NCBI RefSeq assembly: GCF_026151205.1
Contig: NC_087072.1
Coordinates: 15,949,669-16,013,668, forward strand
Direction: 5' to 3'
Origin: Bolinopsis microptera
Lineage: Eukaryota; Ctenophora; Tentaculata; Lobata; Bolinopsidae
Length of the DNA: 64,000 nucleotides
Under the pieces are notes generated by a model. It worked only from the letters and a program-made list of their open reading frames with translations, was not told where the DNA came from and searched no databases. Positions 1-64,000 of the stretch are shown piece by piece (the stretch's first letter is position 1; every line of letters begins with the position of its first letter). The translations under genes were made by a program, and so were the position numbers.

Positions 1-966
1 ATAACATTGCATCTTTGATATGACTCATTGATATGAGCATTGAGCATCGAACTAATTGACCAATGACCGTTAAATAATGACAAAACAACTATATCGGTGC
101 TTTTTATACAAAGTTACAACGAATTCTTCATGTTATGCATCCTTGATACATGTTTCGTATCCAAATACGGCGGCGCGCGCTTCGCGCGCGAAAAGTGGCA
201 TGCAACGTATGTCAAATGCATCCTGGGTTTGGACAGGATATGACCCGTTTAAAATATTTCCATCGTGTTACATTACATAATTCTGAAACATATTATATTT
301 ACAATAAATTATGCAATCACAACATTATAATCAACAAAATAAATTTAATCGCAGAATCTCAGATACTAGTAATCATGAATTAAGCACAAAAAAAAACAAT
401 TAAACAAGCAATAAATGCCTATACATTCCCCTCATGTGATTAAAATGCAGGGCTTCGTGAGAGGAAATAGACTGAAGCTTATATATTTAGAACAAAATCA
501 GCAATTAAATTAAGTTATTATACATAGGCATTACTAAGTTTATCGATGTTTCAGTGTATAACTCCGCGTTTGTGTCCATGGTATACCAGGCTGTATGTGT
601 TTTCTACCGTACCCCCATCTACCCGAAATCAGAGTCCAGACTGTGTAGTTTAGGACCAATAATTTCCAGACCATGCTCCCTGGACCGATCTTCTGTCTTA
701 ATCCTAACCTTATAATTCCATAAACAAAAATCTCATTTGGAATGTTAGAGTGTCAAATGTCGAGGGGTGAAATGTTTGCCTCACACAATGCTGCAAAATT
801 TATGATACATAGCGAGCTGCTAACTTGTCCCATCTCGATTTCAGCCCGAGCATGCCACCATTTCGCCAACTATTCCTCTGGATGCAGCGATGTGGAAAAT
901 GTATCGTACATAAATGATTATATTAACAGTTAATTCTGTGATGTGTATTAAACCTGACCCTTTCAG
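1..966. other. 5' flank or intron upstream of first visible exon
   Basis: No coding exon could be supported here. The first visible exon at 967 enters in the middle of a codon (two bases must come from an earlier exon), so this stretch is most likely intron of the same + strand gene, with earlier exons outside the window. A short GC palindrome made of GCGCGC runs lies near 170-190. Confidence 0.5.
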
Positions 967-3900
967 TTTTGAAGACGATGAGCTGAATGATTCTGAGCTG
1001 GAAAATGTAGGAGCATCCTTTCTCTCCGACCCTGACGTAAGCATTTACAATATAATTTTATTCCATTTTTTTTTAAATGAACGAAATTGATTGATCAGAC
1101 TTCTTTCTTGTCAACTTGCAAACAAGATCTGCAAGCAAAATTTGTTACCTATTAACAATTGTGGGTAAAAATATTTCGGTGCTCCAACAAAAACAGTATA
1201 TGATAATGAGGAATGAGTATCTTTAATGACAATGTAATGTTCACGGACTCCCCTGAACAGCCATTATTACGAACATATTCGAATTTGTATACATACTTAT
1301 GTCTTATACTGAGTTATAGTCGTTGTCAAATGGCAAGACCACCTCGATAAATATTAAATCCCGATCCTCGAACGATCAAATATCGTAGTCATTTAGCTCT
1401 GCAAGGTTTGACAAGGTACTGCAGTACGTTACAGATAAAAGAGATGGACCACTTTACAGTAAGAGCGTGGATTAAGGTGCGACTCGGACTAATCTAGAAA
1501 TAAAACGCCTAGAAACGATAACGTCTCACTTAAAATGTGAACGGATGCTATTTAAAAGGCAGCGTCTGCAAAATTTGGGTCAAACCGATCACTCTACTTC
1601 AACTGCCCATAATCTAGATTTAAAGTAGTCCTAAATCATTGGATGAATTGTTGGCCCATTACCTGCAGCTATAATTATAAAGGAGAGCTCTATAAGTCAC
1701 ACGGCTGTCTGGGTTCGGCTGGACCTCTTATTGTAACTGTAAGTGCCGCTTGTGAGATCGCGATACTATTACTTGAGTAGTAAAAAACTGAGTTCATTTT
1801 ATTGGTCGGTTAGCCTTACCCCATTTTATAAAACTAAGCAGCCACTTAATAGTTGGCCACAGTTATTCGAAAAATCAACTAGTTTGGTGGATTTTGGGAC
1901 ACAAAACCTTGCAAAGTGTGCATTTAAATGCATTTGTTTATATGAAACGGAATGGGTTTCTTGTGATATTATGTAAATGAATAATGGAGTAACTTTATGG
2001 TCCCGCCACCATTCAACTTAAATTATTCTCTCATTATAAGATTATAAAAGATGTGCACTAAATGTTTATATTAATAGACCGATCTGCTATTCAGTATGTT
2101 CAAGCAACAACGCCCCACTTATACAAAGTTAGGATAGCTTTATCCAATCTTAAGTTCAAATTAATATCCCATGAAATATTTAAACTCAGAAATCTGCGAC
2201 TGTAAATTTGAAAAGGTGCCAATTTTCAACAATCTGATTCTGCCTTGATATGACCAGTGTTCACATACAGACATATCTAACCAGGCAGCTACAAATCAGT
2301 TGCCAAAAAATATGTTTTCGAATCCTGTGCTAGCAACCGTGAGGTTTTATAAATAATATATCAATATCTACAAAACAATATGCGCTACCTTACAATTTTA
2401 ATCCGAAACCCGAGTCTAGCTAACTTTTGAAGTTAAGACAAATTAGAAATAATTAAACACCCAACCATTGGTAGAATCTACTGAATTGTACTGAGCCCTC
2501 CAAATATGTCATTCTAACGAGAACTCCTGAGTAGATGAAGAGAGCGCTGCAACTGCAGATATCTGACGACAGTGACTCCGTTTTCGGTGAAAGTACGGCT
2601 GCAGGTGGCAGCCAATCGCGTTTTTCGGTGAGTTATAGCATGTTATCAAGACAATCAGTCAATATGGAATTGGAATGAACTTGATTATCATCGATTGTTG
2701 AGCATGGGCAAAAGTTTTACATTGAAACGAGACGCGTAAGTTGTTTTATAAAAGACCTGAGCTAATTCATTCGCGCGTTTCTGTGTTGAAAACTTATCTC
2801 TTTCATTGTTTAAATGGGGCAGTTTTTTATAATTCTCTGCATCTTATTTTTAGAGTATTTTATTCACAAACAGCGTTTAAAACGATGGGAAAACAGAAGA
2901 TTTGATCTCTGACATTATTTCTGCTGTGAATGTAGATGCTTAATGAACCTCAAATGTTTTGACAGCAGCATGATAGATGGCACAATATTGCGGCCAGGGT
3001 ATATAAAATTTAATACTAATTAAAACTGGAAAACGTGACGGCTGTCATGGATCGCAATACAATTAAGGAAGTTCAAGCCATAAATAGGAAAATTTGTGAT
3101 TAATCTTGAATCAAGATTAATGACAAATTCTTGAATCCTGATGGTTAGACTGCCTAGACTAGGAGATTTAATATCAAAATAAAGTGATCACGAGAACCTG
3201 CAGGACATGCGTCCTGAGCTGCAGTCATCCATATTAATATAAATTGCAATCATGTCGAGTTTTACTACTTATACTGGCGACGCACTCATCGGCCAGGTAG
3301 CGGCCAGGTAGCGCGGCCAGGTAGCGCAGTTGGTTAGCCAGCTTTGCAATCGTGAGGTTGCGGGTTCAAATCCCACTGCCTGCCTGGTCGTGGGGTGAGT
3401 GTCGTTGACATTCAGCTAAGGATCGTGAGTGGTCTATGCAGCCCCCCGGTCTACTCAGCCGAATACTCGAGAAATCGGGTGTGAGGGTTAAATGAGGAGC
3501 TGCACATTGCAGCAAAGTCTCGGGCGAAGAAAGTATGGTACACACTACCTTAACCGTCACTGGCTAAAAACAAATCCTTCGGTTTCCTGTAATTGGCTGG
3601 TTGCACTTGTGTAACAATATGGCTGTTGGAATACTCCGAAGTAAAATAAGTGTCTAGATTAAAAAAAAATCATAGTATATAGAGTATATATACTCATATT
3701 TGAGAGTTCTACACCGTTTGATAACTACAAGCACTGATTGGGATAAATTTTTTCATAGCTATGTTAGAGAGCGTTCACATATGACGTCAGCAGCCGAGGG
3801 GGGAGGGGGGTTTGGAAATGCTGACGGTTGATGACGGGGGGGGGGGGGGGAGGCGGGTCTGAGCCTTGCTGACGTCATATGTGAACGCTCCCTTAGAGCA

Positions 3901-6291
3901 GAGGAGAGGGCCGCATTTTGACGGTAGTTAGAGGGCCATTTAACTACTAAACTTATAGAAAACGGAATAACGGAGTTTCTAGGGGCTTAAAGTATTATTA
4001 TTACTTGTAGTATTTGTAGTATTAAACTATTTGAGCTCTGGTCATGTAAAACGAACGGCAGGGTGTACCTGGTGTTCTAACTGGGACAACTTTAGTGACG
4101 GAGAAGAATTATCGAATAGAATAAGAAATATAAAAGAGTTATAAATTAATATATTATGAATAAGATAAAACTTTCCGCGTAAAACGTTTTGACTTGATTA
4201 TAGACTCGCTCGAAGGAGTCTATAGATTATCGCTCGGGCTATCAAGGATTGCATTAGTTTAGGACTAAGACAAATTAGGCTATAAATTATAACCTCTAAC
4301 GCTTGTCAATTGGTATCCTCGAGATTAATAAGATAAGTCTCGAACTCAGAATCAGAGTTGATCTTGGTTCCACAAACGCGAGCTCTTCTGAGAAAGAACT
4401 GCTCCTGAATATAATGGGGGGCCGACAATATGAAAAGCAATAAGCAAGATGTTGACCACCGACCACGGTTCACACGTCGGAACACTAAACACGTGACTCT
4501 TCCAAATTACCTCTCTGGTCCAATCACGTCATTATATGTCAATAAAAAGGATTCTTAACACCTTAATTTAAGGTGAGTCATATTAATAAATATTGGGCAG
4601 ACCTCAGTAAGTGGTAGAGTGGTGGCATTGCATCAAAGATCTTTTAAAGAAAATTAAATGCGGCGAATATAATAGTAGAGGCTCTTACGGGCAAAAAGAC
4701 GTGTTTTCTGCTACGAGTTTAGAGACCTAACCGCTAATTGGACACAATAGTATGATGTCTAAGGATCGATAATATGTTAAGAAGTAAAAATTTGGCCTTA
4801 TTAGTCACGTGCTATACCAATGCGCGTTTTAAACTTTGACAGTCTATTACTCTAAGGCAAATAGAGTAATTATATTCATATTTTGTCAGCAATAAGATCA
4901 CATTATTTTCTATTTAGTGTGAAAATATGAGCTAGAACGGACATAATCTTGCTGAGTTATAGCTGTTTGAAATTTATGATGAACGCGCGGGTGCCAATTG
5001 ATAACAACTAAATGCTTTTGCGCGTAGTGCGCGTCGAAAATTTGGAAAAAACGCTTGCGGAGTGACAATATTCAAACTTCGATTAAGTATATGAAGTGGG
5101 TACTTCTCGGAAAGGAAAAATTTAGGCAAACACGATGTGACTATTTTTGGGTTGATTTAATACAACTGCAAAAAATTATTCAAACTTCAAGCAAAAAAAG
5201 TCAAATTTTTACTACTTTTTTGGATTTTTACCCCCAAAAAAATAGAGGGATTTTTCAAATTTTTATATCATCTTGTGCGGCTGTGTTTTAGCTATCTCCA
5301 TGCAAGTTTTGCCGACATGCCAACAGAATTAACTTGTTCAAAATATCAAAAAACATGGTTTTTTGGCTTATTTTTTGCCCAAAAATCGGTTTTTTGCAAT
5401 TTTACCCCCAAAAAGTCAGTCCAATCATCTTAAAACCACTTTAAATCGATTCTACGGTCAAAAATACGTCTAGTAAGGTGTATCTGGGGTCCCTAGCGTA
5501 TCGAGCAGACAATGCCCGTAAGAGCCTCTACTATAACAGTCAGCATGATAGCCAAAACGCTGGATAATGTGTCCTGCCCCTTATCAAATTATTGGTATTA
5601 TATCCTTTATCGTCTCCAAATTGCAGCTTCAAATTATTTGTTATATAGTAGTGTTGAGAGTATTAAATAAGTTTTAACACTTCTAATTTGAGAAACTGAC
5701 ATCACTAAGTTTATTCGGAAATTTTCAGGAAAGAAACTTCAAACTTGGTTTTACCGGGTTTTGCTCGTTAGTATGACTCAATTTAAGTTGAGTCAGTGAT
5801 TTTTAAGAAATTTAAATTCGGCGAATAATACAGGCAGCTTAGCAGTTAGCCACAATGCTGGATAAGTAATTACTTAGCCCCAACCCAAATAAAATCATCC
5901 TAATTTATCATTTGTCGTCTCGTACGTACAGTTTCAAAGATAATTTTGATGAGCAGATTATGGCCAGATTTTAGAAAAGTTAAACCCTTGTGTTCTACAC
6001 CCTCGTGTCTACTGCTCTCGTGACACCCGCCCTAGTACCCTATATCAGTTATATATCCGCCGTATCGGCTAAATATGCACTAAAATAAAAATTAATCGTG
6101 ACTTATAACTCAATAACCCTCAGAACCCAGTCGAGTCAGACGGTGGCAGAGAGTCCGAGTTGGCCCCGAACACACCTCCCTCCCAATCATCTGATCTTGA
6201 CGACTTCGAGCGGTTTAAACGTGAACTGGAAATGAGCATGCCAATTCCTTCTCCTGGACTGAGCGATACGGACAGACTCAATTTGGAGATA
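967..6291 (+). CDS. Acidic N-terminal exons 1-3 of the unrecognised gene
   Basis: Exon 967-1036 (enters phase 2, leaves phase 0) reads as an acidic peptide ending SFLSDPD. Exon 2559-2627 begins [12 protein letters not shown], phase 0 both ends; an alternative in-frame acceptor at 2534 would add MKRALQLQ. Exon 6124-6291 carries [16 protein letters not shown] and [14 protein letters not shown], phase 0 both ends. The alternation of Ser/Asp clusters looks like disordered, phosphorylatable sequence. The DDFERF stretch weakly recalls the DxxDF start of the shared module in the giant exons, but the match does not extend far enough to claim homology. Confidence 0.7.
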
Positions 6292-9200
6292 GTAAGTGGG
6301 ATCGATGTGGTAAGATTATATTGTGGGGTTGGGAATGGGGAGGGGTTCCAACTGGTTACTTGGTTCTTTCAGGAAAACATTAAATTAATCGTTTAACCAG
6401 TTGATTGTTGCCCACAATGACTATTCTGTTCGCATTGTATCAGATAATCGATGTACATTTTCGATAACAATCCTTTAGCAGACCATAAAATGTCGTCGGG
6501 TATTATATGCCATAAATTCGATTTGATGTCTTGTTCAAACAATTGGCCAATATTTTGGTCAATCTAAAACAATTGTGACAGTATATATAGGCCATTAAGC
6601 AAATCACCGGCTGTAAATCGTCCTTGTTATGGATTTTGCTTTGCAATGAAATGCCAACATTCATATAAGGATAACAATTTACGTAATACGTTGTCATAGC
6701 TAAAACTTTTCAATCTGCAAAACTTTGAAATGCGTTAACAAAATCTCAAGAATAAAACGTTCAAACACGAAAAACTACTCACTAAAATGAACCCAAAGTC
6801 GAAAAATGTTTGAGTTGGTATTAAAAAATGGCTCCGTGATGAATAGCGTGAGCACGAACATTTTTAAGCTGCTGGCGTTCTGTTGTGCGCTTCACGTCAC
6901 CGTACGACTCGTTGAACTTTGAAACGATCACAGTCATGGGAAGGGCTAAAATGACAATGCCAAGCACAACTGCTATGCTCCCTATAAGCCTCCCTGAAGT
7001 AGTGATCAGACATTGTTAGATTTATTTGTTACATGGGTCATTTGTTCAAACAACTAATCTAAAAGTAAATGATAAAGTGGTAAGATGTATTATAACAGAT
7101 CAGCACACTCATTTTTTGTGAGTATTAGGTTCTCTGAAGTAAATAAGTAGTAATATTGCTTACCGATAGTGCTTTTAGGTGCCAGATCTCCGTACCCCAC
7201 TGTTGTGACTGTCACGATCGCCCACCAACATCCTGGCATTGATTGGAGTCATTTATTTTTCGGGCACGGGTGTCAATGTCATTTGTCAAGCAGATTAATT
7301 TGTAATTTACGCATTTATATTCTATATAGCTATCCAGTGAATTTAATGTCACATTTCACAAAATGTGACATTAAGTCAGTGAATTCAATTAAGGACAATT
7401 ATAACTAACCGAGTGGTATTGAGTTGTATCCAGAGTCGTATCCCATTTCCGAGTAATAGAGCAAGGTTCCGAACAGAAGGACGAAGACCATGATGAGCAT
7501 GGCGAGCATGGCAAATTCCTTGGAGGCACTATGAACCACTCTTATGACCACCAGTAATTCCTTCGAGTGTCTGGCAAATCTGAAGATTCTGACCACTCTG
7601 CTGGTTCTGCAAATCCTCAGGACGACAAATTTTCCTCCGGCTGAGCTTCCACTCGATGTCATCATTGCTATGAGCTCCATGTAAAATGGCAGGATCGCCA
7701 TAAAGTCTAGAAAATTTAGCGGGCTTTTGAAAAACAACCATGGTTTTGGCCATGAAACAAGTTTAAGGAGAAAGTCTACTGTGAAGAAGCCGTTAACGAG
7801 AATTTCTATGCCGTAGAGAACGTAGTAAACGTTTGATATTTTCGGACTTTCAAAGTACACAGTAGCTGATGGCACGGATTCTGCTACCAACATGATGATT
7901 GATACAACTATCGCTGCCATGTCCGCGAAGGACCAGTATAGTGCAGCTTTCGAGTACTGAGGTTCCATGAGAAAGGTATGAAGTTTTTCTCTTATTGTCA
8001 GTTTTACTTCAATTACTTCTTCTGCATTTGGGTCTTCTACTTCCAATAAAGCCACGACATCAATCTTAAAGAAGTCCATTTCTTCGTTCATCAAATCAGG
8101 GTCAACGTTTGTTGGCGCTCTGAAAATGCCACGAGACTGATAGAAAAAGAGAATAGAATTGAAAACACCTCGGTGACGGTTGAAGTAGTAAAGTCCGGTC
8201 TCCTCATTCCAAAACTCCTCGATCTCATCTGATCCCAACAAAGTGTCAGGGAAGAAAGTGAGGGTTTTACGAAGTGTAACGTACACTTTCCCACTGACAC
8301 TTAGCTTCACAATAGAATAGGGTTTCCAACGCTCTGCCTTCTTCGTGTCAAGCTCATAATTCATTTCTGAGACCGGAGGAGACTTCCCGTTAGGAACTTC
8401 CACTAGTGCAGTCTTGTTGTTCCCGTTGGAGCAATTAGCACACACCATCTCAGAGAGCAGTTCAGAGGAAGACTTCTGAATCCCTTCCCTCAGAAGACGA
8501 AATTCGTCACCTGGAGTAGAATTAGCGTCAAAGAGAAAGTACATACAAGTTCAGAGCCTGGCTGCAGCAGGTGGCCGTGTAGCAGCTGCTGCTGGTAAGC
8601 AAGGGGGGTAATTAGACGGTGCCTTGCTGTCAAGTCACAACAATCAGATCGCAAATAATCAACAAGCAGTACACATACTCACTTGAAGCCAGCGGTCGAC
8701 GACAGTTTGATGCCAGTCCTTGGCTTATACAACACCACACTCGATAATGAAGCTGAGCGATGGAACACTGTACACTTGCTATAATGGAGCATTACCCAAT
8801 GGATGACACGTTCTACCAACGCGACGATGGATCGGTCAGTGTCTTGTGATATTGCTATGCCAATCGCCAAGAAACAATCATTATTATTAAAGTTGAATGA
8901 TGAACCGTGAACGTTTATCGATATTTAATCAAAATGTTACATCTTTACATAATATAGCTGTTGATGTGAGTGTCAAGAGAATAAACTTGTTGGTCAGACT
9001 TGTGCAGTGCAACGTTACAATATCAGCACAGTTTAAAAAACCAATAATGAAATATCGGTTTTCTTTTTCAAACTACCAGCTTGCTCGAAGTTAACTATGA
9101 ACTATCAAGACATGTCCCATTTGTTGATATAAAACTTAGAACTTGGCTAAACGGTATATGCTGCATAGGTTAATAGATTAAAGCCCTTAGGAAGTGTACG

Positions 9201-12200
9201 GACCTTAAACAGTTCCTCCGTAAGGATTTTTTAGCCGCTTTCGGATCTTACAGGTTGCATAGCTACGATTTTGTATTCCACTCATCGATATCGGAATACC
9301 ACAGAATTCAAATTTCCCATCGAACATTGGAGCATGTACCTGATTACCTAACCAACTATAATATATAATAATATATAATAATATATATAATATAACTAAC
9401 CAACTAACTACCTACTTTCTACCTTCCCACTAGATTGTAGCTCTGCCAATGCCACGAAATAACAGTAACTAACTATACTTATAGACTATAGTGGAGAGCT
9501 GCACATGGCCTTGCAATAGCTGCAATTGTGCTGCAGCCTCTGAATGAGCATGTTCTGCAGACTGCAATACAATATGTTGACCGTCTGTCGTCTTTTAGAA
9601 TCATTCGGTTGGTCTGTAATTGGGCAGGAAAATATAACTATCGTGTGCCTGTTGGACAGCATTTAACTTAAGTAAAATTAGCTTCTGAAAATAACAAAGG
9701 CAGTAATATAATAATATTACAGAGATTAAACATGGTCTCAAGTAAGTGTAACCAATTTACCTAGCAACTGGAGCCCACAATCATCTTCGTTCCTCCCAGA
9801 TCCCGCAGAGTAAATGGACTTTTCATAGAAACCTAAACGAACAAATTTCGTTACTACGGAAAGAGCAAGTATATTATTGAATAATGATTTGGCGAATACG
9901 TTATGGACATTTATAAAGACAAGGATAAGCAATAGACGAGTTGACTGGTAAATTGATTAACTACAAACGATAAACTTAGTGGAAGGTTTATACCGAAACG
10001 GCAATTGTGAAACCATAGAAGAGCCGTCAAAATGCCGTTAAATGACCATAAAGCTGCAAATGGAACGAAACCAGCACTAAACCCGAAACCGATGGTAATG
10101 CGGTTACAAATTCCCGTTTTTTCTCTTAGCAACACGTACAATAAAATTTCTCGCTCTCTGTTACTGTACTAATTATAACAGTTGCGCTGTCACGCAGATC
10201 ACTAAACTTATAGTTGGCAGCTCAAAAGTTTATAATGTATATATATTTATAAAGTTTAACTATATATATCGTGACTGCCAACAACCATGAGGAATGCAGG
10301 CTGATCATTCACTATTCACTATCCCGCCTAGCCCCTTGGCCGTCAAACTTTAAAATATTTGAGACAAGATGGCTTCGATGTTAAGTTGGACCCTGAATAA
10401 TAAGGTATGAATATTTTCCTCAGACGAATTGTAATAGTAATACCTGACAATTTTATATCTAATCCTGACTTTGGATGAGCCCAAAGTGAAGTTAAAACCC
10501 AACGTCATTAAAGGTTTACTAAAAATAACCAGGGTTTACTAATCAGCGATCCAATAAAAGCTGACCTAATATTATACTTATGCTGTGTGAGTGTGTAGGC
10601 TTATAGATTTGCGTAAAGCTAAGGTCATAGTTAATTCGTCATTAGTACTGTTCGAGGGGTGATTAACTATGGTTTATATGCCATAATTGTTGGTGTTCCA
10701 GTACAATGTACATAACTGGTTCATTTTATCTAACACGATCCATAGTCCGAATAAACGCTATACTATTGATACAAGGAACCGTACTGCTAATAACGAAGAA
10801 GCCTGCATCACTTTGTGCATCAGTGTGCTTTCATGAGTATTATCAATATATAAAAATGTAGATTATTGACGTCTCGTATTTTTGACCGTTTAACTTTATA
10901 AAAAAATAGAAAAAGGGAGAAATTCTTGTTCCTCCTTACCTACTACAGTAATTAATAAACTTGCCGTCAAGAGAAAAAAGGGATTTGTAACTGTATTGAT
11001 CAACGGAAATGAAATCCCAATCAATATTGAAACATATAGCTACAATATACCAAACAGCACCAGTAACCTTAACAAAATCCTTCCTACCGATTTGAGCAGA
11101 GTTAGAATTCTCCTTGAAGGTTGTATCTCTGATACTGTCGAGTCCGTTTAAACTGTTGGTGATATTTCTACCCTTGAGGCTTTCCTTTATGGTTTCCTTA
11201 AAACTGTCCCTGAGACTGTAGTAACCCTTGTCTTCACTTATAAACTCACTGTCAATGTCAGGGTCACTGAAGAAGTCAGACAACAATGTATCGTCCTCGT
11301 CCATATTCTGAAATGTCAAGATTGGGCTGGAAGATGCAGTATCATCACAGAAAAAGCAATCATAATAATAAAACAGCAAACAAAAAGAAGCATAAAATGT
11401 CTCAGCTGAAAAACGAAGGGACTCCGAAAGTTACCGATTGAGTCATGTAATTAGTTTGGTACCTGGTCGTTGAGCTGAAGTCTTATGTTCGATCGTTTTT
11501 CGTCAGGATAAGAGGCTGAATCCGGCATTATTGAGACGGAACCTTTTATAGCTCTATCCTTTAAACAATTCTAAAGTTAATGGAATCGTTAAAACAAGCA
11601 AATAAACTATCACAAGTCGGAGGACGAAAATAATAAATAAATAAATGAAGAGGCTCTATGATTATGGTGTTGAATTAATTTGATTTTAATTTGATTTGAT
11701 TGTCTCATACGTCAGAGAATGATTGACTTTCGATCTCTACTTTCTGTCGACAGGAATGCTTTAACGGATTTTTTTCTGACGAATATTGCCGGCGTTAATT
11801 TAAATGTAATTTTGATGCATTTTTGGTTTAACTTTAATGGACGCAGTGAAGAGAATGCATAACCAAGTACTGAACTTTACTGATGTCTTATACACAAGAG
11901 AAAACATTAACCTACGCCCTACTGGCTTAGAATAAATGAAATAAAATATTAGCAAAGATCACTCGTCAATATGTCCAGAAGCCAGTCCAATTACTATACT
12001 AGATGCCTACATTTATTACTGGATACTTACATTAATTAACATAGCTTGAATAGCAACATAATTGCTGCTGAAATGTCGCGATTTTAAATTTTAGAAAATT
12101 ACATTTTAGGAGTGAGGGTTATTTTGTTTTTCCTTCAGATATTTTTTCGTTAATATACTGCACACCGAGCTACCGAGCAAGCGTTAAAATTTGATAAAGC

Positions 12201-15200
12201 CTTAAAGGCGGTATTTTTTGTCAGACTTTTTTTCATGAGATTATAGATATGCAATTTCAAAACAAATAACTTAAATATTTTATCTTTATATTGCTTACTT
12301 TTAACGCTTTAATCAATCAAAATATTTCTGCCAGGACCCCTCAAACTCGGCGCGAACCAAGCGTGGAACCGGATCAGACTCGGACAGAAAGAAACTGACG
12401 GGGGTCGAAAAAAAACTTCAAAAGAAATCACTAGGCGGCAAACCACCGACTGGAAACAACCTAAGTGAGTATTGGCGTCAACATGAGTCATGTAATAATA
12501 GCTTAATTTGGATTTTGAAAGGGCGTACCCTACGCTACAGTCTTTGATACGAGCTGTTTTCTCTCCTGAATAAACCGGCATGTTGGTTGTAAATTGAGTG
12601 ATTTGCTCATTACCGTCTTATTCACTAATTATCGTCTCAAGTTCATGGCACTAACTGACTCTTACGTGATAAAATAAAGACTCGGTTTGTTATTCTTGCT
12701 AACAAGTAGCTCTATATACCCTGTTCGGCAGTACCAAGGCAACAGAACAATAACAAAACGTGTGAAGCAGAATTATATTATTGGATAAGATTAGTTAGAT
12801 TAGGTTACCCGTTAACCGGAATCAGATCCTGTAAAACTGGTAGCTTTAATATCGGTCCAAAGAAGAAAAACAAAAAGTTACACAGATCTAAAACTAACGA
12901 GCGGAACTAAATATGCGTCAGTCATGACTGACAAATGTTTCTAAGTGGCTCAGACCGGGCTGGCACAAAGGGTCTCCTACATCCTCGTCTGAACTAATGG
13001 ATTAATCGGACGGAATGAATTTCCTCCAGGGTTTGGTCCGTATCTCCAGTACAGTTATGCTATCCTGTCAGAGAATATATGTAACATGCTAAATAGGTAA
13101 TTAACCTTACTTAAGCTTAATTCTTGGCTCAAATTTGGTGAAAGCGGGCTTTTATGTTGCAAGGCCTGTATATTATGCCAAGATTTTAAATCCTGCTTGA
13201 TAAGAATGTACTAATTAAAGTACATAATTGTATAAGAACTTAAACTTTACGGAAGCTGCATGAACCACAGAAACTTCTGTCTCTGAGAAATGAGAAATCA
13301 GCTGATTCAGAACTGTAATGAGAATTGACGTTGGAACAGGAAATTGCATTGAAGTTATCGATAACCGATTTCGGGAGCAGTGATGCACGCCGGTTCATTT
13401 TTCGCCAACCGGCGGCGGCGTGCCCAAAATGGCCCGGCGTGGCGGCGTTCGGTGGCGTGGAACATAATTTTGTCAAAATTTAGGTTTGAATTTCCAGGCC
13501 CACAAAAATTGTGGCGTACGTGCGTGCATGAAATAATGATGTAATAAGTGTGGTTTTTACAATTATATTTGGTGGTTTTTACAATTATATTTAAGAAAAA
13601 TCAAATTCTTAACATTGTCGTTGGACAATTTGGATCTCCTAGAGTTCAAAATCAACCCCGACTGGCTCCATACTCTTTCTATTTCCTTTCACGCCACGCC
13701 GACTTGAGAGGTATCGGCGTGGCGGCGTGTGAAAATGTGCCGGCGCGGCGGCGTCCGGCGGCGGCGTGCATCACTGGTCGGGAGGAAAGTTCAGAATTCG
13801 AGACTGTGTTTATTGTGGGCAATTACCTTCTCAGTTAACTCATTAGGCAATATGAATACAAACAGACGTTTAACAGTATAACTGATACTAAGGTACTATA
13901 TCCATATACTATATTATATAGTAAAAGATCGACCTATTATATAATTGGTTTCAAACATCTCGCATCAGACAGCCAGAAGTAGACTTATTTGTTATGAACC
14001 TACAATCACAAAAGTCAGAACATGATTTCCAACTAACTATGGTTGTATCTAAGATAAAATTACTAGATTCGAGGAGCAAGATCAAAGTTTAGTTATAATT
14101 TCACTAGTAAAACATTGGTAGCTGCCCAAACTATGAAAGGAATTGGAGCTGGACAATTACTAGTATGAGGTAACACTAACTAATTATAATTAGTGTTACC
14201 TCGTCGATTTAGGATCGATTAATGAAATATTGATGTCGTAGTCATCAATAGTCATAAAGTTGGCGATTATAGACTTTGAGGGGCTCGGAGTAGATCCTTT
14301 GTAGGGTCCGGCAACGAAAGGTCTCACACTGTACCATAAAATAGCTGTTGTATCAGGTCCTACTGCCCCACGATAAGATGATATTACTATGCATAGATCA
14401 CTATGTCTATAGTACAGCACGTGCTACGCTGATCTCAAGTTAGAAACCAGGGTCACATCCAGTAATTGTATGATTACGTCATGGGCTTAATGGTTCGCGA
14501 ACCCATAAGATTAAGTTTGTTCTATAGGGTCTTTAAGAGGGTATTTAGATTTAAGTATGATTACCCAGCGCCAACTATAATACAGTGTGGCCCTGTAAGG
14601 CCTTAAATATTAAACGGCGTTAAATACGTTGAATAGTTATCTTTGATCAACGTATTCGTGTTGATTACCCTATTCAAAATTTGGACTGTCGGGCTCTTTT
14701 AGCTGATAACATACAACTAACAAAGGAAACGGGCAAACAAGAAAATAAGAACAACTAATTTCTGTAGAATTTACATTTTAACTCGTCTTCAGAGTCTAAA
14801 ATACCGGTATACTCCCCTTCAATATCTTACGGTAAGCTTTGTGAGGATACAATCGTTACATTTGGGAAATTTGCATGCGCTGGTTATTGTCGTTTGATCA
14901 CGAAAAAAGTTCAACCGAATAAAATGGCACAATGCGATTGTCACTATAACTAACTATAAGAATAAATGGTTTTAAATTGATCCATAAAGTGTTGTACTTG
15001 AAAGTCTTTATCGCTGGCATGGTTTTTGTGTAAGCATGATTAGTTTTAAGGTCGTAACTGAGATTAGAATTATCTTCTCCGCCCTATATAATATACAATA
15101 AATGATGCCTATCATCGTCAGTAGGATAAAAATCACACATTAAATCCCGTCTAATATTAATAAGTTTTACATGGAACTATTCCACTTTTCGAGTTATTAA

Positions 15201-18200
15201 CATAGAACGGGAGGCAAAAATGGCTGATATAACAAATTTTGCTCTATTTTGTGCCAATTTTCTCTGGTTTTTCCCCAAATAACTCGAAAAGTAAGCATTT
15301 TAGGGTACATGTTGCTACATAAATTGTATATAAACATGGCCATTCTGCACAATTTGCACTCATTCTAAAATCTCAAGGGCCTTCATAACCCAATTTACCC
15401 ATAGATGCGGAGTTCGTTGATTTTTGGCGTAGAGTTCGTGGAGTTCGTTCAAAATTTGGAGTTCGTTAGAGTTCGTTGGAGTTCGTTAGTCAATTTTTCA
15501 AAAAAAAACATGGAAAATGTTTTTTAAAAAAAGTAATCAGCTCAGGATTTCTCGCATGATCTCAGATATTTATTGGGGTAAAAATAAAGAATAAAACTAT
15601 AATATTTTTGTATAAATAAATAAATAACGAGCAATACAGAATGTTAAATTTTACTAACTTTCAGCAGACATAACATCGGAAATATACTTCAACAGACTTG
15701 TTGAAGCATGTTTATGGGAACAGCGAACTTCCTGTTTTGACTTACAATAACGTAGATTTCCATGAACGTAAACCAGCTTTTCAACTCTATCAGTCGACAA
15801 TCTATTCCTCTTTTTATTGAATATATACTCAAATGAGCTCCAATTATGTTCACACAAGGAAGCTGACGTATGTTGTTTAAAGACCTTAATGGCCAGTTCT
15901 TGCAGTTCAGGGGTCCCACCACCAAGTGTTTCCAGGGAACGTGCGCGCGCAAACTATTGGCGCCAGAATGTTCCAGTCGATCGACCAGTCCTTGTACTGT
16001 GAAATGTACAGTGTACACGCGACGCGTGGTAGAAGTTTCGAGTACCAATATATTTAGTTGTTTTACAATCGTATGTTATGTGTTGAATTGGCTGAATTGT
16101 AAATACAATTTCTGTTTAATTTCATTTTACGTAAGTTGTACAAAACGAACTCCTCAAGAGTTCGTAATTTTGGGTTGATGAGTTCGTAGAGTTCGTTATC
16201 ACTGAGGAGTTCGTAGAGTTCGTACGTATCATCTATGAATTTACCAGATACCCATGATTTCTGGAACCCAAAATAAGTTTTTCGCCAATTACTGAAAAAG
16301 TTAGCACTTTAAGGCTTATGTTTCTTCGTAAGTTATATATAAATATGCCAATTGCGGTTCTTTTACACCTTAGCCAAAGTCTGTATCACGATCCTATCAA
16401 AAGTTAGTAAAATGGGCGCCACGCCCAAAATGGTTTTTGGCGAATTTCTCGAAAAGTAAGGATTTTAGGCCATGACGTTGATCAATAACACCTATATAAA
16501 CATGCATATGCGGCTTCGTTTTAGCCTATTCTGAAGTCTTTACGACCTTCAGAAGCAAAGGGTCAGTTACAATATTGGGTCAACATGGGCGTGGCCCTCC
16601 TGGATTTCCCCACGGTAAAAAAATTTCTCCAACCGAAAATCGTTTATTCATACCTTTGGGAAAGTCTGTGCAAAGTTTCGTGAGTATCTGAAGATTTGCA
16701 AGTAGATGTCCTTAAAGTTAAATGACTGGACTATAAGTTAATGGTTGCAAAGCGTTCACGTAGCGCTTTATATTGCTATGACATCAAGATTAACTTGAAA
16801 CATTTTTAGATGTGAAAACTTCTTGAAGGTTTCTTAGCAAAAGTTTAAAACCATTGGAATCGGCTAAACGCCAGTTTAGCTCTTTACCCTCTCGAGACTT
16901 TCTCGTAAACTAGCAGTTTACGGGAAATATTCCTGTTTGTATAACTGTTAAACCTGTTCAAAACAGAACGGTTGTAAAATAAAAAGGATCGCAAATCGTC
17001 ATGATAATTATATTGTTTGAGAAGAATATGCGCATGGATTTAATTGGTAGTCACGGTGAGGCAGAGTATGAAACATTTTCATACTCAAAGATCAACAAGT
17101 TTTTATCATGAATTTCAATAACCATTGTTTGGCAAGTTTCCATAAACGATATTTTATTATTGGCGCCGATAATAAAATATCGTTTATGAAAACTTGCCCA
17201 TTGTTTTATGATGAATAAATTTCATATAAAACTGTATTCGAACGATCTAACAATATCTTATATGGTTTATTGAAGGGCCAGTATTTGAAATTATAACAAT
17301 TAGTTAAATAATGGAATATTACAGGAAGAAGCAAATCAGCTAAGTTGAGCTCAGAAGATGCTCTTGGTCCCAGAGAAAGGTAAGCATTTGGCGGTAAATT
17401 TTAATCGATCTCTTCAAATATTTATATTAAGACTTAATTACACATTCTAGTTAGCGTGATGGTATTTGTGTAGAGGGCATTAACCTCGTGAGCCGATTCC
17501 AAGACCAGACGCCATATTTCTCATTGTTGTTCATAACAATGAACATGTCATTGACTACTGATTATGGCACTCTATTCATTTATATATAACACGATAAACG
17601 GCGGATTTTATGTAAAATATTCAAACAAAACAGTCAAATTCGTATCTATACTTCAAAATCATCGATCAAGTACAATATAGAACTTGACGATTCGCCAATA
17701 AATAGATGCTCGGCATAAGTTCATCTGTTTGGAAAAAAAGATTTAGAATTAATTCGCATATTTTCCACCATTAAAATTATATGACGAAAATATCCCCACC
17801 TCATGTCTTTAAAGTACCGTCAAGTAAAATGTTACATTGTCCCAGATATCGTGGCTGTGTATCGGGGGCCCTGACACCCGGAGCTCGGAGAAGGAACCCC
17901 CCTCCTTCAGCTCAAGCACCTACCGAGTTCGACAACAAAGACTTTGCTGCTAGATGCAAATTCAAGGTGAGCGGAGCGGTGAAGCTGACAAAAATTAAAG
18001 AAATACAAAATAGATAAAAGATTAGATTAAAAAATGTTCTGCTCCTGATTTTACATAAAAATCAGATCTAGTAATAAACCGATGAGAGGACCCTTTATTT
18101 TTTAGTGACCCACATCTCACAAAAATTCCAATTCTCTACGCGCGCTTCAGCTATTATAGTTTCTATGGTTAATAAGTAACACACATACTGCTTACAATAT

Positions 18201-21200
18201 AAAGTTCTCAGAAACTATTTTAGAAATTATGATCGTAAATACGAATATAATGAGGAGGTCACGTTAAGGAGTGAGGTATTTTAGAACCACAAATTGTCAT
18301 AAAAGCTTAAAAGGTGCTATGCTAACATGAGCTTCCAGCTTATCATATCGAGTTGTGATCTATTTATATGTTGATGTGAGACTTTAGATGCATATATCAC
18401 TTTATATAATGGCTTTACGTGACTGCTGAAGTCGGATTTGAAAAGTTAAATTTTTTTAAATATATTAATATAGGGCCGAGGGTGTTCTAAATCTAAAAGT
18501 GACGAGATTTAAATAAAGTTATAATATCAACAAAACAAAACAACGAGATAAGTTACATGGATCCTTTCATTAAACGTGCTAACTTGAGATTTCAACTTGT
18601 CATATCAGCTGGAACTGCTGGATTCTATTTATATCTTTATATGTCTGAGAGGCATAAATGAGAATATAATGGATTTGTAAAGCTTTATGGCTAAAATCCA
18701 AGGTTAAGGCCAGAGGGGGGGGGGGGGTAAAATTCTTTTAATAAGCGAATTTGATGTAAAGTTAACCTCATATTTCAAGAACAGAGGCAAATATCAAAAT
18801 TCTGTACTATAGAATTGTGTGAAACAGTTTAAGGAACACCTGTGCCAAGTTTCAGGTCCTGGGTGTGGCCAGTCTTTTTTAAAAGTTGAGCTCTATCTGG
18901 AAAAAATATATGAAGAGTTAAAATAAAAGTTTTACATGTAATTACAGGTAAACCTCAAATTTTGGCGCGCAATATCTCAGCAACGCAAGGTCAGATTTTT
19001 ATGCGTTTTTTTTTTACTTGTTCATCTCCAACAGCTCGATCACATATGTGAAAATTTGAAAAAATGATAATTACCCCCTCCCCCCCCCCTCTGGCCTTAA
19101 TGCCCTCTGCACTTATTGAAAGACTAATTTAGGGAGGGCTCATTTTACGATTAAATCGAGCAGCTTTATATCATTATAGATCTGCCCTTGCCTCATGACG
19201 TGAAAAAAAAGCCCCGAATCACTCTAAGTAAATATATTGCTCTCATTTTAGCATTGGCTCTGATTCATATTCAACTAAGGAGGTAAATTTCTATTAGTGC
19301 AAGCGGATTTCTCCACAATCATAGAATTAGTGTATAAGTGCTCACTGCTCGTGGGGAGTGACTGCAGCAATTCATGATTCCTTCCGGACAGGTTGAGCAT
19401 TGCGCAAGCTTTTTACCATGCCCACGAACTTGGCAACAGATTTTAAAATTTTAGACTTCATTATGATGACCGCATCTAAAAAGTAAAATGTTGTTAATTA
19501 TTTAAGCCCAGAAATCATAATTTTATTGGCTAATGACAATGTTTCAATAGCAATTTGTGAACTGTTTATGCAGGACACAAAAGAATTCAAAATGATGGAA
19601 ATGTTACGAAAAGCAGAGTTAGGCATCCAAAAGAGAAAAAGGCAATTGATGAACAGGCAAATAGCTGAATTGCAGCAAGAGCTGGCGAACTTTGCTAACG
19701 ATTCCATTGACACTATGACTGTCGAAGAGTACGATGCCCTCAGAGAAAAACTTAGACTCCTTCCCAAGGTGAGCATTATATTTTCCTTCCTTTATTACGG
19801 ATTTAGTTTATAGTTTATGATGTTTTCTAAATTTTAAATGAACTATTTTAATTACGTTTGGAGTGTTCCAACGTAACATCCGGACACTTCGGTATCTTTT
19901 AGGATGTTCGAGAAAATAATAAGGGAAAGGCTCTGATCGCGAAGATCGAACAGGAAGCATATCTATCACGTGCTCGAATGAGACAAAATACGTACCAAGC
20001 TGAAAGTGAGGAGCAGAAGAAAGCTTTCCGTAAAGCTCAACTTACGGTAATAATGTTTAATTAATATTTCATATTAATTCAATTAATACCATTTAGTGTA
20101 AGGACTAATAACTTGACGGTAATAATTTTTATATATTCGAGCTTTTTACTTAGAATTAAAACAAGTCCTTAGTATTATTCATATTTAATATTAATTGTAT
20201 TAACACCATTTAGTGCAGAATTTAATTACTTTGTGATTACAGTGATAATTTGTAATAAGTATAATTCATATTTGATATTAATTGTCATAATACCACTGAG
20301 TGAATGACTCTTAAATGAACTTTTCTACAATATTATTATTACATAATATATGATCTTTGTTTTGAAGCAATAGTTATTATTTTATTACAAATGCAGGCAA
20401 TTCGGAACAAGCGTAAAAAAGAGTCAGCCATGTTGAAGCAGGTGATGGCTACAGGAGACGTGGCTCCACAGCAGACTTTGAAGCGAACAAGAGAGGCGGT
20501 AAGCAGATGGCTCATCACCAACGAAAACGGTAGGTTTTGAAAATTGAGTTTTCCAAGAATTTCAGCTGAATTTATGTTATAACGTATGTTCTTGTAAATT
20601 GCTCAAATTGACAAGGTCACAGCTGAGAATATTCAGATATATTCGACGGTTAAACATGTCTACAGTAAAACAGACATGGTCGCAAGACAAGTTCCTTTAG
20701 CGCCTGGAACAGTCAAGTGATTGCAACTCAAACCTGAAACTGGTAGCTGACAGTGCAAGCCAACTTTCATCACACCTCTCAGCCACAGCCAAATCTATAG
20801 CTCTATTTAATGCGTTTAAATTGCTTAAATACCAGTTACCACTACCAGGTGCTGCCGGTGAGATCGATACGAGCGCTTTACGTTCCAGCCAATCCTCCCA
20901 GGACGACTCCGCATCCAATACAGTGGAACCGGACGTGATGGAGCAGTACTCTGTCTTCAGGGACAAGGTGAACGCTTTTTTATTACGAAATCTACAGAAT
21001 TTGCAATCAATATACAAAAATTGACAATCTGCTTGATTAAGTCCACGCCCAAAATAGCTGGATTAATAAAACTCTATGAAGGTATAATGATAGCAAATTA
21101 AACTACATCATGTAGGGCTACATGGACAAGATTATAAAATTTATTGGAATTGTAGCGCACATGATCTGCAGGTGAAGGCAGTAAATGAGGAGATCCTGGC

Positions 21201-24200
21201 GAGTGGAGACGAGAGTGCAGTGTTGATCGCAGTTCAAGGGATCATGTTTAACACCTTCATTGAGTTCAGAGAGTGGCTCTATGGTAACGCCAAGTTCCCT
21301 TGCGATATGTCTAATATCCCAGGTATGTAGTATAAAGTAATATTAATAGTGATAATAGTGATTTTGTAATGTGTTTTCGTGGAAGAGAAAAAGGTGTTTC
21401 AGTTCTCAGAACACTATTCCACGAACACGAACTACAGTCCTATATTGATCTTAACCAGTTAACCGATGACATAATATTTATTAATTTGTATTATACTGAG
21501 GGTTTTATAAATGCAGTAAATGCATTTCAAAATTTCGAACCAAATACTAAATGCTGTACAGACAATTCAGGTTTATTGCTGTATTTTGAGAGTGCCGAGG
21601 TGTTGGCTCACTACAACGAGTTCAAAGCAAACAAGAAGGAATTGAGACGTCAGAAAGCCAGACATCGACGTATGCCTGGTAGTGGGGTAAGCTATATATC
21701 CAATATATAGAAGCTTATATTTATATGAAATTAATATTCTCGTTAAATGTGGAAGAGTCTCGCCATTTTAAAAAAAATTAATTTCATGGTTTAATACCTA
21801 TCAGTTCTCGCCAATTTGATAAGAACATTGATGACGAAATGTGATAATCTTAACCTCCCTTTAAGTTTACGTCCACTAATTTCCATGAAATCATAAGATT
21901 AGATGTCAAAAGTTACGATGGTCGCTCAGAATTTGGCCATCTTCCAAGAATGAGCGATTGGTTTGACCGGCAAAGGTTTAATTTTGCATTACCAAACTAC
22001 GATTAACTTGATTTCCCTTAGACTAATTAGTTGAGACGTCTCGCAGATTTAGACGATGATTAACATAAATTCGTTCATATGAGTCATTACTTTCATTCCT
22101 AATTTTCATTTCAAAAACACCATTAAATTATAAAAATTCCAAATTTTTGGCTGAATTTGGTTACTCTTAAACGCATAACCGATTTTGCAGCGCAGCCTTG
22201 TTTTGTCAATGGACTCAATTGTCAAACTCAATGTTGTGAAAACTTGTAACAGTGAAAGATAATAAGTAAATAATTAATAAATAGTAACCATACTCGCAAC
22301 AACACAATAATCTAAGACTAAGAGTTCGTATGGTTGAAAAGCAACCTGGTCGAAAAATTATTGTATGTTCGATAAGCAATATGACCGAAATAGTATTGTC
22401 AATACTCGCATGCAATATCGTATTGGATGAGTCCTGTCATGTAATGAGTATAAAAGCGCGGCTTCGAACAAAACGAAAGTGTAGCAACTTAGAGTTAGAT
22501 CAGCGTGTGCCGTGTATTTAACGGGATGGCTGGTGGAAACCGAAAACGCTGACGATTTTTGAGTATTTCTTTCAGAAATAAAAAAAGGTGATTTGTGCAC
22601 GCAGTTAAAAATATAAGGAATGTCAGGGACAGTATTTATTTATAGTTTAATAGTGGACCAGCAACCAAACAACTAAACTAGCCTAAATACTCACGCGTGC
22701 ATGTCCTGTGTTTTTACAATCAAGTTGGGTTTTAACGTTAATGGGCTGCCTTTTGGCGCAATTATTGTGAATTGGTGTAAATTACATACAGTCGGGTGGC
22801 ATGTTGTCGACTAAATTTGCTGATTATTTTTAAAATCAATGAAAAAAATGGAGGAGCATCACGTCCGGACGTGTTGCTATTCGCGTCCTTGATTATTGGA
22901 CTGCTGTTTTTCTAGCTGGAGTCTGGACCTAATGTCCGTATTAAGACTTCGGTTCCCCCCGGTTGACAATCTAAATTTAGATTTTTACTATAAAACTAAA
23001 AGTATGTCTATAATACTATATTTTAGACTTGACGAAATCTCCCCGGCAACGGCATAAAAAACAAAAAATTGGCCTTCCGTTGAAAACAATTTCAGCTCCA
23101 AGAGTTAGAGAAATAGGATATAGTATTTTTAGAATTTTGATTAAAGGCTTAAATTTTTATGAATAACGTCGGAAATGAAGGAAAATACACGTTAGAATAA
23201 AATCACAACTTCAGGTAAGGTGTTTGTTGTTGCGTCAATACGTCGTTGCTTAAAAACATCAAAAGATTTTAAATTTCGTTGTTCGAAACGCGTTGTAACA
23301 TCTCCTGCGTAAGTGTAAATGTAATATGAAAATTGATCAGCCACTGTGCAATGTCAACTGTGTGAAATAAATCACCTTTAAACTGTTAACTATTATTATC
23401 GTCAAATTGCAAGTTGGTTATTGGCTGCAATCATAATATGCTGATGCATATTCTGTAAATTGCATTTGAGTTTGAAGTTTGAAGTTTGTCAATTTATCAT
23501 TGTCTCAATTCGCGTTGGTAATATCAACGAGAATTGAGACAGCGAAATAATGGGCAATTGTGGAGCAGAACCACACTTACATGGGTAACTATAGCGTTAA
23601 GTCGCTGATATTATAAAACCATGAACTTGATGCCGAGTTATTAGTTTTGCTATGAACAACTTATTTAGGTTGGACGAAGTCAAAGCTTGAGACGATCTCG
23701 AAAGACTGACAGTGTCGTAGACTCACTCAAGAAATCTGGCAGTGCTCAAAACATCGCAGGTACTTAAATGCTCCAAATCATCCTTTCTATTACTATAAGT
23801 ATAACAAGTGGATTAAATATTACTATTTGTGGCAGAAAGTACAGGCCGCAAGATTTCCTACTTTAAAGTGACAGCAATTTGTCTACCTCTCCGTTCTTAT
23901 TTCATGGTTATATGTGATTCCGCTCAATAGATTTTTATTACCTACTAAGCCACTAAAGATCGATATTAATGGAACTATATTCAAACCGCGAGAGTCGAGA
24001 CCAATTGCTAATGCAAATGGTGTACATCGTAAAATACCTCTAGCACGACAAATCAAGATTGGATTCATCCTATTAATCATATAAAAACGTTTCAGACGGT
24101 CTGAACGGTTTGAAGAGATCTGAGAGTGGTGCCAGTATGACGAGCAGTGCGAGTTGTCTCAGTCGATCTAGCAGCTTTCACAGGTTAGCATTTCATATAC

Positions 24201-26978
24201 ATGTAGTATTTCATATACATTTCATATATATGTAGATATTCAGGTCTAGAACGGTCTGGTGGTTTGTTGGGTATGGAGTTCAAAATGCAAAACAATTCTG
24301 AAGGTATGTTATAGTGCGAGTGATATAATATATGATAGTGTCAGTTACGTTTAATGAGACAAAAAAACAAACTTCCTTACTCTTCCGCCCTGTTCTTGTG
24401 CTTCTTCATATTTTATATTTAATTGAGAGAACCTCAGAGTTCGAATAAATAGCACGGCTGAAGAACCTCAAATATACTGCAAATTGGAATATGTGTCTAC
24501 GACTAAAAACTTAATGTGTGCCTGTATTCAGCTGAACGGCATATACAGTAGTTAAACAGTCACTAATGAGAACTTTTTTAAATTATACTTTCAAGATTAC
24601 GCCTTCGCGGAAACATTCTGTCAAATTGAGAGTTTTCCATCAGGGATGCCCCCCCCCCCCCCCCCCGGCCCCTGTCATTGTTCAGTAAAAAGTCACCTTT
24701 CCGAAGATTTAAATATTGGCCTAATACAATTGGTTTCTGGCAGCAAGTTCACTACAAGAATTCTGAAAAATCACTATCGATATTGTCTGTCGCTGTCATT
24801 ATTTAGTAAAGAATCATCTTTAGAAGGGGTAATATCTTAAAAGAAATCATTATTTGCTGAGTATCGGCATAACATATTTATGACAGCAATATGATTAAAT
24901 GTTGAACAAACTCTATTGATGTTTAAACTTTTAAGATTCGTTATGCTGGTTCTAAAATTCTAAGCATGTTTTAAATAGCTGTTAAATGACATATTATACT
25001 ATGTTGCTTTCGAGAATCTCATTAATCAATGAAGAATTCTTAGAAGAGGCAATCATTTCAAGCTAAATAGTTGCACTTAGTTAAATACGATGGTGTTACT
25101 TCATGACAGGAAGCACTTCATTCCCTTCAAGAATAATAAATAATCTCTAAATCATTTAACTATTTGTCTGATTACCTCATTACTGACATAATGCTGAATT
25201 CGGGCACTAGGTCGAGACAAAACCTCATCTCAAGAATCTCAGCCTTAGATTACGTGACCATTATTTTACTTTACGATATGCGGTCACTTTGACCCACTGC
25301 AACACAAATATTTAGGACATGGTGAAGTGGTACTTTACCGTGTAATATGGCTACTGGCTGAGCAGCAGTAAAATCATCAGACGGTCGTCACAGTCTGATC
25401 CTGAGATTGAAGGCGTATTGTAGACGAATAGATACAGTACCGTAACGGTCTTCCTCGCTACTTGAGCAGGAGGTTAATAGGTTATTAGGTTACTAGGTTA
25501 CTAGGTTACTAGGTTACTATGTTACTATGTTACTAGGTTATTAGGTTACTGTGTTACTAGGTTACTAGATTACTAGATTACTAGATTACTAGGTTACTAG
25601 GTTACACTTACTAGGTTAATAGGTTAATAGGTTAATAGGTTACTTGGTTACTATGTTACTAGGTTACTAAGTTACTAGGTTACTAGGTTACTAGGTTACT
25701 TGGTTACTATGTTACTAAGTTAATAGGTTACTAGGTTACTTGGTTACTTGGTTACTTGGTTACTAGGTTACTAGGTAACTAGGTTACACTTACTAGGTTA
25801 CTAGGTTACTTAGTTACTATGTTACTATGTTACTAAGTTAATAGGTTACTAGGTTACCTGGTTACTATGTTACTAAGTTAATAGGTTACTAGGTTACTAG
25901 GTTACTAGATAACACTCTCTCTATCTCTCTCTTGCAGGCTAGCTAGAGGATCAGGTAGCCAGATCTCACTGCTGGTAGCTGGACAAGACAGTCAGGGTAT
26001 GAGTGTTCCTGCCTCAGCTGCAGGCCAGTACGACAATGAAGATAACTCTACTTCCGGAGATGAGGTGGGTTTATAAACAGCATCTCACAATGTGTCACAA
26101 TATCGAGTTTAGCCTTGTTATTTAATCACTTATTGCTTTACCAACAGTTGGTACAATTAATGCGATTCAGAAAATGAGACAATTATCATTAACTTCGTTA
26201 TGGATAAATGTGATTTAAGTTTTGGATATTAGATATGGGGATTTTGGTTTGCTGAGCGTACGGAGTCTCGTGGTCATAAATCGCAGAAAAAGTGTTGAGA
26301 GGTTTATTGTTCTCCAGGGCAGGGCGCGCATTTTTGAAACTGAAATTGTTTGCCGAAATTGAAAATATGCCAGTGGGCTGCGTCCAGTGTACAACTATAT
26401 TGTCATCCAGTTGATGTGGTTACCTGAGAGTCTTTCTATGACGGTAAGCTTTTTAAACCTCTGGTTATCATTTGTGAGGCGTGCCTTTGGATAGTCTCCA
26501 GTCCCTCTGAGTGGTGCCATACACTACAGCTGAGTGGTGCCATACACTACAGCTGAGTGGTGCCATACACTACAGCTGATTTTGTTGTCTATAGTCACAC
26601 CTAAATTAACAGTGCTGTTAAGCAGGGGAATCTACTGTAGTTATTTATATTTTATGGGAACCATCGTTTTAGATAGTCGATAATCGTAAACCTTGTCTGC
26701 TAAGAAAAGTTGGTCAAAATTAGAAATATTCTTGTATTCTATCTCTGAAAAGGTTCGACATAGCCCATAGGTTTGGTAAAACTTTTGCTGAACCCTTATA
26801 CGGTTATAGTAAGTAACCATATAATAGCCACAAATTCCAATGATTATCATTGTCATTTCTCACATACTTCCTTTTTGCCTGCCAGGTTTGGTTACAAATG
26901 GTGGCTGCCAAACTGGAAAAAGTTAAGCAGGCCAAGAAAGAAAAGCTCACCCGCCTCGGAGACATTATAGACAAAGTC
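967..26978 (+). CDS. Unrecognised 16-exon gene, 5' partial (coiled-coil / low-complexity protein)
   Basis: Exons, each bounded by AG and GT(A/G)AG: 967-1036, 2559-2627, 6124-6291, 12335-12464, 17325-17379, 17846-17966, 19574-19768, 19903-20046, 20397-20498, 20701-20967, 21172-21322, 21571-21686, 23669-23759, 24096-24183, 25938-26064, 26886-26978. Reading phase is conserved across every junction (including phase 1 and 2 joins), which is strong evidence for one transcript of about 662 codons in the window. I do not recognise the family. Visible character: acidic Ser/Asp-rich N-terminus, Lys/Arg-rich linker, charged helical stretch, a more hydrophobic part, then Ser-rich tail and a final Lys-rich helix. 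The start is outside the window or in an unseen exon. The 3' end is unresolved: a possible last exon at 27355 adds four codons then stops; splicing on into 29.9-44.5 kb is the alternative. The exon chain is secure, the function unknown. Confidence 0.75.
3313..3669 (+). mobile_element. tRNA-derived SINE
   Basis: A tRNA-like head carries a textbook pol III A box (TAGCGCAGTTGG, 3322-3333) and B box (GGTTCAAATCC, 3363-3373) at normal spacing, followed by an unrelated body and an A-rich run ending near 3669. The head cannot form a proper acceptor stem (GCGGCCA is not matched downstream), so it is not a functional tRNA gene. Just upstream, GGCCAGGTAGC is repeated, suggesting a slipped or truncated 5' end. 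The 3' boundary is approximate. It lies in intron 2 of the unrecognised gene. Confidence 0.65.
3767..3892. mobile_element. Harbinger/PIF-like MITE with TTA target duplication
   Basis: Terminal inverted repeats of about 26 bp (containing GCGTTCACATATGACGTCAG) bound a 126-bp element with a G-rich interior, including a G run near 3836-3850. It is flanked by TTA on both sides (3764-3766 and 3893-3895), the target preference of PIF/Harbinger. No coding capacity. Confidence 0.65.
4673..5533. mobile_element. 861-bp TIR element, family unclear
   Basis: The ends are inverted repeats beginning TAGTAGAGGCTCTTACGGGC. A short TATAA-like sequence lies at both borders. No transposase-like ORF was seen inside; the interior is A/T-rich with homopolymer runs. 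The flanks on both sides match a second, uninterrupted copy at about 5750-5960, which acts as an empty site and supports insertion. Confidence 0.55.
5750..5960. repeat. Second copy of the sequence flanking the 4673-5533 insertion
   Basis: The stretch with TTAAATTCGGCGAATAAT, then TTAGCCACAATGCTGGATAA, parallels the left flank (TTAAATGCGGCGAATATAA) and the right flank (ATAGCCAAAACGCTGGATAA) of the inserted element. It is a diverged duplicate of a non-coding segment. Confidence 0.5.
6821..8544 (-). CDS. Voltage-gated potassium channel, Shaker (Kv1)-type alpha subunit, complete
   Basis: Three minus-strand exons, 8544-7410, 7232-7164 and 6993-6821, joined in phase, give 458 codons. Residues 77-170 form a T1 tetramerisation domain (TLLGS, YFNRHR, FYQS, RAP.NV); no Zn-binding HxxxC/CC signature follows, as in Kv1 rather than Kv2-4. 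S1-S3 lie near 205-295. S4 (307-328) has Arg at every third position, six in all, then Lys ([20 protein letters not shown]). S5 is near 344-365. The second exon supplies the pore helix and selectivity filter TVTTVGYGD; the third supplies S6 ([15 protein letters not shown]) and a short tail ending GAIF. The ATG is favoured because an in-frame TGA lies three codons upstream. Introns are short (177 and 170 bp), unlike the host gene. The whole gene lies inside a 6-kb intron of the oppositely oriented gene. Expected role: delayed-rectifier or A-type K+ current in excitable cells. No PDZ-binding C-terminus is evident. Confidence 0.95.
8545..12334. other. Rest of the host intron upstream of the Kv gene
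   Basis: Intron 3 of the + strand gene and presumed 5' region of the minus-strand Kv gene. No promoter motif could be singled out. An AT-rich simple stretch (TAATATATAA units) lies at 9358-9394. A possible minus-strand acidic exon near 11307 is listed separately. Otherwise nothing recognisable. Confidence 0.5.
11249..11307 (-). CDS. Possible short minus-strand exon, acidic
   Basis: On the minus strand a pyrimidine-rich CATTTCAG acceptor precedes an open segment starting [19 protein letters not shown], and a GTGAGT donor follows 59 bp or so later. Reading through the donor, the frame stays open with Ser/Glu-rich sequence to about 11070. The FFSDPDI peptide resembles the exon 1/exon 2 junction (SFLSDPD-ISDD) of the + strand gene. 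It could be an exon of an unseen paralogous gene or chance; exon status is not established. Confidence 0.22.
12335..17966 (+). CDS. Basic linker exons 4-6 of the unrecognised gene
   Basis: Exon 12335-12464 (phase 0 in, 1 out) reads [11 protein letters not shown] and [17 protein letters not shown]. Exon 17325-17379 (1 in, 2 out) reads [18 protein letters not shown]. Exon 17846-17966 (2 in, 0 out) has [19 protein letters not shown] then [11 protein letters not shown]. The unusual phases interlock exactly, confirming these small exons. Composition is Lys/Arg/Ser/Pro-rich, typical of a flexible, possibly microtubule- or membrane-facing linker; no domain recognised. Confidence 0.65.
13378..13776. 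mobile_element. GC-rich hAT-type MITE
   Basis: The ends are inverted repeats starting CAGTGATGCACGCCG, with subterminal CGGCGG-rich arms that stand out against the AT-rich surroundings. Flanks TTCGGGAG and GTCGGGAG match at 7 of 8 bases, consistent with the 8-bp target duplication of hAT elements. 399 bp, no transposase. Confidence 0.6.
14167..14202. repeat. 36-bp palindrome
   Basis: GAGGTAACACTAA and its reverse complement flank a short AT centre that is itself nearly self-complementary. It could form a hairpin or be a degenerate MITE; no target duplication was clear. Confidence 0.5.
15400..16237 (-). mobile_element. Degraded hAT transposon with perfect 8-bp target duplication
   Basis: The 838-bp element starts CATAGATG and ends CATCTATG, and is flanked by a perfect AATTTACC duplication (15392-15399 and 16238-16245). 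Both ends carry clusters of GAGTTCGT, the kind of subterminal repeats hAT transposases bind. The interior, on the minus strand, encodes a transposase C-terminus (next entry), so this is an internally deleted autonomous element. Confidence 0.8.
15654..15925 (-). pseudogene. hAT transposase C-terminal dimerisation domain fragment
   Basis: The minus-strand frame running down to the stop at 15654 reads [49 protein letters not shown], which is the classic hAT C-terminal dimerisation block. The N-terminal DNA-binding and catalytic regions are absent, so the fragment cannot be an active transposase. The upstream limit is approximate. Confidence 0.8.
17131..17198. mobile_element. 68-bp palindromic mini-element with 8-bp target duplication
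   Basis: GGCAAGTTTCCATAAACGAT and its near-exact inverse meet at a GGCGCC centre, so nearly the whole element is one hairpin. Both sides carry CATTGTTT (17123-17130 and 17199-17206). The perfect 8-bp duplication argues for hAT-mediated insertion of a minimal palindromic MITE. Confidence 0.65.
17380..19573. other. Introns around exon 6, with repeats
   Basis: Apart from exon 17846-17966 there is a diverged duplication (about 18310-18480 against 18560-18705, sharing TATCATATCG/TGTCATATCA-type cores) and a TTAA-flanked element at 18708-19096. No further exon supported. Confidence 0.5.
18708..19096. mobile_element. TTAA-flanked inverted-repeat element (piggyBac-like MITE?)
   Basis: Ends GGCCAGAGGGGG and its complement CCCCCTCTGGCC are each bordered by TTAA (18704-18707 and 19097-19100), the target of piggyBac-type transposases. 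Long G and C runs lie just inside the ends. The termini do not begin with the usual CCY of piggyBac, so the family is uncertain. Confidence 0.5.
19574..20498 (+). CDS. Charged coiled-coil exons 7-9 of the unrecognised gene
   Basis: Exons 19574-19768, 19903-20046 and 20397-20498, all phase 0 at both ends, encode 147 residues. They are rich in Lys, Glu, Arg, Gln and Leu (for example [71 protein letters not shown]). This is helical, coiled-coil-like sequence broken by one DSIDTMT turn. All three exons are multiples of three, so each could be skipped without frameshift. Confidence 0.8.
20701..21686 (+). CDS. Exons 10-12 of the unrecognised gene, most domain-like part
   Basis: Exon 20701-20967 (phase 0/0) reads [36 protein letters not shown] and then Ser/Asp-rich sequence. 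Exon 21172-21322 (0/1) reads [20 protein letters not shown] then [16 protein letters not shown]. Exon 21571-21686 (1/0) reads [20 protein letters not shown] then a basic [13 protein letters not shown] run. Hydrophobic patterning suggests a small folded helical domain. I do not recognise it; it is the best query for a profile search. Confidence 0.75.
21687..23668. other. Intron between exons 12 and 13
   Basis: No exon was supported. A hairpin-forming inverted repeat lies at 23501-23541 (TGTCTCAATTC against GAATTGAGACA). The rest is AT-rich without recognisable features. Confidence 0.5.
23669..26064 (+). CDS. Ser-rich tail exons 13-15 of the unrecognised gene
   Basis: Exon 23669-23759 (phase 0/1) reads [20 protein letters not shown] then [10 protein letters not shown]. 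Exon 24096-24183 (1/2) reads [20 protein letters not shown]. Exon 25938-26064 (2/0) reads [20 protein letters not shown] and ends [11 protein letters not shown]. RxxS-type basophilic kinase sites recur ([13 protein letters not shown]), so regulation by phosphorylation is plausible. The last acceptor lies immediately after a long minisatellite. Confidence 0.75.
24184..25937. other. Intron with poly-C tract and minisatellite
   Basis: Contains a C run at about 24649-24667 and the TAGGTTAC minisatellite at 25471-25911. The intron ends in CT repeats forming a strong polypyrimidine tract. No exon seen. Confidence 0.55.
25471..25911 (+). repeat. Minisatellite, 8-bp unit TAGGTTAC
   Basis: About 440 bp of imperfect tandem TAGGTTAC units, with variants TATGTTAC, TTGGTTAC, TAAGTTAA and TAGATTAC. 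It ends about 25 bp before the acceptor of exon 15. The repetition is directly visible and strand-asymmetric (G and T rich on the + strand). Confidence 0.95.
26509..26577 (+). repeat. Three perfect copies of a 23-bp tandem repeat
   Basis: The unit GAGTGGTGCCATACACTACA plus GCT occurs three times without mismatch, so it is recent. It lies in the intron between exons 15 and 16. Confidence 0.95.
26886..26978 (+). CDS. Last confident exon (16) of the unrecognised gene
   Basis: Phase 0 at both ends, between CTGCCAG and GTGAGT. It encodes [20 protein letters not shown] then [11 protein letters not shown], a basic amphipathic helix. What follows is unclear. A good acceptor at 27354 would add ITQP then stop, making 27355-27368 a terminal coding exon. 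In-frame joining to phase-0 acceptors before the second or third giant exon is also arithmetically possible. Confidence 0.7.
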
Positions 26979-29912
26979 GTGAGTACCCAACTTGACTTTC
27001 GTTCTGTAGAAAACAAGATTATCCAATCAGTAATTACTTATTAGTGCTGTACGGGATTACTTTATAAGTGTTAACATAACAGCGGCACAGCCAAATGACA
27101 ATACCCAGTCGCGAAATATTTGCGAGGAATGTGTCAGTGTATACCGTGAAATAATAAAAGTCTAGTTAGGTTTTTAGTATTTGTACCACTGCCCACACCA
27201 GCGCATTGGTCGGTTAATAGAGGTAGCTCTCTGCTTGGGTTGTGTAGTCAATTTTTAAATTTTCAACTTTTTCGTTTCTTGCATGATACCGTAACATTGT
27301 TAAACGTGTTTCTGACCGATTGTCCTATAACTGGCCTTGGTTTCGACGTTTCAGATTACCCAGCCCTGATCAATAATTGAAGTACATGTCATCGCGTCTA
27401 GCTGCGTGTCATAAACATTGCATAGATTACTCCTATTGATTACCTCATGATTGTTTAGAGATTACCACCACTAAACGTGTTCAATTCAATTGACGGAACA
27501 TATTATCTATATAAATGTAATGGAATGCCGACCTTTGCCAGGTCTTTGCTAGTCACATACTCCCAAGTGAGCCCCTTATAGTCACTCAGTGTTAGCCTCT
27601 TATCTACACACGGTATACTTGTAAGGGTTCCTGCTAGTCAACACATAGCAACTGCTGTGAAAATACTCTTGCTTACTATACTGATATAATACTGTGTGTG
27701 TTGATAAAGCTGGATTGTTGAGTTGTAGGAGCTCATCTCTCAGCTCCGTGTAACTGTAATGTACACCTTGTGTCGCCTTATATTTGAGCAGTTTAAAACT
27801 AGATGTTACATATTTTTATTCACCCTGTTTTGCTTTCTGTTCGCTGCGCAGCCCCCGTTACAATATGAGCACTTTTATGGCAGAGGCTATTTCGGAATAG
27901 TACTAAGCTCCATTTAGTATAAGAGCTCATGTCAATATTAATACATTGTCTGATGAGAAGCCGTACACTGAATGTTCTTCGACAGGTTCTGTTGTTGGTT
28001 GTTGGATGTTCATGCTGTAAGCCGGAGTTGTCGCAGCACACGGATTGTTAAATATTATAAAACTGTAGAATATTGACCAAGTTGACAGCTGTAATTGGGT
28101 ATTCTCGTTAATTTTACGACTTTTCTTTGCATTATAAAGTGTTTATTACCTTTTCGCATTTTGTGACAGATGTAATGTTTAAAGCTTTGGGGCCACGTTA
28201 TATTATTAAATGTATTCATTAAGTCATCCTGTCACGTAAACTTCACGTGGTGTGTCCGGATTAGGAAAACAGCCGCGTACAATATAAAAATATTGATAAT
28301 TAAATTGTACACGTTTCAGTAAGGCTGTATCGTGTGGCTGAGTGTGATGTCACGGTATATCGTGAGGTCTTATTGGTCCTCACGGTGCGCTGCCTTCCAT
28401 CTAATTTAACTGGCAACTGGCAGAATATAATATGTGTGTTTGTGACAGCGGTGGTATTATATTTTTACGCGGATGTCTGGTCGGGAGTTGAGCCAGGGTA
28501 GACCAGCTCTCTTAGTTTTGCCGGACTGCTCTCGTTTTCCTGTTATCCCTTGTATTTTCGCACCTCTCCCTAAACTACCTTATTTACCGTGTCTGTTTTT
28601 CTTCGTGCTGTGTCGTTTGTACGAACTTTCTAATATATAACTGTGTGATACGATGACACAACACCGAGCACTGAGCAGTCTAATTGTGGTATAATTGACA
28701 ACTACACGTCGGGCTATTCATTATGGTAGCTGTCATGTTACATTGTATTTGTTACCGAGCGCGCCGCGATGACTTTAGTTTGTTAAGAAAATATACAGCC
28801 CAACTGAATAAATTACAGCTTTATCCCCTTATTTAACTCTGACACAAATCTCTCCGAAAGAGTTAACAGTCTAAACTTTTCCGTTACACACTCGTCATAT
28901 TCTCTTCTCTCCAGCACTTCAACTGAGCGCAGTAGTTTTGCGCATGAGGTGAGCTCACGGCGCTAGAGTTTGCGTTATGACGAGTTGGGCGCTGTGCGTT
29001 GTTAAGGAAAGCTTTGTACACGCTACTGTACACACAGGAGCTATAGTGTTGATAGGCCTAACAGGCGGGTTGAACACTACATCACTCCTAGCGTTCTACA
29101 GTGCATATATTATGTCATCCCCGGCCAGCTGGTCCGCCAATTGTTGGCTTTCTAGGAATGTTTGGTCAATGGTCTGGTGAGGTTTTGCTCCGGGTTTTGC
29201 ATTTATCTCCCTGCAGGGCCAGGATGTGAATTCTGTTGTCTCGATGATTGCTGTTGTTGTTTGGCGTGTTTTCCGGAATGCGCCAACTTTATCCTGATGA
29301 TTTCATCTTAAGAATGTTGCTTAAAGTTTGCTCAAATATTAAATATGTAACGTAGCTTCATTAGACTCCTTATGGATTCACCCTGGGTTTTAAATTGAAA
29401 TTGTACCCGACTTAGTACTTTAGTAATGTAATCTTCTTGTAAACGCAGTTCCTTAATCACTTTGAAACAACATTTTGCTAATTTTAACATGGATTCCGGG
29501 GTGCAGCTTTTTGAAGCCAGAGTACTTCGGATATTTGGCATAGTTTTCTCGTGACCTTAAACAAAATCCTCGTTCTTTTAATCATACATGGAATCCAAGA
29601 ATCTAGTAAACTATATAATAATGTCCGAAGAAATGTTGCAGTGTAGGTAATACCTTAGTCATGAATGATATATCCGCTTTATATTTGGCTGGAATAGTTT
29701 TAGAAGGGCCACCTTAGAATCCTCACTACCCCTATAATCGCATTCTTATAACTATAAGGAAGCCATCGAAACGTCACTGACAAGATGAAGACATGTCGAT
29801 ATTGCTCGACGGTCCCAGTGCAGTGGCAGTATAATTGGTAGTTCACTCATATCGTTTCTTATTCTGTTTTGTGCATTGTGTTTGATAATTTTTATGTTTC
29901 ACTATCGTCCAG
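26979..29912. other. Putative intergenic or long-intron region before the giant exons
   Basis: Apart from the possible 4-codon terminal exon at 27355-27368 I found no supported exon. AATAAA occurs at about 28806 and could serve as a distant polyadenylation signal. This region may also hold the promoter and untranslated first exon of the downstream locus. Confidence 0.4.
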
Positions 29913-29920
29913 GCTATGCT

Positions 29921-32900
29921 ATGACCTCACCCATCGGTTCACCCGGTGGGTCACCATTTGGAGAGAGAAAATCCTACAAGAAATTCGAGCCGCGGAGGAT
30001 GTCCTCTCGATTCTCTAGGCAGGAATCTGCGAATTCGAGTGATGGAGATGATTTCAGATCGATGGCCAGAAGAATGTCAAAATCTGCTGCAAAGAGCAGT
30101 CACGTGATGGACCCTGCTGCACGACTAGCTGCTCAAAAGAAACTAGAGGCCGACGAGAAGCTCAGGTTACAGAAAGAGATTGAGGACGTGAAGAACAAAA
30201 TGAACAACGTCGAGACAGTCGAGAAAACGGGATTCAATTACGATCCATCCAAAGTAAAGGGTCAGATTGAGATAGAGATAACAGAGGCAGAGGAGGTTGT
30301 GTTTGATGGTCCTCAGGAGAAAGAGCAGGAGTTTAAAGAGTGGTTAGAGGAGATAATGTCACAAGGGTGGAGTGACGAGGTTAAGGAGCTTGTGTCTGGG
30401 AGGAAGAAAGTAACTAAAGCCAATCTGCTGAGAGCGAGAAAGAGGAGTATTGTGAGAAGGTACAGTATTATTGTTCCTGATTTAAAGGACCAGTACCAGC
30501 TTGCTTCAGAGGAAGATGAGTGGACTGAGGAGGAGAAACTCAGACGAGAAGTTGAGCGGAGATTTTTATCTGAGGTTGACTTGGATTACAGCATCGAGAA
30601 GCTGTCCAATGATGCGCAGTGGATGGCAGAGATTCAGGAGTTGGTGGGTAGTAAGAAAATAATTAATCATCATAATCTTGAAAACGCAAGAAGACGTAAT
30701 ATAGTCCGAAGCTCCGAGCAAAAGTATCCTGGATGCAAATACGACCTCATCCTTGAACCTGACGAGTTTACAGATGAGGAGTTAGAAAGGCAAAAGCTTG
30801 ACCGAGAAATCCAGGTGATACGGATCATAGTGGATGACAGCAACGATATTGAAGTCATCGTAGAGTCTCTGAGTAAGAAATGGATTTTTAATCTCGATGA
30901 CTTAGATAAACAGAAAAAGAAAAGAAACAAAAAGAATATATTCAACCTCCTTGTTCGACAGCTTATTAAAGAAGCTAAGGATAAATTCCCTGATCTTGAA
31001 TATCACGTAGATTTAGAAGAGGATGAATACACAGACGAGGAACAGAGGCGGAGAGATTTTGAGGGTGCTGTGAATCATATAGATGCTGAGGTAGGTGGTC
31101 TGTCCACCGAGGAACTAGTTGAAATGTATCCTGACTTAGTTCCCCGATTGGATGAGAATAATCGGGTTGTATCTCGGGACAATGCAGTTCGCTTACTCAA
31201 ACGGGACGCTTTAATTAAAATCTATGGAGAAGGGGATAATTACATGTTGAAGTACCATGAACTCTCCGATGACTGCTTTGAACTTAACGATAGGGGGCTC
31301 GCTCTTCAGTTTATCAACTCCAAAATGGAAGAAATTGATGAAAAGTTGGAAGATAAAGAGAACTTTTTGTCAAATTTCTCGGATGAGCTTGCATACTTTA
31401 GCTCTATATTGGCACATACAAGTTCTGAGAACGTTTGGCAATTTTGTCTAAATCGAATCAAAACCGAAGCAATAAAACTATTTCCAGACTGTGGAATAGA
31501 GAAGCCCACCCCAGAATATGACCTAACCGACGAAGGAAGAGCTTTTATAAAACTAATGGCAGATTTCTCTGAACTGGACTCACTGCTAGAGAATGTTCCA
31601 GAATCGGTTCTTTTAGCAGAGAGTGCCTGGGTGAGACAACGAGCGTTTCTGGAGTCCCTAAAGACCAAAGTGTGTGGAAAGAACATAATAACCGTGCAAA
31701 AGCAGAAGTTGTACGATGAGTTCAAACGAGACTTCCCTGATTTTGACTATGAAGAGATCTTCCCCTTCGAAGATTTCACTTATGGGGAAATGGCAGTCAT
31801 GAAAGCTGAAGAAAAGCAAGCACGCTACAGCGTTATCTGTGAGAAACTTGAACAAGACCTAACGGATTCTAAAATCAGTCTTGATAGAGCTCATAAACGA
31901 TCAGAGCTCGAGGGAGATAGGCTTGAAAACCATCTTGAAGAATCTGAATGGAAAGAGGAGCTGGGCCAAATCAAATTAATAGACAATTTGCCTGTAAACA
32001 GGAAAAATCTTTTCGAATTCAAGGCTCGTAACTTGGTTGCAAAGTACAGAAAAATGCACCAGGAATATGATTTTACAGAATATAATGAAATTCCTCATGA
32101 GTACGAAACAGAAGATGAGGGATTCATCACAGCTGTGGGTTGTCTTACTTGTGAGATTAAAACTGACACTGCTTTCTTTGATAGCAACAGCGAAGGTAGC
32201 AGCCCTATCAAGTATCTCTCAGCGGAAGGAGACCCCTGCCCCCAGGGACCAACCCTTCCCGCTATTCCTGATCTCAGCGATACTGATACAAGCGTTCCCA
32301 GTTTAACACCATCCCCTTATGATCTCCAAAAAGGTAAGTTCTTCGAGGGTATTGAAGAAGAGAAAAGCACTGGAGAAACTCAGAAAAGAACAGAAGACCA
32401 CGTTGATACACAAAACGAAAGAATTCCCGTCATCGACCATGATCAAAGCACCATCAATGTCTTACCTAAGAACAGCATTGACATTAATGCGGATAATCAT
32501 GCTGTTAAACAGCAAGATAATCAGTTGTCCGAGACAACCAATATACATGAAGAAAGTGCAGATCAAAACAATAAACAACTATTTTTGCAACCCAGTGGTG
32601 ACCCTGATATCAACAGTTATAATACAGTTAATAAGGATAGTAATGAGATTGCTAGACAAAAAACTGAACAGAGCGCAGATAATCTTCAAAATGCTAACCT
32701 GATCGATCAAAAACACGGACAGCTTGTTGATGTTAATCAAGCTGATGAAAAGCACAATGGCCTATCGAAAGATAGTATTAAGAAGACCCACTTTGCTGCG
32801 CAACATGACAAAAAGATAACAGAAAATGGCCATGAAGATAGTGGGGACCTGACAGATTGTCTTGATATCCGAGCAACAGAGGACTCTAATTATATCAGTA

Positions 32901-35900
32901 ATATTGGAGTTGCTAAGAGGGCAGGTGGTATTGAGCTTAGTGACTATATTCAGGGAAGCCTACTAGACAATCATATTGATTCAAATGAAGATAATCAAGA
33001 GAATTCTGTGAACACAGACTCTGTCGGGCCACAGGGCAACCGAGGTTCTTCTGAAGAAAGAGACCACAACTGTGTTGATAAGCAACAGAATGTTGAAGCT
33101 GAGTTATCTTCTGAGCAAGATAAAGTTGGCTCCCTCAGTGCTCAAACAAGGAACACAGCCAAAATTGCTGATAACAAGGTCGACGAGCAACCTGCAAGCG
33201 AAGAACTCCACGCTGAATCCAGAGCAGTGGAATCGAATTCTGATAGAAAAGACATCATTCTCCAAGATACGAATCCTGATATTAATAGTTTTGCGAAAAA
33301 GCAACCAGAAAACACGCAACAATGTCCTTCAGTTAAAATTGAAATCCCTACACAATTGCCTGCTGAAAATGAGGATCATCTTGAAGATTTTGCCGATGTT
33401 GTTACACTCAATTTTGACGGAAATCCTAAAAACGATAAACTCGTCGGAGAAATCAGGACCGGAGAATCTGATGCTAATAGAAAAGAAATCATTGTCCAAA
33501 ATGAGAATTCTGAGATTGACAGTGTTGTGAAGATGCAACCAGAAAACTCGCAAGATGAAACTTCTGTTCAGAACGACAAAGCACTGCCTGTGGAGAATAA
33601 AGTGGTGCATCTTGAAGATTTTGCTGACGTTGTGACACTAAACATTCCAGAAGATGTAAGCCCGTCAGGTGAAAATAGTGTTCCACTGGAAAGAGAAGTT
33701 AGTAAGGGACAGTCTATTGATCGTCATCGTTCGAAGGATTCTGTTGATACCGACTTTGTTGCGCAACATAATGCAGATAATCTGATCAATGGTCATGAAG
33801 AAATTGAGGATAATGGTGACCTAACGAATTCCTTTAACAATCAAACTGCAGAGGACGTCTCTAATACCATCAGAGATAGTCAAGTCACCAAGGGTCCGAG
33901 TGAAATGGGACTCAATAGTAAAGTCAAGGAAGACACCAGTTCAGGAAACAATTTCGAACCAACGAGTACTACAAATGATTCTGTGTTGAGTGACTTATCA
34001 GGAGGCTCTTCTGGTCGTCCTGCTGTTGAAATTCAAATCGAGGAATCCGAATTGGATAGTAGCTTTGAAAGAAGTGACCATGCTAACTCTGATGCTGACA
34101 AAATAGATTTCAGAATGTCAGAGCCATCTAGATCATTTATTGAAGGGAACGAAGATCTTATTCTGAATCCTGAAGTTAAATGTTTGTGGAATGAAACCGA
34201 TTCTGTGCTGAACGTAGACAACCAAACGCCCATCATTGGTAATAATGTTAATCCGCATGTTACTTCCATCGAATCTGCTACAACCGTTCCGTCTATTGAA
34301 AAGGCCGTTGACCAGACTCAACAGAGCAAGCGAGGTTTTTCAGAAGAAACTTCCAATAATCAAAACCACGCTGATATCTTTGAAACTAAGCAACAGAATG
34401 TTGAAACTGGGTTAACATCTGAGCAAGACAAAGTTGGCATCCCTAGTCCTCAAGCATTGGATTCAGCCGAACCTGTTGATAATATCATCGACAGAAAATC
34501 TAATAATGTCGACCACGGTGCTGAATCCAGAGTTGTGGAATCGTACGATACTAAAAAAGACAACATTCGCCAGGATACGAAATCTAAGATTGATAGTGCT
34601 CTGAAGAAGCATCCAGATAACGTGCAACAAGACGAAATCACCAAACCATTGCCTAAAAGCACAAACTATAGTCTTGAGACAAAGGCACTTTATGAAAGGA
34701 CTGTCCAGAAAAAGGCAAAAACTGTTAACCAAGAAGAATCTCCTGACACAATTTATACACCGAGTGGTCAGAAAATGATCCCTCAAACCGATCGATCAAC
34801 AGAGGGCACTATTCAGAAGCCTGTTTCTAAATCTACTGATGCACTCGGCAAGAAGAATGCAAATGATCGCATGCGAGATGCAAATAGTCATGATAATGCC
34901 GTCGAACAGCCGGATGTTGAGGTAGATGGATCTGTCGACAGCAGGGTTGAACGTCCTGATGTTTTGTGTCCACAAGGATTTGATTTCGATAACATCGAAG
35001 TTGATGACGATTTGGAGTCTTGCACATTACCTTCCGGTTTAATGCTGACTCCCCATGATCCGATGACTTCACCGTTCCCCAGCCACGGTTACGTTAATCC
35101 TCTCAAGACATTCGAAAGTCGGGAACCAGATGTTAATTCTGCGTCAACTTTATGTAATGGAGTTGCCCACAGAGATTCTGCATATGAATCTAGATCCACT
35201 TTGAAAAGTGAGGACGAAGTCCATCGTCCTTCAGGAAACAATTCGCCTAATGTTGGCCTTGGAATCAAGTTCCAAGCACCCGAAAGCGATGAAACTGAAG
35301 AAATAGAAACTGAAGAAAACAATGTACTGACAGGAACTGGCTTGAATCTTGTGAATCTCGCTGCTTCGAAATCAGAGTCGTTTGGGAGTGATAGCGTGTT
35401 CTTGAACTCATCCCCTAGTCCACAGCTTCTAGAAACTGCTGACGAATTGTCTGAGGCTACTCAATATTCAGGAGCTGAGGATTCAGAGGCTACCGAAGCT
35501 GGTTCGGGCCCTGACGAGATGGAACAAACAGAGTTTTCTGGTAATGACGGAGACACTGAGTACAGTCCTGCCGATGAAAGTCTTCTGAATAAAACCTCAT
35601 CTGATCCACCTAACCAACTTACTTTACCTGGAAAAACTATATCCCAGATGAGGAACTCTTCGACATCTGGATCTTCAGATGATGAAACCGATGACAAAAA
35701 GACCAACAGAAGTCCCAAACGTAAGAAGTTGTCTGGTTCCGTAGCTCCAGAACAGCATCCTATAATGAAGCGACAAGAAGAGTACAACAGACGAAATTCT
35801 ATTTTAGAAAGCAAAAAGTTATCTGCCCTTAGTAAAAAGTCTCTTAATTCAGACGACACCCCTACCGGACGTGCGCCAGATCAAGAAACGACCCCAACCA

Positions 35901-36322
35901 GGGAAGAGTCTTCATCGTCAAGACCTTCCTCGCTGCCAATGAGAAAGCCAGTCAAACGAACTAAAAGTAACGAAGGGGTTGTGACACCCAATTTCGATCA
36001 CATCAAGTCGACATATAAACTAGAAAAACAGAATCCGCTCTACGATCGAAGCAAATACGTCAAAGTTGCTACCCTTGAGGAAAAACATGTGGCATCAGAA
36101 CCCCTACTCGAAGGACTCCTGCCTAAGAAATTTTACGAACAGAAGCTTTCGTATGATCTCAACAAAGATGGCGATGCCGCTAATTCGACACCAAAAGGTC
36201 CCCAGAAAATTCATAACAGAAGCGATTATCATACGACTGGCCATATGTTGTCGGAAATCATGAAGGAACGAAAACTTGATCGTGAAAAGGAAGATAACAT
36301 CATTACAGATTTGGATCTTGCG
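29921..36322 (+). CDS. Giant exon G1 (2134 codons) of a putative GAR-domain cytolinker
   Basis: One uninterrupted 6.4-kb exon: acceptor CCAG at 29912, ATG at 29921, phase-0 donor GTGAGT at 36323. Residues 44-122 form the module shared with G2 and G3 (DDFRSMARRM ... VKNKMNNVETVEKTGFNYD). Residues 120-735 contain seven degenerate ~85-aa repeats, each ending in a DExTDEE-like acidic box. Residues 760-1850 are acidic, Asn/Asp/Gln/Ser-rich, largely disordered, with internal duplications. A basic Ser-rich tail has SSLPMRKPVKRTKS, then the shared LLEGLLPKKFYEQKLS and TTGHMLSEIM, ending ITDLDLA. Reading phase 0 from the acceptor meets a stop at once, and exon 16 upstream leaves phase 0, so this looks like a first coding exon. 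It can splice in frame to the GAR exon at 60270. No family recognised for the interior. Long open frame, splice sites and homology to G2/G3 make coding status strong; the splicing partner is inferred. Confidence 0.85.
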
Positions 36323-37344
36323 GTGAGTCTACAGCCACTAACATTGCATGATATGATTTCAGCAGCATTCCACATTTTTGTTAATAAATATATGCAACAA
36401 TGATTATTTCAGCATGGTCGAATGTTTATCTTTAATTATGATATCCGATTGATTGTATTATGATAAGCATTTATGAGCACTGAAGCAAGCGAAGTGATCT
36501 CAGCTCTGAATGTTCTAAAGCACTCACGATCAAACTTTGCTGACTGGAGTTATCAGTAGTATGCTGGTTACTGATTCATTATTAGTACCTGAAGCCCCGA
36601 CGATGGCAATTGGAATAAAAGTTTATAATACACCATTTAACGACGCATGTTTCTTGTCAGTTTTCATTTTAATTTTAGTTGTATAATTATAGTTGACTAT
36701 ATTCAAATTCACTCAGCGTTGCTAACAGAGAATATTTAAGTTAAGTATTTGTTAACCGTTCGCGAAAATATTTGATTCTATGAGTTAAATGGATAATGTT
36801 GATGCCATAAAAACAGTTTTGCGAAGCCGTTTGCTTTAAATCAATTAGATTTTTCTTGTAAAGCCCAATAAATAGTGGAATCCTTAAGATTTTTATATAT
36901 TACTCCACAGTCCATGCCAGTTGCGAAAGATTGCCTTGCGTCAACGAATTCAGTTCTTATCATCAATTTTTTGCTCAGAGAGTTGACCCTTTTCCCGTCC
37001 CCCCACTTATAGCATAGAGTTTGGAAATCTAACAAGCTGAGAATTTTAATTACTTTTGAGTTTTTTAAGTTCTTCACGATATTTTCAGCTTTTGGTCGAT
37101 ATGAACCTTAGTAACTACCATTTTTTTCGGCATATTTGATCGTTGGATATTTTTGCAGATTTGATTCTGAAAAAAACTTGTTCGTGTGCACCGATTTTTT
37201 TGTTCGTACATTGTGACAGTCGGCCAACTTCTTTCTAAAAATTCTTTATTTTAATACTAGTATCAGCAGATCAAAAAATATGGAATAAAGCGTGGCCCAA
37301 AGATGGACTGAAGACAAAGATCATGTATCTTTAAGGATTAGGAA
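36323..37344. other. Spacer between giant exons G1 and G2
   Basis: No supported exon. A pyrimidine-rich acceptor-like site (TTCTTTATTTTAATACTAG) about 80 bases before the G2 ATG could attach a noncoding leader to G2. The region may include a G2 promoter; no motif was recognised. Confidence 0.45.
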
Positions 37345-39882
37345 ATGAGCTACAACAGGTTCAAAGAATTGTCTGGAACTAGCAACAAGAAACCGTATCA
37401 ACCGAAGGTTCGAGCTCAAGATGAAGATGGACCTGTCAGTGAATTCAAGCAGTTGCAACAAAAACTCCAACAAAAGAAATCAAAATGGACTGTTCTAGAT
37501 TCAAAGAAGGATGCCCTGAAGAAATTGGCCGATGAAGAAAAGGAACGTTTGCGGAGAATTGAGGAGCTGAAAAATTCCATGCAGCATGTAGACACCAAAG
37601 AAATGGAGTTTGGGTATGATGAAGAAACACTCGCTGCTTTGAGAGAAAAGAGGAGGCTAGAAGAAGAAGAAAGACTAAGACAAATTCAACAAGAAGAGGA
37701 CCGATTGCGAAAACTAGAGGAAGAGCGTCAGGCTATAGAAGCAAAAGAAGCAAAACGTGTTGCTGACGAAGAAGCAAGGCGGTTAGCCAGACAAAAATCA
37801 AAGGAAGAAGCAAACCGGCTTGCTAAAGAAGCAAAGCGGTTAGCTGAAGAAGAAGCACAACAACTTGCTGAAGAAGAAGCAAAGCGGTTAGCCGAAGAAG
37901 AAACACGACGACTTGCTGAAGAAGAAGCAAAGCGTCTAGATGAAGAAGCAAAGCGGCTAGCTGAAGAAGAAGCACGGCGACTTGCTGAAGAAGAAGCAAA
38001 ACAGCTTGCTGAAGAAGCAAGGCGGTTAGCTGAAGAAGAAGCACGACGACTTGCTGAAGAAGAGGCAAGACAGATTGCTGAGAAAGAAGCAAAACAGCTT
38101 GCTGAAGAAGCAAAGCGGTTATCTGAAGAAGAAGCACGACGACTTGCTGAAGAAGAAGCAAAGCGGTTAGCTGAAGAAGAGGCAAGACAGGTTGCCGAGG
38201 AAGAAGCAAAGCAGCTATATGAAGAAGCAAAGCGGTTAGCTGAAGAAGCAAAGCGGTTGTTAGCTGAAGAAGAAGCACGACGACTTGCCGAAGAGGAAGC
38301 AAAGCGGTTAGCTGAAGAAGAGGCAAGACAGGTTGCCGAGGAAGAAGCAAAGCAGCTAGATGAAGAAGCAAAGCGGTTAGCTAAAGAAGCAAAGCGGTTA
38401 GCCGAAGAAGAAGCACAACGACTTGCTAAAGAAGAGGCAACGCGATTAGCTGAAGAGGAAGCAAGTCGACTTGCTGAAGAAGAAGCAAAGCGGTTAGCTG
38501 AAGAAGAAGCAAGTCGACTTGCTGAAGAAGAAGCAAAGCGGTTAGCTGAAGAAGAGGCAAGACATATTGCTGAAGAAAAAGCACGACGACTTGCCGAAGA
38601 AGCAAAGCGGGTAGCTGAAGAAGAAGCACAACGACTTGCTAAAGAAGAGGCAAAGCGGTTAGCTGAAGAAGAAGCACGACGAATTGCTGGGGAAGAAGCA
38701 AGACGGCTTGCTGAAAAAGAAACAAAACGAATTGCTGATGAAGAAGCACAACGACTTGCTAAAGAAGAGGCAAAGCGGTTAGCTGAAGAAGAAGCACGAC
38801 GAATTGCTGGGGAAGAAGCAAGACGGCTTGCTGAAAAAGAAACAAAACGAATTGCTGATGAAGAAGCACGAGGAATTGCTGGAGAAGAAGCAAGACGGCT
38901 TGCTGAAGAAGAAACAAAACGAATTGCCGATGAAGAAGCAAGACGGATTGCTGATGCAGATGCAAAACAGATAGCTGAAGAAGAAGCAAAACAGCTGGCC
39001 GAAGCAAAACGGGTTGCCGAGGAATTAGCAAGGCGGATTGCGCAAGAAGAAATCAGTCGATTAGCTGATGAACAAGCAATGAGGTTGGTCAGAGAAGAAA
39101 TTGACCGTCTCGCTGAGGAAGAGCTAAAACAGCTTACTGAAGATGATACAGAATGGCTTGATGAAGCGGACGCGAGAGGACACGACTCCGATCCGCTCGG
39201 GAATCTTTTCAGAAAGAATTCCAACTCATTCTTTCACAGCCATAAAGAGAAGTCAGGTAGCATAGGGGACCTACGACGCAGCTCCAGGGAATTTCTTGCC
39301 AAAAGTTTGGAAAACATCACTGGAACCATTTCTGACGATGAAGAACTTCTTAAAGAAGCCGTTGAGTTGCTAGAAAAAGAACATGAACTAGAAGAATCTC
39401 GCAAACGGAAGACCACCAGATTACCACATCCTGGGAAGCACGCTCGACTCGAAAAAGCAAGATCGCTTGCTCTGGAGGCTGAAAAAGAACGGCGACTTTC
39501 AGCTGAATCGCCCGTGACTACGCGATCTCGACAACAGTCAATAGTTGAAAAAAGAATATCAAGGTTACGGAAACCTACTTCCTACGCCTCCAAAATCAGA
39601 CGAGTTAAATCATGTGAAAACATGTTAGACTTGTTTCACTCTAATGAGGCCCCGAAACTCACTTCAAAACCCTTGCTGAACGGCTTGCTCCCTGATCAGT
39701 TCTACCAACAAAAACTCTCCCAAATGTCCTCTTACAACAGCGAGGTGGACCTCAGTAGTGTTTCCCTGGACATGGGAGCAAAGACAACCGGCCACAAGTA
39801 CTGGAACCACATCATGAAAAAGACACTCTTCAGAAGAACAGACAGCTCGGCACATGACATTGAGACTGACCTTGACAGCGTG
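37345..39882 (+). CDS. Giant exon G2 (846 codons) with octad helical repeat
   Basis: ATG at 37345, two codons after an in-frame TAG, which favours a first coding exon. Phase-0 donor GTGAGT at 39883. Residues 31-104 are the shared N-terminal module (SEFKQLQQKLQQKKSKW ... LKNSMQHVD ... MEFGYDEET). Residues about 130-600 are dozens of copies of an 8-residue unit of the AKRLAEEE type, giving a long, highly charged single-helix or octad coiled-coil rod. After the rod comes a Ser-rich basic tail with KTTRLPHPGKHAR and KIRRVKSCENML, then the shared LLNGLLPDQFYQQKLS and TTGHKYWNHIM, ending ETDLDSV. The rod would act as a rigid spacer. The 24-bp coding repeat is expanding: one 120-bp block is duplicated almost exactly. 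Coding status is strong; joining to the GAR exon or the 41-codon exon is inferred. Confidence 0.85.
37740..39160 (+). repeat. Coding minisatellite, 24-bp unit (8 residues)
   Basis: In-frame tandem units like GCAAAGCGGTTAGCTGAAGA plus AGAA encode AKRLAEEE variants. Copies vary in the basic pair (KR, RR, KQ) and in the acidic triplet. The blocks 38641-38760 and 38761-38880 are identical over about 110 bases, showing recent unequal exchange in multiples of 24 bp that keeps the frame. Confidence 0.95.
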
Positions 39883-39965
39883 GTGAGTAAGTTTTGTGAT
39901 TGGTCGTGGAGGCACGTGACATACCATCCAATACGGTAAACTACTAGTATTTTTATAGTGCAGAT

Positions 39966-40124
39966 CAGGGACAAAAGGATTTCGCGGCATGTACGAAATC
40001 GCGAAATTTTCCATTCTCCGCGACAAATTTTATGTATAGTTTAATGTATAGCCTGTTAAATTTCCCTAAATTTCGCGGTACCGCGATTTTTGGCCAAAAT
40101 AATCGCGAAATCCTTTTGTCCCTG
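39966..40124. mobile_element. 159-bp hAT-type MITE
   Basis: Inverted ends CAGGGACAAAAGGATTTCGC are flanked by a perfect 8-bp duplication GTGCAGAT (39958-39965 and 40125-40132). The interior is rich in TTTCGCG/CGCGAAA. It sits only 83 bp past the G2 donor. Confidence 0.8.
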
Positions 40125-40324
40125 GTGCAGATCGAAAAATTCGATTTGCATGCTCAAAGAAACTGCATGTTTATGTTTCTATTAAGTGATTGATTTTATA
40201 TCAAAAATGTAATCGATTGTAAAACATTTTCGTGATTGTAACTTTATGTGACCTTGTTATTATTATCGTGGCACCGTAACTTGGGTATTGTCGTTGAGAG
40301 TGACGTGGGCATTTTGTTTTTTAG

Positions 40325-40447
40325 ATTATCGACAAGAAACATGATACTGTGGTGTCTACTTCAAGTAGCAAAATTTTGGAAGACCAGCCAGCAACTTCGT
40401 CTCCCGAAGTACACAGAGTGCAGCCCATCGCAGAAAAGTCAAAATGT
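40325..40447 (+). CDS. 41-codon phase-0/0 exon between G2 and G3
   Basis: Bounded by a strong TTTTGTTTTTTAG acceptor and a GTGAGT donor, open in phase 0 at both ends. It encodes IIDKKHDTVVSTSSSKILED and continues QPATSSPEVHRVQPIAEKSKC minus its final residues' context. Ser/Pro-rich, no domain. It can be inserted or skipped without frame change after G2 (or G1) and before G3 or the GAR exon, so it may be a cassette exon. Confidence 0.6.
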
Positions 40448-42527
40448 GTGAGTGCTTCATGTCCTATTTTTTCCATCGCACCGAGCTGCCTTACTGTTGC
40501 ATGTGGAACGCTCTTCCCTTTCAACTTCTTTGGTTGCGTTTCTGTTTATCTCTGCGGTTTTCACAACTCTTGCATGATGTCTTCAGGATATGGGGCATGT
40601 TTTATGTTTATCCAATATTCGCATGGTATATTATATGTTTTTATAGTTAAAGGGGTATTTATTTGTATTATTATTGCAAGCTTGCATATTTGGTTAAAGT
40701 TAAACATCAAGGAAACATTTATAAGGTAGAAAATCATACGGTCGAAAAACTAATATGATAACCGATACTCATAAATCATGTTGATTGTAGCAATATTATG
40801 GTTTATTAATTGTTGACGTCTGTGCTTAAACTGGGTCAATAAACCCGATCAACTCTACATCTTTTGGAAAAAAGGGCTTGCCGAGTATCGTTTAAAGAGA
40901 AACGCGTTTAATAATTGATAATGGTATAACCATCATGACTGGTGCCTAATTCAACCACCATCCCATTTTTGAAGTGTCATTTTCTGGAAATGCGGCTGCG
41001 TAACTGAGGAAACTGAACTGTGATTTTATGAAGCTTAATTTATTTCAAATTTCTGGTTAAGCTTTATTGCTGTCAGGGTTAGCTGGTTCACTCTCAAATA
41101 TCGTTCAAAGATATTTACCATTAAATGCTATGTTAACGTCATAATACACTACGTTTGCTAATATTTGCAGAGAGTATTCAACTCTCTGTTTCTTAGACAC
41201 GCGGTATGATAAACATTAGAGTTCTCGGAGTTTTAAAGAATTAGCACTAGCCCACAAGTTTGGCTGTGAAAGTCACTGACATTCTCAGTCAATGTTTGTC
41301 TCCAATAATGACAGATAGCTGCAAACTTTCTATGTGTAACAGCCTGATAGAGCTGTGAGCTATTTACATGCAGCAGTGACATAACGTTAAGGAATCTTAG
41401 GACTCCGGGCGTGAAACTAACCCTGGTCGGGTTACTGATTTTTAAGTTTTCCCGTGACATAATATCGCTAATATTAACTATTTTCAGCCTAAAGTGGGTT
41501 TAAGTCATTTTACTACTGTTTAAGTCATTCAACTCCTGGGAGCACAAAAATACTTGTGTAGAAATAACGTCTAATGAATCTGTAAATACATTGATTATAG
41601 CAGTACTACAAATTTAACATTTTTAATATTGGAAAATGCTTAATTATTGGATAAATAAATTCACCATTCTTGACGCAGAAAAAGAGGTATTAAAACTTAG
41701 GTCAACCACAGGCTCCTCGAGTGTATTCCACATGAAGTATGCACACCACTCCACTGCTAATATAAGTCCTTCACTCAACTATTTGATTCCATTACTCTCC
41801 ATTCACCCAAAGTACCAAGTTTTGACCAGCCAGTGGTGACACGTTTTCCCGACTCACTAAAATAGAAACTACAATGACAGGCACCCACGGCAGGTTTCTA
41901 ATCGAATTATCTCCACCTGAGCTCCACAAAACATCTCCTTTCTGTCTGCCTAAACTGCTGCAAGAAGTTTGGATTTGGGTGGCAACGTTAATTTATTCTA
42001 TAATTTCTTTAATTTTCTTTTTCTGAAATCCATAGCTGGAGTTGTGTCATGTTTGGGCTTTAAGTTGCAAGTTACAATGCAAGGACAACACAACCAACTT
42101 GCCTATATTTGCTTGTAATTCACCAAACATTTAGTGGATTTGGTTGCATACAGCCATGCGGATACCGCAACTTATTAGTTTCGTGAAATGTTCCCAATTA
42201 GATTTTCCTGAGGGCTTCCCTCAGCTATCTGTTGACGTGGTTCTCTAGTTCGTGTTGACATATTTTGCTACCATTAGTTGACGTTCCCAAGTCTTTTTAT
42301 TGTACACGTAATGATTACTTCATTAGTGTCACTTTCTTGATTGAGGTGATTTTATACTAACACCAAAGTCAGTGTAAGCAGATTTGCAGAGCTGTAATTT
42401 TTCAGTGCAATAGGAAGCCAACCGATTGTTAGACATGTAGACGAAGTTAAAGATTACTATTAGTCATGATTTACAATCCACATTTATTCTATCGTAATTA
42501 ATAAACTTCTCGCAGTCCCATATAATA
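40448..42527. other. Spacer before giant exon G3
   Basis: No exon supported in 2.1 kb. The segment ends with the acceptor CTTCTCGCAG at 42515, twelve bases before the G3 ATG. It may contain a G3-specific promoter; none recognised. Confidence 0.45.
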
Positions 42528-44456
42528 ATGGCGTTTCTTAATTCCCCGATTCTAAAAGCTCGCCGACTTGGGGCCTTATCTCCAGAGACGGAGAGAAAAT
42601 ACAAACTTGCTCGAGATCGCCCTCATAAGCCAGATCTGAGTGACTTTAAGAAACTGCATGAGAGTATAGCTAAAACTCAAAAAAGCTTTGCTCTTTTCGA
42701 CATGAAAGCAAGCGAAAACGCTTTAAAGAGAATAAATGAAGAGACAAAAAAACACACAGCAAAACTTGATATCATGAAGGAGGGGTTCAACAAAGTCAAA
42801 GTGAACGAGAAAGTTGGATTTGAGTTTGATGAACAAGTAGTTAAAGATGTGAGGGAGAGAATCATGTGCAGCATGATAGATCCTCTTGGAGGAATGTCTA
42901 CGTCCAGTATCTCCGTTTCAAGGAGGTCTTCAAGATGCTCTGATCTGGACCTCACCGCAACGTCAGCCACACTTCTACCTGACCTAACTGAGGACAGTTC
43001 CACCTTGAAACCTCAGTTCTGTCAGGACACTGAAGATTTGTTCGACACTGACACAGAGAGTATTCTGTCTGACTTTGAGATGGAAATCATTAACGCTTCT
43101 TTGATATCTCATGATTTCCCTGATTACAAATTTCCCACTCAAAGAAAAATAGAGCAGCTAGGAATGGATATAAAAAGTCCTACTTCCCACTTATCCCAGA
43201 AAAGTATCATACTGTCATCGTCGGGCATGTTCTCTATAGATCACGATGAAGGAGAGTATGCTATAGTAAATGAGGTTAGGGTCTCTCCAAACGAACACAA
43301 TGAAATTTCTGATCATGTGGAGGAAATACTTTCATCCTCAGATACAGAAAATGATATATCTGAGACGTATTACTCTAATCCAGTAGTCAAGGAAAGTCAA
43401 GACGGTGGAGAGGGCTTGGGAATGACAACAGTGAGCAGCGAGCCAGTTTGTATCACGTGTTCCTCTTGGGACGCCTGCACGTGGCTTTGTTCACAAGAGG
43501 ATAACGAAGATATTGTAAAACACCATCTAAACATGGTCATTCAAGAAGACAAGAGCCGACCTGTTCAAATAGCAGTCTTTAAATCTCCTATTTTGGCTCG
43601 TAAGGTATCGACTAACGAGAATGCGGAAAAGCTTGAGATTACGGGCGTGGATCTAGTTCACTCAAACCCAGGCCTAGTCAAGGTTGACATCCCCGGAAAT
43701 AATCAAACATTGCAGACTTGTGTCACGCAATTGGAAGAATCCGACTTTTATGAATCTGAAGAAGGGTCCTCGTTTGAGGAATTCACAACACCTGGAGAAT
43801 TAGAATCAGATAAAGATGGCGGAGCACTCCATACCTACCTTGAGAACTTGAACAAGTATGATAATTTAGACTCCGTATCTGTGTGTGAGTCTCTGGACAC
43901 CAAATCACTGGAATCTCTTGACTTTGAGAGAATGGAACTTATGGTATCTGGCGGAGAGAAGATGGTTACATTTGAAACTAATCCTGCCCAGAAAAACAGA
44001 CGGCTAGGTGCGATGAAGAACATGAGAAATGAGAAAGTGAAAAGTCTCGTAAAGCAGGCATCCAACGTGCTTCACTCTGCTTCAGCTGACTTTGCTAGAT
44101 TTGGTCTGAAGAGGAGTGGAAGCTCAGCGAATCTAAAAGTAGCTAGATCAAGCTCGACCACATCATTCAACAGGCGGAGTTACATACCAGCCCCTAACTA
44201 TAACCTCACAGCTTCTCTTTTTCCGGGTAAAAAGGAGAAACTTAATCTGGACACCAGGCTTAAACTTCGAAACAAAGATCTTATCGAGGTTGAGCCACTC
44301 CCAAGGTGGGCTAAGAAACCTATATTTGCCACTACAACAGCAGGCCACAAGGCTTGGTACGAGAGAGCACAGGATATGATAGAGGGAAGACGCAAGGAGA
44401 TAGCAAACATGAATACTTTACAGGAAGATTCTGGTCATCAAGACCTCGACATCATT
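42528..44456 (+). CDS. Giant exon G3 (643 codons), acidic, with SxIP motif
   Basis: ATG at 42528, just after a clean CTTCTCGCAG acceptor; phase-0 donor GTGAGT at 44457. Residues 36-113 are the shared module (DLSDFKKLHESIAKTQKSF ... MKEGFNKVKVNEKVGFEFD). The middle (about 120-480) is acidic and Ser-rich with no repeat, and includes an odd Cys/Trp cluster (CITCSSWDACTWLC). The C-terminal third is basic and Ser-rich, with RSGSSANLKVARSSS and RRSYIPAPNY, a canonical SxIP EB1-binding motif. It closes with TTAGHKAWYERAQDMIEG and QDLDII, aligned with the ends of G1 and G2. Unlike G1 and G2 it also stays open in phase 0 back to the acceptor (SHII before the Met), so internal use is possible. Coding status is strong; partner exons are inferred. 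Confidence 0.85.
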
Positions 44457-45321
44457 GTGAGTAGTCCTTAAAGACCAGTATAAGTTTACTTAGATTTAAG
44501 TTTCAACAAGTATAACAAAGTATCGCAAACAATGTATGTTATATGTACGAATTATCGCATAATGATAAATAATAGTGTAGTATCGGAATCATTATCACGC
44601 GAGAACTGAACCGCACACATATGAAAAGTATTGTAATTCCCGATACCAATTCCCAAAAATATTGGTCATCGTTTTATCATCGGACAGTTTTCCTGAAATT
44701 GTGCAGTTACCACTCCCCACTCATGTCACAAAACCATTTTCGCTTAAACATTTTCTTACATGTGCTATAGAAGCAAATTATCGATGACTGAAGCTGAACT
44801 ATGAGCGTGTCATGTGACTAAATCTAGCGATATCATTAGTCTATCTCATTTACATTCAAGACAGGCCAGGTTAGTTAAGACTGCAATTATTTAGGGCGTA
44901 TTAGTATATGTGGAATTGTAGCCGGTTTTGCAACATAACACGACGTGATTTTATTGCAAATTGCGCGGCTCATTTTTATTTGGAGCCGCGCACTGACTTG
45001 ACGTTATAAATCTTTTGCGCCTCACGCTAGAAAACGTTTGCGGAGTAAACCCTGTCTTCTATTAGTCGATTCTCAAAAGCGTACTATTTATTCGTTCAGA
45101 AGTACAAACGCTAATTACGTGCCGCCGGTTTATCTTGTAACGTGTTGTTAAACTTGTTGAAATATTTCATAACATCCTTGACGCGGAAGTGCTGGCAGTG
45201 TGACACATCAAGGATTATAACAGAACGTGTTGCCGACCTTATTCGATTACTCTCCATTTATTTGCTTGCGTTTGTTTACTTGTTAGCGAGCTGTTAAATA
45301 GACTCAGGCTATGTTGTTATC
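44457..45321. other. Spacer between G3 and the CH exon
   Basis: No exon supported. It ends with an ACTCAG acceptor-like site 14 bases before the CH-exon ATG. It is a candidate location for the promoter or 5' UTR of the CH isoform. Confidence 0.45.
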
Positions 45322-46113
45322 ATGACTTGTTGTGAGTCCGAATCACCTATTACTCCTAAAAGGAGACGTTCATTCGAAAAATCTACCTCTGAAAACGGAC
45401 TTAATTTATCAGAGGAGCCAGTTTTGATTCCCTTACTCGAAGATTTGGCTATATGGCTGTCTGGTTTTCTTTACACCGAAATCGCCCCCGAAAATTTCAT
45501 AGAACTTTTTGAAGACGGGTCAAGGTTTTGTAAATTGGCCTCGATACTCCATGACAAAGCGGTTGAGTACAAAGAGACGACTCAGCATTCACACCCACTA
45601 CCGAGCTATGCTATCAGAAAATGGTACGAAACCCCCAAAAAAGGTTCATTTTTCTGCAGAGATAATGTCTGCAAATTTATAAACTGGTGTAAACACTTTG
45701 GAGTGTCAGAGATATGCTTGTTTGAATCAAATGATATCGTGGAACACAAATCAGTTCGAGCTTTAAGAAATGTACTCATTTGTTTGTTGGACGTCGGTAA
45801 AATCGGTGTAAAACACGGAATCGAGCCCAGCGAACTTGTTAGAATAGATCTCGAAATAGAGCAGGAAATTCAGGCTGAACTACTTCGTGTGAAGAACTCT
45901 GCATTGCCAACACGAAAGACCGCCATTCCAAGGAAGAACATTCCAAGGAAGAACTCCTCTCTTAACTCCTCCCTCGCTTCTTCATCTGAACCCCCGTCCA
46001 GCGAAGAAGAAGAAGAAGAAGAGGAAGAAAGACCTGAACCTGTTTCTAGTCCTGAACCAGACGAAGAGGAATTGGAGAGGATCAGACTCAAACTCCTAAC
46101 TCTTGAAGAGCAG
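45322..46113 (+). CDS. GAS2L: CH-domain exon of the GAS2-like gene
   Basis: 264 codons from ATG to phase-0 donor GTACTT. The GAS2-type single CH domain is recognisable from [63 protein letters not shown] and [19 protein letters not shown]. Then [10 protein letters not shown], as in GAS2, and a basic [14 protein letters not shown] segment (TxIP-type EB site), a Ser run, nine consecutive Glu and an acidic helix ending TLEEQ. The chosen ATG is the first in frame, and an ACTCAG acceptor-like site is 14 bases upstream. Confidence 0.9.
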
Positions 46114-49100
46114 GTACTTTCCCCCATTCTGTTATTGATTTGATCGCTGGCTATGTGCTTGTCTCTCCAGAATGTTGAGATCCACTGACCACTTTTATTC
46201 ATTCAGAATGTTACATTTTTTATTTTATTTTTTATTTTATTATAATCTATGGACTCCGTGAACGTTCTGGCACGTGTATGTGCTTGTGATGATTATTCTG
46301 TATATTCTACATACATCGGTGATGGTGCTTGCCTGAGCTCTTATCAATAACTTCACTATCGGTTATACTCCAGTGGTTGCGCCACATTTCCGAAGACTTA
46401 AAAGTGAGCCCCTTTTCTACTTCAGCTTGGAGTTCATAATCTAATATCATGCATGACGTAAGCTGGAATCCTATTACAAGGTCATATTGAGGGAGGAGGG
46501 TTTTTATGAAACGGGGCCGGGTCACAGTATTTTATGCACAATTTATTAATTGTTCAAATTACCTAATTGGGGGAGTATTGAACTATAATCACCTTCTATT
46601 ACATTAGAGCCAACATTGGCTGGGGGGGGGTCAACCTCATTTTACCTCATGAGGCCAGCCAAAAAAGGCAAAATTGGGATGAGGTAAAATGAGGTAAAAT
46701 GAGGTAAATAAATCTAGTTTTCTAAGCCTTTTTTAGAGACAAAAAAGGTTTATTCGAAGTCATTATACTATAATTCGGCAGTATCGAGATAGCCCGACCA
46801 CTGTCCGCGGACAACTGTCCGCGGACACCTGTCTACCAGATCATATTACTGCATAATAACAGTATCCCCTGAATCAAGCAACAGGTGTTTGTGAATAGTT
46901 GATTGGTTACCAGATCATATGAATGGTATGTATGGTATCTTGGATGCAATTAGTTACGACTAGCATAATTAATTGTAGCATAGTAAATTACTGGATCAAA
47001 CTATTGATTACGATTCAAATGTGGTCTCTCGGATATAATTAGTTACGAATAATATTGATGGGGCTGAGTTCATCCGTTTCGTTTTCTCTGAGAGCATAGT
47101 TGTAGTTGTTCAAGAAGGAGTTGATGATAGAAATGATTGATGCAGTCTGATAATAGTTATTGATTATTCTTTATATATTGCATGATGTGAACTGATCTCG
47201 TAAGGTTGCTTAATCGTTTGATAAGCCTTGACACCACCGCTGATTGAAATTCGCGAGCGATGATGTGAACCCTGCTTGATTCAGGGGATGATGTGAACCC
47301 TGCTTGATTCAGGGGATACTGTTATTATGCAGTAATGATCTGGTAGACAGGTGTTCGCGGACAGTTGTCCGCGGACAGTGGTCGGGCTATCTCGATACTG
47401 CCTATAATTCGGGGCTGTGCATGGTCTCCCATGATATTTAATGGTTTATTAGGGGTGATGTGGTCCCTGGGAAGGGGCATTCCCAGTTTAACCTACTTAC
47501 TCTCCAAACTTGGGGTAAATAAAACTTCGCATTATAATTATTATTTATGAAAAGAAAATTGAACATTTCAATTTCCATGATCCATTAGGATATTGTTAAT
47601 AGCACTTGCTAAGTTTTGTAAAGGAATTAGCAATAACTTTAGTGTCACTTTGGCAGTTGCCAATTTATGGGGATATTTCCGCATTGCATGACATGGACCA
47701 TTTAAATAATATCTTAATTTGATATTGCGATTATCGAGTCACTCTGAAACAAATTGTGTCTAACTAGACCAAATGTAAACAACAGTTGTGTATGGAACTG
47801 GATTGGATATCTACATGAATTTAGTCGAAATTGCATAGTGAAAGGTCATTTTATAATAAATTACTCATATAAACTCATACTTCATACAATTCTAAGTTCT
47901 TATGTTTCGCTGTAGAATAAAGGGCGGTTCAAAAAAACCACCTTTCGTTGAAATAATTAGATATCACCTCTAATTAGTTGCTCTATAGGGTCGGGAACAA
48001 CCAAAAATGTTTTTGTGTCTCTTAGGTTTCGTATAATATTGACTTGGGCCACGCCCACATTTTTCACCAATTTTTAACAGGTAAAATTCTCTAAATCGTC
48101 AATTTAGTCACGAAGGAGTATGGAAGGAGTTCTAAATGTGTGCTCCTCTAATTTAAACAGTAGGAAATGGTTAACTTTAGTCGAGGTTTCAGGTCTCTAC
48201 AATGTCGGGAAGTTCCTGCAGAAATTTTCGCATTGCGCCGAAGCGCAAGATTCACAGCACCAAAAGCGAAGGTCGTAGAGACATGAGACCTTGACTAAAG
48301 TTAACCATTTCATACCATTGCTGTAAGAGTATGCCACTTTCAGAGTCCTGAACACACTCCTACAGCTCTTAATCGTCAATTATATGAATTTTACCTGTTA
48401 AAATATATCATCTTTAACTGATGTCAATTTAGTTTAACACTGTTAATTTTTTTTTAAACATAATACTTCACACCAAACTAACGCACAATATGATAGTATA
48501 AAAAAGGAAGGTTTTCCTTGGATTCCAAATTCAACTTTGATTATATCCTGGCACTGATTATCATTTCTCGATTGTTCTCCATTTTCCAATGCAGTCAGCA
48601 AGTTCCAATTAAGGTAGACTAGGTTTTCGAATCTTCATATTATGTTCAGAAGCAGGCCAGAAGGGGTTGTTACCAGAGGAATATCTTCTTGGAACAAGGG
48701 AATTAATGAGGTCTTCATTTATAACTCGTCAGTGACAGTCCGGACAGGATGAGCATTGACGAGATCCACTGATTACTTCATAGCTCGTCATTGATAGGAT
48801 CAGTATTAAATGAGGTCGAATGATTATTTCATAGCTCGTCACTAACTGGATCAGCATAACATGACTAACAACTAACGAGGTCCAGTGATCTCTTGCTGAT
48901 ACGTCAAGACAAGATCAGTAAATAGCTAAAAATATCGAAAAAAATTAGCTTAGAAATTACAGAGTACAAATTCCTTCTTCACAACTAACTCTTCGGCCTC
49001 ATCTTTTTAAATCACTCATTCCCTCTGAAACAAGATAATGCTTAGGACTAGGAGGAACTTAGTTAAATTCTTGTATGATTCAGTAAGAGGAAAATTCCTT

Positions 49101-52100
49101 AGTAAGCTAACATTCTTTTGTAGGATGTTACCACTTATCATATCTGTTATCCAGCATAATCCCACAACTAGACCCTCTTATTCTTGAGTCTTGACAATGA
49201 CAGTAGCAATGTACACTATTTTGATGCTCGGTCCAGGTCTCCAAGAAAACCTTCCTTTTTATATTCTCATATTGTGTGTTAGTTTGGTGTGAAGTATTAT
49301 TTTCTTTTTTAGAACTAACAGTGTTAAACTAAAATGATATCAGTAAAAGATGATATATTTTAACAGGTAAAATTCATATAATTGACGATTAAGAGATATG
49401 GGAGTGTGTTCAGGACTCTGAAAGTGGCATACTCTTATAGCAATGGTATGAAATGGTTAACTTTAGTCAAGGTCTCATGTCTCTACGACCTTCGCTTTTG
49501 GCGCTGTGAATCTTGCGCTTCAAGCGCAATGCGCAAATTCCTGCAGGAACTTCCCGACATTGTAGAGACCTGAGACCTCAACTAAAGTTAACCATTTCTT
49601 ACTGTTTATATTAGAGGAACACACATTTAGAACTCCTTCCATACTCCTTCGTGACTAAATTGACGATTTAGAAAATTTTACCTGTTAAAATTTTTGCCGA
49701 AATTTACCTCATTTTACCTCATGAGGCCAGCCAAAAAAGGCAAAATTGGGATGAGGTAAAATGAGGTTGACCCCCCCCCTTGGCTCTAAAATATCTTCAG
49801 GGGTTTGGGGAAATTCTTACTTTTGACGATTAAGACAACATGAAACCTCGAAAATACGACCTGTGTACCTGACTCTTAACCTCTAAAACACCGAACACAA
49901 GTTCCAATATGTAGAAGTAGGACTGACTCTCACCAAATAAGCTTCCATATTTGGCCTTATCACAACTGACACGTACAATCCGGACACATACCGAGGAAGT
50001 TATCCTGATGAGAATTTTCTGACGTCTCTTGTCAGTTCATAAAATAGATCTGACTGCCTGGGAAAGCGTTACAATCTTATAGTTTACAAGTGCCCTTGCT
50101 CAACTTGTGCAAATTACCCATCCTAATTTTGGAGAGTTGACTAAACCAAGACATTGTTAATCCTTCCCAGCTCGTAGCAGCCCAGTAGGTTAATTATACT
50201 GAAGTTTTAAGGAGAAGTACTACATTATTCTCATTGTTCCTCGAGATATAGGTAGTTTACAAAGAGGTGATATGAGTTGACAGCTTGTAGAGTATTGTTA
50301 TACATCGAGCCATTAGTCGCTGACAATGCAATTATTGCCTTGCATACCGCTTATTAACAAGACGATAATATGCACTGTCGAGGTAGATGCAAGCCCAGGC
50401 TTGATCCTAATTTTCATCCAACAGTACAATCCCAGACCGGCAGCTGTAATAACACTACCACGGAACTGCTACACGTAGACTACGATAGACAGCGGTTCGC
50501 TCACAATTACCACTTTTCACAGCACAGCACTGACCACCAATCCGGAGAGCCGATTTTCAATTAGGCCTCAACCGGAAATTCGGCCAATTATAATCGGAAT
50601 TTACCGTTTGTCTGCGTGTGCAACGTGATCAGGAGTAAGCCGGCTCAGTAATCTCCAGAAATTTTGAAATTTTTGAGAGGAATAATCTTGTAGTGCAGCT
50701 CTGTTGAAGAGTGTTTTGAACAAAATCAAGTAGGAATTAATGATTTTAACATGTACATTTTGATCGGCATTAGTATCAGGCACGCTTTAGCAAACTTCTC
50801 GTAAGGAGGCTTGTAACAAAAGAAGGGCGTGCAATTTTTAACATCGCCATATATTTATTAAATTTAATGTTATCAAGCTCCAATTGGAGCCGACTGAAAC
50901 CATGTCGGTTTGAAATGCAGAACTTACAACCTCACGTTCCAGCGTATTATATCACATGCCAGCTGCATCTGCCAACATCGACATAACTTCAGACTATCAC
51001 GATACAATAACACCCGGTTTAAAAGTTTGAAAAATCTTAGGGCGGTCATTGTGATTGTTTCGAAATAATTTAAATTCTTGAGATACTTAAACCACATGCT
51101 TGATAGCTTGTGCACTAACTTGAGACTCAGGTGGCATTTGGACGGAACTTTTGCATGTGTATCAAAGTAGACCTCCACCAGGTTAAAATTCAAATTTCTC
51201 AGGAATTAAATTTCACGTACTCTCTTGAGGCATTACTTTTGAAGTCTACAGAATATGTCACATAATTATAAGTTTACGTAAAATCATGGCAGTATTAGTT
51301 GACATGACAAACGCACCGGCATCTTCCCTGTCAAAACAATAACAACCGGATTCGTGAAGTGTCCCGAAATATCATCACATCTTATTAGATCATCGACTAT
51401 AAATGATGTACCTCAGGCGAGTTTTTTAACCCTGGCCAATCATGACACTGAATTATCACCGTATTCAATCAACCCACGGTGTACTAATATTGTTTATTTT
51501 ACCAATATTAGATCGTGTAGTACACTGAAAGTGTAGTTCACTGAAAGCTCGCGTTTCCTCCTAAACAGTCCTACCGAGTCTCTACTACCGGATATTATCC
51601 CTGGAATCATTATCTTATCATGAGACTGATAAACAGCGAACCTCTCCGGGATCTAATATTAGATCGATTGCGGTAAAATACAAAAAACCTTCCGCACTAC
51701 TTTCCGGAATGATCATGCTTTACACCGTTTGTAAGAAAGCAATTGAGCCGTTCTAAAAATAGAATACTTGGACTTTTCAATTGCAGATCTTTAAAATGTT
51801 TCATGAAGATCGGAGATGACTGTCAATAAATTGACCTGCGTGGGGGGAATCCTCCTTGAATATTGGGAAGCACACGAGATTTCCAGCTAGTGCCGATCCT
51901 GCGGTCCGTCCAGTCTCTAATGCATGCCAATAAGTAACTTGGTTCACTTCTGTCCCATTTCATACCACTTTCTAATTTCATTTGTAATGTGGTCTTGGCA
52001 CGCTTCCCTCTAAATCCACTTCAAAGCTATTTCCAACTTCAAATAAAACGTCTTGCTATGTATCCCGTGAAACATAAGACTTGAAAAAAAAAGGAATTGT

Positions 52101-54589
52101 GCAGCACAGAAATTGAATACAGCTGGATCTTGTCTCGATATATCAGAGAAAGACAGACTGTCGGTGTTAAAGGTTAATAAACTAATAATGTCCAGTCTGC
52201 AACTCGACTATAACCTAGACACAGTGATATGTGGTTACTGGTTAGCGGTTACACTGTGTGATTGTGCACCGCACCCTACACGCAACGAGGAGTTTTGGAG
52301 CCGCTTGATTTTGAGAATATGTGAAATTTATAACAGACCAAAATTACTGACTGTGTGTATAAACTCACCACATTTTCAAATTCAGTTAACCCCGCTCAAA
52401 AGTGTGTTGCCATAACTGGTAAACCCTAGTTCATTCACAGCTTTATTATAAGAGCGCTACCAAATTAGCTCCACATAATATGGGCATCCTGAATCGAATA
52501 CCACCGCTGATATATTTACCTATTAAATTCAATTAATACCAATTGTGGTACGGCTCATGTCTGTCCCTGAACAGAGGGCGGTCTACTCACCTTCCTGCAC
52601 CTTCTGGTTCTCTTGTCTAGTCGCCTCTCTACTATCTCCACAACTCTCTTTTAACACTCTCCACCACTCTCTAGAAGCTCAGTAACTTGACCTGTAGTAA
52701 TCCCAGGGTAGGGCTGGTACCCACTACCCTACCTAGTAATCGGGTAATCCTGACAATTGACAATCCGTATTTAGTGTTCGGTTTTCTGGAGCGTATTTAG
52801 AAAGTCTCAATTTAGAAAGTCTCGATATTCTGATGATAATCTGGTTACTTAACCATTTAGTCGTTAGTGAGGGGAGAGTGCATGGTTAGGGTTCTGATAG
52901 AGGTGAGGAATAATGAGGATCCTGGGGAACCTTGATCAGCTCATTGGAGTTGGTAATCTGTAATGACTAATAGCTTGTAATCTGTAATGACTAATGAGTA
53001 ATGAACGATTAGGTTTTGTACCTTTGCACCGTGAAATATGTTAACATAGCATTAGCCTGCTTCTCCCATCCAGTCTACAGGAAGTCTAATAGCTAACTCC
53101 TAGCTGCAGCGAGCATTTTACTGCAGACAAAGAAAATACAGTGTAATTCACTGTCTTTGCATCATTAGTAATACGATGGTCATTGTTGTAGGTAGATTTC
53201 GACCATTGTAGGTACGTCATTTGAACAGACTTGCAGTCTTTGGTCATGGATATTAAATGTCTGACTTATTCATTAAGATATAAATGTAGCCCCATGAAAG
53301 ACTGTACTCAAGATACAGTGTTAGGCATTAAAATAGGGCAAGAACCAAAGCTGTCAATCTTCTGAGCTCCGGTATTTCCCGCTTTTTCATAATCACATCC
53401 AGATTGGAAGTCGTAGAGCTACCATTTTCAAACTCATCCACTCTGCTGAGTCTGCCCTCATGAAACACAAGTGAGCTGTGTCTGCAGCATGGAATCTGCT
53501 GTAAACCCACGTAATCCTCTGCCGGGTGTGTACGTGTGTGTGTGCGTGTGTGTGTGTGTGTGTATTGCACGTGTTGTGCGTGGTAACAGCACGTGTTATA
53601 TGTTATTGTATTCACACACTTAGTCTAATGTAAATATTTACCTAAACCAGGAAGTATATTAGTGTGTACTTGCCTTGAAATGTCGTCCCCTGTTTTTCAC
53701 ATGATATACGTGATCATGGGACCGAATGAAGTACAGTGATTACTCCGAAAATAACTAATGTAGTTATATTCATCTTCAAAACATGCATAATGTGCTTCAT
53801 TTTACATCATTTTCACACGGTCACTAAGTGTTAAACATTTCATACGTTATTTTCAAACAATGTAAATTGAATATCAATTGAGATGGTCACACACTTTCCA
53901 AAATATCATGTTTTGATTATGTGTAACACACGTTTCGCTAGACGGCGTCCAAAAAGTGCCAAACCCAAACATACCGAATATATTAATATAAGCTCACATA
54001 AGCTTGCACGTAAGCTTGCACGTGCATTTAATAAGTTATTATATGCTCATTTCATTAGACGACGATTAGGTATAATGATTGGTTATAATGAGTCCGCCGT
54101 CAGGACGATCAGGGTGCTTTCACTTGCTGACCCCTGCTTGAAGAGTGCCTGAAGTTGAGGAGTAAGTCTGAAGAGAGAATGTCTGCATAAAGTTTTAGCG
54201 ATAGTCTGATGAGGTAGTGTGAAGTTTTGGAGGTTATAAAATATAGACAGGGTAGTCTAGTTGGTTGGATATAAACTGCCTAAACTGATAACCCTGAAAC
54301 AGTCAGTTCCTGCCCGGAAGAGAACAGGGAACCACTAAAACTATCTCTTGGTTATAAACTGTCTAAAGTCTAAACTGATAACCGTCCTGAAACGTGGGTT
54401 TCGGAATTCCGTGCACTATACCGATCACTTTGAAATCCCTATCTCGAACATTCTGCCAACTAAAACCATCACTCGGTTATAACCAAAGTTGGATGTACAC
54501 ATGTAAGCGCTGAACTCTGACTTTGACCTATCATCAAGTTAAACTCTAACTACCGTTATCTGTTAGTTAAACTCACCACAGAGAACCAC

Positions 54590-54640
<51 letters not shown>

Positions 54641-54806
54641 ATCTCCAGTGACAGGGTGGGGTGCCAAGCTTTTAACTGCCCCTTATCTCTATTCTCTCTC
54701 TCGCACTTTGTGTCCCGACTCCCCTGACTGTATTTCTAACTGTCCGCTCCTAATTATGCTGGAGATCCTGTCATCACTGGTTGTAGTCAGATCACCCTGC
54801 TGCTTC

Positions 54807-54853
<47 letters not shown>

Positions 54854-57800
54854 AGAGTTAACTTACTAAACTTTACAACTTACTAAACTTACCCCTTTTG
54901 TGTCAGGGATCTCCCATCTCAGTCTGGAAAGAGGGGTTTTTGTGAGTGTATTACTCAGTTTCTATTTATACCACGTTGCTGCGAGGGAATATTTCTCTGG
55001 CCTTAGAGGGAGTTCGGGAGGTATTTTGTGTTGTATGTGCCAGCCAATGAATTTACTGGGTTTCCAAGTGACTAACCAATCAGGCCTTGTTCCAGCGCCC
55101 ACGTGCTCTTCTCATGCACACGTGACTGCTGTTGACAAGCGTCAACACCTGCAGAGTTGAGCGGATTGGAGCGGACTCGCTGTTGGACTGTATTACCTAA
55201 TACTAGATATTAGAGGGTATATCTGCGTCAGTGGACTCATTCCGGTTAAATATCCTTAATAGGAGTTTTGATCCAGCCCTTGTCATCCTACGTTTTTAGA
55301 CTGATGGGAAGAATGAACATGGTATTTATAAGCGTCATATTGATTGGTTATAGAGGAAGTGGGTGATGTCATCTGCACGCTTGCGTAAACATGGGGAACA
55401 TTGACCATGTTATTATTGTAGGAACAAAAGAAGAGTTATTTTAAGTGAAGAGTTACAACTACAATTCAAGATACATTGTTCATAAGTAAACAATACTTGG
55501 TACACAAAGTAGTCTTTATTTTGACAGCAGAGGACACAGACTAACCTGTGATAACAATTAGACAATTAATTAGACAACTAGTTAGCTAATACGGCGAGAT
55601 AATACTGTATCTAAGACTTAAGAGGGCTGACTTCAAGGAGGTTAGGGCGACTTCTTCAAGTAGTGCATATCATTTATATTAGTGTCTGTAGAATACACAA
55701 CCTCAACGGTGCTTTGTTGGATTGTGGACACCCTAGAGGTTAGCCTAAGAGATGCCTATTTGGAGAGATGTTACATTAACTGAAGATTATAAAGCGAGGC
55801 GGGTGTTTGTAAAATAGAGGGCTACCAACCGGGCTGGTAATGGTTTATGCAATATGCATCTCACGTGTAGTTCCCGTATCTCCAAGTAGAGAATAAGAAT
55901 GAGTATCTTCCAGTACCAATGAGTCCCCGCCAAATATAGCCCTTTCGCAGATTCAATCTTTATACACTTCAAGTCAAGGTTAATACCCTTCTCTTCACTT
56001 ACATTGACAATATGATGATCTTGACCTCTGCATAATGTATAAGCACCTAGCTTGTGCCCTGCCCCTCCCAAAGCCCTATAGAAACATTTGAGAGCACACT
56101 GGCTAAATTAGGAATAACACGGTGTATTATTCTTAACATCCTGAGCCAGTTCTCTTCCTCTTCCTCTTTGAGTCCGCTGTATTACCGGAGATACAGCCTG
56201 GTAGTGGTTATGAAGAGTGTTGCGGGGTACTTCTTAGTAACGAGTCACGTGGGAATGTGTGCGGGAATGTGCGTGTAAACCCACCCTGTGTAAACCCAGT
56301 GTGTCCCGGCAGTGTGTAAAGGTGTGTAAGGTTGTCATGGTGATGTCAGAGTGTGTGGTAGTGTGTGGGCTAGCAAGCAGAGTTGCGTGACTAGGGAGCT
56401 AACTGGTTCACTGTTCAGCTGAGTAGATATGAGGTAACTTCCTTCTCACAAGTTTACTATTATATTGGCCGAGTCTGGAATACTTTTAAGGCATAATGGT
56501 CTTCAATTTTCAAATATATACAAAGATGATGATATGCTTTTGACTCACCCTTCCGGTCAAAGAGGGTGTCAAAATAAGTTTCTTTCTTGTAACATTTTTT
56601 TTAAATACAGAGCTTTTATTTTGATGTGTTTTGAACATAAGTCATAGGTCACAAATATTGCTAATAGTGAACAGTAAATGTGGCTAGATATAATAGCCAG
56701 TATTTAATAAAGCTATAGTGAATAGTAAATAATAAATGAGACTAACATTGAGTAAAGCGATAGTAAATGTTGAAACTTATTATTAATGACCCCTTCACTC
56801 TGTCACATACAGACAAAAAATCATCAGAAAGGTGGTGAAAAGGAGGCTATGAGTAGGGTTACAAAACTTTCCTAACTTCCATATAAGGAAAAAGGAAGCA
56901 TATCTTTAAGTTTCTGCTTTGATCTGCTGTAAAGGGGTAGGGAGAGTATCTGCTAGTCTCTTGATATGCTGTAACCAGACTGTAATATTAAATGGGGCGT
57001 GGGTGTGACCAGAAAATAGCTTTATTTCAACTCTTTAACTGGCCGCTTCTCCACTTCCTCATCAAAGAGAAACTACTTTTGAACTTTTAAAAACGCAGTT
57101 TTGAATTTCAGTGTCGCTGCTTCATGTCCACCGAAACTCCAGAACGTTTTACGTCACAGTCCCTCATTCTCCACATTCAGATGCAGCGGGGGAGTAGTAG
57201 CTCCTGTTGCTTCCCGCAAATGTGTCAAGAACTTGACTAGACTTTGTGACTTGTACCAACCTAGACTTTGTGAAGTGTTTAATGTGAGACTTTGTGCTGG
57301 CAGACTGCCAGAAGTAGGGCCCCGGTTTAGCATGTAGTTAAGGAAGTACAGAATTAGTGTACACATAACTGTTTGGTGCGGGTGTATTATTACTCAGCAG
57401 TACTAGCAGTACTAGTAGTAGTACTAGTAGTATAGGTTAGTATATAGCTACTTGTCCCCCAGTGTGTATGTACTGTGTGTATTACAGAGCAGCATCTCTC
57501 AAAGGGGTGTTGTGAAATATTTGTAGGTCCTTAGCACAGAGGGAATTAACGAGAATATGTGAGACTAAGTACAAAGTGACCCTCAACTGTTTGTCACATT
57601 AACCAGGATGATATAGTGAACTACTCGCTCAGCTGTCAGAATACTGATCAGATACACTGGTATGGACTGTCATGTGTAGGTACATCTTCTAGATATTATC
57701 TAGCAGTACGACATACGAATTAGCTATCGGAGCCACTTGTAGTTAGGGCGGCTCCTGCGTTCCTTGAGGATGTCCTGAAAATGTGACAGAGGAATTTGTC

Positions 57801-60800
57801 TTTAGAGGAATGCAGCTGATTGAGGTTTTAGTGGCAGTTAGTTGACTTCGGAATTCGGATAGGAAATATACGTATTAGGGTATTATTTGTATGGTATAGA
57901 AATCTGAAGGGTGGTCACTGGTCATTATTATGTTTCAGCTTGGTATGTGAAAAGTCTCCTGGTAGAGATGCACAACAAATTGATCACTACATCACCCGAC
58001 TCCCCTGGCTATAAGAACCATACATTGTAGGCCATTACTTGCCTGTACGTGAGGGAAGAGGGTTCACTGTAATCTGGGAAAGTAATGAATCTCCCCAATC
58101 TTACATACTCTCAGTAGCACTTGTAGATGTGGTTGCAGCAGCGCACATAAACCTGCACCCTACCCACTACCCAAGTATTAACATGGGCGCAGCACAGTGA
58201 CAACAGCAACACAGTTGATTCCGTTGTAAATTAAATACGTTCTCCACCACTTCAACAAGTCAAGAAACCGGCTATACTTCTGCTGAGTGAGACCGTGTTT
58301 TCTATTTTTATGCACATAGTTGACGGGTACTGGTTGTGTACTAATATACACTCCACTGAGAGAGATATAGAGAGAGAGAGAGTGCGGGGTAGAAGCACAC
58401 ACAGACAGTGATTATTGTGTTTGGGAGGACTCAGTGCTGGGAGAACATGTCCTGCTGGTGTGTATATTGTGGGTATTATCTACTGTACCACCTGATACCT
58501 GTCACTTATCTCCTGTCACAAGATGTAATCACTGAGATATCACGTGGTCTATCATTGAGATATCACGTGGTCTATCATTGAGATGTCATGTGGTCTGCTA
58601 GACAGCTGACTATGTTGTTACAGTTCTGACTTAGATTTAACTTTCCCAACTTTAATACTTTAAATGTTTCCGATTTAAGTCTTTTAACAAAAAGACTGAA
58701 GAGCCTGCAAATCAATATCGGATGTACAGTTTTCTAAAAATAACAAACATTTTTTGTTTAGTCCTAGAAATATGTAGTGATAAAAATAAATTTAGTTTGA
58801 TAGAAATATGTAACAATATTAACTGATAAATGACATGACTTAATACTGACATTTAAACTGATTAACGTTAACACTGACAGACACTAACACAAACATTGAC
58901 AGATCCACGACAGACGACAGCAGTTACTGAAAATGTTTTTCAGACACACAAAACTTCCTTTGTCAGAAGCAGACAAGAGGGTACAGTAAACTTTCGTAGA
59001 TAATAAATATTAGATCTAGTGGACTAGATAGTTGATAGTAGATATTCCTATCATCACGCTTTTCATCACACTTTCATACTTTTCATCACACATTTTTATG
59101 GTTCTTTTAAATGCTCATTATCTAATTGAGAGACTGTCATATATATCCATAAACTTTTTGTTCATTTACCCATGCGAAACAACTAGTTGATTATTGGGCA
59201 CCTTGCTTACCAACCTTAAAAAGATACCACACCAAATTGTCCGTATTTTAGCGTGGAAACAATGATTGCAGTTAGATATGTAACTACTTTTAAGGTCATT
59301 GATCACGGTCAATGAGCAGCGTCAGATGTTAGTAATAATATTAAACGGTGTCATTATACCTTTGACAAAGTTGATTTTGAACGATTAGTAGCATCGACTG
59401 ACAATTCAAATGTATCGGCTGAATAATATATCGACCACTGTGGTCAGCAAGTGCTGACAGATAGCCCTTCTCCAAATTCCATCGCTTGCAAAAGGCACAT
59501 TCTCCACAATCCTCCCTTACACAAATCCATTAAATTAAGGAAATATGTATTGCCACTATTATAATACAATACATGCTTTGCTGAAAATGGTTCACTTTTT
59601 AAGTGAGGCGTGGTTGTGCCAAGTTAACTGCGTACATTGTTTATGGGATAATTACAGTTATTCGCTACTTCGGCTGCTTACAATCTCTGTTATGCGTGGT
59701 GGAGGCATTACTGCATTACCAATTTACATTTACAAGAGGTGGCTTTGTCTCTTCTAATCTACATAAAGAAGTAGTATTAATGCCCACAAAAGTGACGTGA
59801 CTCTTCATGAGCACTAGAACCTGAATTTTAAAAATAGCTGTTTATATAATGCTACAGTTTTTATTGTGTGGCGCTGGGGTTATACAATTATTTATTTGTG
59901 TGTGTGATACCATCACGTAAATAATAGGATAACAAGGAAATGTTAATTGTTGAAATCTTGTTAATGAGAGGATTTGATTAGCCAGGAGTAGTGCAAGTCA
60001 TTATAGTTAATTAGGGCTAATTAGAATTAATTATCCATGTCAAAATTTCCTAGTTCTGATAATTTGATTGAATATAACCGATAAGCTCAAAACTCGACAA
60101 CTCCAATGATCATGGCATGTTTGGCATAAATTATAAAGCTGAAGCCGCTGTTATCTGTTTTACACGTGTAAAGTATTTTCATACTCCCCATACTTTTAAC
60201 ACCTGCTAATTTCAAAACCATATAATTATGCTAATTAATTATCCAATTAACAAGCTATTACCTCTCCAGGTGCGAGCTATTGTATCGAGGTGCACGTGTA
60301 AAACCCCCTTCCAGCTGGACCGAGTAGGAGACGGCAAATACAAACTACCTCACACTAGTCAGATCTTCTTTGTCAGGGTAAGTTTTTTACTTAGTTCTTT
60401 ACTTCTATTTAGTTTTATACTTATTTCTTTATCCAAACTTAGTTCTTTACATACACCTGCTACATGAAGAGGTCTCCTCCTAGTCGTTGGAGTGGCCTGC
60501 ATCACACACATCTTTTCTACGGCGTAACATGTTCCTCCATTCTACTCGTTTAGACTCGTTTAGAACTTAGTTCTTTACTTATACTAATTGTAATCCTCAT
60601 CATCCCTTCACTTGTTCACATTGCATTACACTTATTCTGTAGTTGAGCTTATTAAAGAGTCGCACAGAAAGCTAAACCTGCTACAGTAATTACTCCATTG
60701 TACTAATCTAAAGCTTGTGTGTTTGATGACGTGTTTTCCAGAAAACGAATAACTATTGTTAATGTAAACTATACACAACACTCCAAACACAATACAATAA

Positions 60801-62799
60801 ATACACGACTATTCAAACTTTAGAAACTTTAGCTCAAGCGCCCTCATTGAATTTAACGATGCTTTGTCTGTCTTCACTTTTCTGCCCCTTAATTAATGTG
60901 ATATTTTATACAACCTTTAATCTAATCTGGACTCGTGCGCGCTGTCAATTATAGTGTCTGGAGCCGCAAGTTTTTCATTATCTAGAATTAGAAGTGGAAG
61001 TTTCGTGTATAATTTTCGGGGGAAATATATTCGTCCAATTTGAGTCCTTGCACACATAATCGTATTACATAATCAGGCTGATGACGTAAAAGAGGACAAT
61101 GCAGTGCTAGCAAAACGGGGACCATGTGGTGTAATCCCCATTGTCACCCCAACTCACCCTGTATCACCTCCCTCACCATGTACATAATTCAAGAGTACAC
61201 ACAACACGCACAGTGGTATTTATACATTCCGCACCCCTGTATTCTGATGTACAATATAATTCAGTGTAATCTGTTCATACATTGTTCAGTTTGAAAAGTA
61301 TGTGAGACTTTTTGGTGCGGATAATTCCTTTCCATTTTGTAATGGCGCTGGTTAGCACTATCTTACCCGGTATGATCACAAACATTATGTACATTATGCT
61401 GGTCTAGGAAAATATTATCCCACTGTACATAATTAGATTGTCATACCAAAATTTGGTGTTTGTGAAAAAAGGTTTTTGAAGGTTCGGGTGTTCGATTAAT
61501 TGATTTACATCGGATGTTTGTGTGTGCCGGTATCAAATGGAATGCAATTTACTCCTTGTCACTGATCAGGAATTCCGCTTCGCACTAATTATAGCATTAC
61601 ATTTTTCCCATGAATTTCCAAGGATCTCCATTCCATTTGAAACAGTTCTGAGATTCCATTTGTGTTCCAACTTGAGCCATGTAAGTGGGTCATCATGATG
61701 TTCCTAATAGGTGTACTGTAACCAATAGCTGCAATAGTGCACCCATTTACCGTGGGAAGCAGAATACAAGTCGGGGAATGGACCAAACTTCTGATGATTA
61801 GCAACTTACGAGCGCGCGCATGGTGCTTTACTTGATGTAAATCTGCAGCAGTCTTCATAATTTTGAAGAGGGACGCGCGCACGTTTTATTGCTAGCTTTG
61901 GCGCGTATACGCACCATTGATACCAATTCTCTGTAGTCTGTTCTAGTAGTTTGACTCACTATATATCAAGCTTGGCTGTTGGCCCAACTGCTATGTTGAT
62001 TCTTCCATATTAGCACTATATTTACATGTCTCTTATCTTGCAAGACGCCAAAGCTGCAGACTGCAGACTAAATCACCCTACAGTCAGTCTATTATGTGAA
62101 ACCGTCTCGAATGACCGCAGTGAATATGTCACCATCCAGACATGTTATGTAACATGAGAACTGCTACCGACCTCAGCAGACACGACATTAAACACTGGCT
62201 CTTCATCCTTAAAGCATAGGATCATCCATTCCAACCTTATTTCCATAATTCCATTACCATAACTGTGCGCTTGAGTCATACCCTAAATATCGTGTTTTGT
62301 CATCTTGAGTGCCATTATCTGCTTCACACCTTTGAGTCTGATTGTTCTTTGTTGCGGTTACAGTTCACCTCTTCATGGCTTATTATTCTAACCATATTAT
62401 ACCGGTATGTTTAAGTTGTCTTCAAGTCTATACATAACTGATACGTTTGGTTTTCTACCATTTGCTGAAAAGATTCTTCAGCTGGTAAACCGTTTTTATA
62501 GACTTACAGTCTGCCAAACAATTATCACCGCAGTTAGCATCTGCATTTGAATCGTCGCCCGCCACTAATCACTAACCAACCTCACCATTTCACGCAAACA
62601 AACACACTACCCACTGTCTGCAAATTATCACCTCTCTCGCTGGAATTTCCCTCCACTTACTTCCTGGTAGTAACAAATCTATTTTCAGATCCTGAGGAAC
62701 CACGTGATGGTGCGAGTAGGAGGAGGGTGGGACACTCTCGACCACTTCATCGCCAAACACGACCCCTGTAGAATGAAGTTCAAGCAGATTGTCGGTTAG
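45322..62799 (+). CDS. GAS2L: GAS2-like cytolinker, CH + GAR domains (three exons)
   Basis: Exons 45322-46113, 60270-60377 and 62689-62799, all joined in phase 0, give 336 residues, close to vertebrate GAS2 (about 313). The N-terminal CH domain (about 34-166) is followed by a basic Ser stretch, a Glu run and the GAR domain (about 265-330). Known for the family: the CH domain contacts F-actin, GAR binds microtubules, and [ST]x[IL]P motifs recruit EB proteins, so the product links actin to growing microtubules. The join [16 protein letters not shown] matches the usual spacing before GAR. The first intron is 14.2 kb, the second 2.3 kb. Because the donor is phase 0, as in G1-G3, the GAR exons may also be shared with the giant exons. 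Family assignment is secure; the isoform set is inferred. Confidence 0.88.
46777..47402. mobile_element. 626-bp hAT-type MITE with ~100-bp TIRs
   Basis: The ends are long inverted repeats beginning GGCAGTATCGAGATAGCCCG, extending about 100 bp and including TGTCCGCGGACA palindromes. A perfect 8-bp duplication TATAATTC flanks it (46769-46776, 47403-47410). No transposase. Nested inside the foldback composite, so it is the younger insertion. Confidence 0.8.
48066..48525. repeat. Left long inverted arm of the composite element
   Basis: About 460 bp that reappear in reverse complement at 49238-49692 with scattered mismatches and small indels. It includes an internal inverted repeat (GAAATGGTTAACTTTAGTC against GACTAAAGTTAACCATTTC, 48168-48312), so each arm can also fold on itself. 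Confidence 0.8.
49238..49692. repeat. Right long inverted arm of the composite element
   Basis: Reverse complement of the left arm. Both arms have the same short open frame ([20 protein letters not shown]) in opposite orientation, explained by the duplication and not evidence of a gene. About 710 bp of unique AT-rich sequence separate the arms. Confidence 0.8.
53525..53564 (+). repeat. TG dinucleotide microsatellite
   Basis: About 40 bp of GT/TG repeat with C interruptions. Confidence 0.9.
54594..54638 (+). repeat. AG dinucleotide microsatellite
   Basis: About 45 bp of uninterrupted AG repeat. A CT repeat 170 bp downstream is complementary to it. Confidence 0.95.
54811..54850 (+). repeat. 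CT dinucleotide microsatellite
   Basis: About 40 bp of CT repeat, followed by GAGAGAG. With the AG repeat upstream it forms a potential hairpin with a loop of about 170 bp. Confidence 0.95.
58533..58598 (+). repeat. 23-bp tandem repeat, three copies
   Basis: Unit TGAGATATCACGTGGTCTAT plus CAT; two identical copies and a third with TGTCATG variants. Each contains CACGTG or its variant CATGTG, an E-box core, in the long GAS2-like intron. Confidence 0.85.
60270..60377 (+). CDS. GAS2L: GAR-domain exon 1 of the GAS2-like locus
   Basis: 36 codons, phase 0 both ends, between CTCTCCAG and GTAAGT. It encodes [20 protein letters not shown] then [16 protein letters not shown], the first half of the GAS2-related domain with the conserved CxC and GxY. 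It is the natural common acceptor for all phase-0 upstream donors (CH exon, G1, G2, G3, the 41-codon exon). Confidence 0.9.
60378..62688. other. Last intron of the GAS2-like locus
   Basis: 2.3 kb with no supported exon. It ends in a TCTATTTTCAG acceptor. Nothing else recognised. Confidence 0.55.
62689..62799 (+). CDS. GAS2L: GAR-domain exon 2 and stop of the GAS2-like locus
   Basis: 36 codons plus TAG. It encodes [29 protein letters not shown] and KFKQIVG. The VRVGGGW and KHDPCR signatures are diagnostic of the GAR microtubule-binding domain. The stop is GGT TAG, and GGTTAGT also reads as a possible donor, so some transcripts might extend; the domain itself is complete. Confidence 0.88.
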
Positions 62800-64000
62800 T
62801 GGTTACAACTTTACACTTTACAGTGTTGTTACACTCACCCTGTCACACTGTAACATGTTCTCACTGTTATTTTTGTAGCCCATCACCTGGCATTGTTACA
62901 CGTGACTCAGCTGCTATACAAGCTGCTCTGCTCATGCGGAAATTATCTGAATTTACAAAATATTTGCCAATTTCTACATTGTTCACTCCGCGTAGCTGGA
63001 GCCAAGCAGTCTCTCTCGTGCTCTCTTTCCTTTGCGTTATCTTCAGTATTGAATAACTTTCTTACTTAAGTTATTTATCTCCAGTATTGAATAACTTTTT
63101 TTCTCCGAAACATTTTTTGCTTATCTCGAGTTTTGTCATTGCTTATTTTACTCGTTCAAAAATATCCCAACTGCTGTGTCAACTGTGAGTGACCCCGTCA
63201 AGCTGAACACCCCATCAAAGTGTGATCGGAGTGTGATATAATAAGGTGAGAGTAAAAAGTGTGATTAAACAGCTCTCTGTGTGTGTGTGATTAACTCTTC
63301 TACTTGATTGTCTGTGAGCGTGAATATCAATCTACCTTGTGTAGTGTGAATTGTATGGTCCGCGAAGCAAATCTCAAGCACTTTGATACTCGATTATGGG
63401 GATTTTATATTTACGAAGCACTGATTTTTTAGCACATCTGATTTTATTCTACAACTTCATTCGAAAATCTTCAACTTCAAGTGGAGAAAAGGTTCGTGAC
63501 GTGACAAAGGTACGTGTCGTAAAGTGACGGAAGGGTCTGTCACCGCTGTGCTGTTCGCTAAGGTGGAATTATGCTATCGTACTGTAAACGCATGCTGTCG
63601 GTGAAAACACTGCATTAGACTTATTACCTACTTTGGGAACCATAAATATTACTTAGCCCTTTATGCTGGTGTACCATGTATTATATACCAGAACGGAATG
63701 GGGGAGCTTTGAACATTGAAATTGAAAATGCATGTAATTATAGTTAATACTAGGAGGAGAGCGAACTTATGTTCTATAAATTTATGTAATACTGCTGGAA
63801 TCTTAGGTAAACGTGTGGTCATGCTATCAAACCACATGAAGTTGAGGAATTTTAAAATCTTGAAAGATAAAGCCATTCTTTATCGGTATCGTTCCAATCA
63901 CTTCCAAACAGCCTCATGATCTTTCTTTCATTTTTGAGACAAATTTTACCCATATTGACACACTATCTGACTATAAGTAACTTGATACACACTAACAGTT
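62800..64000. other. 3' flank of the GAS2-like locus
   Basis: Presumed 3' UTR and downstream sequence. No canonical AATAAA was located close to the stop, and the open frames seen do not look like protein (no compositional bias, no family match). Confidence 0.4.

Follow-up and report, generated by a model that had tools for sequence, protein, structure and literature searches.

A probable GAS2-like cytolinker gene with tandem giant start exons in the ctenophore Bolinopsis microptera

We analyzed a 64,000-nucleotide stretch of the Bolinopsis microptera genome (contig C1, positions 15949669 to 16013668; referred to here as the window), which has a GC content of 38.8%, where 38.5% has been reported genome-wide (PMC11797021). 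The reading of its sequence that we favor, with moderate confidence, is that of a GAS2-like cytolinker gene in which the N terminus would come from any one of four alternative start exons. Three of these (G1, G2, and G3) are tandem-duplicated giant exons that would skip onto a common GAS2 (GAR) domain.

The window holds six stop-to-stop frames of at least 200 amino acids (aa), and four consecutive ones on the plus strand are G1 (2134 aa), G2 (846 aa), G3 (643 aa), and the exon that encodes a calponin-homology (CH) domain (264 codons). An ATG with a purine at −3 opens all four. G1 extends from 29913 to 36322 (ATG at 29921), G2 from 37342 to 39882 (ATG at 37345), G3 from 42516 to 44456 (ATG at 42528), and the CH exon from 45287 to 46113 (ATG at 45322). 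Downstream of the CH exon, across an intron of 14.2 kb, lies a plus-strand pair of GAR exons, at 60270 to 60377 and 62689 to 62794. An earlier note on this DNA had described three tandem giant exons that each end with a phase-0 GTGAGT donor, and we found these donors at 36323 to 36328, 39883 to 39888, and 44457 to 44462. Its other two landmarks, the phase-0 donor of the CH exon (GTACTT, 46114 to 46119) and the phase-0 acceptor of the GAR exon at 60270, were also confirmed. Elsewhere in the window are a voltage-gated potassium-channel-like open reading frame (ORF) on the minus strand (7408 to 8550; BTB_2 and Ion_trans in Pfam), an upstream plus-strand gene of several probable exons at about 19.5 to 27.0 kb with no Pfam family over the cut-off, and about 55 copies of the 8-bp tandem repeat AGGTTACT at 25471 to 25908.

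Pfam identified the CH domain on the CH isoform joined in silico (PF00307, E = 1.1e-9) and the GAS2 domain on the two joined GAR exons (PF02187, E = 6.4e-30, 103.3 bits). The best match of the CH exon in the Protein Data Bank (PDB) was a GAS2 chain (9kbx, E = 1.1e-30), and that of the GAR was the GAR of MACF1. The single CH domain is confined to the CH exon; a Pfam search of G1, G2, and G3 revealed no CH domain and no tandem CH, plakin domain, or spectrin or plectin repeats. A second GAS2-like gene lies on the minus strand at 19.98 Mb of contig C2, likewise with its GAR in two exons, and by eye its CH domain is apparently split over several exons, in contrast to the single-exon CH in the window. 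Contig C1 has a further GAR match at 2.43 Mb (loci L002 and L013) with two internal TAA stops (an 803-aa ORF with the look of a coiled coil lies some 6 kb away), and a separate GAR locus at 20.56 Mb with long helical-looking ORFs that may be the spectraplakin, a label given by eye.

The giant exons share an N-module, located on the plus strand at 29972 to 30295 in G1, 37348 to 37671 in G2, and 42561 to 42866 in G3. The three raw pair scores were 93, 75, and 92, and none of 1,000 shuffles reached any of them. However, coiled-coil composition raises such simple scores: among 244 control windows, an unrelated coiled-coil ORF reached 68 against G1, 90 against G2, and 59 against G3, and the repeat of G2 itself reached 96. 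Therefore, the only discriminating tests of N-module homology are the profile comparison and the search of the genome. Hidden Markov models built from two N-modules scored the third at 34.1, 38.0, and 34.9 bits, values that were reached by none of 988 to 1,000 shuffles (best, 10.5 bits), none of 70 coiled-coil windows (best, 6.2 bits), and none of 97 to 102 disordered windows (best, 4.4 bits). A genome search with the G2 N-module (E up to 10, four candidates scored) returned only G2 itself, G3 (E = 0.037), and G1 (E = 0.078), although such searches score the best candidates only, and absence elsewhere is not absolute. Whole-G1 and whole-G3 queries matched only themselves and are insensitive compared to the short-module queries, which found relatives. 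By these comparisons the N-modules of G1, G2, and G3 are homologous. The shared N-module of the earlier note is borne out by profile comparison, and the tandem duplication of start exons that it proposed is well supported.

Pfam reported nothing over the cut-off for the complete giant exons (the best was DUF6272 for G3, with E = 0.003 and 17.7 bits where 26.6 are required). The same was true of the N-modules of G1 and G2, the C-module of G2, and one ORF of the candidate tail described below. PDB profile searches gave only weak, chance-like matches, with a best E of 0.028 for the N-module and 0.094 for six of the G1 repeats.

At the other end, the C-modules of G1 (36080 to 36322) and G2 (39646 to 39882) had a pair score of 93 against a shuffle mean of 32, and none of 1,000 shuffles reached it. 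Their profile scores were 21 to 23 bits, and a genome search with the G2 C-module (13 candidates scored) returned G2, G1 (E = 0.077), and two poorer matches elsewhere (E = 1.5 and 3.6). The C-end of G3 (44187 to 44456) behaved differently. Of 1,000 shuffles, 641 and 158 reached its pair scores. Its profile score was 2.7 bits, a value also reached in 21 of 943 shuffles and in 5 of the 103 disordered windows. What it visibly shares with G1 and G2 is only TTAGH and the final DLDxx (DLDII in G3) followed by GTGAGT, so its homology to their C-module was not established. The C-module that had been proposed for all three exons stands for G1 and G2, but neither the pair test nor the profile test supported it for G3.

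Between their ends, the giant exons differ in kind. The G1 interior (30326 to 32164, aa 136 to 748) has at least six divergent units of about 80 aa, with a seventh doubtful. Six of the seven beat every shuffle, and unit 4 did not (10 of 972 shuffles reach it), in a test whose alignment included the left-out row and whose scores are somewhat favorable for that reason. By eye, the repeats are followed by a long low-complexity tail. In the G2 interior (37804 to 39004, about 400 aa), a charged 8-aa unit of the EEAKRLAE type recurs about 50 times, and we take this sequence to form a single long helix. The interior of G3 by eye has neither the repeats or low complexity of G1 nor the charged repeat of G2. 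The extreme divergence of interiors put forward earlier therefore has an alternative, and the interiors may be independent rather than extremely diverged.

Each giant exon has one [ST]x[IL]P motif with a net charge of at least +2 in its last 200 aa: SSLP in a basic, Ser-rich context in G1 (35927 to 35938), TRLP in G2 (39415 to 39426), and SYIP in G3 (44178 to 44189), the last two also in a basic context. The CH exon has two such basic motifs, SALP and TAIP, with a basic motif in its last 104 aa, and G1 and G3 each carry one extra [ST]x[IL]P in an acidic context. The basic motif occurred in shuffled segments at 0.11 for G1, 0.07 for G2, 0.04 for G3, and 0.024 for CH, in a test that was post hoc, as the motif was chosen once the sequences were seen. 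The pattern was defined for GAS2-like proteins (PMC4058111), and by pattern we predict an EB-binding-type motif in every alternative exon.

The giant ORFs run just 4 to 26 codons past the GTGAGT donors to a stop, and long uninterrupted receptor ORFs occur in the Bolinopsis genome. Both observations would fit intronless giant genes that read through unused donors, an explanation that we consider very improbable. The DLD codons differ synonymously among G1, G2, and G3, but GTGAGT makes up the following six bases each time, at the same place in otherwise diverged copies. If these bases were merely Val-Ser codons, two further identical copies would have a p of about 0.002 given the codon use of this gene, and therefore the donors are probably real. 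In addition, the similarity between the exons ends at the donor, and the donors score well among the 3,699 GTs (top 0.4% for G1, 0.5% for G2, and 3.9% for G3). The CH donor is in the top 3.1%, and the donor of GAR exon 2 is fair, as 7.1% of GTs score as high.

The acceptors were more variable. The G1 acceptor, an AG 8 nt 5′ of the ATG, is in the top 0.3% of 4,099 AGs. The likely G2 acceptor (TTAG/GAAATG, with the slash marking the splice site) is 3 nt before the ATG and weak, with 16.7% of AGs scoring as high; AAG/ at 37336 could be used instead. The G3 acceptor (CGCAG/, 12 nt before the ATG) is fair (7.7% of AGs as high). The start of the CH exon is uncertain, with candidate acceptors at 45287 (the best scored), 45302, and 45308; the one 14 nt before the ATG is weak (16.7%) and the one at 35 nt is fair (5.5%). 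Since an AG at least as strong as that of G3 lies within 25 nt of 10.5% of 1,113 random ATGs, the G3, G2, and CH acceptors are individually weak evidence. With these acceptors, the distance to the ATG is 8 nt in G1, 3 nt in G2, 12 nt in G3, and 14 to 35 nt in the CH exon.

The earlier note had argued that in-frame stops forbid the use of the giant exons as internal exons. This held for G1, which reaches a TGA at the fourth codon when read in phase 0 from its acceptor, but the argument is weak for G2, where the upstream TAG is probably the acceptor itself and not an in-frame stop. TTAG/GAAATG resembles the AG that precedes the ATG in several glutamate-receptor genes, which makes a splice site the likely reading of this TAG. 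From TTAG/GAA and CGCAG/TCC, G2 and G3 are open in phase 0, and since they are then readable in phase 0 at both ends, they might instead act as symmetric cassettes of a single chain. We therefore weighed a single giant transcript with G1, G2, G3, and GAR as consecutive exons (about 3,600 aa before GAR) and G2 and G3 as skippable cassettes, which we judge quite unlikely. Their open phase matches the upstream donors, for which we estimate a chance of about 1 in 9 if they were unrelated start exons. However, a Met with a purine at −3 is among the first five codons of both G2 and G3, as expected for start exons. Given Met frequencies of 1 to 3%, we put the chance that two internal exons would both show this at about 1%. 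The homologous G1 is a start exon, and the weak G2 acceptor also counts against the chain.

Acceptors immediately upstream of start codons suggested that the 5′ ends of these exons could be supplied by a spliced leader (SL). Many ctenophore mRNAs receive a spliced leader; in Hormiphora, one was found on 56% of Iso-Seq reads, a value described as a lower bound, and the leaders of Hormiphora and Mnemiopsis end in AATTTGAG (PMC8527503). In B. microptera, a unit with AATTTGAG/GTAAG is arrayed in tandem on contigs C13 (12.78 to 12.95 Mb and 15.24 Mb), C5 (21.34 Mb), and C3 (13.51 Mb), as judged from 40 places scored of 295 candidates (array loci L027, L033, L034, and L055 to L058). Some copies of the unit have many small indels. 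Rfam detected 5S rRNA genes in all three C13 stretches searched (two matches each in L034 and L056 and one in L057). In two arrays these genes lie between the copies of the unit, and SL genes linked to 5S rRNA genes occur in other animals, a common SL arrangement. The unit itself gave a sub-threshold Rfam match to SmY in two stretches (24.5 bits against a cut-off of 39). Two results count against SL genes: the leader pattern with three mismatches had only eight matches, compared to four for the reversed control, and two cuts of a single copy showed no excess of fold stability over shuffles (z = −1.2 and +1.0). We regard the arrayed units as candidate spliced-leader RNA genes. Inside the window, the SL-like sequence ATTTGAGG[TC] had three matches, all on the minus strand and none useful.

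The glutamate receptors allowed a comparison of start sites. The genome has 32 glutamate-receptor matches, 10 of them in open frames of at least 900 aa. At 6 of these 10 loci (L019, L020, and L022 to L025), an AG lies 1 to 6 nt before the ATG of a hydrophobic N terminus, although the six form three groups of close paralogues, and two of their AGs score poorly (−0.94). In a seventh locus (L018), an AG lies 3 nt upstream of a doubtful start codon, and the remaining three have no AG within 6 nt of the ATG. For the two receptors that we searched, the best PDB matches are entries named ML032222a, a Mnemiopsis name.

The join between the giant exons and GAR is the central step of the model, and splicing of G1, G2, and G3 onto GAR is our best reading of the sequence. 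All four start-exon donors are on the same strand and in the same phase as the GAR acceptor, although duplicated exons do not have independent phases, so that chance alone would give a match with the GAR phase in about one of three cases. Further grounds for a single locus are the N-module homology, with no other match in the genome search, the GTGAGT exactly where the shared DLDxx ends, and the result of an exon scan, which found no strong competing partner exon at 46.1 to 60.2 kb. Immediately upstream of the junction, all four start exons end in L-[DE]-x-x. In the solved structure of the GAS2 chain 1v5r, GAR is preceded by LDDAVKRI, which aligns to LDLA/VRAI of a G1-GAR join with low confidence at that place, and MACF1 alignments stop short of the residues before GAR. 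The LDxx ends fit the residues preceding the GAR of GAS2, a suggestive match. A Pfam junction test did not discriminate, with gains of 1.8 to 3.0 bits for the real ends and 1.9 and 2.2 bits for two hand-scrambled ends, one of them an inexact permutation.

These data bear on the alternative in which G1, G2, and G3 are parts of another gene or genes and their donors join small unrecognized exons, with CH-GAR-tail as a separate downstream gene. The CH exon alone gives a complete CH-GAR gene, and AATAAA-type sites are present after G1 and G2. The exon scan was insensitive to short exons, as GAR exon 1 was detected only in part and GAR exon 2 not at all. The length of the CH-GAR intron, together with the many nested genes reported in ctenophores (PMC8527503), also counts against a single locus. 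Against separate genes, the scan found no phase-0 coding exon between the giant exons and only weak candidates in the intron (one in phase 0 at 57607), there was no AATAAA or ATTAAA between G3 and the CH exon, and the LDxx ends match the residues before the GAR of GAS2. On balance, we regard separate genes as unlikely, and we continue with one gene that has four start exons.

In this gene, GAR is probably not the end, and there are candidate tail exons past the window. GAR exon 2 can leave in phase 1 via the GTTAGT donor at 62795; if it is unspliced, a TAG stop follows at 62797 to 62799. Two stop-terminated ORFs lie past the right end of the window, at 1 to 687 and 893 to 2022 of the adjoining stretch (L014). 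The second has a good scored phase-1 acceptor that fits GAR exon 2 and a SRIP motif with a net charge of +7, and the first has a phase-1 acceptor, identified by eye, that also fits. These ORFs may be alternative C-terminal tails, and we infer their membership in the GAS2-like gene.

We propose that one start exon was duplicated in tandem to give G1, G2, and G3, which would have kept the N-module, the C-end (clear in G1 and G2), and the phase-0 donor, and that their interiors were replaced or expanded after duplication. At its 5′ end, each start exon would probably receive either the ctenophore spliced leader or a short noncoding exon, and its 3′ donor would skip the remaining start exons and join GAR at 60270. 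The predicted products are an ordinary CH-GAR protein that links actin with microtubules, as well as three CH-less proteins that end in GAR and the shared tail. Their arms would consist of repeats and low complexity (G1), a charged helix (G2), or a short segment (G3), each with its own EB-type motif. By analogy with GAS2-like proteins, the CH form would bridge actin and microtubules, and the CH-less forms would lack CH-based actin binding. The locus probably serves to combine one microtubule-binding end with different arms. More tentatively, and with less than even confidence, we suggest that alternative leader acceptors choose among the duplicated giant start exons, which would yield four unlike front-ends that each have an EB-tracking motif.

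The single CH domain and GAR resemble those of GAS2 and GAS2-like proteins (GAS2L1 to GAS2L3 and Drosophila Pigs), but we know of no GAS2-like gene with giant CH-less start exons. Spectraplakins and plakins (dystonin, MACF1, Short stop, and plectin) are encoded by giant cytolinker genes with alternative N termini around shared ends. The MACF1-like GAR is a further likeness to them, but the lack of spectrin, plakin, or plectin repeats in G1, G2, and G3 by Pfam sets this gene apart. In the tandem alternative first exons of the protocadherin and plectin type, duplicated variable 5′ exons are spliced onto a constant 3′ part; there the exons are variants of one domain, whereas here the interiors are mutually unlike. 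GAS2-like proteins have [ST]x[IL]P EB-binding motifs in the tail (PMC4058111), similar to the SRIP in the candidate tail past the window, but in the present gene every start exon has an additional motif of this type upstream of GAR. In the Caenorhabditis elegans sma-9/schnurri gene, trans-splicing inside the gene gives shorter transcripts, one of them for a C-terminal isoform (PMC2904332); the present locus differs in having several duplicated giant start exons, and here we infer trans-splicing. In the literature that we searched, which did not extend to subscription papers and preprints, there was no paper on ctenophores and spectraplakins and none that combined at least three of the topics spectraplakin, GAS2, giant exon, and alternative promoters. 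One paper on ctenophores that came up for GAS2 names GAS2L1 just among its references. Long-read cDNA has been reported for B. microptera (PMC10232365).

G1, G2, and G3 supply protein modules without a known family. If the joins are real, a comb jelly built modular cytolinkers by duplicating start exons, in contrast to the addition of spectrin and plakin repeats in spectraplakins, and trans-splicing would select protein architecture besides capping mRNAs. If leader acceptors do choose among the start exons, a deeply branching lineage of animals would possess a programmable cytolinker locus.
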